From assembly GCA_028554795.2 (NCBI GenBank), contig CM068825.1, positions 95,228,951-95,292,950 on the forward strand: a stretch of DNA of 64,000 nucleotides, written 5' to 3'. Shown here in pieces: positions 1-64,000 of the stretch. The position numbers were made by a program, and so were the translations under genes. The notes under the pieces were generated by a model. The model searched no databases. It was not told the origin of the DNA and worked only from the letters and a program-made list of their open reading frames with translations. Origin of the DNA: Sinohyriopsis cumingii (lineage: Eukaryota > Mollusca > Bivalvia > Unionida > Unionidae). The first letter of the stretch is position 1; each line of letters opens with the position of its first letter.

Positions 1-556
1 TTACTTCCAACTAGTTTAAATGAGTTATTTCACTTCTGATTTTTTGCTGTTGTATTTTTTGCCATATCAACATGTTTTCCATCAGCCAAGGTTGACTGCA
101 CTGGTCATGTATTGATTGCAGGTCATAAACTAGACTGTTTCCCTGTCCTTGCTTCTATTTTATTATTTACTTACATGTTTGGCAGTGCCTTGCTTTGCTC
201 AACCAAAATATGTCACAGAAGGTTCTTACAATCCAAGATTTTTTTAAACTTAAAATGTTTTAAGTGAAAGTTTAGACTGAATTTTTTAGTTGACAACTTA
301 TTTAAAGGCTTCAAGAGGGTGAAAAGTTCAAAATTATCACTTGCTTACTCTGAGATCTTAGTTGTAAATGTGACAATTTTACTTGCAGAACTGCCATGAC
401 TCCTTAAATTACAATGAGAGATTAAGTGAGAATAATGTTTGATTTTGGGATTTGGAGATTGGACTTGAACTTCTTGTTCAAAAAGTTTAGATAATATAGG
501 AACTTCCCTCCTGTTGCTACCTGCTGCACAGTTAGATCACACTATCTTAACATTAC

Positions 557-681
557 CTCTGATGTTTATCCTGTTAACTGGATTGCTAGGCACATCCTCT
601 CGACTCCGGTAGAAAGCTATGTGTGTATCTTTGAACACACACCAGTATCGTTTGTAGCTTTTCAGTGTGAACTTCTTTGGT
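557..681 (-). CDS. FERMT: Kindlin exon: first half of PH domain
   Basis: A 125-nt exon after a TATTTGCAG acceptor; its first base completes the lysine split by the previous intron. It encodes about 41 residues: PKKFTLKSYKRYWCVFKDT, then IAFYRSREDV, ending NRINIRG at a G/GTAATG donor in phase 1. This is the beta1-beta3 part of the PH domain that kindlins carry inside the F2 lobe and that binds phosphoinositides. The basic residues in the beta1-beta2 loop (KSYKRYW) are retained. The following intron runs off the left end of the window. A longer reading frame that starts upstream in the intron is not coding. Confidence 0.95.
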
Positions 682-1955
682 CTGCAAATATAATGTGAGC
701 TTGGGTTTGAAACTGTGTGAAAGTGTTGAAATAACAGTCTTGGAAGAACATATATTTGGGAACAGGATAGCTGAACTATCCCCCAACCCCCACCCATATC
801 TGTATCATAAAGTGCAATAAGTGTTCCTGATATCACTTACCTTGGTAATTACATCATTTGTCAATTCAGAAAGCCATCTTTTTGCATGCTTTCTGTCAAA
901 TTTGGTCATTATCAGCCCTGCTATTTTTCATTAGTCATGTAAAGATTTTTTAATTAAATTTAACAGTTGCCATATTTGACAGTCGGTATCATCTGATCAA
1001 AGTGTCCTTTATGCCATTTTGAAGTATGTTAAATTTGGTCAGATATGTTGAGTAATTCTTAATAAGTTGTTTAAAGTTTGTCTTATCTTTAGCAAACATG
1101 GTCATATCTGATGGCAAATCAAGATCTTTTGAACATTTTTAAACAACTTCATGCCACGTTGCTTTCTTACAAACCTGGACAAATTCTGTGGAATGGTTCT
1201 TGATAATAAGCCATATAAAGATTTTTGTACCATTTGAAATGCTGGTGCACTGGCATTAATTGAACAAATATGAAGTAGCAAGGATGCTTTCTCCAGATCT
1301 GGTCCAATTTTGTTAAGTAGTTCCTGTGAAGTTGTCATTTGAAGTTTTTCTTTTCTTTTAAAATAAAGCTAGCATAACTGATGGTGGGTCTGACATTATC
1401 TGAAGAAATATTAAGAAGCCTAATGCCAAGATGCTTTCTTCCAAATTCTATCAAATTACGCTGAGCAGTTCTTGATAACAAGCCATTCAAAGATTTTCTG
1501 TTTTAGTAATAATGGCCATATTTGATAGTAGACTGACATGACACTGATGAGGTTTTTCTTTCTTTGTAGTCATGGCAGACATATCTGATGGTAGATCAGC
1601 ATTATCTGAAAGAGTTTCAGTTGATTCCTGTAAAATTTCTTCTAATTCTTTTGAGGTTTCTGAGCAGATGTGGTAAACAATAATTGTGACTGGGCAACAC
1701 AGAACGGATGATGCAAGATGGATGAAGGACTATACTCTAAGCTTGCTTGGTCTTATGGCCAAGTGACCATAGTAAAATTAAACACAAATATAATACTTAA
1801 ATGCAACTGATAATTATAGCATTAATTATGATTATGTAAAGTTTATATTCTCATGGAAATATTATTTAACATAAAAATGTCAACAAAGAAATTTGTCAAA
1901 GTACTGAAAAAGGCCTATAAAACTAATTGTACAAAACGCAGAGAGAGTGATTCAC

Positions 1956-2470
1956 TTAATTCATTAACCCCTGGAGATTTTTGTTATTTTTGACTGAAAT
2001 GCATGTAGGAAACACATTTAGGGGGCTACTTCTAAATACATCGAAATAAATCTGCTTCCAAGATTTTCGTTTAGTCAGATGCCAAGTTGTGTTAGAAATG
2101 TTGTTTTTCGTTGACTATTTTGCTTTCACATGTGCAAAAGGGTAAAACTACTATATCCTACTTTTGCAAACGATTGCCTGTCTGTGTGCAGTTCAGACTG
2201 GTCTGCCTTACATCTGAGGCCAAAAAGTCTAAGATCTGGACACAAAATCTGTTCCCAACAACTGTCGAATTTTTGGTATAAAAAAAAAATTGGGTCTCAA
2301 AAAATATATTTTTCCCTCTGTAATGTGAGTAGAAAGTCCAGATGATCTGGTATCATTGTTTAGCTACATCTAATACCACCCACTTTGGTGTGTCTTAAAT
2401 GAACCTGATGCTTCTGAGTTTGGAGGTAGAGTACTACTTCCTGACACATAAACATGGCACCAGGGGTTAA
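1956..2470. mobile_element. TTAA-flanked MITE ('CCCCTGG' family), complete
   Basis: The ends read TTAACCCCTGGAG at 1964 and CACCAGGGGTTAA at 2458-2470, an inverted terminal repeat with a TTAA at each end, as expected for piggyBac-type target duplication. On the left the inverted repeat may extend outward to a second TTAA (1956). The interior (about 500 bp) has no transposase. Related pieces occur at 18145-18514, 10235-10376 and, sharing only the ends, 44934-45775. Confidence 0.7.
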
Positions 2471-2862
2471 TGAGTCAGGTACTAAAATCAAATTAAAAAA
2501 ATAAAGTAATATGAAAATGTTAGGGGGAAATTGCTTTGAAGATGATGTCCCCACAAGAATATCAATTTGAATTAAATGAGTTTTAGCAACTGAGGCAAGG
2601 TTGTAGTTATGACATCTTACACACTGTCCTATAAAGTTATATATAATTGACTTAAGTTCCTTTTAAATGTCTTCATTGGTTTAATAAAAAGTTATATTTT
2701 GGACAAGGTTACAAATTACTAAATTACATTTTCAATTACTGTGATCTTAATTAATTGTAGGGTTTAATGACATGTCAGAACAATTAGGCTGGAGAAATGG
2801 CTATGGTATATGATGTAAGACACAGACTCATGATGCATACCTGGAAAAGTTTCATGAAAATC

Positions 2863-3077
2863 TACCATATATACTCGCTTTGAGTCCAACTATAAACTAC
2901 ACAGACCCAAATCTTGAGTCACATAATGTGCCTGCAGATCTAGGTCTGTGTAGTTTGTTAGGAGTAATAATCAGTGAACAAACTGTATAGAGCTGATCTG
3001 CTGGGGCATTATGCTATGAAAGATAAGAATATGTTGTTTGCAGTTTGACTTGACTTATAAGCGAGTATATACAGTAT
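2863..3077 (+). mobile_element. Twin-hairpin MITE, copy 1
   Basis: The ends are near-perfect inverted repeats (TACCATATATACTCGCTT on the left, AAGCGAGTATATACAGTAT on the right). Inside are two successive foldbacks: one with arms of the CACAGACCCA/TAGGTCTGTG type around a CAGATC core, and one ending TGTTTGCAG. There is no ORF. This is the copy with the best-preserved termini. Confidence 0.75.
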
Positions 3078-3528
3078 GCTACCATTACAGATTTATCAGT
3101 CAGAAAAGCAAAAATGTTAATTGATGAATGGACCAAGGCATAACATAAGATACCCATCTTAAGACAGGTACATACAAATTTTCATGGACTGACTTCATTA
3201 ATATAAACTTTTTGGATGGGAGGGTGTTTAGAATATCTTTCAGGTGCATAAACAGATCCATACTTTGTAAGGTTTAAAATTATATCTGAAACAAAATAGT
3301 CTGATAAATAATTTTTTTCTTTCTTCCAACAATGAGGTATATATGCATACATGTATGTCTCTGTATGTGCATATGTACAGAATTTATAATTCATATTATG
3401 CACCTATTGTTTATTGGTAAAATATATGAATGAGAATGACAAATGTTATTTCTATCCTGTGTATCATTATACTGTGAACAATATTTATTCTGTTATGTAT
3501 TTAACTATATAACAAAGATGACAAGAAT

Positions 3529-3570
3529 GCTGCTGCTGCTGCTGCTGCTGCGGCTGCTGCTGCTGATGAT
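3529..3570. repeat. CTG/GAT trinucleotide repeat
   Basis: About twelve CTG units with one CGG interruption, followed by three GAT units, lie in a kindlin intron. No exon overlaps it. Confidence 0.95.
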
Positions 3571-3916
3571 GATAATGGTCACTTTGATGTTCGTTTGATC
3601 TATTTTTCATGTTTTGTATACATTTATATCAATGCTCAAGTAATTACAAGAGTTGCTTCCTAAATTTACTATTCTATGTGTATCAGATGTGACCAGTAAC
3701 ATATATTTTGTTTTATCTGTGCTGAAGAATGAATTACACTGATTGAAATTTATTTTAAATAACCCCAACTTTTCATTGCCATCAGCATTCTTTGAGCTGT
3801 TCAATTATGCCTTTCCTTTTCCTTATTTCATTTATGTTATCCATTACTTTCTACTCACAATAAAATTTTCTACTGTATGATGAGGAGGAACTTGTTAATT
3901 TCTTCTTTCCTATCCC

Positions 3917-4155
3917 AAGACTTAAAAATGGTACTAACAGCTGCCTCGCTTGGCACTCAGCATTAAGAGACTAGTGTTAGGACTGGTCGGCCCGGTGTCA
4001 GGATAATATGACTGGGTGGGACATCATGCTACATGTCTGTGGCATGATGCCCCAGTGATAAACATCACTATAAACTGCCACACTGCAGATGTCATAGCGA
4101 TATGACTGAAAAATAGTTAAAGCTATGTTGAAAATCCAAATCACACACACACACT
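3917..4155 (+). mobile_element. SINE-B copy, 5'-truncated
   Basis: It matches the body of the SINE-B family (gcattaagag, gactgggtgggacatcatgc, gatgccccagtg, atatgactgaaaaat) and ends in a (CA)n tail. The tRNA-like head seen at 27947 is missing, a typical reverse-transcription truncation. Confidence 0.8.
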
Positions 4156-4499
4156 TTCCTATCCCTCTGCAAATATATTACTTTTATGGCATGGCAATAA
4201 AATATGTTTAAAGTAAACTGAACACTTCATGTGGTGTGTCAAGGGCAAGATACAGCCTGGCGGAGCCCATCCCTCTCCAGACTGGATGACCACAGCCAAA
4301 ATCCACTGATATGGTGTGGCACACCCTGGCCCTGAGCATGGTTGTTGAGCTCATCTTGGAGCCATTCCACCCTGGCCACTGACTTCATCGAGGAAGACTT
4401 CCGCCCAGTGATGCTGTGTTATCACCACAATATTTTACCCATAACTGGGAGACTCATGGGGGTGAGATCATCTTATTCCGTCCTGTATGGATCCAACAG

Positions 4500-6676
4500 A
4501 CCTGTACCACCGCCAATAGTTATTAATGACAATGTTTCACCTCCACCTGAAAATGATCAAAAAGCCAAACCAACCAAGAATCAGATTTGACCTTGAAAAA
4601 TTGAAAGATCCAAAAGTGGTAAATATACACCTCTGATAACCCTGGATGGCCAAGACACCGACCTCAAGTCCTTAACAATGACATTCAACACAGCTGTGAC
4701 TAGCACAGCTAGCAAGATCATTGGCAAATATCGTCGAACAAAGAAACCTTGGATTATAACAGATGTCCTTGAACTAAGTGACAAAAGAAGAGAATTGACA
4801 AAGGAAAAAAGAGATCATGAAGGAGCTAGAAAATACAGAGAGATAAACAACATTATCAGGAAAAGCATGAAAATGGCAAAGGAATCCTGCATAGAAAGAC
4901 AATGCTGCAAAATCAAAGACAGTTTGATTAGAAATGACAGCATGAAAGATCTCACAACCCATAAACAAGGGAAAACTACAACCATCCAAGACAAATCAGG
5001 AAAATGCCTCACAGAAGATCAAGAGATCCTAAAGTGATGGATAGAATACTGCTCAGAACTGTACAATCATTAGAGCCAAAGAGATCCAGCAGTACCAAAG
5101 TGTCCTCAGGCAGAGGAAATTAATGATGACCCCATTCTTCATGAAGAAGTAGAAATTGCAGTTAGGTAAGTAAAGAAAGGAAAGTCAGCTGGCAATTGAC
5201 AACATACCAGCCGTGCTCATTCAAGCAGGAGAAGAGACAGTCACAGTCCTAACAACAATCTGCAACAATATATGGCAGACAGGAGAATGGCCCAAAAGAT
5301 GGACTCAATCCTTGGTCATTGTGCTCCCCAAGAAATGAAACCTACAGCCAAAACTACAGAACCATCAGTTTTATCAGTCACCTGAGCAAAGTCATGCTGA
5401 AGATAATTCTCAATAGACTAAAACCTCAAGCAGAGAAAATTGTTGCTGAAGAGCAGGCCAACTTCCGAGCAGGAAGGAGAACCACAGAACAAATCTTCAA
5501 TCTCAGTCTCCTTTTCAAGAAATACCTTCAGCATCAGCTGAATCTATTTTACATCTTTACGAGTTCAAAAAGGTTTTTAATAGGGTATGGCATGCGGCCT
5601 TATGGGCAACTATGAGGAAGTACAACATCAGCTCAAAGCTGGTGCAGGTTGTTGAGCACCTCTATAACAAAGCCACCAGTGCTGTCCTCATCAATGGCAG
5701 CAGAGGAGATTGGTTTTGAACAACAACTGGAGTCAGACAGGGATGAATACTGTCACCTACACTCTTCAACATTTTCCTGGAGAGAATCATGGAGGATGCC
5801 TTACATGACCACAGGGGCACTGTCAGCATCGGAGGAAGAACAATCACCAACCATTGCTACGAAGATGATACTGATGGTTTAGCAAGAGATGAAAAAGAAC
5901 TGGTTGACTTGGTTGAACGCCTTGACACAACCTCTACAGCATATGGTATGGAGATTAGCACAGAAAAAACCAAACTGATGACAAACAACACCAAGAGCAT
6001 CAGTGCTGAAATAAAGTCAGTGGACAGAAGCTAGAAAAATCACAAGCTTCAAGTACTTGGGATCAATTATCACAGATAAGGGCTCAAAACCAGAACTACT
6101 TTGCAGAATTGCCCAGACAACAGCAACAATAACAAGGTTGAGACCAATATGGAAAGATACCGACATTGCATTTGGTTCCAAAATAAGGCTGATGCGCTCG
6201 ATTGTCATATCCCTCTTTATTTATGCTTGTGAAACATGGATGCTCACATCAGATCTACAAAGGATTCAAACCTTCGAAATGAGATGCAACTGCAAGATCT
6301 TGGGCATCTCATAACTGACCATGTAACCAATGAAGAAATCCAAAACAGGGTCCAACAAGCCATCAGATCCTACGAAGACCTCTTGACCACTGTAAAAGAA
6401 CATAAACTGAAGTAGTACGGTCATGTCTCAAGATCATCTGGACTGGCAAAAACAATCTTGCAAGGCACAGTGCGAGGGTGCAAAAGAAAAGGCAGACAGA
6501 AAAAGAGGTGGGAAGACAACATTAAGGAGTGGACAGGCATGGGATTTGGAGATTCCCAAAGGGCAGCAGAGAACAGGGAAGGATGGAGAGAATTGGTTGT
6601 AAAGTCAACTGTGGTATTCCAATGACCTCTTGGATGATGGTTGTGGTGGTGATGATGACGATGATGATGATGATGG
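4500..6676 (+). pseudogene. Decayed LINE (non-LTR retrotransposon) pol
   Basis: Fragments in several plus frames read through a non-LTR reverse transcriptase of the endonuclease/RT type common in marine invertebrates. They include a basic linker segment (KPWIITDVLELSDKRREL, near 4747), RT finger and palm motifs (NYRTISFISHLSKVMLKIIL near 5354; EEQANFRAGRRTTEQIFNL near 5450), GVRQG near 5729 followed at once by a stop, and the catalytic box as YEDD at 5858-5869 where FADD is expected. The C-terminal region (IRLMRSIVISLFIYACETW; then a zinc-knuckle-like tail) runs to about 6600. A (GAT)n tail closes the element at about 6631-6676, a usual 3' end for such LINEs. At least four frame changes and several stops make it non-functional. 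The endonuclease is missing or unrecognisable, so the left limit is approximate. Confidence 0.88.
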
Positions 6677-6679
6677 AAG

Positions 6680-8540
6680 TAAACACAAGGGTACTGTGTG
6701 CTTAATTTACCAACATTTTTTGTATAAAAACTATTACAACAACAAAAAAAGTCAGCATCAAAATAGTAATGAGGGATTTGTTTAATAAGAAGAATTACAT
6801 GTATATTTTAATACGTTTATGAAAATATTTAATTTACCAGTACCTTTATTTATAGGACTCACTACACTAACTGAGCCAATCAGTTGTACTGACTGTTGCA
6901 ATCACAAAGAAAACCAAAGAAAACCATTCATCTTTTTTCTGATTCTTCTTGGAAAGTAGCTAACCAGTGAAGAATACTACTAGCTTGCAACAGAAAGATG
7001 CATTAAAGCCTAAACAGAAAATAAAATATTAACTGAGTTCATCCTTTTGAATTTGCATAGGATGACAAAGCAAATAATTGTGATTCTGAAAAAGTTATCT
7101 GCTGCAAAATTTTCAGTCATTTCATTCAAATACAACTATTTCCAGAACATGCAACAAAAACTATTCTGATTTTCAGAAAGGCTGTGTCCGAGTTATTGCC
7201 TAACATAAGTAATATAGACTTCGTGCATTTGAACTAATGCCCTTGAATCCATCAAAAATGTAAATAAGAAATTCAAATTGGTGCAGTAATGCCTTATAAA
7301 TTCCTAACCAATGACACTGGAACAGTTAGTAACATGTCAGAAACATATTTGTGTGGTAACATTTACATATTAAAATTTTACTAGAAAAAATGAATTCACA
7401 TTCATACCAATCATATTCCTGTTTTTGAAAACACGTTGTAAAGGTTTTTCAGCAACTCAAAGATTTAGGATATTGGTTTAACTTTGCTCCACTCAAGTGG
7501 ATTTGTATTTGTAAATCACAATTCTGACTGAATATTTCTGTCTTTAAATGAAGCAGGAAATGAAACCTCAAAGTGCCAAATCCGATTCAGTCGTTCAATG
7601 CTGCTGGACTAAATTAGAAAAGGACTTCAAGCATGATTTAGGCATCTGCAAACTCTTCCAATTTCCTGTTCTTTATTACTAATGTTAATGCAGCATTGTT
7701 AATCTGAAACTTATGAACCAGCTTATATTTCATATTAGCCTTTCTCATCACATATGAATTACAGTGTTCCTCCCTCAGTCACACACTTTTAAAAAGTGAT
7801 ATCATCGTTCTAAAAGCTTGGCTTTTCAAAGATTAAAAGGCTAATGCAAATTTGTGTGCATCACAGACATGAAATCTGACAGCTAAATTTTCATCTGTAT
7901 TTTTGGGGTTGCTTAAATGTATCAGTGAATTACCAATGGAATAAAGCTAATAATCCAAACACTTGGTTATTGTGCAAAACATTGCATCAGGTAAAGTCAA
8001 TTCAAACAACAACTCCACTAATAACAATGTCCTGCCATTAGTTCAGGCACGTGTGAGGATATATTGGTAAACCAGCCGTAACATTATTCCTGTTGCTTTC
8101 AAAGAGGTTCTTAATATCATCATGCTCTATTAAAGTTCATTAATAAATATTCTCAACTACTGTGTCATGATACAAATTTTTAAAAAAGTACAAGAAATAA
8201 ATTTATCAAATGTACAGCCCCATTTTTTCAAATTATATGGAAAAACAAGGACAAAAATTCAGATTTTTGACATACAATCATCAAAGACTCAAACTAGTCT
8301 CTGAGTGTTATGGGGGGGTAATTCACTTTAAATCACTGAGTTTGTATAAAAAATGTGCAACACCACTGATTGTTTCAAAACATAAATATGAAAGACTGAA
8401 AATTTGAATTTAAATGTTCCTCTGCTATGAAAAAAGGGAGGATAAAATGGATAAATTAAACTTTTACCCCCCAAAATTTAACAAAACAACAAAATCTGTA
8501 AAATGTGTTTGATCATTGGTAAGTAGCAGAATTGACCTAC
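6680..8540. other. Intron sequence, nothing recognised
   Basis: AT-rich intronic DNA between the LINE tail and the kindlin linker exon. I see no coding similarity, RNA gene or clear repeat in it. Confidence 0.6.
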
Positions 8541-8725
8541 TTGAAGAATTTGACGTAGTCGCTGAGTTCAGGTACATGAGTTATGTCCCCTGATGATGAC
8601 AGTGTAGAGCCCTCCAGGGATTCTTGTAGATCTTGCAGTGCTGTATCAATTTCGTCTTCCTCTGTAGCAGCATGGTCCATTGTGTCACTTCCCTGTGGTT
8701 GACCTGCCTGAAGCTGAATCTGGAC
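8541..8725 (-). CDS. FERMT: Kindlin exon: F2-to-PH linker
   Basis: A 185-nt exon starting in phase 0 after a T-rich tract ending TAAG and leaving two bases (AA) of a lysine codon before a GTAGGT donor. It encodes about 61 residues. The N-terminal part (VQIQLQAGQPQGSD) is diverged from vertebrate kindlins. It is followed by the conserved acidic pattern DEIDTALQDLQESLEG, then GDITHVPELSDYVKFF leading into the PH domain. Position by position it aligns with the vertebrate linker without an obvious gap, so no micro-exon needs to be invoked between this exon and the AALQ exon. The low conservation of the first 20 residues makes the acceptor a little less certain than the donor. Confidence 0.92.
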
Positions 8726-9049
8726 CTTAAAAATGAAAGAAAAGTGTCAACACTGGAAGTGAATTGTACTTAAAAGTTGTAATTCACATTATCAAACAAA
8801 AATTAAATCATCAACCTGATTATATTATGAGAAAATAATCTTTTTTGGCACCTCTATGGTCTGTACTGCTGTAATAAAGTATTAATGGGACACAGCTTGC
8901 CCATGTGAGAAAGTAATATGGAATACACCTTCCTCACATGATGACATGATTATATGCAATGTTTGTCATTTTTAATGTTGGTAAGACACATTGTTCCAGA
9001 AAATAAACAAGAATGTATGTTCATAGTGAATTCTTTGTTGTAACCTAAT

Positions 9050-10200
9050 CTTTCTATGCTCTATCCAATGACACCCCCAAAAATGTTTTCTATGACTATA
9101 TCATACCAATCTTAAGACTATTTCTATGGCTACACCAATTGTACAACTCTAAAGCTACACCATACTGATCTAACCACTTTTTCTTTGTCTACATTCTGCA
9201 AATCTTACCACTCTTTCTATGGCTATTACCAACCAATCTTGCCACTCTTTCTATGGCTATACCAACCAGTCTTGCCACACTTTCTATGGCTATACCAACC
9301 AATCTTACCACTCTTTCTATGGCTACACCAATCAATCTTACCACTCTTTCTATGGCTATACCAACCAATCTTACCACTCTTTTTATGGCTATACCATCCA
9401 ATCTTGCCACCCTTTCTATGGCTATACCAACCAATCTTGCCACCCTTTCTATGGCTGTACCAACCAATCTTACCACTCTTTATATGGCTATACCAACCAA
9501 TCTTGCCACTCTTTCTATGGCTATACCAACCAATCTTGCCACTCTTTCTATGGCTATACCAACCAATCTTGCCACTCTTTCTATGGCTATACCAACCAAT
9601 CTTGCCACTCTTTCTATGGCTATACCAACCAATCTTACCACTCTTTGTATGGCTGTACCAACCAATCTTACCACTCTTTATATGGCTATACCAACCAATC
9701 TTGCCACTCTTTCTATGACTGTACCAACCAATCTTGCCACTCTTTCTATGGATATACCAACCAATCTTGCCACTCTTTCTATGGCTATACCAACCAATCT
9801 TGCCATTCTTTGTATGGCTGTACCAACCAATCTTGCCACTCTTTTTATGGCTGTACCAACCAATCTTGCCACTCTTTCTATGGCTATACCAACCAATCTT
9901 GCCACTCTTTCTATGGCTATACCAACCAATCTTGCCAATCTTTTTATGGCTGAAAAATATCGAACTTAGCATTCTTTCTATGGCTACATTATAATGATTA
10001 TTCCACCATTTCAATGGTTACCTCTAACTGATCTCACCAAGCTTTCCAATCGCTCCAGTCTTTCTATGCTTCATCATCCTGATGTTACCACTCTTTCTAC
10101 TGCTATACCATACTGATCTTACCACTGTTTCTATAATTACACCATGGCTACACCATACCAATTCTACTGATCTTTCTACAGCTACACCATCTTGATCAGA
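9050..10200. repeat. 33-bp minisatellite with decayed flanks
   Basis: The core (about 9209-9955) is some 22 tandem copies of a 33-bp unit of the form CTATGGCTATACCAACCAAT followed by CTTGCCACTCTTT. Central units are nearly identical. Units toward 9050 and 10200 are increasingly diverged, the gradient expected from ongoing unequal exchange in the middle. Because 33 is divisible by three and the unit lacks stops in several frames, it creates long overlapping ORFs on both strands that are not genes. Confidence 0.97.
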
Positions 10201-10234
10201 CAACTCCTGTTACAGCTACCACACACAACCCTCC

Positions 10235-10376
10235 TGCACAAGTGCAAGTGAAATAGCCAATCCCAAACAACGTATTCAGATGTATCCGACGATAACCTAA
10301 AACATGTATTTCCTACACCCACCCACCCCATTTTCAGGCGAAAATTATAAAAATCTCCAGCTGTTCACGAGTTAAT
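10235..10376. mobile_element. Fragment of the 'CCCCTGG' TTAA MITE
   Basis: It shares with 18340-18514 the strings gtgaaatagccaat, ttcaggcgaaaa and the terminal region before gttaatg. Only one end is recognisable. Confidence 0.5.
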
Positions 10377-10824
10377 GCACTGGCAGATTAGAGTCTATAA
10401 TGTTGGTTCTACTAATTACTCATAACTTACTGCACAGAGGCAGATCTTCTGGTACATGGATCCATCTTGCATGCAAGTATATGTTATGTAATAGTTAAGT
10501 TACATGTATAATGTACTTAATAATAAGGCGATCTCACATTAAGGTGATATACTCTATAGCTCCCATGTTCAGCATTATAACAAGGCAGTACTGTATTACT
10601 GAACTGTCACTTTAATTTGACCTTCACACTGATGGCAATCTAAACTGCATATCATTTCCCAGATCTGCAATTCATACAATATTTGCCTACAGTTCTGCTG
10701 AAACTCATTTTTCTGAAATCGCGGTGCCATACAAGCAAAAGTTTTCAAGTCTGCTAAAATATTTTCAAGATAAAAGTTCCCAAGCTAAAAATTTCATGCA
10801 AGTATCAATTACAGACATCCTTCT

Positions 10825-11103
10825 CCATGTGTTGAGGGGCCCCGAGTGGCCGAGTGGTCTAAAGCGCTCACCGTTCCGGATCATTGCCATCTCACCTCTG
10901 TCTGCGTGGGTTCGAGTCCAAGGCTCGGCTAGCATGGGTACGTGGGAAAGCCTGCCAGTAGCTTCTCGTGGGTCGGTGGTTCTTCCCTGAGTTTTCCAGG
11001 GTTCTTCCTCCACCATTTATACTGGCCGCCATGTATAGCCTATCTTGTGCTGAAAAATGGCGTTAAACCCAACAACAACAACAACAACAACCATGTGTTG
11101 AGG
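10825..11103 (+). mobile_element. SINE-A copy 1 with target-site duplication
   Basis: A 253-bp SINE (10838-11090) is flanked by the perfect 13-bp direct repeat CCATGTGTTGAGG (10825-10837 and 11091-11103). The head is tRNA-derived, with an A box TGGCCGAGTGG at 10847-10857 and a B box GGTTCGAGTCC at 10909-10919, spaced as in a Leu/Ser-type tRNA gene. The body ends atggcgttaaaccc, then an (AAC)n tail. This is the best-preserved copy of its family here. Similar 3' ends are widespread in molluscs, which supports the taxonomic guess. Confidence 0.95.
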
Positions 11104-11275
11104 TTACCTGACTATATTAGGTTGGACGAATGTAATGAAAACATTTTGCAGTGCAATAACAAACAAGACTATACATATATTCTTACCTATCCTTTATCTA
11201 TAAATGTTGGAATGAAGTTACCTCTTCAAAGATGAAAGTAACAGAAAATTTGATCTTCCCATTCATTCTACTTCA

Positions 11276-11482
11276 CGTATTTACTTATAAGTCGGGTCAA
11301 ACTGCAAAACCCAGATCTACTGTTGCATACTCTGCTGGCAGATCTGGGTCTATGCAGTTTCTTAGGCATAATCAGCAGAACAAACAACACAGACAAAGAT
11401 CTGCTAGCACATTATGCAATGGCAGATCTGGGTCTATGTTTTTTGCAGTTGAATCCAATTAAGAAGCAAGTACGGATGGTAT
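11276..11482 (+). mobile_element. Twin-hairpin MITE, copy 2
   Basis: Two foldbacks in tandem: AACTGCAAAACCCAGATCT pairs with AGATCTGGGTCTATGCAGTT, then ACAGACAAAGATCTGC pairs with GCAGATCTGGGTCTATGT. Outer ends include acttataagtcgggtcaaac on the left. There is no ORF beyond chance. Confidence 0.85.
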
Positions 11483-12330
11483 GCTGAATAATTAGTAACC
11501 TGGAAACAAAATAGAGGTCCATAGTCATTATATACCAGGAAAATAAATGCCAAACAAGTCATATTTTTACACAAAAATCACAGTGTACGCAAACAACTTT
11601 TCTCGTGTTACTCAACTCAAACTTTAAAAAAAACAACTGCTCTTTGAAAACTTTACATAATCTGGCATTACAACAAAAAGCAAGTGTTGAACAATTAAAG
11701 GCATTTCTTTATTTCAAGATGGTTGTATAAACAAAGCATGTAATTATTATAAAATAATCCTTTATTCAATGTCTTAACAATATCGTTTTTGGTTAATAAT
11801 GATTTCAAAATAATAAATGTTCTTACCATGACATAAATGGATGGATGGGGATGAATATATATGTGTATAGGATCTAATAGCACATCAGCACAATCCTGGC
11901 TGACTGACAGCAAGAGCTTTAAATCGTCGACAGATATAATCTCGATATGTCTTCCAAACTAAATAAATATTCAGCTACGCATTGAGACTGTTACATGTAA
12001 TTTGTGTTCACTATGGTTTTGTAACCTTGAAAGCAGAAATAAAACTTTTCTATTTTAGCTATATGTATCAAAAATGCACACGTACATTTTGTACAATCTC
12101 AAGAGATCAAACATGCCACACAAAATTAAAGCATCGTTTGAATGATTTGCTAAGTAATAACATAAATTTTTCTTATGGTTATAACCCAATGTCAACTAAA
12201 ACTATTGATAACTTCAGAAAATGTTTTTGGTGCATAGCTTCTATAAATTTAATTGTATATGGACAGAATGTGTGAAATATATGTATCTGCTTTACATGAA
12301 CTTTTGCCTGTTCATCCCTTTCTTTTGCTT

Positions 12331-12637
12331 TGAATTGGTACATCCCTTTCTGTGTAACAAATGCCATCAACTGGCAGGACTTATCAACAATTGGTACCTG
12401 CCAAGACTTTTTGATAAATCAAATTTTGAAATATATTTTGTGACTTGGTAATTTCGCAAGAAGATTCTCCATGTCCAGCATTGGTTTAGCATCAAACACC
12501 ATCACCTTGATTAACTGACGAAAGTTAATATAGACGTGACCTTCTTTTTTCCTGACAAGGACAACAAGAGATGAATATGGCAAGTTAGACGGTTCAATCA
12601 CGCCCAAGTCTAACATTTTCCCATCCTCTTGATCCAC
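12331..12637 (-). pseudogene. Reverse transcriptase N-terminal fragment
   Basis: The frame MDQEDGKMLDLGVIEPSNLP, then SSLVVLVRKKEG, FRQLIKV and DAKPMLDMENLLAKL is the typical entry of a Ty3/gypsy RT. After a frame break a second piece (WQVPIVDKS, AFVTQKGMYQF) carries the next motif. The catalytic YxDD block and RNase H are absent because the copy ends at the junction near 12330. The reading runs continuously across the TTAA at which the piggyBac element is inserted. Confidence 0.85.
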
Positions 12638-12650
12638 TGTCTCTAGTGCA

Positions 12651-13731
12651 TTAACCCTTTAGCTACAACTACCACATCTAAGCGTCGCCTGTAAATAGCT
12701 CCTGAACCCCACTGACGCATATATGCAGTGTTGATAAGCCTAGTTTACTACCCCAGTGTCGCTTATGTGCATATAGTTCAGCAGTACTCGAAACCCCAGT
12801 GTCGCATCTATGCAGACGTGACTGCTTTGTTAACTAAATGTTGATTGGTTGAAAGTACAGAAGTTTAAATATTTTTGATTATCATAACCAATGAGAGGAC
12901 TGTTTACTCAACATTTTGATACATGTGTGAAAGCTGAGAGGCTAAATTTAGACACTGTCAGGGCTTTTCTGCACCTTACGAAACACGTGTAGTTGAGATA
13001 AACAAAGATGGATTCCAATTCAGATATAAGCAACTTTAAAGGGTTCAGTGCAAGCGATATCAAAGAGTTTAATGGCTTATTCTTAGTAAAAAGAATCAGA
13101 TATTGATATTAGTCCCATTTCAACACCATTTGCAAGTGATTTTTAAATCGGATGATGAGGAGGACATAGTCACACTTGCACAATGGAGTTATGACCTTGC
13201 CGTGTTCAAGGTCAGTGATTTTGATTATCATGTTGGTTCAACAATCAAGCTTGGACTAAGCAATGAGAACGATTTTTTTCTCAAGCTTTTTCCTGAATGT
13301 CTGGTGGAAAAGCTTGTGAAAGAAACAAACAATTATGTCAAGAAAATGGGGGACCAAAAGCAAGACCTGAGGCTGAAATGGTATGAAATCAGTATCATGG
13401 AGATGTGAGCATATTTTGGAATATACATCGGCATTTATGTGTGGATAATGACTGTTTTGAGAGGTATCATTCTCAACTTTGTAATATAAGGTGGAAATAT
13501 ATGAATAACAGACAATATACAAGGTAAGCTGTTTTTTAAATCACTGAAATCCAGCAAAAACTAATGAAATAATGAATAGAAATGTAACTATGTTTTCATT
13601 GTCAGTTTCTGTAGTCAGCCTTGATGATGCTCTAGTATTCAGCCCAGCAACCAGCCCCAGTAGACTCAGTAACTGATATGATAGCACTCAGCAGTAGTGA
13701 AACTGCACATCTGTAGCAGCTAAAGGGTTAA
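12651..13731 (+). mobile_element. piggyBac-type element inserted in the retrotransposon
   Basis: The element (12655-13727, 1073 bp) is bounded by TTAA on both sides and by the inverted ends CCCTTTAGCT / AGCTAAAGGG. TTAA is the hallmark target of piggyBac transposases. Near the left end are three related copies of a subterminal motif (CCCCACTGACGC, CCCCAGTGTCGC twice), probable transposase contacts by analogy. The interior encodes only the N-terminal part of a piggyBac transposase (see 13008). The element is therefore non-autonomous, derived by internal or 3' deletion. Confidence 0.88.
13008..13480 (+). pseudogene. piggyBac transposase N-terminal fragment
   Basis: From an ATG at 13008 the reading begins MDSNSDISNFKGFSASDIKE. 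It changes frame near 13095 and again near 13115, then continues as an acidic SDDEEDIVTLAQW segment and DFDYHVGSTIKLGL, with FLKLFPECLVEKLVKETNNY. The next block (WYEISIMEM, stop, AYFGIYIG) corresponds to the start of the DDE_Tnp_1_7 domain. The catalytic aspartates that should follow are absent. Stops and frameshifts make it a relic. Confidence 0.8.
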
Positions 13732-13888
13732 ATGGAACTGGGTAACCCTTAATCCTATTTGGATCAGATGTACATAGCTTTATTTTTAGCTCTACTAGGG
13801 ATGTGCATCCTCATCTATCAGAATACTTTCCTAGGAGCTCTTTGATCTGTTTAAACTTATGTTTGGGTAACTCTGCACTTACATTCAC

Positions 13889-14539
13889 CTAATCTATCCC
13901 TTCTCTTTCACTATGCAAGGGATATTCCAGTGGAGCATCTATTTCAAGTTCTATCATTACAGCGTCATCTCCGGTAACCAATGAACACACTACATTCAGT
14001 ATCCCTTTCTCTAACGCGTCTTCATGCCTTTCTACAGGTTGTATGCCGATCAAGGGTATTTGGCCTAGGGGAACACGTGAAACCCTTAGACACAGTTTTC
14101 TGACATACGTCACAAGACCGACAAAACTTACTACATCACTATTTACACCAGGCCAGTAGATCTCCGCCAGTACTCTCCTGATTGTCTTTCCCATACCTAG
14201 ATGACCTGCCATGCTAGATTCATGGCTACCCTCAGTAAACGAGACCGGTATTTCTGAGGTACTACTAATTCAAATATTTCTTTCCCCCTTGTTGGTCAAC
14301 TCCCCATGAATTAACCCATTTCTTTTGACAAACTTTGAACTACTCCCTCCTTTACAGCGTTTAATGTAGTTAGACACAATTTTCTCGTTAATTGAACTTG
14401 TGGATGTGTCGCACTCTTGCTCCCAAAGGAATTCGTCACGTGAGATTCCTTTGATTGATTCGGGTATGGTTAATTTCCACTGGGTTTGAGCTCGCATTTC
14501 AACGGCAGGAGTTAAAATCTTCCATAGTCGGATACACAA
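13889..14539 (-). pseudogene. Integrase H2C2 zinc domain and linker, DDE core deleted
   Basis: The left frame holds the spacer before integrase. From about 14212 down comes the integrase HHCC region: MAGHLGMGKTIRRVLAEIYW, PGVNSDVV, then in a frame shifted by one base CRSCDVCQKTVSKG with both cysteines, and VPLGQIPLIG. Directly after this, where the DD(35)E catalytic core should begin, the sequence continues with VERHEDALEKGIL, which belongs to the linker between integrase and RT. The whole catalytic core has thus been lost by deletion. No joined protein is implied; frame breaks are present. Confidence 0.75.
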
Positions 14540-14545
14540 AATCCT

Positions 14546-14731
14546 TCAATGGTACAAATTGTCATCAACTGGATTATCCATACTGAGTGCATCAACTGTT
14601 CTGATTATGAAAGGCATTTCAATCCTGACTCTTGCAACAAGTATGTGATAGATTGTCTGACCAAATAGCATGCAGGAAGTCTCTATCCCCAGCATTTGGT
14701 TATCCTTCATGAGACTACGTTTGATAACCAC
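14546..14731 (-). pseudogene. Protease-region fragment of the Gmr1-like element
   Basis: The frame reads VIKRSLMKDNQMLGIET, with a later PFIIRTVDALSMDNPV. These match the segment that follows the aspartic protease active site in Gmr1-like polyproteins. The D(S/T)G catalytic triplet that should lie just upstream is missing; the sequence jumps from a GQAV-like strand to CTNVVI, pointing to a small deletion. Confidence 0.6.
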
Positions 14732-15268
14732 ATTTGTGCAACTGGGACCGCCTGACCATTAACAGTACCGTTCACTGTTGGTACCTGCATTTCCAGGAAA
14801 ATACATGTACTGAGTAAAGGAATATCTTCATGAATAGATCTATCAGAACCGTTCTTGTTATGTATTGCTATGGCTGCCTTATGTATGGGACCTTTTCTTA
14901 TAGGACAATTTGCTTTTACATGGCCCCATTCGTTACATGCATAGCATTATACATCTTGACATCTTGTTTCTCTACCAGATTTACCTATCTGCTGGTTCCC
15001 CTGGCTCTCTAGGAGGCAAACCCTTAGACTGATTCCCAAACTTATCTATCGAAACCATGTTTTAAGTTCCACTATGTGCTTCAGCAAAACAATCTGCTTG
15101 CTTAGCCATGTCTTGAACATCTGTGAACGCTTTTTCCGCTCAAACTGATGAAGATAACTATATGTGTTATCTTTTTCATCGTCAAAGAAAAGTAATTTTG
15201 GGCCTTTTAATTTAACAGAGGCAAAATATTGTTCTCCTTTTCTAGCGTATGCTAACTCTAATTGTCTT

Positions 15269-15619
15269 TCATACTTTTCTTTGTTTATTTCTTTCTTCTA
15301 ACTCTAAAATCTCTAACCTTGCCTGTTTTTCTAATTCCCTTTCTAATGCCATTCTTTCCTTTTCCAATTCCCTTTTTCTTTCTTTGAATTGTTGTTCCCT
15401 TTCCAATCTTTCCCTTTCTAATACCAATCTTTCCTTTTCCAATTCTCTTATTCTTTCTTTGAGTTGTTGTTCCCTTTCCAATCTTTCCCTTTCTAGTTCC
15501 CTTTTTTTTGCCCGTTCATCCCTTTCTTTTGCTTGCTCTTCTTTTATGAATTTACAATGATTTTCCCCTTCATAACCCAGTTGTTTTCCCAATTCAGCTA
15601 GATCCTTTAGCGAAGTCAT
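15269..15619 (-). pseudogene. Gag-like N-terminal coiled coil of the Gmr1-like element
   Basis: A 116-residue frame opens MTSLKDLAELGKQLGYEGEN and continues as an unbroken charged coiled coil rich in Glu, Arg, Lys and Leu. An internal duplication of about 26 residues repeats the pattern LEREQQ(L/F)KER, then RELEKER, and the DNA below it is an imperfect 78-bp tandem duplication. Similar starts are common in Gag of mollusc gypsy-like elements. Position 3' of the primer-binding site supports the assignment. The plus strand is open here too only because the repeat lacks stops. Confidence 0.75.
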
Positions 15620-15822
15620 GATTGTCTGGTGATAAGATCTAAGTAAAGTGGTTTAGAGGTTGTCAAACTACACTTAACAATCTTAGATATCAAGGCAATA
15701 AAAACTAAACAAATGTGTATTTGTAGGGAACCCCACACCTACTAAAAATTAACTTGTCAGAAAGTCCACAATTTACAGCCTGCCTATGGTTTAAATACAG
15801 TGAAGTTCATTCAATCTAAAGC

Positions 15823-15840
15823 ATCCCACTTCTGACACCA
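15823..15840 (-). other. Retrotransposon primer-binding site
   Basis: The minus strand reads TGGTGTCAGAAGTGGGAT two bases after a CACACA that could close the LTR. This matches the 3' end of a leucine-type tRNA as used by many Ty3/gypsy elements. It fixes the direction (minus) and the inner edge of the 5' LTR near 15843. Confidence 0.75.
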
Positions 15841-16241
15841 AATGTGTGCATATATTGAAAGAAAGTCCGATGAATACACAAAAAAGTGGTTGCTATACGA
15901 CTCCTGCAGTATGATGCAGGACCCTAAAAATATGATACAATTATTGATTACAGCAAAAAAGTTAATTAAATGACTACCACTTCATCAGACCTCTCAGCCA
16001 TAAACATGAATGACGAGTCCCCTGGACACTCAATTCATTATGCATACATTTATGTCATTTCAGAAAACCAATTATCCAGTCAAATACAAGTCTAGTAATG
16101 AGTCTCAACAATAGATATTTTAATTCATTTGGAATGTATACATTTGCAAAAGTTCAGTCTTTTTCCAGAACAGGAAGGAGAATTAAGATCATCATGGTAA
16201 AGCTACTTCTGTCTGGTTGAGCTTGATGAACATCTCCATGA

Positions 16242-16440
16242 ACCATATGTACTTACTTATAAGTCAAGTCAAACTGCAAACAACAAAGATCCTGATCTGC
16301 CATAGCATAATGCATTTGCAGATCAGGTCTATGTTGCTTGTTCTGCTGATTACTCCTAACAAACTACAAAGATCTGAATCTGTCGGCACATTATGTAATG
16401 GCAGATCTGCGTTTATGCAGTTTGCAATTGGATTCATCTT
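16242..16440 (-). mobile_element. Twin-hairpin MITE, copy 3
   Basis: It starts accatatgtacttacttataagtc. The GATCCTGATCTGC-type hairpin comes first and the CAGATCTGCGTTTATGCAGTTTG-type second, so relative to copies 1 and 2 it is inverted. It lies immediately beside the kindlin F2 exon. Confidence 0.85.
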
Positions 16441-16601
16441 CCACTCTAGCTTATTTCCAATTCACTAGAAATGCTTTTTTGTAGAAGAAACAGCATCAAA
16501 AAAGAAAATTTCAAGTTAATATCGACAACAACCTCCAAGATATCTGATCTCAAAATTTCAAACAAAAAAATCAGTTTTATGAGTTAAAGGCATCCAAGTA
16601 C

Positions 16602-16709
16602 CTGAAGCGCTGCAAACATTATCATCTCTTCCTCTGTGCAGTCCAATTCCTCCATCATAATGGCCCATTTGGCCTGCTCATATATCTGGTTAATACGGAT
16701 TGCATCATA
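16602..16709 (-). CDS. FERMT: Kindlin exon: F2 lobe helices
   Basis: A 108-nt, phase 0-0 exon of 36 codons between a TTTCAG acceptor and a CAG/GTACTT donor. It encodes [17 protein letters not shown] followed by an acidic helix with CTEEEM and MFAALQ, nearly unchanged from the vertebrate kindlin sequence. It lies about 30 kb downstream of the previous exon, the largest intron in the window, and about 7.9 kb before the next. It is easy to miss because it is too short to stand out as an ORF; it was found by looking for the continuation of the DLNPK exon on the same strand. Confidence 0.96.
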
Positions 16710-16881
16710 CTGAAATGATATAAAAAAAAATATATAAAAACATGAGAATATTTACCATGATTCCATTACACTCTCAAGATCTTATCACACAACCTCTGAC
16801 AGCAGAATGATCAAGGAGTCGATGTATTCATGATTTGGATACCTTCCTTTGCTTACGAAAACCAAAGAGAATCTACTACTT

Positions 16882-17003
16882 TACATACATGTACTTGCTT
16901 AGGAGTCCAACTGCAAACCTCACATACCCAGATCTGCTGTTGCTTAATGAACCAGCAGATCTGGGTCCATAAAGTTTGCTAGAAATAATCATAATAATGG
17001 CTA
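16882..17003. mobile_element. Twin-hairpin MITE, half copy
   Basis: Only one foldback is kept: ACCCAGATCTGCTG pairs with CAGCAGATCTGGGT around a short loop, preceded by aggagtccaactgcaaac. Confidence 0.75.
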
Positions 17004-18144
17004 ATCAGTTAACAATCATTAAATTTCAACTGATTCCCAACACTTTTAAAACTGAGCACAATTAATGTTTGACCTCTGATACATCTCTAGTCCTTGTTAT
17101 GATATACGATCCATAAAGTATGGAGGCTTTTGCATGTATGTGTGTGTGTTTATGTGTGTGTGTGTTTCCCACATTCTTGCTAACTTCATCATTTCACGAT
17201 ATTTTATATATGTCATGTCCAATGGTTGATTTCAATCAGATTTCACATTTACCCAGAAGTTTTGTAACCTGAATGCATGAAATGGTTTCTACTGAATTCT
17301 TTTCAGCATAGTGACTGCAGCTTAAGTTTTGTAAAAATGTGAAGAAAAAATAAGATGTAATTCCTAAGGCAATAGCACATACTGATAGTGACTACCTAGG
17401 ATTATCAAACATGCTGCAATTAAATTTCTGTCTCTGATGTAACATTTTCCAGCTGTGAAGAACATCTGGCAAAGAAGTGGAAAAAGGCATTTTGCCAGAT
17501 GAAATGTGTATCTGAGAAAAACATAATCTACACAAGCAGTGTGACTATGTCCCTTACATTTCATGTAAACAAGATTATATGATCTGATTATCATGTTAAA
17601 CCATGCACTGCACCACAAACCCTGATATATAGCATATCTTATAGGAGTAGAATTCCATTCATTTTTTTGAAGCTCAACTAACAACTCTCACCAGTACCAA
17701 CCTCCCCCTTCTCATACTTATAATTCTGTTGCAGAGACTTGACATTAAAAAATGTACCAATACTGTCTCTCATTTTTCGTGCACAACTGATAAAAAAGCC
17801 TCTATATCACTCCCTCAATATAATGCTGCCCATAAAATGAAGTACACATCCCAAACATTCTATCATGTTGATTTTACATATTTTACTAAATCCTGCTAAT
17901 AAGTCTTTCTAAAGTTAAGGCATAATTACTATGTACAGTCTATTGATCACAGCTGCAGTCACCCACATCTTCCTGATAATAAACTCAATTAATTAAAACA
18001 AAAAAACTGCTTCAATAGCGGTGGTGAGGTCAGCCCATCAGATGCAAGATAACCTCATTATTATGATGGATCCTGCGTACTTTCAAAACTGCTTAAGATC
18101 TTGATTATATCAATCCATAGTCCAATTTTGATCAAAAACATGTG

Positions 18145-18514
18145 GTCGGAATCCAATTTTGTGTCCAGATTTTATAATTTTAGTCTCAGATCTAAGGCAG
18201 ACTGGTCTGACCTGCACACAGACAGATGAACCTTTGCAAAAATTAGGATAAGATGGGCATTTGGAATAAAGAGTGGTCTCGATACAAAGATGATGGGTCC
18301 GTTAAGCAAAAAAAAGAGAGAACTCCAAATTTTACCCTTCTGTTCATGCATGAGTGAAATAGCCAATGAAAAACAATGTTTCTAACACAACTAGGTATTA
18401 GGTTAATGGAAAATTACTTGGAAGTCAATGTATTAGGATGTATTCAGAAATAGCCCACAAATGTGTTTCCCACTGACATTTCAGGCGAAAAGGACAAAAA
18501 CCTCCATGGGTTAA
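18145..18514. mobile_element. 'CCCCTGG' TTAA MITE, truncated at one end
   Basis: It shares gtgtccagattt, ggcagactggtctg and ctgcacacagacag with the 1956-2470 element in opposite orientation, and ends CCTCCATGGGTTAA. The other terminus is lost. Confidence 0.65.
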
Positions 18515-18994
18515 TGAGTTAAGCTATGAAAAGCTCAGCCAGTCAAATACAAGATTTTACCACACTAATTCTTTACCTTCTGCAAGTACTAAGTGACCTG
18601 GCAACTGGGACTTATCTTCTGCAAGTAATGAGTAACCTGGCAAGTGGGGCTTTAAACCAGTCTGTCTTTTAGCAGCTGTTGCTAGGATGAAGTAGAGAGC
18701 ATCAAATGGATGCCATTCGGAAAGTTACCCTAGGTTAATACTCATACTTTCAACAGTTTTCAACATGAATTTTGTCCCATGCAAAATACATAATTTAAAA
18801 ATTACCTATTTCAATTTTTTTTTACAAACTGGATTGGTGAGTTGGACAAAGATTTTATAAAACTAATTTTCCACTTCCATTTAGTGACAGTGAACCACAG
18901 TTTCATGACCTATTTTATTCCTTTTTTGGAAGAAAAACTTTACCAGTATTACTCAGCACCACCATATTTTATGAAAGATATGTCCTCTCTATAA

Positions 18995-19036
<42 letters not shown>
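18995..19036. repeat. (TA)n microsatellite
   Basis: About eighteen TA units in intron sequence. Confidence 0.95.
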
Positions 19037-19038
<2 letters not shown>

Positions 19039-19799
19039 GCACAATTAAGTTATATGTGACTGATATAACTTGCTGTAAATTTTAATCAAAGCCAATTAGT
19101 AAATGGCACACAAAGACATCTGATACTGAATCATGTTTTCCTAGAAGAGTGTCCAAGAGGATGTAAAAACTGTTGAGAGAAATAGGAAAGATCTAAATGA
19201 GCATCATATCTAATAATGTTACCATGAGCAAAATAAAAAAATGCAGTCTGGCCACAAAATTCAGAAAATCTGGGATCTGTATGTTAAACAATTTTTAAAA
19301 TTCTGTTTTAAAGTCAGAAAATTTATAAGGTGGGTGTTGGGAAAATTACAAGGTCTGCATATTTTGGGTAATAAGGTTAATTCAATTTGGGAGTGGCTCC
19401 GGAGAAAATTATAGTAGGTCTTTACATCTCATTTTGATTAAAAGCCAAAAACCAATGTTTAATGACTTGTAAGCTCACTTGGCCATGAGGTTACTGGCAT
19501 ACATCAGAAACACACAGACATGACCTGTTTGGAATTTCAACACAATAAAGGTTCAAATTCATTCCAACATCACATGTTACAGATATTATAAGCTGATAGA
19601 GTTTTTCCTTTTTTTAATGATATTTTTATTTTAAATATATTCTTAAGCTTTACATTATGGATTATTCAATTTAATCCCCAAAATGTACTAGTTTGCTAAT
19701 CTGTATAACTTGTTCTATTAAAATTCGTGAAATGTCAAATCTAAAATTAATTTTTTTAAGTTTAAAATTGTTTTCCAAGAGGGAGAACTCTTGTCACAA

Positions 19800-20440
19800 T
19801 CCAAAACCAGCAATTCTCAACAGACCTAATCATGGATTAATTCCCTTGATTTAATATGCAAATTGCTATTTTGGCCTCCTAATTCATGCAAGGTATACCA
19901 ATCAGATGCAAAATTACCTCATTAATATGCTTGGGTCTAACTAATTATCAAACCAATCCATGATCATTATGATATAAGCTCCTAAAAAATATATCAGAAA
20001 TATGGCTTCCAGAGTGGTAACAAGCTCAGCCAATTAGATGCAAGATCACCTAATTATTATGTGCCTCTCATTGAATTATCCAAGATCTTAAGCATATATT
20101 CCAAGTCTGAGCACTGTAAAATCAGATCAGAAATACATCCTCCAGAGTGGTAACAATCTCAGCCAATCAGATGCATAATCTCTTCATTACTGTATGAATC
20201 ATGCTCATTACTGAACTTGTTCAAGACATTAATGATATAAGCTTATATTCCAAGTTTTATCATAATTGGACATGGTCTCCAGAGTATAAACAAGGTTAAC
20301 CAATTACCTCATTAATATGTATAGATCTCACTGATTATCAATCTTTTCTGAAATTCTGATGATACTAACCCACATTCTAAGTTTGATTGATATCAAATCT
20401 GAAAAATATGAACTCCAGTATGTAAACAAGCAATTACTGA
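19800..20440. repeat. ~160-bp intronic tandem repeat array (R160)
   Basis: About four diverged units, each carrying tccagagtggtaacaagctc, agccaatcagatgcaagat, cctcattaatatg and a 'ccaagatctt..atataagc..attccaagttt' block. The same family forms the larger array at 47400-48590 and pieces at 17880-18130 and 48890-49010. Confidence 0.75.
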
Positions 20441-20454
20441 TGAACAGTTGCATG

Positions 20455-20655
20455 AGGCACAACATTACGGTATGGTGTTTTATGGTGCAGTAACACAAAT
20501 AGGTTATCTGAGAGGGGAGGCAATCTGAGTAAAAATGTGTCCCATGGGCACACTGTAGTAGCTGACCCAGCTAATGCTATCACAAGATTTGAAAGTGCAC
20601 CTATTTGGTCATGGGTCAAGCCCACTAACCATTCAGCCAATGTGGTGCTATGATG
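20455..20655 (-). mobile_element. Possible tRNA-derived SINE (SINE-D)
   Basis: The minus strand reads TTGGCTGAATGGTTAGTGGG, like a tRNA A-box region, followed some 45 bp on by a weak B-box-like TTTCAAATC. There is no clear tail or target duplication. Low confidence. Confidence 0.35.
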
Positions 20656-21442
20656 GATGATGGAAGATGCAGGAAAGACATGGGGTTATACAATAAGCAC
20701 ACCTGGCTGTTACGGTCAGGCAACATGTAAAGTGTGTAACAAATGACAAAAAAATGACAGTATCAAATAGAACAACAGAAACATACAGATATGGCAGACT
20801 GATGAGTCTTTGAAAACAAACTTATTCACTACCTGAAAAAACTTTGAGGTCACATTATAACACTAATACGTTTGACAAACTTTTATTATTGCCAAAAGAA
20901 ACAATTTTTTTTTCTTCTTTAAAGACAGAAACAAACAGTGCAGGGCTTGCAACTAGCTGCGAATTATGTTCATCAAAGATATATAAAAAAAAAAACCAAT
21001 ACTGTTTCATGATGGTTAAAATGTCATATACAGTTCGACTCTTTCAGTTTTTAACAGAATTTTCAATGCAAAACTTTTAGCCGTTTTATGTTTCTTATAG
21101 GCAATAAACTACAGCATGCAACATAGACTATGTTTCTAACAGACAGTTCCTAAGCCTGCAGCTAAACAATAATGATACAGAAGAATAATGGCCTACAATG
21201 GAACAAGGACATGTGTCTGATTGACAGACAAACAACAATTTGTAGTTTGTCTAGAGTTATGCAACAGATGCTTCCCTGATGAGGGATGTCAGCATAAAAT
21301 TAAGCATAACAACACCCAAACCTGTCAAAATAACAAGCTAGCAGATGGGAGGGGTCAACCCCCTGAGAGAACAGATGTACAACTAATTGAAGACCTTGAC
21401 ATTGATTAGCAAACTGCTGCATGTTTTTACAGCTGTATTACT

Positions 21443-21664
21443 GGTACCAGCTTTACCCACAAGTCAAAGCCAACTGTAATCTACATAGATACAAATCTAC
21501 CTTCACATAATGCAAGAACAGAACTGGATCTTTGCAGATCATTAGGAATGACCAGTAGAACAAACAACATTGATCCTGATCTGCTGGTGCATTATGCAAT
21601 AACTGATCAGCATCCATGTGGCTTGCAATTAAATTTGACTTTTAAGTGAGAACAGATGGTAATT
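21443..21664 (+). mobile_element. Twin-hairpin MITE, copy 4 (diverged)
   Basis: The left hairpin is heavily decayed. The right one keeps TGATCCTGATCTGCTGGTGC, the cattatgcaat loop and a matching arm, then a gacttttaagtgagaacagatggta terminus. Confidence 0.65.
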
Positions 21665-22140
21665 AAGCTATCCAACAGATTACTCATTCTGAAGGGACAA
21701 GACAACTGATCTATGCCCTTGTCAAAAATGATTTATAACAAAAAATGGATCTCACTGAAAATAAAAACTCGATAAGCTTATTTAAATGTACATCAATATC
21801 ATAAAAGATAAAAAATACTGTAATCTGCATTTGGTTCAATAATAGTTTCAACAACAAATCCCTACCACTGAAAGGATTTACTAAATATGCCAAAATAAAT
21901 CACTTGACAATCCCTTGCTGTGATCTACAGCCTCACTTACTGCAAATTTCTGTATATATTTGCTGAGAATCATCTTCCAGCAAAGCCCTGGGATGTAGAG
22001 ATTGATTTTTTAAGTACAATTGCAGCAGTTAATAATAAGAGAACATGCTGCCATAAATCTTTCTGAAAGAGACATGCCCAGCAATTGTACAAGCTATTCT
22101 GAATTGAAGCATATTGGCACCAATTTTCAAAGTGAGAATA

Positions 22141-22349
<209 letters not shown>

Positions 22350-22370
22350 TTTTTGTTTGAGCTATCTTGA

Positions 22371-22620
22371 GGGACCCCGAGTGGCAGAGTGGTCTAAAGC
22401 GCTCACCATTACGGATCACTGCCATCTCACCTCTATCTGTGTGGGTTCGAGTCTCAGGCCAGGCTAATGTGGGTATGTGAGAAATCTTGCCAATAGCTTC
22501 TCATGGGTAGGTGGTTCTTCCTGGGGTTTTCCAGGGTTCTTCCTCCACCAGTTATATTGGCTGCCATGTATAGCCTATATTGCACTGAAAAATGGCATTA
22601 AACCCTACTACAAGAACAAC
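22371..22620 (+). mobile_element. SINE-A copy 2
   Basis: A tRNA-like head (A box TGGCAGAGTGG, B box GGTTCGAGTCT), the family body and aatggcattaaaccc near the end, with a decayed (AAC)n-type tail. No target duplication could be seen; its 5' end abuts the TA microsatellite. Confidence 0.9.
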
Positions 22621-24174
22621 ATCGACAAACTACCTGGAACATGATGCTCCCACAACAGTGCTAAAATTCAGCTAAATACAAAACATGACCAAGGTTTAAC
22701 AGACAGACTGATGGACAGATAAGGCAACACTGAATGCCCTACCTGGTGCTAAAGCATAAAAAAGCAACAAGTTAAAAAGATATCTAAAGAATGAAATTAT
22801 GAATGTGATTTTTTTCTTTCTTTTCTTTTAATTATAACAGACAATTTTCTAGGATACCACCTATTAAGGTCAAGGTGCCAGACAGCATTTTCAATGGTAA
22901 CTGTCAAGTTAAAGTAGTTAATTCTAAACTGAAATAAATTTGTATTTATCTCTTCACTCATTCCAATAACTTTTCTCTGAAAAATTTCAATCATCATCGT
23001 CACAATGTCAACACTCTTCTTTAGCAATTTAAATTGTAAAGAAAGCCAGTTCCAAGATAATTGATTTTGCAACATTTTCAATTTACTTGAGCCACTATTA
23101 GTCACACTGTAATGTAATACAAGGATTACTTCTCAATTTTAATGAAATAACAGTGACATGTTCGGTTTATAAATCATAATTTCAACCCAGTATTGCCTAT
23201 ATTATGCTGAGAAAATGGGAACCAATGGCCCATCCCATGGACACACCAAGGCAGCCAACTTATGGGCCATCCTTGGCTGGTGTCTAAAACCTGCAACCCA
23301 ACCCTTGGATTACCAGTCCAATGGTATATTTTAGGAATATACACTTTATAAGCTATAATGATGTGGGAGTTTTATTATCCACAGAATATTAAAAGAAATT
23401 ATTAAGTTAATACTAGCTGAAATATTTATACAGCTTGATGCAGAGGGCTGCAATGTTATCTGGTCACTAAATCACTATTTTTGGTTGCTTCATAATTACT
23501 GTTTTCATTTTTGTTATATTAAATTTCATGATATCACATTTACTTTCATCTTCATTGTACATAATTTTAGCATCTTTATGTTTTGTATTTGTTGTACTTA
23601 ATTATACATATTTGGAATGCCTCATCTTCCTACATTTTTGTGCAATTCAAATTTACAACTGTCAAACTTCACCTTTTCTTGTCACTACATAGCCACTTTT
23701 GTGCTGAGGTGACACAAGACACTACAACAAGCACACATAATTAAACTTGCACTTCTGACTGACATTTTTCCTAGTACATTATGTAACATATATCATACCA
23801 TTCTTTATGAAGTCAAACTGACCAAGTCATAGTGAGAGATATTGTGTTGTGGTAAATAAATTTGGTTTAATGTTAGACAGATCTTGTGTTATTTTCAGTA
23901 AATCTTGTGTAGTGTTCGATCTTGTGTTTTGTTAAATCTTCAAGTGTGGAAGAACATTAAGATCCAAATTACAAACCTTCAAAAATACTTTCGCAAAGGA
24001 TATTATTATCTACTGCAAATGTTATGTGGCAAACATTATCCACAAATACTTTAATAAATGCACATCTTTTGGTCAAACCTTTTATAAAATTATCCACTGC
24101 TACGTGCAGGTGTCTCAATCGAGCATACGTTGCAGGACAGCAATGGCTTCCTTGGCACACACTTTGTGTAAGAT

Positions 24175-24365
24175 TTGGCCTCCTAGCATGGATTGTGGTA
24201 AGGAGGTGGTTTCCCAGCATGCATAGTGGAAAGTAAGTGGTTTCCCAACATGCATGGTGGGAGGAAGGTGGCTTTCTAGCATGCATTGTGTTGGGAGGTG
24301 GATTCCAAGAATGCACTGTAGGAGGGAGGTGGCTTCCTAGTATGCAGTGTAGGAAGGAAGGTGAT
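24175..24365. repeat. ~37-bp degenerate minisatellite
   Basis: About five units containing aggaggtgg, tttccyagcatgcat and gtggga. Units differ by small indels. Confidence 0.8.
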
Positions 24366-25133
24366 TACTTAATTCCACTAAGTACATTATGACTTTCTTC
24401 AAACCCACTACCATACATGCGAACTCCATAAAATTCAGCCACATAATGGTGAAAATAAAAAAATTGCTCATTATAAAGACAATCAAACTTGATGTAGGTC
24501 TCCAAAAAATTTAAAGCCTGACATCAAATTTGGTTTCAATCAATCAATGAAGATCAAACTTGGTCAAGGTCTTCTCGTCATACATCCTTGTACCAAATTT
24601 CATTTGAATTCAAGTCATTCAAAAGTTATTGACCAGAAATCTATAGGTAAATTTTGACATCAAAAGAGAGGCCACAGCTCAACAAATATTTACCAAAAAA
24701 TGTTGAAAACTGAACTTGACCAACGTCATCCCAATTTAAAGCTTCTTATGAAAATCAGTTTCTACAAACAAGTCCTTAAAAGTAACTGAGTGGGAAAAAA
24801 AAGTTTGACATGATAAGATGGACATGATAAGATGGAAGGACACTGCTGGTTCAATGCCCTAAAGGGGGGGGGGGGTGGCTTGATAAACAAGCATGTATTC
24901 TAAGTGATCTATGCCACCATGAGTTTGGCAGTTTTAAAAAAAAAGTATGGGAAGTGGGAATGACATAATTGAGCTCCTAATGTCTGACATACAATGCGAA
25001 TTACTACATCATAAATCAACTTTTTCCCTGCTATTATCAGTTGATCTTTGGCTCTTGTCCAATATGCAAATAACACAGAATGCCAGAATACAGCATATGT
25101 AATTCTTCTGGATAAATTCACAATCCTAAAAAC

Positions 25134-25345
25134 TACAATCACTCACAAGTTGAGTCCATCTGCAAACTGCACAGACCCAGATCAGCTGTCACACAATGCA
25201 TCAAAAGATCTAGGTCTAAAGAGTTTGTTATGAGTAAATGGTAGAACAAACAAGAGAGACTCTGATCTACAAGAGCATTATGCATTATACTACAGTATAT
25301 CAGGGTCTATGCTGTCTGCAGTTGGACTTTTATATATACTGTAGG
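25134..25345 (+). mobile_element. Twin-hairpin MITE, copy 5
   Basis: Left foldback CACAGACCCAGATCAGC with a decayed partner, right foldback CTCTGATCTACA with GTATATCAGGGTCTATGCTG. It ends gttggacttttatatatactgta. Confidence 0.75.
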
Positions 25346-25770
25346 TTTCAGGTTCATAAGATATACACTCATGGGTTAGTATAAACCAATCTAAAACACA
25401 AAATGTGCACCAACTGTAATTCTAAGTACAGACAAATTAACTGAGGCTAATACTGTATTAAAATTCACATCTGGAAACTTCTGCACTCATTTCTAGTGCT
25501 ACTTATTTTGTACCATGTAAAAATGAAAGAGCTTTGTTTTTGCTTTGTGCACAATCTGAGTTTTGCTGTTTTCTTATACCACTCAGTTTGAGTTTGAAAC
25601 AAAAACTATCCTGGAGAAAGCATGAAGCAAGTAAGCTGTTGCTAGGAGAATGAACATATAGTATGGCCATTTATCTACCATAGCAAAAATATGGACAAAA
25701 TATTGTTTGCATATGTACTGTAGATATTCCATAATAAACTAATTTTCACAAACTTTTGCCCAAGTTTTAC

Positions 25771-26013
25771 ATAACAAAAAGGGCCCCTAGAGATTGAGTG
25801 GCCTAAAGCACTCACCTTCACCAATCACTGCAATCTCGCCCTTGTCTGCATGGGTTCGAGTCTCTGACTCAGCCAATGTAGGAATGTGAGAAAGCTTGCC
25901 AGTAGCTTCCCATGAGTCAGTGGTTATTTCCAGGTTGTTCCTCCACCAGTTATACTGGCTGTGATGTATCACGCGCTAAAAAATGTTGTTAAACCCACAA
26001 CAACAAGAAGAAG
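25771..26013 (+). mobile_element. SINE-A copy 3 (interrupted target site)
   Basis: The SINE body is 25781-26013 with a recognisable B box (GGTTCGAGTCT) and an (AAC)n/(AAG)n tail. Its left flank ATAACAAA (25771-25778) recurs as ATAACAAA at 27085-27092, on the far side of a 1066-bp LTR-like block. The SINE is thus older and its right target duplication was later split. Confidence 0.85.
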
Positions 26014-27089
26014 ATAACTGTCACGTTTACCCCGACCCAGAGTAGCCCCAGTTTGAAACATGTATAATCAAGGTAATTCTGACAAGCCATTGTTTGATGT
26101 TAAACATTGCTGCAGGCTACCACTAATCCATTAAGTAAGATTGCCGTGGCTAGAAGTGGAGAGCCAGACCTAGGAGTTGCGAAGCCGCCAGATAGCCAAT
26201 TATCACCTAGTTGTGGAAACGTTTGTCCAGATCAAAAGAAGTTGCCTGAAGAAGTGGGAGTGTCTTAACTTCTTTTCCCTGCAGACAGACAGACAGGTTG
26301 AACTGGCCGCTAAGACGACTGGACAGGGTCACAGCGCCACCCAATCAGAATCGAGATGGGGAGAGACCCTGATTTGGGTAGAATGATATCTCCGCGTCTT
26401 CCGGCAAGAATTAGTTTGCTAGAAAGTCTGCCCAGAGGAGGTTAGCGTAACTCCGAACAGCCATTCGTTATTGGCGGGAATATCTTAGAACGGGAAATTC
26501 AAGTACAGACAGCTTCAAATAAGGAAGCTTTTGAGGGACAGACCAGTTACAGTTTGGTCCCGTAGTCTCAGATAGAGAGACGGAGGAAAGGAGAAGAAAG
26601 GAGATAAGTCAGGAGAAGTTGAAGTCTAGGACGAAAAGGGGAGAGAATGGAGGAAGAGGTTATTGGGAGCTAAACTGGAGGAGATAGTCGAGAGGGAAAC
26701 AGAGTTGAAGGAGGTGTTGGAGGAACAGAAGGAAGGAAGGAATTAGCGGGAAAGAAAGAGATGAGTAGATGCAAGGACGGGGGAAAATTAAACTCGCACT
26801 GTAAATCACGGGATGAATTAGGCTGTCAGTTGGTCGAGGGAAAGATGGGTGATTGAGAGTTTATCGTTTTAAATTATCGAATTTATTAAATTGTTATTAA
26901 TTGAATTTCATCTTCGTGTTCTCTATAATTTAGCTGTCGGCATTGCTGACTGGGGGCTCAGAGCTGTAAATATACTTCGTCACTAATTTAACTTCTAACC
27001 TCACGAGCCAGGGTGGAACTTTCATCATAATTCAATTAAAATATATGTTGGAAGAACCCCACCCCAATGCGTGCAAACGTCACAATAAC
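26014..27089 (+). mobile_element. Solo LTR with 5-bp target duplication ATAAC
   Basis: The block 26019-27084 (1066 bp) begins TGTCACGTTT and ends AAACGTCACA, forming imperfect inverted termini with TG...CA, and is flanked on both sides by ATAAC. It is more G- and purine-rich than the surrounding intron, with a long AG-rich stretch (26570-26790). No internal protein-coding region is present. These traits indicate a solo LTR left by LTR-LTR recombination. The family is not recognised and is unrelated to the other two LTR-like blocks in the window. Confidence 0.85.
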
Positions 27090-27946
27090 AAAGTTTGTTC
27101 CTGTGATATGTCCGCCACCTCTTATAAAAAAGAAATTCAAGAAATGCCTCATTAAATACTTAATTTTGTGTGTAATATTGCATATTTCTGTGCAAGAGTA
27201 AAAAGTGGCAAAAGACTATATAATTTAAGGATATTTTGTTTCTATTTTGTTTCTGGGGGTTTTCTGTGCATTGGGTTCTTTTGGGGGATTTTGTTTGAAA
27301 AGTTTGTGTGGCTGTGCAACTTTTGTATTTTACAAAACAAACTTCCTATAGTGTGCTATGCACACTTGAAAACCTTGTATCGAGACTGCCTTCTCTAAAT
27401 CTACAAGTACAAATATTTTCTCCAGATCTACATGTATAATTGCTTTCTCCAAATCAACATGGATAACTGGTTTCTCCAAATCTACATGAACAACATAACT
27501 AAATTTCCCTGACCGAACACGGTGGTATTTGCCAACACAATTCTATTTGTGATGGTAAACAGGATGAGACAAAATAAATGGAATTGCAAACATAGTCTGA
27601 TGAACACTGGCATTACAGTATTTACCCCATGCTAAGACTCCAGTGTGGAATTATTAACAAAGACAAAGACATTGGCTGGAACAAAATGATGATCAGTGCA
27701 TGTCCACTATTTTGTTTACATGTGTCTGCCACAAGATGGTCAGTGGTTTGCCTTGGATATCACCTCAATGTTATGCAACAATATTATAAAATCTCCCAAT
27801 TACAACCAAACAAAAATCCATAAATGGGACTAACCTTCTAATAAGTGATAATTTCTAAGAATTCAAGACAAGATCATTTATTCCTTATATCTGCTGAGTG
27901 TTGGAATGATACTCTTCAGTGATAAAAAAAAATTCCAATTAAAACA

Positions 27947-28148
27947 CCGCTCCTGTGGCCTAGTGGTTAGAGCGTCAGCCTCAGAAGCGGGAGGTTGTGG
28001 GTTCAATCTACAGCCGAGTCATACCAAAGACTTACAAAAATGGTACTAACAGCTGCCTCACGAGGCACTCAGCATTAAGAGGTTAGTGGTAGGACTGGTC
28101 GGCCTGGTGTCAAGACAATGTGACTGGGTGGGACATCATGCTGCATGA
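27947..28148 (+). mobile_element. SINE-B copy with intact tRNA-like head, 3'-truncated
   Basis: The head contains an A box TGGCCTAGTGG (27956) and a B box GGTTCAATC (28000). The body follows the family up to gggacatcatgctgcatg, then stops. The (CA)n end is absent, so the 3' part was removed after insertion or replaced by the adjacent sequence. Confidence 0.85.
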
Positions 28149-28746
28149 AAATTTTTTAAGGGGGATTTGTGGGTCCTCCACTAACGTATCTTGAGGGGCA
28201 GTGTCCCTGATCTGGGGGTTCAGGGGCCAAAGGCCCACGGTCAAAAATGCAATTTACACTTATAAAAAAACTGCTCCTGGTGCAACTTATGATCATAAAA
28301 TAATCATTTGAAAAACTAATAAACTTACCAAATATGTTCAACCTGACTTCAATAATTTCACAATATTTATAGTCACATGAATTTGTCCTCCAGTACAATT
28401 GATGCTGAAGTTATTTCATGTGCATGTAAGTGTTCACATCTTAATTAAGTCACAATAATTTATCAATTTTTGCAGCAAATATATTATACTTCTCTTTTCA
28501 TAACAAATCTATAAAATAAACACCCAAGTACATCAATTATATGTAAATAATCCCATGCATTCACTTGTCTTTTTCTCCAATGGACACAACCTGTTAATAT
28601 GCCAGTCAAGCTCTTTTTACGGCTTTAGCAAAGATTTCTTTAGCCTTCCTTTTTGTCATCACTGAATTTCTGGGCTTAATGTGCAATCGTTTCTTTTTTT
28701 TCTCAATGAGAGCCTTTTTTCTTTCAAGATGGTGCTTGTATTGGTG

Positions 28747-29094
28747 TCATGCAGTGTGCATATTCTGACAGAGGGCTACATATGTTCTCTCATGCAAGAA
28801 ATTTTTCTTCTTATAGTAATTAAATACACTTTTTCCAGATGCCTTCTGAGCGTCAATTTTTCCATATGCAGCTTCTTTTGTAGGTGCTGTTCCAAACTCT
28901 TCCAACCGGATTACCGTAGAGCAGAGGTCACAAAATGCCAGTCTTCTAGCGTTCATTTTTCTTATAAACTGACCAACTAAATTTCCGTCAACCTTTCGCT
29001 CCAGCCATTCCCATATCCATATATTTTTTAAACCTTTATGTAAACTTTTCGTGTCATGGTCTCTCTCACCAACTCGGGACGCCATGTTTTGCAA
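28747..29094 (-). pseudogene. Possible DNA-transposase N-terminal fragment
   Basis: A 115-residue frame contains IWIWEWLERKVDGNLVGQFI followed by AFCDLC. A Trp-rich start and a CxxC resemble the BED-like zinc fingers at the N-terminus of hAT-type transposases in invertebrates, but the expected histidines are not present. I cannot name the element. Neighbouring GC-rich sequence (28150-28250) looks like part of the same unit. Treat as a tentative relic. Confidence 0.35.
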
Positions 29095-29444
29095 GCATGC
29101 GTCTTCTTTCCGTTGCCATCAGTATCCATTACACAAAGATTCATTAGATGAATTTAAACCTTTGACCAATCAGAATACTCTTTACAAGAGTCATGTGCTA
29201 ACTAATATATGGAACGAGTAATTCAAAAGGGCTATTGCAGAATGGGAGTGGACAGACCATTTTTTAAAAACGGATTGGAGATGATATAAAAAAAAAAGGA
29301 CTATATCAAGAAAAATCAGGAGAAAAGCAGAATTCCGCTTTAAAACAGAAAAATCAATTCTGAAATTCTGAATGTCAGATTAACACCATTTTCAATCAGA
29401 ATCAAGATGACATCATTAGATGCCTTTTGATGAAAACTTTATTT

Positions 29445-30373
29445 TGTTACGTAAATTTGATTTAATTTATATCTGATTTAATTTAATTGTTTGTTTGTTA
29501 GTTTTAAATTTTTATTGTAATGTAACTTTATTTACTGGATTTGATATTGTCCAGAAATTCAGTTAAATTCTGACAAATTTTTATTTACTTATTTTTATTT
29601 TTATTTTTGACATAAACAACTTTGTAGAGACATTGTATCTAATGCTGACCTAGTTCCTGACCTTGATTCCGAACCAGTATGAGTTGTAGTAAACAATTTT
29701 TTAAAAACTTTTAAAAATTTCTTTCTCAGAGTAAGATTCATAAAGTGGTATCAAGGCTATACTTGGAGTATGTAACAAATAACATGTATCAATTAGGTTT
29801 TTCCAGAGGACTGACCCAGATGTGGGCATCTGTTTCATGTCGTAGCTCGATTCATCATTGATGTTTTGAGAAAGAATAGTCATAAGTGCCTTAACATTTG
29901 AGAAGTTCAGTGTTTTATATTGTGACAAGTTTTAGGGATAATTATTTTATTTTTTTTTCAAATTATTTGGGTTCCAAGTAATTATTTTTCCATGGAAATA
30001 CTTGTGTTCTAAATTAATTCTTGAACAAAGAAAGTTATCAAAATGTACACAGAATTCAAACACTTGAATATTATTTCCTGTGATTCAACAAAGAATTGTT
30101 GACACATCAGTATGACGCTGACCACAGCATACGTCATCGCCTTCCATTTTGGATTTCATCAGGACTTGAACTTAGATTCATTTAGGACTTTTTAATAATA
30201 GGACTTCTATTTTTTAATTCTTGGATTAATTTTGGATTTGATTCGTAAAACCATAAGTTCTTATTCTCATTTTTATCTTAATTTCAGGGAAATAAATTAT
30301 TTTTTAAATTTTACAAAGCTTACTGTCTTCACTTTTTCCTTGTTGCATTTTGTAAGAGCCTAAGCACATAACA
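29445..30373 (+). mobile_element. LTR-like block, family L2, copy 1
   Basis: It starts TGTTACGTAAATTTGATTTAA and ends CACATAACA. It aligns along its length with 37741-38649 (shared gttcctg.ccttgatt, ttctcagagtaa, ggatttgattc.taaaaccataagttc, gagccta). No target duplication is visible. It contains no ORF. Confidence 0.65.
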
Positions 30374-30379
30374 ATGTCA

Positions 30380-32340
30380 ATATCACCATCCAATCAGAGG
30401 GCAACAGTACAATTTTCAAGGCAGTCAAGATGGCTACTATGGTTATACTGAGGGTCAGTTCGCAACATATTCATTTTGGCCCAACTAGTCGCCATTAAAA
30501 CTCTTCTGATAAAAGCCCATGTCAAAATGACTTTACTTTCTGTTTAGGACAAATATTGTCCCTATAAACAAAGGTGCATACAATGTACATGTAGGTCAGT
30601 TTGGGTTACATTTGATAAAACAGTAAACTAGGAAAAGTGATTCTTAAAGTAATAGTGTATTTTTAATTCATGTTCAATTGCGTGTGAAAAAAATTACTGA
30701 TGTTATTGATCTCAGAATACAAGTTAAATGTCCATACTATGAAGTACATCAGTTTCATTTACACTACTTTTCTCACCCATTTAATAATACTACACTTGAT
30801 CGCAAACAGTGAGCATAAGCAAAGTTTGCTTTTCTAAAATGTGCTAACCAATCCATCTCAGCTGTTCACTTTTACTGTTCCATTGAAAGTATCAGTAAAA
30901 ACAAGAAAAAGAAACAAAGACCCCAGACCTACAATTATACATGCCCCTGTGGATCTATGGTAAGTCTTTGCTGTTTACTGTTGGATGAGCATATAGACAA
31001 GTAAACAACTGAGTTTTTATACGCATTCAATACTCACACCACAGTCAGATTATGATGATGGATGCTGTTGTTTACCTGGACTCGTACCTTGCAGAAATAT
31101 TTATCAATCTTGGTCCAAAGGTCTTTGGTGTTAATGGGCAATTAAATACCAATACTTACGCCCCTGTTTGCATATGTGTTTCTGCCAAAAGTATTACTCT
31201 TGTGTTGTGGCTGATGAAGGTCATGGTGGTATTTATCACAAAACTTATGGGAAGCTAATAACTGGTTCAGACATTTTCAGTTCAGACCAATATAGGACAC
31301 ATGGTACTAATGACATGGAGAAATGGGAACCAGCCTGAAAATGGGTGAACATAAAATAGAGTATATATGGGTCTGGCTGGCCAGGCATTGGTTAATAATG
31401 TAGGTTATGTTTTAGGAAAAAGAATCTTTTGAGAGTTTATCCTAGTTGTAAGTGATAATTCTTTTTTAGAGATATTGTTTTATTGATGAAATTTAAGTCC
31501 TTTAAAAGCACTGAGTTTGGAACACTCATTACTAAAATTAGCACCTGACTCTTTGGTGCAAAAATGAAAGCACGTTTCAAACACATGCAGGTCCAGAAAA
31601 TGCCACTGCTCATATCCTTTCCTCAACACAGAAGATGACATCCAGGTTTCAACTATGCTGATTAATATAGATTTGATCATGAACACTCAAAAATTTTAAG
31701 TTATTGAATTTTTAATATCATGGTGTTTGCATGCGTTTACTATGGGAACAGAATTAGTACCATGAGTCTTATAAACAGGCATGCTTACCAAATGACAGTA
31801 CCTATCGCCCACAATAATGGTTTCACCTAGGAGAAAATTCTGCCATATACCAGACAAGTTAGCAACCTAAATGCAAGATAAAATTGAAGTTTATACTCAC
31901 AAAGGTACCATGCAGAAAGCAAGTATGCAATCTAGTAATTAGAATTTTTCACATTTTGCTCACTGAAGAACATAATGATTATTTCTTATCTGTAATCATC
32001 TGAAGATGAAGCCACAAATCAACCATGCCTACTCATCAGCATATTTTCTACAGCTTACCATTTCAAGTTTTACTAACCTTTTTGTTTTGCATGCAACTAA
32101 AAAGAAGTAGTCTCCCTTTCCCCAACTGATTATGGAGTTTCACAATTGATTATTTTACTGGTTCACTCCACCAAATGATTATTTATAATCAATAATCGGA
32201 ACAACACTAATATTTTCTATTGAAATTTCCAAGATTTTCATTCACAGGTTTTACCACCTTGTAATAAAATAATTTTTGGTTCATGGTGAAAATTTCAGTA
32301 AAATTGGGTAAAAGTGTGGAAAGTAGTAACAATTTGAACT
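30380..32340. other. Intron sequence, nothing recognised
   Basis: Unique-looking AT-rich DNA within the 30-kb kindlin intron. Short ORFs show no similarity. Confidence 0.6.
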
Positions 32341-32344
32341 GTAC

Positions 32345-33065
32345 ATATACAGTAAACTGGCAAAATGTTGGGCCATGACATCAGTTTATACCACACCATT
32401 TTATACAGTTGAATTTGTACACATTATACAGTAAAACTGGCTAAGTGTTATGCCATAGCATCAGTTTATGCCACATTAGGACACATTATACAGTACAAAT
32501 TGCTGTGTTATGCCATAGCATCAGTTTATGCCACATTAATACACATTACACAGTTCAAATGGCTAAGTAGTAAGCCACAGCATCAGTTTATGCCACATTA
32601 GTACACATTATACAGTACAAATGGGTAAGTGTTATGCCACAGCATCAGGTTATGCCATATTAGTACACATTATACAGTACAAATGGCTAAATATTAGGTC
32701 ATCACATCAGTTTATCCCACACCATTTTATACAGTTGAATTTGTACACATTTTACAGTAAAACTGGCTAAGTGTTATGCCATAGCATCAGTTTATGCCAC
32801 ATTAGGACACATTATACAGTACAAATGGCTGTGTTATGCCATAGCATCAGAGTATGCCACATTAGTACACATTATACAGTACAAATTGCTGTGTTATGCC
32901 TTAGTATCAGTTTATGCCACATCAGTACACATACAGTTCAAATGGCTAAGTGTTATGCCATAGCATCAGTTTATGCCACATTAGTACACATTATACAGTA
33001 CAAATGGCCAAGCATTAAGTCATCACATCAGCTTATACCACACTATTATGTACATTTTAAACCTG
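32345..33065. repeat. 62-bp satellite with ~326-bp higher-order period
   Basis: Units of about 62 bp (some 56) carry ttatgccatagcatcag, tttatgccacatta and cacattatacagtac. A distinct variant (accattttatacagttgaat) recurs at about 32400 and 32726, with a decayed third at about 33050, so blocks of five units repeat as a larger period. Confidence 0.92.
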
Positions 33066-33129
33066 TACATGTAGTAAAACTACTTAACGTGTCAAGCCTT
33101 CAGTATACCATCTCACTTTATACAGTGGC

Positions 33130-35140
33130 ATAGGGTAGGGGCACAAAATTCCCATCAAACAACTACTTTTTTAATTGATAGGGAATCCAAGAATGACATT
33201 TTGCAAGAAGGCCCAACATTTCTCACTACACTACTATCTTTACAGTCTGAATTTGCATGTTTCACAGAAAGACTTGCAAAATGTCAGGCCCTTTATTAAG
33301 CAATGCCACTTTAGTCTGACAAGTTTTGCACTCAGATCTCGTAACATCATAAATCAAACATGTAAAACTGACCTTAATAGTGGACAGCAGTCCATTGGTA
33401 TTTTGAATAAACAACAAATGACTGATAGGAAGGTGGAACTTGGGTTTGTTGTTGGATTGTAGAATTGTGTAGTTTGAATTTTTGCTAACTGAACATCTTT
33501 GAATTATGTATCTCTGAAGCTAGACTTAAATTGCTATTGTCTACATAATACAAGACCACGGAGCAGCAACCCATCAAACAACTTTTTTTGTATGAGTCTC
33601 AAAATTACAATGAAATAGGGGTGGGGGAGATTTTATTTTGCTGCGCCACTGTACAAATTTATACAGAATATGGCGCAAGTTCTACAATGTTGAAGCACTG
33701 AACAGTTTATGTCTATGGCCAAGACTGAGAAGTAACCGTATAATCCACTGTCAAAATAAAAATTCATGACCATCAACATGTATACATTTTCAAACTCATC
33801 AAAGAATGAATAATCTGAATCAGTAAAAAGACTGACACAACGATGCTAATCCTTTGGTGCTCAATTCCTTTAAAATCACACCATCTGTACCCCACTAGCC
33901 ATATGTAAAAGTCCCTAAAACTCCCAATTTTTTTACCCAATAATATACTGAAAATTGTCTTCTGTATTTAAAATAAAATAGTGTTACAACAATTTATGTT
34001 TCTGATGAAGGGGTCTGGGATTTTTTAATTTCTAGCTCTCAAATACCTGGAAACAAATCTTGCTCATATTTATAGACAAATAACACCATCTATCAAATTA
34101 TCTGAAACAAAATAATTGTGTTTAAATAAAAGAAAATAGCACATTTGTTATATGTATGTTGATTGTCTGATAAGTTGTCATCTAAAACCTACCTGGGCTT
34201 GTAAAGCTTACACTACTGCTGGTACCTTATTAAGATAATGTGTTTACATGAAAGAGTTGACACTGAATCAAATAATTTACTAGCTACACTATTGTTATAT
34301 TAGGCAGAGAAACACTGGTGGGATGCCAGCATTCAGGTAACATATTTATCAGAGGGCCAGTAAACATAAAACACACTACACAACCAACAATAAAATACTT
34401 GGCGAACTAAAGAAATTATGTAAAATTCAAACAGAAAACAAACGCTCTCCTGAAAATCTTATAATGATTCTCAGTCTTACAAAGGAATACATGTACTTTA
34501 CGTGTTAATACATTCCAGTAGCTCCAATATTACTTACAAGATGTATTTCAGCTGCCATGTTAGCATACGTGACACATGTCAAACATGTGATTAAAGATTC
34601 ATAAATATATTTGTAATATTTGAAATTAACATGTGACCAATACAACTAGTCTGTAAAGAAAAAAACAAAAACTTTTGGAACTGTCATGAAAACTGAAAAC
34701 ATGCTTTTAACACCATTAAATTCAAAACAAGATTACTTGGAATTTGCATACATTCCTTACTAATGGAAACTACCAAAGAACCAGTACAACAAAAAAGTAC
34801 TGTACAATATACAAGTTAGTTAATATTGTGCCTTCTTTCTTTTCATCTTTGTTTTTTTATATACGAGAAAACTCTTGACACAAGGGCACAGGACAATTAT
34901 TTATTATAACTTTCAGCTTATTCTTAATTAAACTTGTTTGCAAATACAATTACTAAGTTCTCTTTACAAAAAGTAAAGAACAAAAATGATTATAATTTTT
35001 ATGGACTGATGACATGAAAAATTAAGAGTATGTGAAAGCTCTAAATGAAACATATATATACATTATCCAATGACAGAATAGAATTCAAATGAACCTTTCT
35101 GTCTAGCATAACTTCTAATTGTAACTATATGGTATCATAC
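33130..35140. other. Intron sequence, nothing recognised
   Basis: AT-rich intronic DNA with no recognised gene. The string catcaaacaact occurs twice (33155 and 33573), perhaps an old repeat. Confidence 0.55.
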
Positions 35141-35142
35141 AT

Positions 35143-35425
35143 AATTCTATAACACATATTAAATCAGAAGTATGTGGCAGAAAACATAAACCTTGACCTG
35201 CCATCACAAAATGACCTGGCAGAAGTTCAGTCAAACTGCAAACAACAAGGCTCATGATCTACTGTGGCACAATGCACCTAGTGATCAGGGTCTATGTTAT
35301 TTCTTCTACTAATTACTGCTAAAAACACTGCACAGACCCAGATCTGCAGGTAAGTTATGAAATGGTAGATATGGGTCAGTGCAGTTTGCAGTTAGACTAA
35401 TCGTATAAATGAGTATATATTGTAT
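35143..35425 (-). mobile_element. Twin-hairpin MITE, copy 6, extended form
   Basis: It has the GATCAGGGTC-type hairpin first, then CACAGACCCAGATCTGC with its partner, ending taaatgagtatatattgta. The left part (35143-35230, agaagtatgtggcagaaaac) is shared almost base for base with 42727-42820. Confidence 0.8.
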
Positions 35426-36829
35426 ATTGTTTGCAGTTGGTTCAGACTTACACTAGAGTATTTACAGTATCTAATCTAATACTCTGTTACCTTAATTGAG
35501 CAAGTGGATAGAGTAACAGGTGAAACTAATCAGCTAATTAAGTTGCTGATGTACATTCTGATTACACAGAAATACACTGTCAATTTGAATGCAGATAACT
35601 TGAAGTAACTGTGCACACATGACTATATGACTAATGTTGGATACTTCAGTGATGTGGTCAATTTTTCAAGTATAGTTGTCAACAGTCCTGTAACATGGTA
35701 CAGGGATTTTTTACTGGCAAAACATCCCTTATTGGTTATTGGGATGTCCAGATGGGTGTGTTGGGTTTCCACCCACTGTACCACAGCTTGAGAAAGACTC
35801 ACAGGCACTACCTTCTGTTTTTCCATTTTACCCCACTACTTACGGACAGTGGGATAACTCTTGCTACACTTCAGTATGCATTAGCCAGCAAATACCGATA
35901 CATTCAAAACAAATATCATGTGCTTAAACTATGCAATTCCATTTTAGGATAAAAGTCTCAACTGAAAAAATTAAAAGATATTAAAAACAGAAAATATTTA
36001 AAGTCAAAGATGTCATCTCCAAAAACTTAACTTTACAGTTATGGATGATCTACACAAGGTCACATCCTGGTTAATTATCTAGAAATAAGTTTTAGTTTTA
36101 AAAAATAGAACCTATAATAAAAGACACATTCTGTTTTTTTTATATATATTATCATGAATGTATAAAGTATTGGAAGGTAATTTAATTTATGACTGTATGT
36201 ATATTTAGACAAGTTTTGGTACCAGACCGCACAAGATGGAATTTATAGATAATGTTAATTCTGTTAACATTTCCTCTCATGCCTGCTAATGAAATACACC
36301 ATTGTTTCAACTATGTGAAAATTACAATCAGGATTAACCTATCATTTCATTCTTTTATTCAAAAACAAACTCTGAGACCAACCATGGCTCAAAGGGAAAG
36401 CAGATACTACAACTTCCAGTCTATACTTTGTACTGAAGTCTTTAAGCTATTCAGTTATGCAACAATTGTAAAGCAGTCAATCATATATGTGAATTGCCTA
36501 CAACTGACAACCAGCCACAAAAGCACTGTGAGCATCATACAGTACAACTGCTGTGTCTAAAAGGGCATTAGAAATGCCTGAATAAATTCGCCTTCCAGTA
36601 AACTGAATTTCAATTGAGCCATTATCAACTTAACACTGTCAGTAAAAGCTATTCTGCACAAATGCAGCACATTCTTTGATTTTATCAGTACTTATTTAAC
36701 CTTTTACTGACAATGCAGGCAGTCATTAGTGATTTTTGCTGTAAGTTTTTAAACAATGACTGATACATATACTACAAAACCCAAATTCTTTTAGCATAAA
36801 ACCTGATGGAATTAAGACAATATAACTAT

Positions 36830-37190
36830 ACACCTTCTAGTACTGATGTACAATTATGCATCTTCTAGCATTATGTACAAGTATACACCTAGTACTGATG
36901 TATACATCTTATAGTATGCATGTATAATTATACGACTTCAAGTATGCAAGTATAAATATGCATCTTCTAGTACTCATGTATAAGCAAGTATACACCTTCT
37001 AGTACTGATGTATATATATGCATCTTCAAGTGCTTATGTACAAGTATACACCTAGTACAGATAAACAATCATACACAGTCTATTTGTAGCAATATCAAAA
37101 TATACACATTTTAGTACTGAAATAAATGTACACACTTTCTTGTACTGATGTACATATAAATTAGTATACACCTTCTAGTATTGATGTATT
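36830..37190. repeat. Degenerate ~30-70-bp minisatellite
   Basis: About ten loosely spaced copies of a core like tacaccttctagtactgatgt, separated by variable AT spacers. Confidence 0.75.
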
Positions 37191-37740
37191 TAACTGTGTA
37201 AATGATGTTTAAGATGAGCATTGCAGGGTCATCACAACACATATCCAGTTAAGTTGATAAATGTGTTTAGGTAACATGTTACAGCTAGGGCCTGTGCTAG
37301 AATACTGTGCAATAATGTTGCTGGTTTGGGCATGACTGATTTTTTATGACAGTTCATTTGATAACAGTCAGGCGGATTGTCTAAGGCAGGGTGAATTCAG
37401 TTCAAAAAGTATTGGGAAATGCCAGGAGCTGAAATGATGCAGAGACAACTTTTATACTTGTTGAAATAGGTGTCATAAGATTGAAACTTTCCAGAAATCG
37501 GTTTATTAATAAGGCGCGATATATGAGGAGTTACTCAAACTTCAATGGATGCGTGTTAATAACAACAGTTAGATAAATTGAATCCTGAATGGCTAGGCTA
37601 AATAAAAGGTGGTCTTCCCAGGTGAGTGTGTGATTTGAATTTTTAACATTGCTTTAAAAAAAATTCAGTCATATCGCTACAGTGCTGCAGCATCACAGTT
37701 TACAGTGATTCTTGCACTGGGGCATGATGCCACAGACATG

Positions 37741-38649
37741 TGTTACGTGTATTTGATTTAAGTTGTGTTTGATTTGATTTGATTGTGTGCGGGTTTTGGA
37801 GTCTTTTTATTTTCTTTACATGTCAATGTAATGTAATTTTGTTTACTAGGAATTTTATATTAGGTATTTGATACCTAATAATAGAAAAACTGTTTCTATT
37901 TTTGACTTAGTTCCTGGCCTTGATTGAGGGTCAAGTAAACAACTTTTATTCTCAGAGTAAAATGATTGGTTCTTATCAAGGACATACAGGAGCTACATGA
38001 TTTTATTTTATACGTAAACATGATCATGTGATCCTCTATTTTGCAATTAGGCATTTCCAAAATTGCAAAATACTTAGTATTAATAGTGATGTTTAGAGAG
38101 AGAGATCTCAGAGTCCAGGCTTTTAAACACTTGATGTCAAATTGTTTTCTTCTGTTGTGACCAGTATTGAATTTTTTTAGCTTTGAGTTATTTGTTAAGT
38201 TTTCTTCAGATTATTTGGACTCTAAAAGATTAAGTCGTTTCTCTGGAAATATTATTGTATTCATACAGAATTCTTGAACAAGGACATTTCTTGAAAATTT
38301 TATTTGGAATTCCAAAATTGGAGAATTAATTAATTATTATGTTTCTATAAGGAACTGTAGACTTCAACACAGTACAAGTTACTGCATACGTCATTGCTTT
38401 CCATCTTGGATTCTTCATCGGGACTCGAACTTGAAATCATTAAAACATTTCATTATTAGGACTTCTAAAATTTTATTTGTCGATTATTCCTGGATTATTT
38501 TTGGATTTGATTCTTAAAACCATAAGTTCATATTTTTTCATTTATACAATATTTTCCCAGGTAAATAAATGATTTATTATATTTTTCAAAGCTTGTTGTT
38601 TTCACTCTTTCTTGTGTTACTGTTTATTCGAGCCTAAATACGTAACATA
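37741..38649 (+). mobile_element. LTR-like block, family L2, copy 2 (inside SINE-B)
   Basis: It begins TGTTACGTGTATTTG and ends ACGTAACA followed by TA. AGACATG (37734-37740 and 38650-38656) repeats on both sides; the SINE has this motif once, so it represents the target duplication, though its exact length (5-7 bp) is ambiguous. There are no ORFs. It is homologous to 29445-30373 and, in part, 60280-60427. Confidence 0.8.
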
Positions 38650-38744
38650 AGACATGCAGCATGATGTCCCACCAAGTCACATGATTCTGACACTGGGCTG
38701 ACCAGTCCTAACACTAACCTCTTAATGCTGAGTGCCTAGCAAGG

Positions 38745-39853
38745 CAGCTTGTGAAGTGTCAAATTTTGAATTGTATTGAACCTTAAAGTTGAATGCATTG
38801 AGCATTAAAATGTTATCGCATTTAAGCCAGAAAAGTCTTTGTGAAGGGTCACTTCGACCTTTCTTCTTTCCACCCCACCCATGCTCCATGTCAGTGTTAA
38901 AACTTGAAAGGCTAGAAGTTATGAATGAGTGAGATTTGACTAAGGGCATTGCTACACTGTCCTGAGAATGCAAACATTTGAGCTACCAACCATAACCGCT
39001 TGATAGAAACCCATGTCAAATTATCATTTTCAAAGGGAAATTGATATACCCCGTAGTTCACAGATTCTATGCTGTCTAAATATGACGGAAGAAATTATTA
39101 TCTTGGGGAAAATTTAGGAACCGCTGCCTATGATTGGGCAGAATTAAGGCGTATACTTTAGAAGCAATGTGAATTTAAAGTGACGACCTAAGTTGGAATT
39201 CTTTATTCTTAACTTCCTGAGAGAGTAGTAGTTTTGGCTCCGGGGGAATCCTAAAGAGAATAGTGCTTTCCTCATTAAAAAAGAAAGGGACCCGATGGCT
39301 GTCTTGTGAGAAAAGAAAGGGTTTAGTGCTAGGATGTGCAAGTTCTGAAAGAGAACAGCATTAAGGAGCAGCTTTCTAGGAGAGAGATGGGACAGTACAA
39401 AGACGAAAGTCCGAGAAAAAAAAAGAACAAGGTCAGATTAAAAGACTAGGAAGTCCACGAAACTTGAAGAATAAAGAAAAGGGGGTCAGTGAAGTAGGAA
39501 GACGTTGATACACGCATGGTCAAGGGAGGAAGGTGATGCAAATCAGTTGTGGTCATTGAGCTCTTTTCACCACTTGTTATTATTATTAAATAAATCCAAA
39601 TTGAACACTGCTATTTAATTCTGTTAACATAATTTACATTGAATTGGAATTGCCTTTATTAATTTGTTTTGATTAAATTTGTTATTTTTCTTGTCTAAGG
39701 GGGCTTGTATTGCTTAATTTCTTCCCAGTATTCTTGCTCAGTTCCCTTTTGAAATTCTATTCTTTTTCACTCCAACCAGGCTATAACATCTAGGGAGGTC
39801 ATCCTCTAGATAACACAAGCCAAATCTAATTAAGAGGGCAATGTTACACAGCT
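38745..39853 (+). mobile_element. Solo LTR with target duplication CAGCT (inside SINE-B)
   Basis: The block 38750-39848 (1099 bp) starts TGTGAAGTGTC and ends GCAATGTTACA, flanked by CAGCT on both sides (38745-38749, 39849-39853), which is single in intact SINE-B copies. It has a purine-rich stretch (39360-39540) and AT-rich 3' part and no coding region. It is not similar to the L2 family or the 26019 LTR. Confidence 0.88.
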
Positions 39854-39999
39854 GATAGTACCATTTTTATAAGTCTTTGGTATGGCTTGGCCGCAGTTTG
39901 AATCCGTGACCTCCCACATGCAAGGCAGACATTCCAACCACTAGGCCACTAGAACTCCGGTGGCCTAGTGGTTAGAGCTTCCCAGGTGAAATTTAGTAT

Positions 40000-40918
40000 T
40001 TTACAGATGTTCTACATCGTAAAAGTAGTCAAAGTTTTGCATGAGCCAAAAATCTTGACTCGGTGGGAAATGGCAAGTATTTTTTCTCATCAAATAAAAG
40101 TTAAAGGGATGTATATTGGAAGCCTTGAGAGATGATTCTTTCAAAGGGTAAAGAGACAGTTCTGGAAAAAGGGCAAAGAGAGCAAGGGAAATAGTTCCAC
40201 ACAACAACACAATGCAATGGGGATGCAGAAGGGATCCATATTGCCAATGACACCATTAAAAAGCTAGATGCTGCAGAGAGGTCATTGTAGGCTGCATCAC
40301 AAGAGAGAAATAAATCAACCCCAACCTACTACCAATGCTGAATCTAGAGTGACCTGCAAACAGATAGCAGGTTATGAAGTCATGCTGGATAATTGAGTTT
40401 GAACACTCTTACTATTAATCTTAAAATATTGCACAATGACCTTGATCTTAAAGAATAAAACAACCATGTAAAAGAATACATTAATCCTGTCTCACAGGCA
40501 GCATAACAACCAGTTCTGAAAGATTTTTGTAATATATATTTAGACATCATTTGTGATGAATGGCATTTCTAATACTCACATTCTGTATATCTTTTGACAA
40601 ACTTCTTCATCAAGTGTATTACCTATAAGAGGATCCAAAGCAGTTTTGAAAGGTTTATTTAATACATACTTAACCATTAGATTTGCAATATTAAACAAAA
40701 TGAAGGATACTTCTATTCCATTTCTGTAAAACTTATTAATCTGAAGAAAAAAAATCCCAAACCTTTCTACCACAAAGAGTATCCAATGGAAGTGATCAAT
40801 ACTGTCTTGTATATTCCCTCAAGCCATTGAATATAGAATTTTATACATGCAGATGCGAATTGCATAAAATATAGGATTTGCTGTTGAATGCATGCTTTTT
40901 CCAGTCTGGCATTTTCAG
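40000..40918. other. Intron sequence, nothing recognised
   Basis: No gene or clear repeat seen. Confidence 0.6.
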
Positions 40919-40919
40919 T

Positions 40920-41130
40920 TACCATATACTTAAGCTTAAAAGTTAAAACCAACTGCAGACAACATAGACCTTGCTCTGCTGTTGTACTCGAAGATTAAGT
41001 TCTCTGTTTTTCATATTATACTAATTACTCCTAACAGAATGCACAGACCTAGACCTGCAGACACATTACGAGACATCAGACCTGGGTATGGGTGTGCAGC
41101 TGGACTCGACTTATAAGAAGAAAAGATGGT
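40920..41130 (-). mobile_element. Twin-hairpin MITE, copy 7 (diverged)
   Basis: It starts taccatatacttaagctt, keeps acatagaccttgctctgctg and cacagacctagacctgcag arms, and ends gctggactcgacttataag. Both hairpins are decayed. Confidence 0.7.
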
Positions 41131-41999
41131 ACTGAACTTAAAAGGATGTGCAGTCGTTTTTCACATTTGGGATGCACATCCTTGAGGCAATAAACATTCA
41201 ACTCAAACACCAAAAGGAATGCAGCTGTGATAATTATTTTGAAAATATTCATAATAGTGTGTTGAAGCATGAAAATAAATCTTTGCTGCAGTATGAATTT
41301 TTACTGAAAACAGGGATCTGGGGCTGAGGAGGGGTGGTTCTTACATTTAAGATCAATTACAGAGATTTCTATTTAAACTTACTTTTGTAACTTCAACACT
41401 TGAAAAGCTAAACATTGTTCTAATTATGAATTTACATTGTATCTCTCAGGAATTATATAAACACACACACATGCAAAATAATATCGACAGAACAAATAAC
41501 TCACTAATGTAGATATTATACTCAGATAATTTACAACAAATTACAAAAGAAAAATTTAAAACTCGGGTGAAATGAGTATTAATACAGCTATGGTCAATAA
41601 AGCAAGATGTCAATCGAGAGAAAAAAATATATAAACAAATGACAATTAATGTAAAGAATTAAGAAAATATTGTATATTCCAAAAGTACTAACTCTGCATA
41701 TTTCTAACTTTTACATTATGCAGGCAAACATTGAAATAATAAATCTCCCTATATTTTGTCTAAATTATCAATAATAACTCATCAAAAATAAATTGCAGTT
41801 CTTTGAAACAGTATGCCTTATCTCCCAATAAAGCATTTCACTATGTCCCCCTTGACGTTTACTGCTCTAGTTTCTTTATAATAAATCTAAGCAAAGGTTT
41901 AAATATGACCTTATTCTATCTAAGAAGAAATAAAATAGAGTAGACACCTGCAATAAATTAGAAAATTCCAACCAAGCTGGAAAGGACTGATGCCCTAAG

Positions 42000-42330
42000 G
42001 GATGAAAAGAATTTCTACGAATTTAAGACCATTTCTTCTTTTTAACTGAGGAGTGCTGACACCATCTCTTGATTTTCTTTACCAATAACAAGATTTTCAA
42101 ATTAACTGCTGTGGTGGACATACTGGATGTCATCTTGATACTATTTTCACTTAGGATCAACTAGACATCTTAAGAGGACTGCTGGTGAAAACTTAAGTCA
42201 ATATGACTTTCTGTAAAGGAGTAGAGATAGCAAGATATGCATGATGGCCTCTGTGGTGACAATATCAGTCATCAGACTAGCACCATTTTCATTTAGGACA
42301 ATAAGATTTTCAAGATGGCCACTGTGGCTG
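42000..42330. repeat. R145 repeat, dispersed copies
   Basis: Two units of the family described at 45790-46690 (aacaagattttcaaattaactgctgtgg, catactggat, caccattttcatttaggac). Others lie at 44690-44930, 49870-49990 and 51330-51670. Confidence 0.65.
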
Positions 42331-42726
42331 ATATACAAATATGTGTCTATTATATGTCTGCTGTCTTTGTTACTGAAAATGTACAAAGGCTATTCAAATA
42401 CTACATTGGATCAACTTGGATCAATGTGGAACTACATTTCCTACTCAATGACATGTTTCTTAACAATTTTAGTATTGCTGATTTGTCACTGACAAGTTCA
42501 TGAATCGCAGGTTGAAGATAATTATTAAGGATGTGTGAAGATTGTGCATTGAAATATGATATCATTTGTAAAAAACAAAAATCAGTATGTACATTTTTTC
42601 TCTGTACAGCTTTCATATTACCACTCCCCTCCTACTGTACTTCCTAATGGTCATGCTCTTGCATATGTCATCCATTATACTTAAATGGGTCATACATTAC
42701 AATCCAATCAAGCAGATTATGGATGT

Positions 42727-42935
42727 GATATATAATTCTTTAACACATACTAAATCAGAAGTATGTGGCAGAAAACATAAACCTTGAACTGCCATCACGT
42801 AATGCACTGGCAGAAGTTGAGTCAAACTGCAAACAACAAAGATCCTGATCTACTGTGGCACAATGCAACTGGTGATCAGGGTCTATGTTATTTGTTCTAC
42901 TGATTACTCCAAACAAACTGCAAATTCCCAGATAA
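42727..42935 (-). mobile_element. Twin-hairpin MITE, copy 8, extended form
   Basis: It shares taaatcagaagtatgtggca and the following ~180 bp with copy 6 at 35143. The second hairpin is cut off after CAAACTGCAAATTCCCAGAT. Confidence 0.8.
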
Positions 42936-42939
42936 TGTA

Positions 42940-44640
42940 TGTAATTATAATTTATTTAGTTTTTAATAAATGATGAGATTGCCTGTATTTTCAATAAAAA
43001 CAAAAACATGAAATAGTAAGAATTGTATCTTGTTATTTTTATAGAACTATGATATTCATTAAACTCTCATATTAATTTAAAAGTACTCTTTCAATGTCTT
43101 AATGTTATTCTTAAAAACAGTTGCATTCAGTAGCCGTATATCTTCCCTCTATTTTTTACATAAGACACCATTGTTGTTTATCTTTATAATGTATTTATAT
43201 TTAATATGACTGGATCATTTAGTCTAAAATAATTTTTTAGCTGATCTGAACAAAGATTTCTGTCTCTCTCTCTTTCCTTCTCACACACACATACACACAC
43301 TTCTCCCAATGATTGCCTAAATGCTTTGTTGAAATCCTATCTTCAACATTTAGAAGGATTTGTGATCTGATTGGCTGTAATATGCTTGGGAAATAATTAT
43401 CATGAGCAGCACAGCCGACATAGACCCCTAGACCCCAGAACCTTTAAGTTTCTTTGTTTCCCTCAGTGCAAACAACAGAGCTTTCTTCAAGCCACACTGA
43501 CTTCGACTTTTGATCATCTGACCCCTACATCAATAAGCTCCTTCCATACTTTGAGGCAAGACCTCCACAAACTTTGGTCAATGTATGAAAGTTATTATGC
43601 ACAAAAGAAATCAAAATCAATCACTTGAATTTTAAACTATTGTTCCCAAAAATCAATAGGCTTCTTCTTATGAAAGGTGCACATCATCCACAAATCTTGG
43701 TGAAAGGTACATGGTCGATAACTGAAATTTCTGTACAGAAACCATGTTTCTTCTTTCAGTCAGTGACCCTGGCCTTTATAAACATCAAAATCTATATGAT
43801 TCTTCCTTACTCCAGATGTAATTTAGCACATTTGTGCTAGGTGTCATACAGAACTAATGTTACCTTACATAAATCATTTATCTTGTATGAATGCATGAAA
43901 TATTTAAAATTTTATGATTTCTCTTTAACTGACCTTTTTGAAATAATGTAACAATCTCACATTTAATGCTTTCAATAACTATCATGTTTCACAATAATCC
44001 AACAGTCAAATATTAAAGTAGATAATGTGCACAAATTCTTGATTGGGATGAGGGTGGAGGTGGAGGTGGGGATAATGAAAGATGTAGTGCATTATATGGG
44101 AAAGGGATAGGGGATAGACACAAGAACAAATTAACTAGAACATAAAAAGCAACTTTTCAAGCAATGCCAACTGACACAAAATGAGAAAGTGAGAGAAGTT
44201 TACTGTTTTGGCCTTCCCTACTGAAGCCCTACTTTTTAATCAACTCTGCTAATCCTTTTTCCAGAAAGCATCAATCATTTTATTGTTGTACAAAAAACAT
44301 AATAATCATTTAGCACAGGAAATTGCTGGAGAAAATCCCACATGATTAGCTTTGGACTGACCCTTGGATTCAGTATCATAAACAGACTGGGTTTCTGCTT
44401 CTTTAAATCAATGACAGGTTCTTGTTTCTTTGAATTGGTGACAGGTGCATTTACAACAGAAACTCAGTCTTGTGCTAATTATTGAGAAGTTCAGAAGTTT
44501 ATGAAACTGCATGCAAAATAACAACATTCATAATGGTCTTGCATGCATTATAGAGACAAAATTCATACATTTTCAACTACAAACATCAATTTAGAAATAC
44601 CTGCTTAAGAAGATATAAATTTTACAAACAGAACAAGAGT
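42940..44640. other. Intron sequence, nothing recognised
   Basis: It contains a short (CT)n and (CA)n stretch at 43261-43300. Otherwise no supported feature. Confidence 0.55.
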
Positions 44641-44933
44641 CCCTCGAATGGACTGATGCTCTACTTGGCAAAACAAGAATCTACTTGGCAAAAAAGAATT
44701 TCCAGGAATTCAAGATAAGACCATTTCTCCCTTTTAACAGCTGAGTGTTGAAACCATCTCTGATATTCTTCAGCAATAACAAGATTTTCAAATTAGCTTC
44801 TGTGATACACATACTGGATTTCAACATGGCACCATTTTCATGCAGGACAAAGTGGACATCGTTATATGTCTTTTGGTGAAAACCACACATCATAATGATC
44901 ACCCATTCTGGGTAAGTAGTGACAACAAGATGG

Positions 44934-45775
44934 TTAATTCATTAACCCCTGAGCAAAATAGCTAGGCATTCCCCTATAACATATGTGCAGAGATCACCAA
45001 AAGTATTGTTAGCCTTACCAGTGCCTGTATCCCTGAGACTTCCTGAGAGTACTTGGCTTGCATATTTTTTCAGACAGAGCTACTTGCAATAAATGTTATT
45101 TTCTTATTATGTTCCTTTAATTAAGCTAAAATTTGGCACAGCAGTTCTTAATAAAATTACGTACATAATGGTATTAATTTCATGCTACATGTAGAAATAA
45201 AACTCGTGCATAAAGATGAAATTTTTTTACAAATTTGTTTCTCTTGCCATGAATAATCCATAAAATCCATGATGAATTCACACTGAATAATTACCACTAT
45301 CAACACATGAATTTCATTCCATTTAATGTACACAGAAATGCCACTTGTCATCTTTCTTGCAAACTTAACATTGTGTGAATGCTCCATCATTCTGTTAAGA
45401 GTCTATTAAGTAAAAGTCTACTCCCAGCAGCTGATTCTTGTAATTTTCATCATTTTCTAATCTAAATATTTCCACTATTTTTGCTACTATCTAAGTCAAA
45501 TTTTTCACCCTTTGTTCAGCAATGTTCACTCTATTTATGTAAGCCAAAATTTTATTGGTTAAAATGCCTGCATAATTAGGAATTGCCTTGAAATCAACCA
45601 ATGGTTAGTGCCGATTCAACTCATCATGTGGGATACAGGCCTAGACTAATATTGCCACTCGAACTCAGCACTCAGGAAACAAGCTAGGTAAACAGCACCA
45701 TGTTATTGTGGCACTTGGGAGATGAGGAAGGTAAAGTACAACGAGTTATAGAGGCGGCAGGGGTTAATGAGTTAA
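44934..45775. mobile_element. TTAA-flanked MITE, 'CCCCTG' termini, larger form
   Basis: The left end TTAATTCATTAACCCCTG and right end CAGGGGTTAATGAGTTAA are inverted repeats of each other over about 18 bp, with TTAA outermost. The ~800-bp interior has no transposase and differs from the 1956-2470 element, so they share termini only. Confidence 0.72.
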
Positions 45776-45789
45776 GACAGTTATCAGCC

Positions 45790-46690
45790 ATACTGTACAT
45801 ATGATTGGCGCCATTTCTGTTATGATCAACTTTGTATCATAAGAAATCTAACGGTGAAAACCTCATGTTGATATAGCCATTCATTCAAAGAGGAGTAATG
45901 ATAACTATCTTGAAGATATGACTTTCAATTCTGCTATAGCATTAACAAGAATTTAAAAATGGCTGCTCTGGTGGTAATATTGTTGTCAAGTTAGAACTTT
46001 TTTCATTTAAGACCAACTGGACATCATAATAAGTCTTCTGGTGAAAATCCCACATCATTAGCACCTCCTGTCCAAGTAGAGTAGTAACAATATTTTTGAG
46101 ATGGCTGCCAGGGTGACCATATTTGATGCCAGATTAGCATCTTTTTTTATTCAGGACCAGTTGGACATCATTAGAAGTGTTCTAATGAAAACCCCATACT
46201 GATAAAGCCATCCATTCTGGAAGAGTAAGAGTAACACGAGTTTGAAGATGGCTGCTGTGGTAGCCCTACTGGGTGTCAGTTTGGTACCATTTTTATTTAG
46301 AACCAACTAGACATGAAACGAGGTCTTTTAGTTAAAACCCCATGTTCACACGACCAAGAGTGATAACAAAATTTTCAAGTAGGCCATTGTGGTAGTCATA
46401 CTGATGTCAGATTGGCACCATTTTCATTCAGCACCGACTAGACATAATAATCAGTCTTTCATTGAAAACCCCATGCCGATACTATGACTAACGATTCAGG
46501 AGTAGTGATAACAAGATTTTCAAAGATGGCCACTGTTGTAGCCATGCTGGACATAAACTGGAACCATTTGTGTTTAGGACCAACTAGACCATGGGATTAA
46601 TGTGTGTCAAGTTCCAAGGCACTCATCCAAGTCATTTGGAAAAAGTAACAAATGGACAGACAACAGACCATCCAATAAGCTTTTCTGGTC
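45790..46690. repeat. ~145-bp tandem repeat array (R145)
   Basis: Five to six diverged units, each with accattttcatttaggacca, actagacatcat, gtgaaaaccccat, aagattttcaagatggc, cactgtggta and catactggatgtcag. The last unit passes into a different 3' module (gacagacaacagaccatcc) that also closes the copy near 51650. Confidence 0.85.
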
Positions 46691-47059
46691 TATGACCAAT
46701 AGAGCTCAAAAATCCATCAACTAATAGAAAAAAAGACAGTTGGAATTAAAAATGGAACAAAAAAACAGAAAGAATTGTGTCACAAATATGATGCAACTGA
46801 CAAAGTTTTAAGTAAGAGAGAGGCCATTAACTCCAATAAATCTGGTTGGAAAATGGTGAAAATCAAACTTAAGGTTTGATTAATATTAGGAATCATATAA
46901 AATTTAATTTCAACCCATAAAGCTCTGAAATGTTCTAGAATAGAAATAAAATGTGTAACATACATGATATGATGTGATGACAGAGAGGGACATGAGTAAC
47001 ACAACAGGACCCATCAATAGATATAGTAGGGACATTAAATAAAAGATGCAAAAATTTAC

Positions 47060-47162
47060 CTTTGGGTTCAAATCATAGAAGCTGAAGAATTTAAATCTTA
47101 GCAAGGCATAATCATTGTCTCGTAAACCCTGCTCCATGAGGGATTTGGATGAGTCAAGCCAT
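47060..47162 (-). CDS. FERMT: Kindlin exon: start of F2 lobe
   Basis: A 103-nt exon bounded by a TTCACAG acceptor and an AAG/GTAAAT donor. Its first base completes the split alanine codon from the previous exon, and 34 full codons follow, ending in phase 0. The peptide begins [11 protein letters not shown] and ends FYDLNPK, matching the very conserved kindlin stretch at the beginning of the F2 lobe. The motif [15 protein letters not shown] is a family hallmark, and the conservative changes (FKFF for FKYY, FY for FF) suggest normal constraint. An adjacent GTAA-type readthrough would add only a few residues before a stop, so the splice call is secure. Confidence 0.96.
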
Positions 47163-47399
47163 CTGTGAAGAGATCAATGAAATCATTAAAAACGTGTAAA
47201 ACAAACTGATTCAATTAAATAATAAAATCATCTTAATTTTGCTACTTGTGTCAAATAAATGTTCAAGTGATATTGCTTATTTGGCTTAACTAATCTAACA
47301 GTTGACTATTTTACTGATCAGGCAAATACAGAATTGTAGGAACACAACCTAAAGTACCAGTAATCTCACCTTTATAACATGTCAATTTTACTTATTTTA

Positions 47400-48590
47400 C
47401 CAAATCTGATAAAAATTCTTCCTAAAGATAAAGGCATAATTAAAAGACATGGATCTGGTTCCTAATAATCCGGTTAATCTCAACATAAACCTATTTAACA
47501 AATCCAATCAAAACCAGACAACAAAAAGGTCTCTGCAGAGGTAAAAAGCTCAGTCAGTCTGATGGAAGATAAACTTACTAACATGAACAGATCCAACATA
47601 AATAAATCCCATTTAAGACTAAGATGACATAAGCTTATTTACAAGATCTGAACAAAATCTAATAAAAAATGTGGCTGCCAGAGTGGTAACAAACTCAGCA
47701 AATCAGAAACAAAATTACTTCATATGTAGGGTTAGATCTTGATCATATTCAAACTCAATCATCTTGATGATGTAAAGATTACAAATACAAGTTTGATAAA
47801 AAATCTTATCAGAAATAGTGTTGCTAGACTGTTGACAAGCTCATCCATTCCTATGCCACATTATGCATGGAGCTCCACCCAATAAACATACTTTTCCAGA
47901 ATCTTGAGCACATAAGCCCATTTACCAAGACTTCAACATTATAGTGTGTAAGCAAGCTCAGCTAATCTGTGAGACACCTCAATGATATGTAAGGATCTTG
48001 CCAATTATCAAACTCCTATGAGATCTTGAGATAACCTCATACTAGAAGTTTAATCAAATGGGATCAGAAATACAGCCTCCAGAATGGTAACAAGTACAGC
48101 CATCAGATGCAAGATCACTTCATTATTATGCATAGAACTTGCTCATTATTGAAATCATACAAGATGGTGCAGACTCGAGTCTATATTCCAAGTTTCATCA
48201 TAATCGTTTATCCAAGATTTTGATAAATCATGTTCATTTGCTAAGTTATATTACAATTATTTCAGAAGTCTCTGGCATAGTAACAAGCTCAACCAAACAG
48301 ATGCAAATGTACCACATTAATATGCATGGCTGTTGCTCGTTACTCACCCTGTCTGAGACCTTGATTATATTAGCTTATTTTCTAAGTTTGATAGAAAAAC
48401 AAAGTAAGCCAATGAGGTGCAAGATTACCTAATTAATATGGTCGGACCTTGCTCCTCAATGAAACTGTCTTCGTGGCATAAGCATATTGTATTCAGCTCT
48501 ATAACCAGTGAAGTTAAAAAGGACTGGAAGAGTGGTAACATGCTCAGCCAATCAGATGCAAGAACACCTCACCAATGTGTCAATCTTGTT
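47400..48590. repeat. ~160-bp tandem repeat array (R160), main copy
   Basis: About seven units of the same family as 19800-20440: agagtggtaacaagctcagc, caatcagatgcaagat, cattaatatgcat, cttgctcattattgaa, and ccaagtttgatc. Similarity between units looks moderate, suggesting an old array. Confidence 0.8.
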
Positions 48591-50129
48591 CATTAAGCCA
48601 AATAAATCATTATGTTTTGTTCTGGTTACCAGACAAACCCTAATTTTAACTTCTGACCATACATTTTTTAAAAACAAAATAATACTCCAAATAATTCAGA
48701 AGGAAATAAAATTTCACAAAGGGATGTAGCTAAAATTGAAGCTAAATTAAGACTGGGTTTTTTTCCCTGGTTTATGCTCTGTTTAAATCCATCAAGACCA
48801 AACACATATTTGCAATGACCTACCTACTCTACTTTTTGTTCTCAGTGTAACCAGAACCACATATTTTTTATTTGGCTTTATCAAACTCATCCAAGACCTT
48901 CATAATATAAGCTTTTTTTGAAGATTAATAGAAACTGGATCAGAAAAATAACCTCCAGAATGATAACAAACTCAGCCAATTAGATATAAAGACACATTAT
49001 TAACAGACCTGCCAACCCTAACAAGACCTTCTCAGTAAGGCAGTCCATTAACTTCCAAAAGTTAGACCAGTTTTCAGCAAGGTGTAACTCAATATCATTT
49101 AATGCTATTGTAAAGCTGGAAAACATGCATAAAAGTCCAGAAGTGAGTTTCAAGACTGATGCAGTGATGGTAAGCACTGTCTTCAACTAGGCGTAAAAAG
49201 TTTGTAAAGTTTACATTAACCTTAAATACCTCCAGTACAGTTTCACAAATTGTAGTTGCAAACTCTATGGAGCTCCATGGCTTCTTGCTATCTCTCAACT
49301 TGATGTAATCTTATTTAAATTTCATCTGGGCTGTGGTGATGGCAATCATATTTTTCACCATGTGACTTACTCAAATCAACACATGATGTCCACTCAACAT
49401 AACTGCTACCCTTCCTGCTTTTCTCTCCCAAGAAACTGAATAGTCCCTTTTATTCTTCTGTACTGATATTAAAACTTTGTAAGAGGTTTATTTTTCATTT
49501 CATCCTGAAGATGTATCACTTGATGGATACCATTTTTAAAAAGAAATATCCAGCAGCTTGATCTGCAGATGTTTCACATTAAAAAATATGCTCAGTTTAA
49601 AGCATTTGAGGTACTCCTGTAAAGTTTGTCTGGTTCTCGTACCAACTTCATTGAATCTAAAATGAAACCCCAAACTGAATCAAACATGGAAAAGTTAGAA
49701 TCTGGAACTTACCACAATCATATTTCCATAATTTGTTCTGTTATTCCATACGACCATTTATTAGGGGTCATTTCTGTAAGACTTATTGGTAAAATCGGAA
49801 GGTTTGTATTAATATGCAATAAATCCATCCAGGAGATAAGCCTAATGGCCACGTGAGCTAAACATGCATCCTCTGAAGGGACTAACATTCTACTGGCTGA
49901 AAAGAACTTCCAGGTATCCATTATAAGACCCTTTTACTCTTTGCAAAGTACTAAATACTCAAACCATCTCTAACATTGCAAGAAACTCCAACATACTAAA
50001 TGTAGAAAAAAAACACTATTTTCTTATGTTTGACTTAACAGGTTCACAAGATATCTGTAAGTGTGGCACAGGTTTTATTTGTCACTGCCTTTTACCTTGA
50101 ACCTGAAATCAGACAGAGATATCACTGAA

Positions 50130-50245
50130 CTTACCTCTGACAATGTCAAGACAGGATTCTGACTATTCAAGATATAACTCTGACAATGTCAAGATACAGC
50201 TCTGACAATGTCAAGGTATGCCTCTGACAATGAAAAGATATAACC
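50130..50245. repeat. ~27-bp short tandem repeat
   Basis: About four to five units of ctctgacaatgtcaagatac with small changes, close to the 3' side of a kindlin exon. Confidence 0.8.
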
Positions 50246-50899
50246 ACATTCGAAGACTGGTTTAATCTGCAAATAATACTTTTTGGAAACAAAACCAAGT
50301 TACTTAAGTGTCATCAATCAAAATATTTTTCAGATATATCCACAAACTGGATTAAGTTCAAACTTATAACCCAGTACAACCTTTGAACTTTAAAATGCAT
50401 ATCAGAGTGGTGATTATCAATATGTAATTGGAAAGCAACAAAATACAAAGTCTGAACACTTGTAATTGGAAAGCTACTAGAAGTCACAGTGTTCATAAGT
50501 TCAATGAAGTACAAAAATGCACACATAAAACCTTTGAACGGATCATAAGATCAATTAAAAGTTCTTCATGAAAGTGCAGATATGTTGGTAGTCCGATCTG
50601 CACTATTTTCATCCTGAAACATTGCAATAAGTGCTTTTGTGAAAACTCCATATCAATCCCATGATTCATGCAAGACTAGTAGTTTGGGTGTGGGAGGAGG
50701 GAATTATGTCATTTACCTCAAAATTTTAGGTACGATCCCTGCAATAGCACTGATCAAAACTGGAAATGATCCAATATCTCCTGATCATTAGTCTGCAATA
50801 TCAACCACAAGACATATCAGAGCAGCAGTGTTGCTACTGTATCCTAAAAATATAGTTTGCCATACACAGGCATAAGCCCTCTTTTTCTCTTTTACTTAC

Positions 50900-51135
50900 G
50901 CAAAGTTTGCTCTTGCTTTCTCTACATAATTCTTTGGCCTGTTGAGCATCAGGAAGGCATCTTTGGTGGAAATGGGTGGACTGTTTGCAAGAGCCGACTC
51001 CATGGCACTTTCGAAAGTTAAGCTGTACATGGATCCTGGTGACAGGGTACCATTCAATAAACTTGTGTTCTGGGGTGATAGTGTGTTATATGGACTGCTG
51101 GGAGCACCTGGTGATCCTATATTTGATAATGTGTT
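50900..51135 (-). CDS. FERMT: Kindlin exon: rest of F1 loop into F1-F2 boundary
   Basis: The exon starts in phase 0 after a TTTCCAG acceptor and ends two bases into a codon before a GTAAGT donor at 50894-50899. It encodes about 78 residues. The first two thirds are low-complexity, rich in Ser, Pro, Asn and Leu with repeated Ser-Pro steps (SPGAPSSP, LSPQN, LSPGS), consistent with the disordered F1 insertion loop. The last third (TFESAMESALANSP, then RPKNYVEKAR) matches the kindlin segment leading to the 'KA(K/R)xN' motif that precedes the F2 start. The Ser-Pro steps could be proline-directed phosphorylation sites; that is inference only. The antisense strand is also open here but shows no similarity and is a shadow. 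Confidence 0.93.
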
Positions 51136-51955
51136 CTGGAAAGAGAAGAGATAAGAATTTGGATGAAACTTCAAAGGTTAATTTTGATCTGTTTGTTTAT
51201 TTTGATATTCTGAATCATGACTGTGTCCAACTGTTTTGTATTAAATTGTGCACTTACCCAATAGACAATACAATCATGTTGTAGACTACAAAGTTTGACT
51301 CATCTGAGAGCAAAAGGTCACAACTTGCATCTGTACTTATACTTGTCAGATTGACACCATCTTCATTTCAGACCAAGAAGACATTTTTTTAAAAAAATCT
51401 TTAAGAGATAACCCATATTGATAAGACCATTCCTTCAGATGAATTTTGAGACACAACAATTTTCATGATGGCTACTGTGGTGACCATACTGGATATCTGA
51501 GAGGCACCATGTTCATTTAGGACCATCAAGACCACAGGATGAATGTTTGTGTAATGTTTCATAACAATTCTACATGTTATTTAGGAGGAGTAACAATAAC
51601 AAACTGGTGCTAATGGACTTCTGAACAATGGATGATGCACAACAGACCATCCCACAAGCTCTTCAAGGTTCGATATATGTATACTTTTTACACGGTTATC
51701 TTGAATAGGCAAAGAGAAGTTTGAAAAAACAGATATGAACATTTAACAGCATGTCTACCTTAAAATGTGTTCACTATTACAATTGATCAGGCTAAGCATG
51801 ATATTATGTAGAATGGCCAAGTCAGCATAAATGTGGGCAGACCATGGAGACATATTTTTTGATCTGTGTGATATCTTGAATGCGAAATGGTTCTCTAAGA
51901 TTTGGGTAAAATATAATAAGTAGAGGATGCCATAATGAATACATAAAGCACCAGT

Positions 51956-52105
51956 TAGTTACCTTGTTTGTAAGCACCTCTTCTTACTAGTTACCTTGTT
52001 CATAAGTACCCTTTTTTACTGTAGTTACCTTGTTCATAACCACTTTCTTACTGTAGTTACCTTGTTCATAACCACCCTTTCTTACTGTAGTTACCTAATG
52101 CTCAT
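51956..52105. repeat. ~35-bp short tandem repeat
   Basis: Four units of gtagttaccttgttcataac followed by cacyctttcttact. Confidence 0.85.
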
Positions 52106-52765
52106 CAGTGCTCTCTTTTTGATTTTTGGGCTTGTATTAAGAAGACTTTAACCAGACTGAACACTCATGTGAACAAAATTTCAATATTCAACAAAGAAAG
52201 AAACTGATTTACTTACAAAAGATGAAATTTTACATTTTTATTAGCTGATGTATATTGTTATATATAGAAAGTAATTTTATTGACAGTTTAATATTATTTA
52301 AATCAAACAGTTTCAATATACGCTCATGGTGAGGTGTTCAGTGATTATGAAATCTGCCTTCCTATCCATTCTGGCACCTTCTGGCATTTTGCAAATTGCT
52401 GACTATGCAAGTTTTTGTTTAGACTTCAAGATAGAAGCAAATAAAGGTATGTAAGTCTACACCTATGTTGGCCGATGTCCAAGTGCACAATAAATTCTGA
52501 TCTCACTCTACAAAGTACCTTTACAGCATCACTAAACACGACTTTGCTTGGAAAGAATTGGCAACAACATTCACTTTGTGTCCGTGTAAATCTTATGTGT
52601 TGAAGATCAAGTTTTATCATCCATATTGTTTATTTGTCTTCTTTTACCTGCAACAATACATATCTATGTGACCCTGGGGTGGTTACTGTTGCTGAGGATG
52701 GAACTCCATTTATAATAAGGTGTGGTAAAAGTAACTGCAATGCCTCATGTGGTTTGACTCCCAGT

Positions 52766-53283
52766 TTACGACATATACTTACTTGTAAGTTAAGTCTATT
52801 TTCAAACTGCTGAGTGTGTGTGTGATTTAGATTTTTAACGTAGCTTTTAAAAAATTCAGTCATATCACTATGATGCCTGCTGTGTGGCAGTTTATAGTGA
52901 TGTCTAGCACTGGGGCATCATGCCATAGACATGTAGCATTATGTCCCACTCAGTCACATTATCCTGACACCAGGCCAATCAGTCCTAACACTAACCTCTT
53001 AATGCTGAGCGCAAAGCAGAAAGGTAGCTGTTAGTACCACTTTTATAAATCTTTGGTATGACTTGGCCGAGGATCGAACCCACGACCTCCCACATCCAAG
53101 TTGGACACTCTAACCACTCAAACTGCTGAGAACAGATCTGCCATTGCATAATATGCCAGCAGATCTGGGTCTATGCAATTTGTTAGGATTAATCAGCCAA
53201 ACAAAAAACCTAGACACTGACATGCTGGCACACAGTTTGCAGTTGTACTTGACTTATAAGCAAGTACATTGAATATATGGTAT
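52766..53283 (-). mobile_element. Twin-hairpin MITE, copy 9, split by a SINE
   Basis: The left part (52766-52814) carries acttacttgtaagttaagtc; the right part (53131-53283) carries agatctgccattgcataata, a matching arm GGCAGATCTGGGTCTATGC-like, and acttgacttataagcaagta at the end. The two halves join at the SINE target duplication TCAAACTGCTGAG. Confidence 0.85.
52802..53130 (-). mobile_element. SINE-B copy inside a hairpin MITE
   Basis: The SINE (52815-53117, 303 bp) is flanked by the perfect 13-bp duplication TCAAACTGCTGAG (52802-52814, 53118-53130). On the minus strand it starts GTGGTTAGAG inside the A box, has a B box GGTTCGATCC, the full body, and ends in a (CA)n run. This copy gives the best estimate of SINE-B length and ends. 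Confidence 0.93.
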
Positions 53284-53339
53284 TCTTTTTAAAGTACATA
53301 ACAGTACATTGAGATACTAGCAAAACTTAATCTTAACAG

Positions 53340-53616
53340 CCATAATGGGGTCCCTGAGTGGCCGAGTGGTCTAAAGTGCTCTCCGTTATGGATCACTGCC
53401 ATCTCACCTCTGTCTGCGTGGGTTCGAGTCTAGGATTCGGCTAACATAGGTATGTGAGAAAGCTTGCCAGTAGCTTCTCGTGGGTCGTTGGTTCTTTTTG
53501 GGGTTTTGCCGGGTTCTTCCTCCACCATTAATACTGGCTGCCATGCATAGCCTATCATGTGCTGAAATATGGCATTAAACCCCACAACAACAACAACAAC
53601 AACAACCACCATAATG
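53340..53616 (+). mobile_element. SINE-A copy 4 with target-site duplication
   Basis: The SINE is 53348-53608, flanked by CCATAATG (53340-53347, 53609-53616). A box TGGCCGAGTGG, B box GGTTCGAGTCT, body, then (AAC)n. It lies 57 bp from the hairpin MITE. Confidence 0.92.
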
Positions 53617-53737
53617 TCAGTGTGTTATGGTCTTTGCTGTTGTTTTGAGTAACAGCATTTCAACACATTATCCAGTATATCATACTGAGGAAATGGGAAC
53701 TAAGTGCATGTCCCAAGAATACAACCCTCCAGGCTCG

Positions 53738-54535
53738 CAATTAGTGAAAACAGGGATAAAAATTAGTGAATTTTGACATGAATTCGTGAAGCGATCTTCG
53801 AGTCCAGGAATATTTGTCAGAACAAATGTTTAGCATGGTCTCCAGCTAATAAAGGTAAATTGTGTTCAACAAGAAAACTCACAAACAATGCTTCAGCATT
53901 GTTTAGTATGCAGGTCTTCCGTTAAGAGCTGAAATCTGCTGCAAATTATTTATTTTACCAACAGCTATGTGCTTTTTCCTACCAATGTGCTTCCTCACAT
54001 CGTCTCTGCCACCATGCCCATTGCTAAAATTTGTGGCACACTGCATACAAAAAGCATGATGTATATCAGTGTTGATGGCTGAATGCATGGCCAATTTTTG
54101 GTATATTCCAAACTAAACTTCACTTTTGTGCAATACATTTCTTTTTCCTTGTTGGTGAAGACATTTTCAATGCCAAATGGTAATTTAAATCAGTGTATGC
54201 AGTGCATGCGCAGAGCTAAATTCCAGTTAGACCCCAGTTTCTCTCAAAAGCATTTGCAAAAGAACTCTTATACATATAGATTAAAATATGCTTAAATGCC
54301 TGCTACTGGGCCAACTGTACCAATCAGCTATAGTTCCACTAATATCGTGACTAGCAGTACCCAACCATTTCGGCAAACTCCCATATCAGGACTAGCACTT
54401 AACGGGAAATCGGTTATTTTATTAAAGATTGAATATAATTGAGAATTGGGGAATTCATAATTTTTTTTGGTATGCAGCATGAATCCGTGAATCGCTGAAA
54501 AAGTCATGAAATTCACGCCAAAATCGTAAGGGTCT
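53738..54535 (-). mobile_element. hAT-like element relic with zinc finger
   Basis: The left edge CAGGCTCGCAATTAGTG and the right edge, read on the minus strand as CAGACCCTTACGATTTTGG, are weak inverted termini of hAT style. The minus strand between carries a zinc-finger frame (53903-54094) with FCMQC, then GHGGRDDVRKHIGRKKH, a C2H2/BED-type finger with all four ligands present. Further downstream fragments (VFLLNTIYLY; QIFLDSKIA) match the next conserved region of such proteins but with frame changes and stops. Edges are uncertain and no 8-bp target duplication was found. Confidence 0.6.
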
Positions 54536-54645
54536 GAAGCTATGCAAGTGACCCAGGCTGATCTGGGGGTGTATCAAACCGACAACCCTTGGATTATGAG
54601 TCTGATGCTCAACAACTCAGTTACCTTGGTTCTCTCGAGGTGGAT
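54535..54645 (-). mobile_element. Fragment of a third tRNA-headed SINE (SINE-C)
   Basis: The minus strand reads a tRNA-like run (CTGAGTTGTTGAGCATCAGA, CTCATAATC) and a B-box-like GGTTTGATAC. A related B-box region is seen at 23290-23325 on the minus strand. Confidence 0.5.
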
Positions 54646-54832
54646 GAATTAAAGAATCTGGAGCAATCAAATGACTTTGATTGGCTGATCATTTAACCTC
54701 ACATGTGCCAGACCTAGGGACTGAACCCAAAACTGATGAAATGCCAAGAGAGCAAACAACCATGTGTAAAGAATGCAGGTGGGAGAACTTCCTGTGCATT
54801 ATATTTTTCTGCTATTTCTTAAAATTAAGAAT

Positions 54833-55135
54833 CCTGTATGCCTGCCTTGGATGTGGGAGGTTGCAGGTTCAAACCCCAGCCAAATCATACCAGACCTACA
54901 AAAATGCTACTAGCAGCTGCCTTGCTTGGTGCTCAGCGTTAAGCATTTAGTGTTAGGACTGATCAGCATAGTGTCAAGATAATGTGACTGGGTGGGACAT
55001 CATGCAACATGTCTGCTGTATGATGCCCCAGTGCTAGACATTACTATAAACTGCCACACTGTGGACGTTGTAGTGATATGACTGAAATACTGTTAAAGCT
55101 ATGTTAAAAATCCAAACACAAACACACACAACAGA
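54833..55135 (+). mobile_element. SINE-B copy, 5'-truncated in the head
   Basis: It starts at ctgccttggatgtgggaggt, keeps the B box (GGTTCAAACCCC) and the complete body, and ends aaacacaaacacacacaac. The A box is missing. Confidence 0.88.
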
Positions 55136-55240
55136 TTTCCTAGACTGCATGTATCACATATCTTCAAAGACTTGGCACCACTTAGCATGTGACACTGCCA
55201 AGTGTTTTCAAAGAGGTGACAGTATGCCTCCAATAAAGAG

Positions 55241-55441
55241 ATATATATGCGTCCAACTTCAAACAACATAGGCTTTGATCTGCCAGCATACTTTGTGCTG
55301 GCAGATCATGGTCTATGTTGTTTAATCCACTAGTTAAACAAACTGCATAGACCCAGATCCACTGGCAAATTATGTGACAGCAGATATGGCTGTATGCTGC
55401 CTTCAGTTGGATCTGATTTAAGTGTGATTACATACGGTACC
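55241..55441 (-). mobile_element. Twin-hairpin MITE, copy 10
   Basis: AACAACATAGGCTTTGATCTGCC-type arm with GGCAGATCATGGTCTATGTTGTT-type partner (18-base-class stem), then CTGCATAGACCCAGATCC with a decayed partner. It ends gtgattacatacggta. Confidence 0.85.
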
Positions 55442-55444
55442 TAT

Positions 55445-57860
55445 TACTCTTTATTGATAAGAACCCATTTTAACTGTGATGTATGGTCAAGATTAAAGTT
55501 GTTAACCATTATGTTAATAGTATATTTGCAATTTACCAATGTTCCATGAAATAATGTGTCTCACTGGTGTCTATGTAATGATGTATTCTCTCCATTCACA
55601 ATTTAACTACCAGTAACTTGAATACAAAACTTGAACACTGCCTGACATTTTACCATGCTTATCTGGAGAGACAAAAAAGCAGGACATTGCAGGATGATAA
55701 TTCCTTTAACAAAAAGGTTATGACCCAAATATCTGAAAAGTCTGTATATGCAAATACAGCACAGAGAAAATACATAGACTGCAGAACTTAAAAGTAATTT
55801 ACCAAGCAATGAATTCTCCTATATTAATTTTAGGGAAAAATAACTGGCAATTAGCTTTGGTTAACTGTTAATTTATGCATAGGTATGACAGTGTCTGTTG
55901 AATCGATGTGTAAGTTTTTCAGTCTTCTTGCGATTGTGAGACTGCAAAGTGATTGGTGAATCGCTTACACCGTTTATGTATATTTATAGTACAGATTTAT
56001 AGTACAGATAAAGTTATTTCATGTTGTCTCAAATGTTTGCTGTATTTTATTGATAAAACATCAGACTCCTGTGGTTCCAGATTTATGTATATAGGTTAAT
56101 ATTTGATGAATCTAAAAGTAAAGTCTTTCCAAATCAGGATGTTGTATTAAAGTTACAACTGAAGTAAAAGTCAAAATTATTCCAGACTAGGATGTATATA
56201 TGCACATCCATGTGGCTCTGAAGGCAGCACATCTAAGTTAGTTATATTTCTGATAAACGGATCAATCAAGAATGACACTATCTTGAAAATAAGACCTTTC
56301 ACTTTTTGCTTGGCAAAATAATTAGCCTAATTATGCAACTGATTAAGCCATTAATTATCAGTTCACATTAACCACAATCCCCTATTTAACCCAGTAAGAA
56401 TATGATAACAGCATGTTAATGGGTCTCCTGATAACTTGGGCGTGTTTGGCATGGTGGGAGAGGCCCCACAATAATGTCAACAAAACAGGTTAAATGGCAG
56501 GCAGCTGCAGAAGTAACCTGCCTCATAATAAAATATATTTGTAGCATCTATTTTCTCATTACACAGTCTAGAATAATAAGCAAGTGATTCACAACAACAT
56601 GAAATGAAACCATCTAAAGGTTCCAGTTCATGTCACTGCAAAGCAAACAAAATCATCACTCGTGATTATTCTCATGAAGAATTGACATGAGAGAGGTAAA
56701 CTAGGCAAAGTTTTGGTATCTGTAAATTCCAACATGGGCAACTGCCTCCAGGGCATGGGCCAGATAAGTAATTTTTAAAACCACACCCTATGATGTAAAT
56801 TAATGGATAAAACCGGGTCATGGTCTGCATTCTGTCCAAAGGCTTTATTTTGCCCAATGCAGTGTAAATTATATTAAATACTTTACAACAGCCTTATGTT
56901 TTCTCAAATTTGAAGATCAACATTTCTGGAGGTAAAAAATTTAATTTGCTACCTTTAAATTTGCACGTGGAAATAAGGACAGGCCCATCATTTTTTCAAT
57001 GAGAGTTTCAAAGATTTAATATTTTTTCCAATAAGGGTTCAATTTTGAGATCAGTTGGTAGGTTTAGCCTAATATGACCAACCTTCCCTGCTGTTCAGCA
57101 GATAATTTAACTGGAAAAAGGTGGGTTAAATGAGTGCCAAGCTGACCCACTACCATCCCTTTCAGTTTGCCATTGGGTCAATGATGCAACAATGAGCCAT
57201 GCTGTAGGTACGGCAGAGTCCATTTTTAAAAGTCTCCTATTCGCAACAATTGACTGAAACCTGAACTGAAAATGGATTATTCAACACCTAAAATGATCAT
57301 AATGCAAAAATGTCTTCTTGTTGGAGTCACTGCTGAACCACGTGCAAGGTGTTCTACATGAAATTTCTGAAAGAAGTTGAATGGTTGCTATTTTTTTGCA
57401 AGCCTATCAGTACATAATTAAAATTATTCACTGAGCTGCCTAATTCATACATATCATGAATACCGATATACAGTTCTGTTTATTGCATGTCAGAATATGA
57501 TGATTTTGTATAATTCAGTGGTGTTAAATCTGTAAGAGCTTGAATATGTAGTCAGATGCTTGTGAAATATGACTTCAGTGACTAGTTATGTAAAAAAGAT
57601 ATTAATATATTTCAGAGTGATAGGACCTCAGTCATACATTATCTTTGTAAATGAGATATAATTCCAGTGAAATGTTTACTACATTCCATCTACCACTTTG
57701 CACAAGTATGCATTTAGCTGTGCAATAAATCATTATTTTACAGGTAGTCTTTTGAAAAGAAGCAAATAGAAGTGGGACGTACACAACTGTAGTGACAGCA
57801 GGAGGTTAAACATAAGTCAAAAACTGGCAATATTTCTATTTAATGTGTGGAGATCAAGCT
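55445..57860. other. Intron sequence, nothing recognised
   Basis: Unique-looking AT-rich intronic DNA. No supported gene or repeat. Confidence 0.6.
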
Positions 57861-57867
57861 GTTGGTC

Positions 57868-58281
57868 AGTATTAAAGTGGCAAGTAACGGCAGTGTGTGA
57901 TGTCATTGTACATCAGTATTAAAGTGTCAAGTAATGACAGTGTGTGATGTCAATGTACGTCAAAAAGTGGCAAGTAATGGCAGTGTGTGATGTCAATGTA
58001 CGTCAGTATTAAAGTGGCAAGTAATGGTAGTGTGTGATGTCAATGTACATCAGTATTAAAGTGGCAAGTAATGGTAGTGCGTGATGTCAATGCACATCAG
58101 TATTAAAGTGTCAAGTAATGACAGTGTGTGATGTCAATGTACATCAAAAAGTGGCAAGTATTGGCAGTGTGTGATGTCAATGTACGTCAGTATTAAAGTG
58201 GCAAGTACTGGCAGTGTGTGATGTTAATGTACGTCAGTATTAAAGTGGCAAGTAATGTCAGTGTGTGATGTCAATGTAGAG
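57868..58281. repeat. 47-bp satellite with four-unit higher-order pattern
   Basis: Nine units of agtattaaagtggcaagtaa, tggcagtgtgtgatgtcaat, gtacgtc. Unit variants 'gtgtcaag..tgacag' and the short 'aaaaagtggc' occur as neighbours twice (units 2-3 and 6-7), so blocks of four units have been duplicated. Confidence 0.93.
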
Positions 58282-58299
58282 ACAATTCTGTGGGGAAAA

Positions 58300-59148
58300 T
58301 TGATAACTGGTTTGTAGGAAATTTGACAGTATTGTACATTTTGATGAAAATAGGGACAATTCTGTGGGGGAAATTTATATTTTAGGCAGTGGGGAGGGAA
58401 CATGATCTTGACTTCACTGAAATGAACTGAGTGGACGATACACTAGATAACTGGTATTTTTTATTTAGATATTGATTAATGATGAAGACATTGATGATTT
58501 TCAAGATAAATGGACTTTTGAAAACTTTACTGCTCATAACTTTTGCACTTATGCAAATGTTGGATGTGTGCATAATACGAAATTTGACTGCATTCTTGGA
58601 AATGGACCAAAATAAGCCATAAAAACAATGATATTTTTGCATCCAAAATTAACAGCTTTGTTGACTTTCCAATTCTCACTTGAGTAAATTTAATAAAATT
58701 GTACAACCTTTGACATCCTTTATTATTTTTTCACCACCCTGAATATTACAATTAATGTAAAATTCTCCCACCCCCACTCCTGCATTTCATACACTTACAT
58801 ATAAGAGGTAAAATGAATATTGCAGATAAAACTGCACAGAAAGAAAGCATGATTTGTAGTTTACTTTTACTTGACTTTACTTTTGACTGAACACATTTTA
58901 CATTTGAAAATATCTGGTAAAAATAATTATACCATTGAAGAAAACTTATGCATTTAAAATGTTATATAACTTTGAACAACTATTTTAAAAACTTGCCCTG
59001 CAAAGCCAGATATACTAAAGTCACTGCATTCTCTCATGAATACACTACAGCCTGAACAAATTTTCAGTTCTACACAACTGTTAGTCTGACTGGGCTTCAT
59101 AACGAAAAGGGTTAAATGAGTTGCATGGGGCATCAAGGTTGTACTTAC
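58300..59148. other. Intron sequence, nothing recognised
   Basis: gggacaattctgtggggaaa occurs twice just after the satellite. Otherwise nothing supported. Confidence 0.55.
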
Positions 59149-59369
59149 TGATGGTGAAGGGCCCATTGGACTTCTGTTAAATGGACTAAGGCGATCAAGG
59201 CTGTTGTTGGAGAGATGGTGAGAAGTATTTCCATTTATTCCGACAGGTTCCTCCTTCAATTCTTTCTTCTTTTTCTTCTTATCTTGATTTAAGTTTTCTT
59301 TAATGTTCTTTTTTAAATCATCTTTATCAAACTTTTTCATCAATGATAATTCCTCCGGATGCCTTATTC
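59149..59369 (-). CDS. FERMT: Kindlin exon: F1 lobe with lysine-rich loop
   Basis: This exon begins with two bases completing a split glycine codon after a pyrimidine-rich tract ending in CAG (acceptor at 59370-59371), and ends in phase 0 before a GTAAGT donor (59143-59148). It encodes about 73 residues. The opening motif IRHPEELSL is a kindlin F1 signature. It is followed by an acidic/basic stretch and a run of seven residues containing six lysines (DKKKKKK), then a Ser/Asn/Pro-rich tail ending GPSPS. In kindlins the F1 lobe carries a long disordered loop whose poly-lysine segment binds acidic phospholipids; the lysine run here sits where that loop is expected. A read-through ORF extends into intron on both sides, but splice sites and homology define the exon. 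Confidence in identity is high; the exact donor is the best of two overlapping options. Confidence 0.93.
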
Positions 59370-60279
59370 CTGAAATAAAATTGAGAAGAAACAATTTATT
59401 TAAAAATGAGAAACAAAAGTCAAATATCATAAAATATCTGTTGGGCCTTTTTAATTAAAGAATTGGGTCTGTTTGTGCATTTAATGTTTAGCAGCACATC
59501 AATACATACTAGGTCACACAGTGCAAAGTCACATTAGGGTGGCAGATCTGGTTTGGAAGAGAAAACTTGGACTGGAACATTCAAATAGCATGAATGGTCA
59601 TGTTAGGTCAACCTTGAAAGAAAACTTCACTTGCATTTGCAGTGATTGGTTAAGCAGATTAATATTCATGGAAAATGTGGAAGGCATACTGCAATCCCAA
59701 AAACACTTTCAAGGAGCATTTTACCTTTATGGAATTTAATTTTCTTTGGATGTTACTTCGTTTATTCCTTTAAACTGATATAAAAGGAGAAGAAAAAACA
59801 CATGCATAATTACCATGCCATCAGAGCCAATGACTGTTACCACATGTACATCTGCTATCTACCCATGTCATGTGTCAGTTGGATCCACCCAATTTTATCC
59901 AACTTTATGTATCTGTTTGCCCATTGTTTCTTGAAAAAATTTACATTCTTTATTTCTCAAAGTACAAATACATTTTATTCACTTTTATTGTTGGTATTCT
60001 GTAAAATAAACTTAAAGAGTTCTGGGAAAATTCAAGGAGTGTATCAAGACATTCAAGGTCTTTTGGAAGATAAAAAAACTGAGGATTTTTCAAGGCTGTA
60101 CAAACCATGATTTCCATTCCAGGTTTGAACAGCAAAGCAATCAAGTGAGATATATGGACCTAAATGCCAAAACAAGACTTTCAAAGCAAATGCTGCTGAT
60201 TATATCAATGACGATAATGCCTTCAACAATAATTACCATTAGGTCCATCCCATCTACAATAAAACCTCAACATTTTGAG

Positions 60280-60427
60280 TGTTATGTATATTTGATTTAA
60301 TTATATCTGATTTAATTGTTTGTAAGTTTTAAAATCTTTTTTTTAAATTTTAATTTCAACTAATTTGTAAGCTTGTTGTTTTCACTCTTTCTTGTGTTAC
60401 TGTTTATTCGAGCCTAGACATGTAACA
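60280..60427 (+). mobile_element. LTR-like block, family L2, internally deleted copy
   Basis: It starts TGTTATGTATATTTGATTTAA and ends CATGTAACA. Its last ~60 bp (from gcttgttgttttcactcttt) are nearly identical to 38590-38649, but the middle ~770 bp is gone. Confidence 0.65.
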
Positions 60428-60841
60428 TAAGATTGGGTAATAAATGTTACTGCAAACTTGAAAATCTTATTATAAATAATCAAATACTGACTTATGATTA
60501 GTCAGAATTTCGAGTTGGATTTGGTGTCTAGTTTTATAATGAAAAGACAGAAGATGGGCATCAGATTGCAGGAAAGCTCCCAAAATTTCCCCCGAGATGA
60601 TCTGTTGTCGCCATTCCAAAATTCATGATTTGTAAATTAATAATAATCTCTTGTCTCCAATCCAAAATTCATCATTTGTAAATTAATTAATAAACATTTT
60701 CACATATTGAGCCCTCTGACCAATAAACTAGTCACAACACTTTTAATTAAATTGTATTTCATTCCATCCACAATAACAAAAACTGATTTGTAAGTGAACA
60801 TATTAACATTTTGATATGCAGTATCATTTATATTTCCTCTG

Positions 60842-61012
60842 AACTTGGATCCAAATGCAAGCTTCAAAGACCCAGATCTGCTGCCGCATGATGCAGTCTG
60901 TTCAAAGTGATTAGTATAACAAACAACACTGCCTCTGATCTGCCAGCATATTATACAACAGGTCAGGGACTGTTATCTGACGTTGGTTTTGACTTTTGAG
61001 TATATATGGTAT
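60842..61012 (+). mobile_element. Twin-hairpin MITE, copy 11
   Basis: Left arm AAGACCCAGATCTGCTGCCG without a clear partner; right arm CTCTGATCTGCCAGC with GGTCAGGGACTGTTATCTGA. It ends ttgacttttgagtatatatggta. Confidence 0.7.
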
Positions 61013-61040
61013 ATTAAACACTCATCACAAGCATAACGAG

Positions 61041-61288
61041 TTGTTGTTGTTGTTGTTATAGGGTTCAACGCCATTTTTTCAGCACAAGATAGGCTATACA
61101 TGGTGGCCAGTATAAATGGTGGAGGAAGAACCTTGAAAAAACCCTGATAGAACCACCGACCCACGAGAAGCCACTGGCAAGCTTTCTCACACAGGCCAAT
61201 TCTGAGACTTAAACCCACATGGACAGAGGTGAGATGGTAGTGATCTGTAACGGTGAGCACTTTAGACCACTCGGACACTCAGGGCCCC
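61041..61288 (-). mobile_element. SINE-A copy 5
   Basis: On the minus strand: GGGGCCCTGAGTGTCCGAGTGG head, B box decayed (GGTTTAAGTCT), the family body, aaatggcgttgaaccc, and an (AAC)n tail at 61041-61058. No target duplication seen. Confidence 0.88.
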
Positions 61289-62494
61289 AAAGGATAATAA
61301 AAACCTTGCTAAGAATTATACATGTATGGTGCTTATTTCAAACAACATTACATTCTGGTTAAGTTGGCATGGCTCTATCTTGTCTTTCTGTTGAACACCA
61401 GTAAATACTCCAGGTAAAATGATGTTTATTTTAATGAAAATACTATCCAAAGAAAATTATTTCTAGTTTCATCATCTTGACCATTCATTTCTTAAATACA
61501 ATAAATAACTCAATACTCAAAATTTTGCATAAAGGGACTTTCACAAGTCTGATACAAGAGTATCCTTATTATTAGTCTGGACTGAATGTTTTACATTTAA
61601 GGACTATTCTCTTCAACAGTAATAAAGAAAGTTAGTTATTAAACACCAATTTATTGGCCATTTTACTTTTTCCAACACTTTCTATTTTAACAAGAATTAA
61701 TATCTTAATACATAGCCATGATAACTTTACAGTTACAAAATGACGAGCTTTTTTTCAAGCAAAATCCAATTTTAGCTTGGCTTGCAGCAACTGTCTGTAT
61801 TTTTCATGAATAATTTTCAACAAACAAAAATGATGCAAGCATCTCACAGATGGTTAATATTTAATGGTAAATCAACACATGAAAGGCTATATGTTGCCAA
61901 GGCAACTGGATTAAAGTGCCTTGCCAGAGACAGGGCATGCTGGCAACTGACTCACCTTGATCTGGGCATCATTCAAACTAGCTGCAACCTTCTAGTGCAG
62001 CACAATGACCACCCAGAGTTTTCCATTCAAGTTGGAGGGCGAGTTGGCAAAGTAGGAAGGAGGTTTGAGAGACCTCCCCCAACAGAGATACCAGTTTTTT
62101 AAAGTAACCGGGTGTAAAGTAAAAGTAGCCAGGTATATAATCCAGCTTCCTGCTGAGAAGGAAAGCCCTGCCACTGCTAAATTTCAGTGACACACATTAC
62201 AAATACATTATACTTTGATTGATTGACTGACTGTTTAAGTGCACATCAACATATAAAAGGTTATATTGTGCCAAAGATGGCACCTTTCTCTGAGCACCAT
62301 GGCTGACAAATCAGTCTTGTCTGTGAACAGAACCTTTTATCAGATCCACGATTTCATAATGTGGCAGGAGATGACGGTTCATGCCATATTTCTAGCTTAT
62401 AATGAACAACAAAGATCAAGATATGGTGATGCATTAACCTGATGAGATCCGGGTCTTGCAGTTGGGTATGTGTTATATAATGTGGGTAAATACA

Positions 62495-62790
62495 GCATAT
62501 CACATAACTTGACCAATTCCATTTGGAAAATATGGTACTAGAACATGTTATTTGACTATAACTCAATCTGCTAAACATAGTTTATCATGATTTGACTAAT
62601 TCAATTTGGAACATTGGTGTATCATGTTATCTAACTAATTCAATTTGCTAAATATGGTATATCAAATGATTCTGACTAACTCAATTTAGTAAACAGTGTA
62701 GGTATATCATATGATTTAACTAATTCAACTTGGAAAATGTGGTATATCATTTGACTTGACCAACTCAGTTTGGTAACTGAGATAAAAAAA
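62495..62790. repeat. ~42-bp degenerate tandem repeat
   Basis: About seven units of ggtatatcatatgatttgac, taattcaatttggaaaatat, decayed by substitutions. Confidence 0.75.
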
Positions 62791-63415
62791 GAGATCATGT
62801 ATTTGACACATTTTAGCATGAAGGAATGAAAATAAATTTTGAACGTTCTACCTTTCATGAATTATATCAATTCCAAAGAAAAATGTTAAGGACCATATGA
62901 GACTGACCAAGAAAATAAATCAGATTTATGACTTTAAATTTTCAATCATCTCAAAAAGGAAATGAAAAATCTTTAAAGGAATAACTAAAAATACAGGATA
63001 GGTTAGAAAGGAAATGAGAAAATGTTCCAATTCTTGTATGTATGGATTTTTTAAAAGGCAACAGGGAAATGGATGGGCAGCGGAAGTAATATTGTTTTTT
63101 ATTTGTATGATGACATTTGTTAATATTACCACCCTTCACAAGAAAGATTGCAAATACATAGTCAGGCAATTTTCTATTCAACTGATCATTTTATCATGGA
63201 TTTGAATGATACTACTTGTACAATGCACAAAGTGGTACCATTACTGTCTTCTGTGCAACAAAGCATATATGCAATTTCCCTGACTGTTGCATTTAAATTG
63301 TCATGTTAAAGCATGAAAGGAAGGTAATTAACTACATAAACTTAAAGCTATCAACAAGACTGGATTAAATACTTTGTCATTTCAACTCAATTTGTTTTAC
63401 TTAAATTTGGTTCTT

Positions 63416-63880
63416 GGCTAATAAGAACTATGTGTGTGTGTGTGTGTGTGTGTGAATTTGATTTTTAATGCAGCTTTAAAAAAAAATTCAGTCATATCGC
63501 TATGATGTCTGGAGTGTGGCAGTTAACAGTAATGTCTAGCACTGGGGCATCAAGCTGCAGGCATGTAACATCATATCCCACCCAGTAACATTATCCTTAC
63601 ACCAGGCCAACCAGTCCTAACACTAATCTCTTATTCCTGAGTGCCTAGCGAGGGGCAAAAGGTCTACATCCAGAAAATCCAATACCTGATACAGCTCATA
63701 AACATTTAAAGAGCATACAAAGGTAAAGACATTCTTTACATATGTACAAAACAGGCACACACATTATCGTGACTCCAGGTCCACCAGTCCTAACACTAAC
63801 CTCTTAATGCTGAGTGCCTAGCGAAGCAGCTGTTAGTTCTATTTTTAAAAATAAGTCTTTGGTATGGCTAATAAGAACTA
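63416..63880 (-). mobile_element. Chimeric SINE-B with internal duplication
   Basis: Flanked by the 15-bp repeat GGCTAATAAGAACTA (63416-63430, 63866-63880). It starts at the (CA)n end (63431) and runs through the body to gtgcctagcgag (63653). About 100 bp of unrelated sequence follow, then the middle of the body is repeated (63760-63865). The tRNA-like head is absent. Confidence 0.85.
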
Positions 63881-64000
63881 ATAATAATTTAGGACACAAT
63901 TTTTGAGGGGTTTTCTTGCAATGTTATGACGCAGCCATTATGGTACATCCCACAGTATAATGCACCTTCACTTACAACACAGGTCACTGTTATGGCTCAC

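What the first reader, a model, noticed from the sequence alone, without database searches (positions are those of the whole stretch)
2863..61012. A dense family of ~200-bp twin-hairpin foldback elements
Twelve copies lie at about 2863, 11276, 16242, 16882 (half), 21443, 25134, 35143, 40920, 42727, 52766, 55241 and 60842. Full copies have outer inverted ends ('TATATACTCGCTTATAAGTC'-like) and two separate internal palindromes. One has CAGACCCAGATCTGC arms, the other GATCCTGATCTGC arms, and both have a GCATTATG-type loop. The order of the two palindromes switches between copies, as expected when whole elements insert in either orientation. No transposase or ORF is present. An outer inverted repeat enclosing two self-complementary modules is not the usual MITE plan and I cannot match it to a named family. 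The two stem types share the core GATCTGC, suggesting that the modules arose by duplication of one palindrome.
Basis: partly seen in the sequence, partly recalled or inferred. Interest (0 to 1): 0.75.

Follow-up and report, generated by a model that had tools for sequence, protein, structure and literature searches.

The report
Palindromic miniature transposon of pogo family
The repeated twin-hairpin elements are real copies of a small, protein-less jumping gene that carries the same end sequences as a larger pogo-type (Passer) transposon elsewhere in the same genome, so the family is ordinary in kind but unusual in its nested palindrome layout.

Summary
A profile finds 14 copies or fragments in the window (two more than listed), none in 20 shuffled windows, and the window's own 2.9 Gb genome (perhaps a bivalve, by inference) holds thousands of candidates. 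Modal length is 221 bp including a TA at each end. One copy inside a 30-bp tandem array gives an empty site: the target TA is duplicated. The whole element is an imperfect palindrome (178 of 222 columns match its own reverse complement), and each half holds a second, local palindrome; the 'two modules' are the two long terminal repeats. Longer elements (1.7-3.1 kb) share the outer 27 bp (23-27 identities). One has an open 520-aa frame with BrkDBD, HTH_Tnp_Tc5, DDE_1 and DD35D spacing, the published signature of the Passer family of the pogo superfamily. Beyond those ~27 bp the profile sees no similarity to the longer elements. Stems decay without clear excess of compensatory change, so nothing here supports a host function for the hairpins. 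Verdict: an old, abundant MITE family of the pogo/Passer type, not found in the papers searched, with an uncommon nested-palindrome anatomy. That the Passer transposase moved it is inferred.

The parts
2863..3076 (+). full copy, A module first, TA at both ends
   Evidence: nhmmer 172.6 bits; 12.9% from consensus; fold z -8.4
   Evidence: nhmmer 56.1 bits, E 9.2e-17
11269..11481 (+). full copy
   Evidence: nhmmer 153.6 bits; fold z -9.9
16241..16456 (-). full copy, reverse orientation, one end degraded (model 20-220 aligned)
   Evidence: nhmmer 196.2 bits, 12.5% from consensus
16882..17011 (+). left half copy
   Evidence: nhmmer 75.5 bits, model positions 6-114 of 221
21436..21661 (+). full copy, 25% diverged
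25127..25345 (+). full copy, 21% diverged, degraded right end
35219..35424 (-). copy whose B-module end is replaced by an extra half module
   Evidence: nhmmer 160.5 bits, model 2-201
35177..35223 (-). extra hairpin-like half module fused to the 35219 copy; same junction as at 42768-42814
   Evidence: nhmmer hit of 17.0 bits, E 5.8e-5; sequences
40920..41131 (-). full-length but decayed copy
   Evidence: nhmmer 110.4 bits; fold z -1.1
42768..42814 (-). extra half module, shared with 35177-35223
   Evidence: nhmmer hit of 19.9 bits
42811..42949 (-). partial copy, model 82-201
   Evidence: nhmmer 108.6 bits
52767..52826 (+). left end of a copy interrupted by another repeat
   Evidence: nhmmer 14.6 bits, E 4.3e-4, model 2-47
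53099..53282 (+). right part of the same interrupted copy
   Evidence: nhmmer 97.1 bits, model 37-215; the intervening repeat 52804-53118 has other copies in the window
55237..55439 (-). copy, reverse orientation
   Evidence: nhmmer 106.5 bits
60822..61011 (+). decayed copy, 27.5% diverged
   Evidence: nhmmer 24.1 bits, E 5.6e-7

Best explanation
[quoted passage not shown] It has no gene of its own. A Passer transposase, made by longer elements with the same 27-bp ends, most likely bound those ends, cut the element out and pasted it at TA dinucleotides, duplicating the TA. The 221-bp element is a head-to-head palindrome whose two long terminal repeats each contain an inner palindrome, so a single strand can fold either as one long hairpin or as two hairpins. 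The copies in the window are old and decaying, and the hairpins show no sign of host use. Shown: ends, TA duplication at one empty site, dyad anatomy, decay, ends shared with transposase-bearing elements. Inferred: that the Passer transposase moved it, and that the double palindrome arose by inverted duplication.
For: Sharp boundary at TA in 37 aligned genomic loci: agreement in the flanks mostly 0.2-0.5, at the left TA above 0.8, and mostly 0.6-0.99 in the end columns that follow. Empty site in L003: 30-bp tandem units read ACAAGC-TA-(A/T)CTTGAG, the occupied unit has TA on both sides. Of 123 sequences examined 93 had both ends recognisable: left TA 85, right TA 69, both 63. Dyad identity 178 of 222; whole-element fold -139.1, local hairpins only -94.5 kcal/mol. 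78 of 78 exact 27-nt end matches lie in this family. The CpG-intact form of the end finds 573 places, reversed control 0. Bounded longer elements L159 (1.67 kb, ends 27/27 and 24/27) and L160 (1.79 kb, 26/27 and 23/27) enclose transposase remnants; L161 has the end 26/27 plus an open 520-aa frame with BrkDBD 2.6e-11, HTH_Tnp_Tc5 1.7e-12, DDE_1 1.2e-25 and 35 residues between the second and third D. 12 end places lie within 3.6 kb of a fragment of this transposase, 12 of 12 on the same strand (one of them is the element the query came from). BrkDBD, HTH_Tnp_Tc5 and DD35D are the published Passer signature (PMC7386202, passages seen).
Against: The MITE profile matches the longer elements only over the last ~27 positions, and there weakly (best 8.9 bits), and the MITE end differs from theirs at 1-2 of 27 positions, so the exact mobilising subfamily may be another or an extinct one. 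No fetched copy holds both ends and a complete frame: L161 shows no second end in the fetched 3.3 kb, L159 and L160 are internally deleted. The 30 best DDE_1 loci have quite different ends. Flank statistics cannot tell a TA duplication from a TA that belongs to the end (63 with both TA against 63.5 in shuffles); only the one empty site, out of 49 joined flank pairs tried, does. No polymorphic insertion or activity was shown.
Confidence: 0.91

Rival explanations
1. A host-selected structured RNA or microRNA-like family: the hairpins are transcribed and kept for a function.
For: Long stems in the consensus (24 pairs in module A plus 4 in its loop); the copies may lie in introns of a kindlin-like gene (one exon matched; gene extent by eye only). 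Compensatory cells in module A are 1.6 sd above shuffles.
Against: In 133 aligned copies paired cells equal the shuffled value (A 0.847 v 0.844, B 0.844 v 0.843, outer ends 0.864 v 0.866, inner dyad 0.844 v 0.845) and compensatory cells do not clearly exceed it (A 56 v 48.2 sd 4.9; B 23 v 22.2 sd 4.2; outer ends 35 v 45.5 sd 4.8; inner dyad 123 v 133.1 sd 7.8). Some window copies do not fold better than shuffles. No Rfam family at gathering threshold in the window.
Confidence: 0.04
2. A foldback (FB/Mutator-like) element with long palindromic ends and an 8-9 bp target duplication.
For: Very long inverted repeats with inner repeats, short spacer.
Against: No flank repeat of 2-10 bases stands out at three boundary offsets (largest excess under 2 sd); the empty site shows a 2-bp TA; ends match pogo/Passer elements.
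Confidence: 0.01
3. A composite in which a pair of Passer ends captured an unrelated short palindromic element, so the inner modules have their own mobile history.
For: Inner modules not recognisably related to the longer elements; tandem gain of a module is visible in single copies such as L123 and L146, and in the window pair 35177/42768.
Against: 78 of 78 exact-end hits match the profile, 72 over more than 150 of 221 positions (L141 keeps little beyond the ends and one arm). Modules alone were not searched genome-wide, so a free module is not excluded.
Confidence: 0.15

Closest known systems
Passer family of the pogo superfamily (IS630-Tc1-mariner group; PMC7386202, passages seen)
   Same: 27-bp ends, TA target, and linked transposase with BrkDBD, HTH_Tnp_Tc5, DDE_1 and DD35D
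   Different: The window elements are 221 bp, non-coding, and recognisably share only the ends with the coding elements
pogo- and mariner-derived MITEs (Arabidopsis Emigrant, human MADE1; names recalled, the Arabidopsis pogo-MITE paper seen only in the reference list of PMC7386202, Made1 only in an abstract listing)
   Same: Short, TA-flanked, no coding capacity, high copy number, ends shared with a coding element
   Different: Here each long inverted repeat contains its own palindrome, giving four alternating copies of a ~24-bp unit
Foldback elements (recalled)
   Same: Very long inverted repeats with internal repeats
   Different: 2-bp TA target duplication and pogo-type ends

Membership tests
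MITE | short element bounded by terminal inverted repeats | tested here: met
   modal length 221 including both TA, 25 of 93 exactly 221, range 155-233; dyad 178/222
MITE | fixed target-site duplication | tested here: met
   TA at one empty site; TA at both ends in 63 of 93 copies
MITE | no coding capacity, many copies of similar size | tested here: met
   221 bp; 3766 and 5498 first-look candidates in the genome, 40 scored in each search; 14 places in 64 kb here
MITE | ends shared with a transposase-coding element | tested here: met
pogo superfamily, Passer family (longer elements) | BrkDBD and HTH_Tnp_Tc5 DNA-binding motifs with DDE_1 | tested here: met
   L161; definition seen
pogo superfamily, Passer family (longer elements) | DD35D catalytic spacing | tested here: met
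   35 residues between second and third D of the L161 frame, the three D assigned by motif, not by an alignment to known Passer proteins
pogo superfamily, Passer family (longer elements) | position in a transposase tree | not tested
   no reference transposases were fetched
pogo superfamily, Passer family (MITE) | mobilised by the Passer transposase | not testable with these tools
   needs an excision or binding assay
Foldback / Mutator-like | 8-9 bp target duplication | tested here: not met
conserved structured RNA / miRNA gene | stems maintained by compensatory change | tested here: not met
   (module A 1.6 sd above shuffles, the other three structures at or below)

The most novel reading that the evidence does not exclude
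A distinct architectural class of MITE, the nested-palindrome type, in which each terminal repeat is itself a hairpin; the inner hairpins contributed to the element's success, for instance by extruding as twin cruciforms that expose or multiply transposase sites or by driving module gain through replication slippage, rather than being inert filler.
Probability: 0.1. Interest if true: 0.6.

Novelty: new member of a known kind. Interest (0 to 1): 0.3.

Why it matters
It names an abundant repeat that would otherwise stay 'unknown' in this genome, and ties it to a Passer-type transposase. It also gives a workable case (an empty site, measurable decay, visible module gain and loss) for asking how MITEs build complex palindromes. 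POGK and POGZ in vertebrates derive from Passer transposases (PMC7386202, passages), so Passer-MITE systems bear on what those proteins once bound.

Tried and rejected
Rfam scan of the window: nothing at gathering threshold. DDE_1 loci as direct partners: 0 of 30 fetched loci (of 150 scored, 2232 candidates) carry the MITE end, best 9 mismatches of 28. DDE_3 (Tc1-type) gave 9 matches from 110 candidates and was not followed. The first longer elements gave no convincing Pfam hit (L147, one of six frames; L148, six of six frames, only a DUF at E 0.088) and no convincing match to the 30 DDE_1 proteins (three hits at E 0.63-0.83); with the L161 protein both show a short transposase remnant. A longer target duplication (7 bp suggested by L141, 6 bp by L105) was tested over 93 copies and rejected. 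Of 49 joined flank pairs only L003 gave an empty site; the spanning hits of L021 and L027 are neighbouring copies of the element itself. Hairpin conservation tested and rejected. A first idea that the ends AAGTCGA/AAGACGA mark MITEs and AAGCCGA the longer kind holds in 13 of 14 and 12 of 12 fetched loci; L154 is the exception. Literature: seven searches on MITEs with inner hairpins, molluscs, cephalopods, octopus, pogo, Passer and one for four stretches of the end as letters (0 papers) listed no paper that I recognised as describing this element; listings, abstracts and some passages were seen, no paper was read whole, and the library lacks most subscription journals. PDB search with the L161 frame found nothing useful. 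Organism: I first supposed a cephalopod; 18 contigs of 81-193 Mb (lengths) plus C19 (at least 63.6 Mb) in 2.9 Gb suit a bivalve with n = 19 such as a freshwater mussel better, but the karyotype is recalled and this is inference only (one paper search, settled nothing).
Full report
Observation. The window (64,000 bases, G+C 35.35%) contains the described family. A first profile and a better one built from 37 genomic loci find every listed copy and two additional fragments (10352-10478 and the weak 62321-62497). The copy at 52766 reads as one element split by a ~300-bp repeat that has other members in the window. Twenty dinucleotide-shuffled windows give no match up to E = 1.

Anatomy. The majority consensus runs TA-CC(A/G)TATATACT(C/T)(G/A)CTTATAAGTCGAGTC, then module A, a ~20-base linker, module B and the inverted end, ending in GG-TA. 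It matches its own reverse complement in 178 of 222 columns, and folds as one long hairpin at -139.1 kcal/mol against -94.5 when only local pairs are allowed. Modules A and B are thus the two halves of one large imperfect palindrome, each being itself a palindrome. Read as units, a ~24-base sequence (CAAACTGCACAGACCCAGATCTGC-like) occurs four times in alternating orientation. Many of the most variable loop columns look like decayed CpGs, and copies with intact CpGs (for example L162 and L163) suggest that the founding hairpins were more perfect than the majority consensus; this last point is inference.

Insertion mode. In L003 the element sits in a 30-bp tandem array; empty units have one TA where the occupied unit has one on each side. 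This is the only empty site among 49 joined flank pairs tried. Of 123 sequences examined, 93 had both ends recognisable; 85 have TA on the left, 69 on the right, 63 on both (in the 78 pattern-derived loci the A of the left TA is fixed by the pattern, the T is not). No direct repeat of 2-10 bases exceeds shuffled flanks by as much as 2 sd at three boundary offsets; since nearly every site has TA, these statistics alone cannot show a TA duplication, the empty site does. TA duplication is the mode of the IS630-Tc1-mariner group (PMC7325037, passages seen).

Abundance and age. Searches of the window's own genome (2.905 Gb, 1138 contigs) gave 3766 first-look candidates for a window copy and 5498 for the consensus, 40 scored each. 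Among 133 aligned copies the median divergence from consensus is 12.8%, biased towards young copies by the way they were found; the 13 window copies in that set range from 11.7 to 27.5%. In 108.8 kb of flanks of 37 copies there are 27 further matches (E up to 1e-3), against none in 105.2 kb around 30 DDE_1 transposase genes, so copies seem to cluster regionally; part of the second sample is transposon body.

Longer elements with a transposase. An exact 27-nt end pattern hits 78 places (reversed control 0), and 78 of 78 match this MITE, 72 over more than 150 of 221 model positions. Left and right ends often differ as CCA and CTG, which both follow from CCG by CpG decay; the CpG-intact pattern hits 573 places at up to one mismatch, the reversed control none. 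Of the fetched loci chosen from these hits, those with AAGTCGA or AAGACGA are MITEs in 13 of 14 (L154 is of the longer kind), and 12 of 12 of the rest, with AAGCCGA or near variants, lack the MITE profile. Among the latter are L148 (3.07 kb) and its deletion derivative L147, and L159 (1.67 kb) and L160 (1.79 kb), both bounded by facing ends and enclosing transposase remnants. L161 carries the end (26/27) and an open 520-aa frame with BrkDBD, HTH_Tnp_Tc5 and DDE_1 and 35 residues between the second and third aspartate; its second end is not in the fetched stretch. PMC7386202 (passages) gives these marks for Passer transposons and derives vertebrate POGK and POGZ from them. Twelve end places lie within 3.6 kb of a fragment of this transposase, 12 of 12 on the same strand, one being the source of the query. 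The MITE profile matches the longer elements only over the last ~27 positions.

Function of the hairpins. If the stems were kept, paired cells and compensatory changes should exceed shuffles. Paired cells do not: A 0.847 against 0.844, B 0.844 against 0.843, outer ends 0.864 against 0.866, inner dyad 0.844 against 0.845. Compensatory cells are 56 against 48.2 (sd 4.9) in A, 23 against 22.2 (sd 4.2) in B, and below the shuffled mean in the outer ends (35 v 45.5) and inner dyad (123 v 133.1). Some window copies do not fold better than shuffles. The simplest reading is neutral decay after insertion. Module gain is seen in single copies (L123, L146), as expected of palindromes prone to replication slippage; this mechanism is inferred.

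Verdict. A MITE of the pogo superfamily with Passer-type longer relatives, not recognised in the papers listed, ordinary in kind, uncommon in its nested palindrome. Which Passer subfamily moved it, and whether the inner palindromes helped, remain open.

Noticed in passing
window 540-836 (-): Exon-like frame matching the PH domain of kindlins (fermitin family, E 1.6e-12 in PDB); frames at 50899-51177 and 58957-59454 look by eye like other kindlin parts but matched nothing. The copies may lie in introns of one gene.
   Followed up: partly
window 10832-11091, 22363-22628, 25781-26015, 53348-53605, 61040-61296: A ~260-bp repeat family, SINE-like by eye (ARAGORN found no tRNA in the window); all five copies lie within 702 bases of a twin-hairpin copy (permutation P 0.001-0.002, tested after seeing it).
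   Followed up: partly
window 35128-35428 and 42718-42949: Two copies share an extra half hairpin and upstream flank, suggesting a variant that spread as a unit or a local duplication.
   Followed up: no
window 52804-53118 and eight other places: ~300-bp repeat family of 9 members, one inserted into a twin-hairpin copy.
   Followed up: no
window 9062-10144: 33-bp tandem array of more than 20 units, about 91-94% alike in the core.
   Followed up: no
window 17987-20364 and 47507-49007; 42126-46473: Two families of diverged ~45-86-base repeats in loose clusters, often spaced 130-146 bases (D10/D12/D18 and D14).
   Followed up: no
window 5253-6031 (+) and 13892-14269 (-): Remnants of a LINE-type reverse transcriptase (RVT_1) and of a retroelement integrase zinc-binding domain.
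   Followed up: no
own genome, e.g. L039-L068: 150 scored of 2232 candidate DDE_1 transposase genes, many with open frames of 573 or 599 aa and near-identical scores: several pogo-type lineages look recently active.
   Followed up: no
L021 1263-1720, L027 1501-1977, L169 21-321: Twin-hairpin copies or their ends lie side by side, about 15-35 bases apart in L021 and L027.
   Followed up: no
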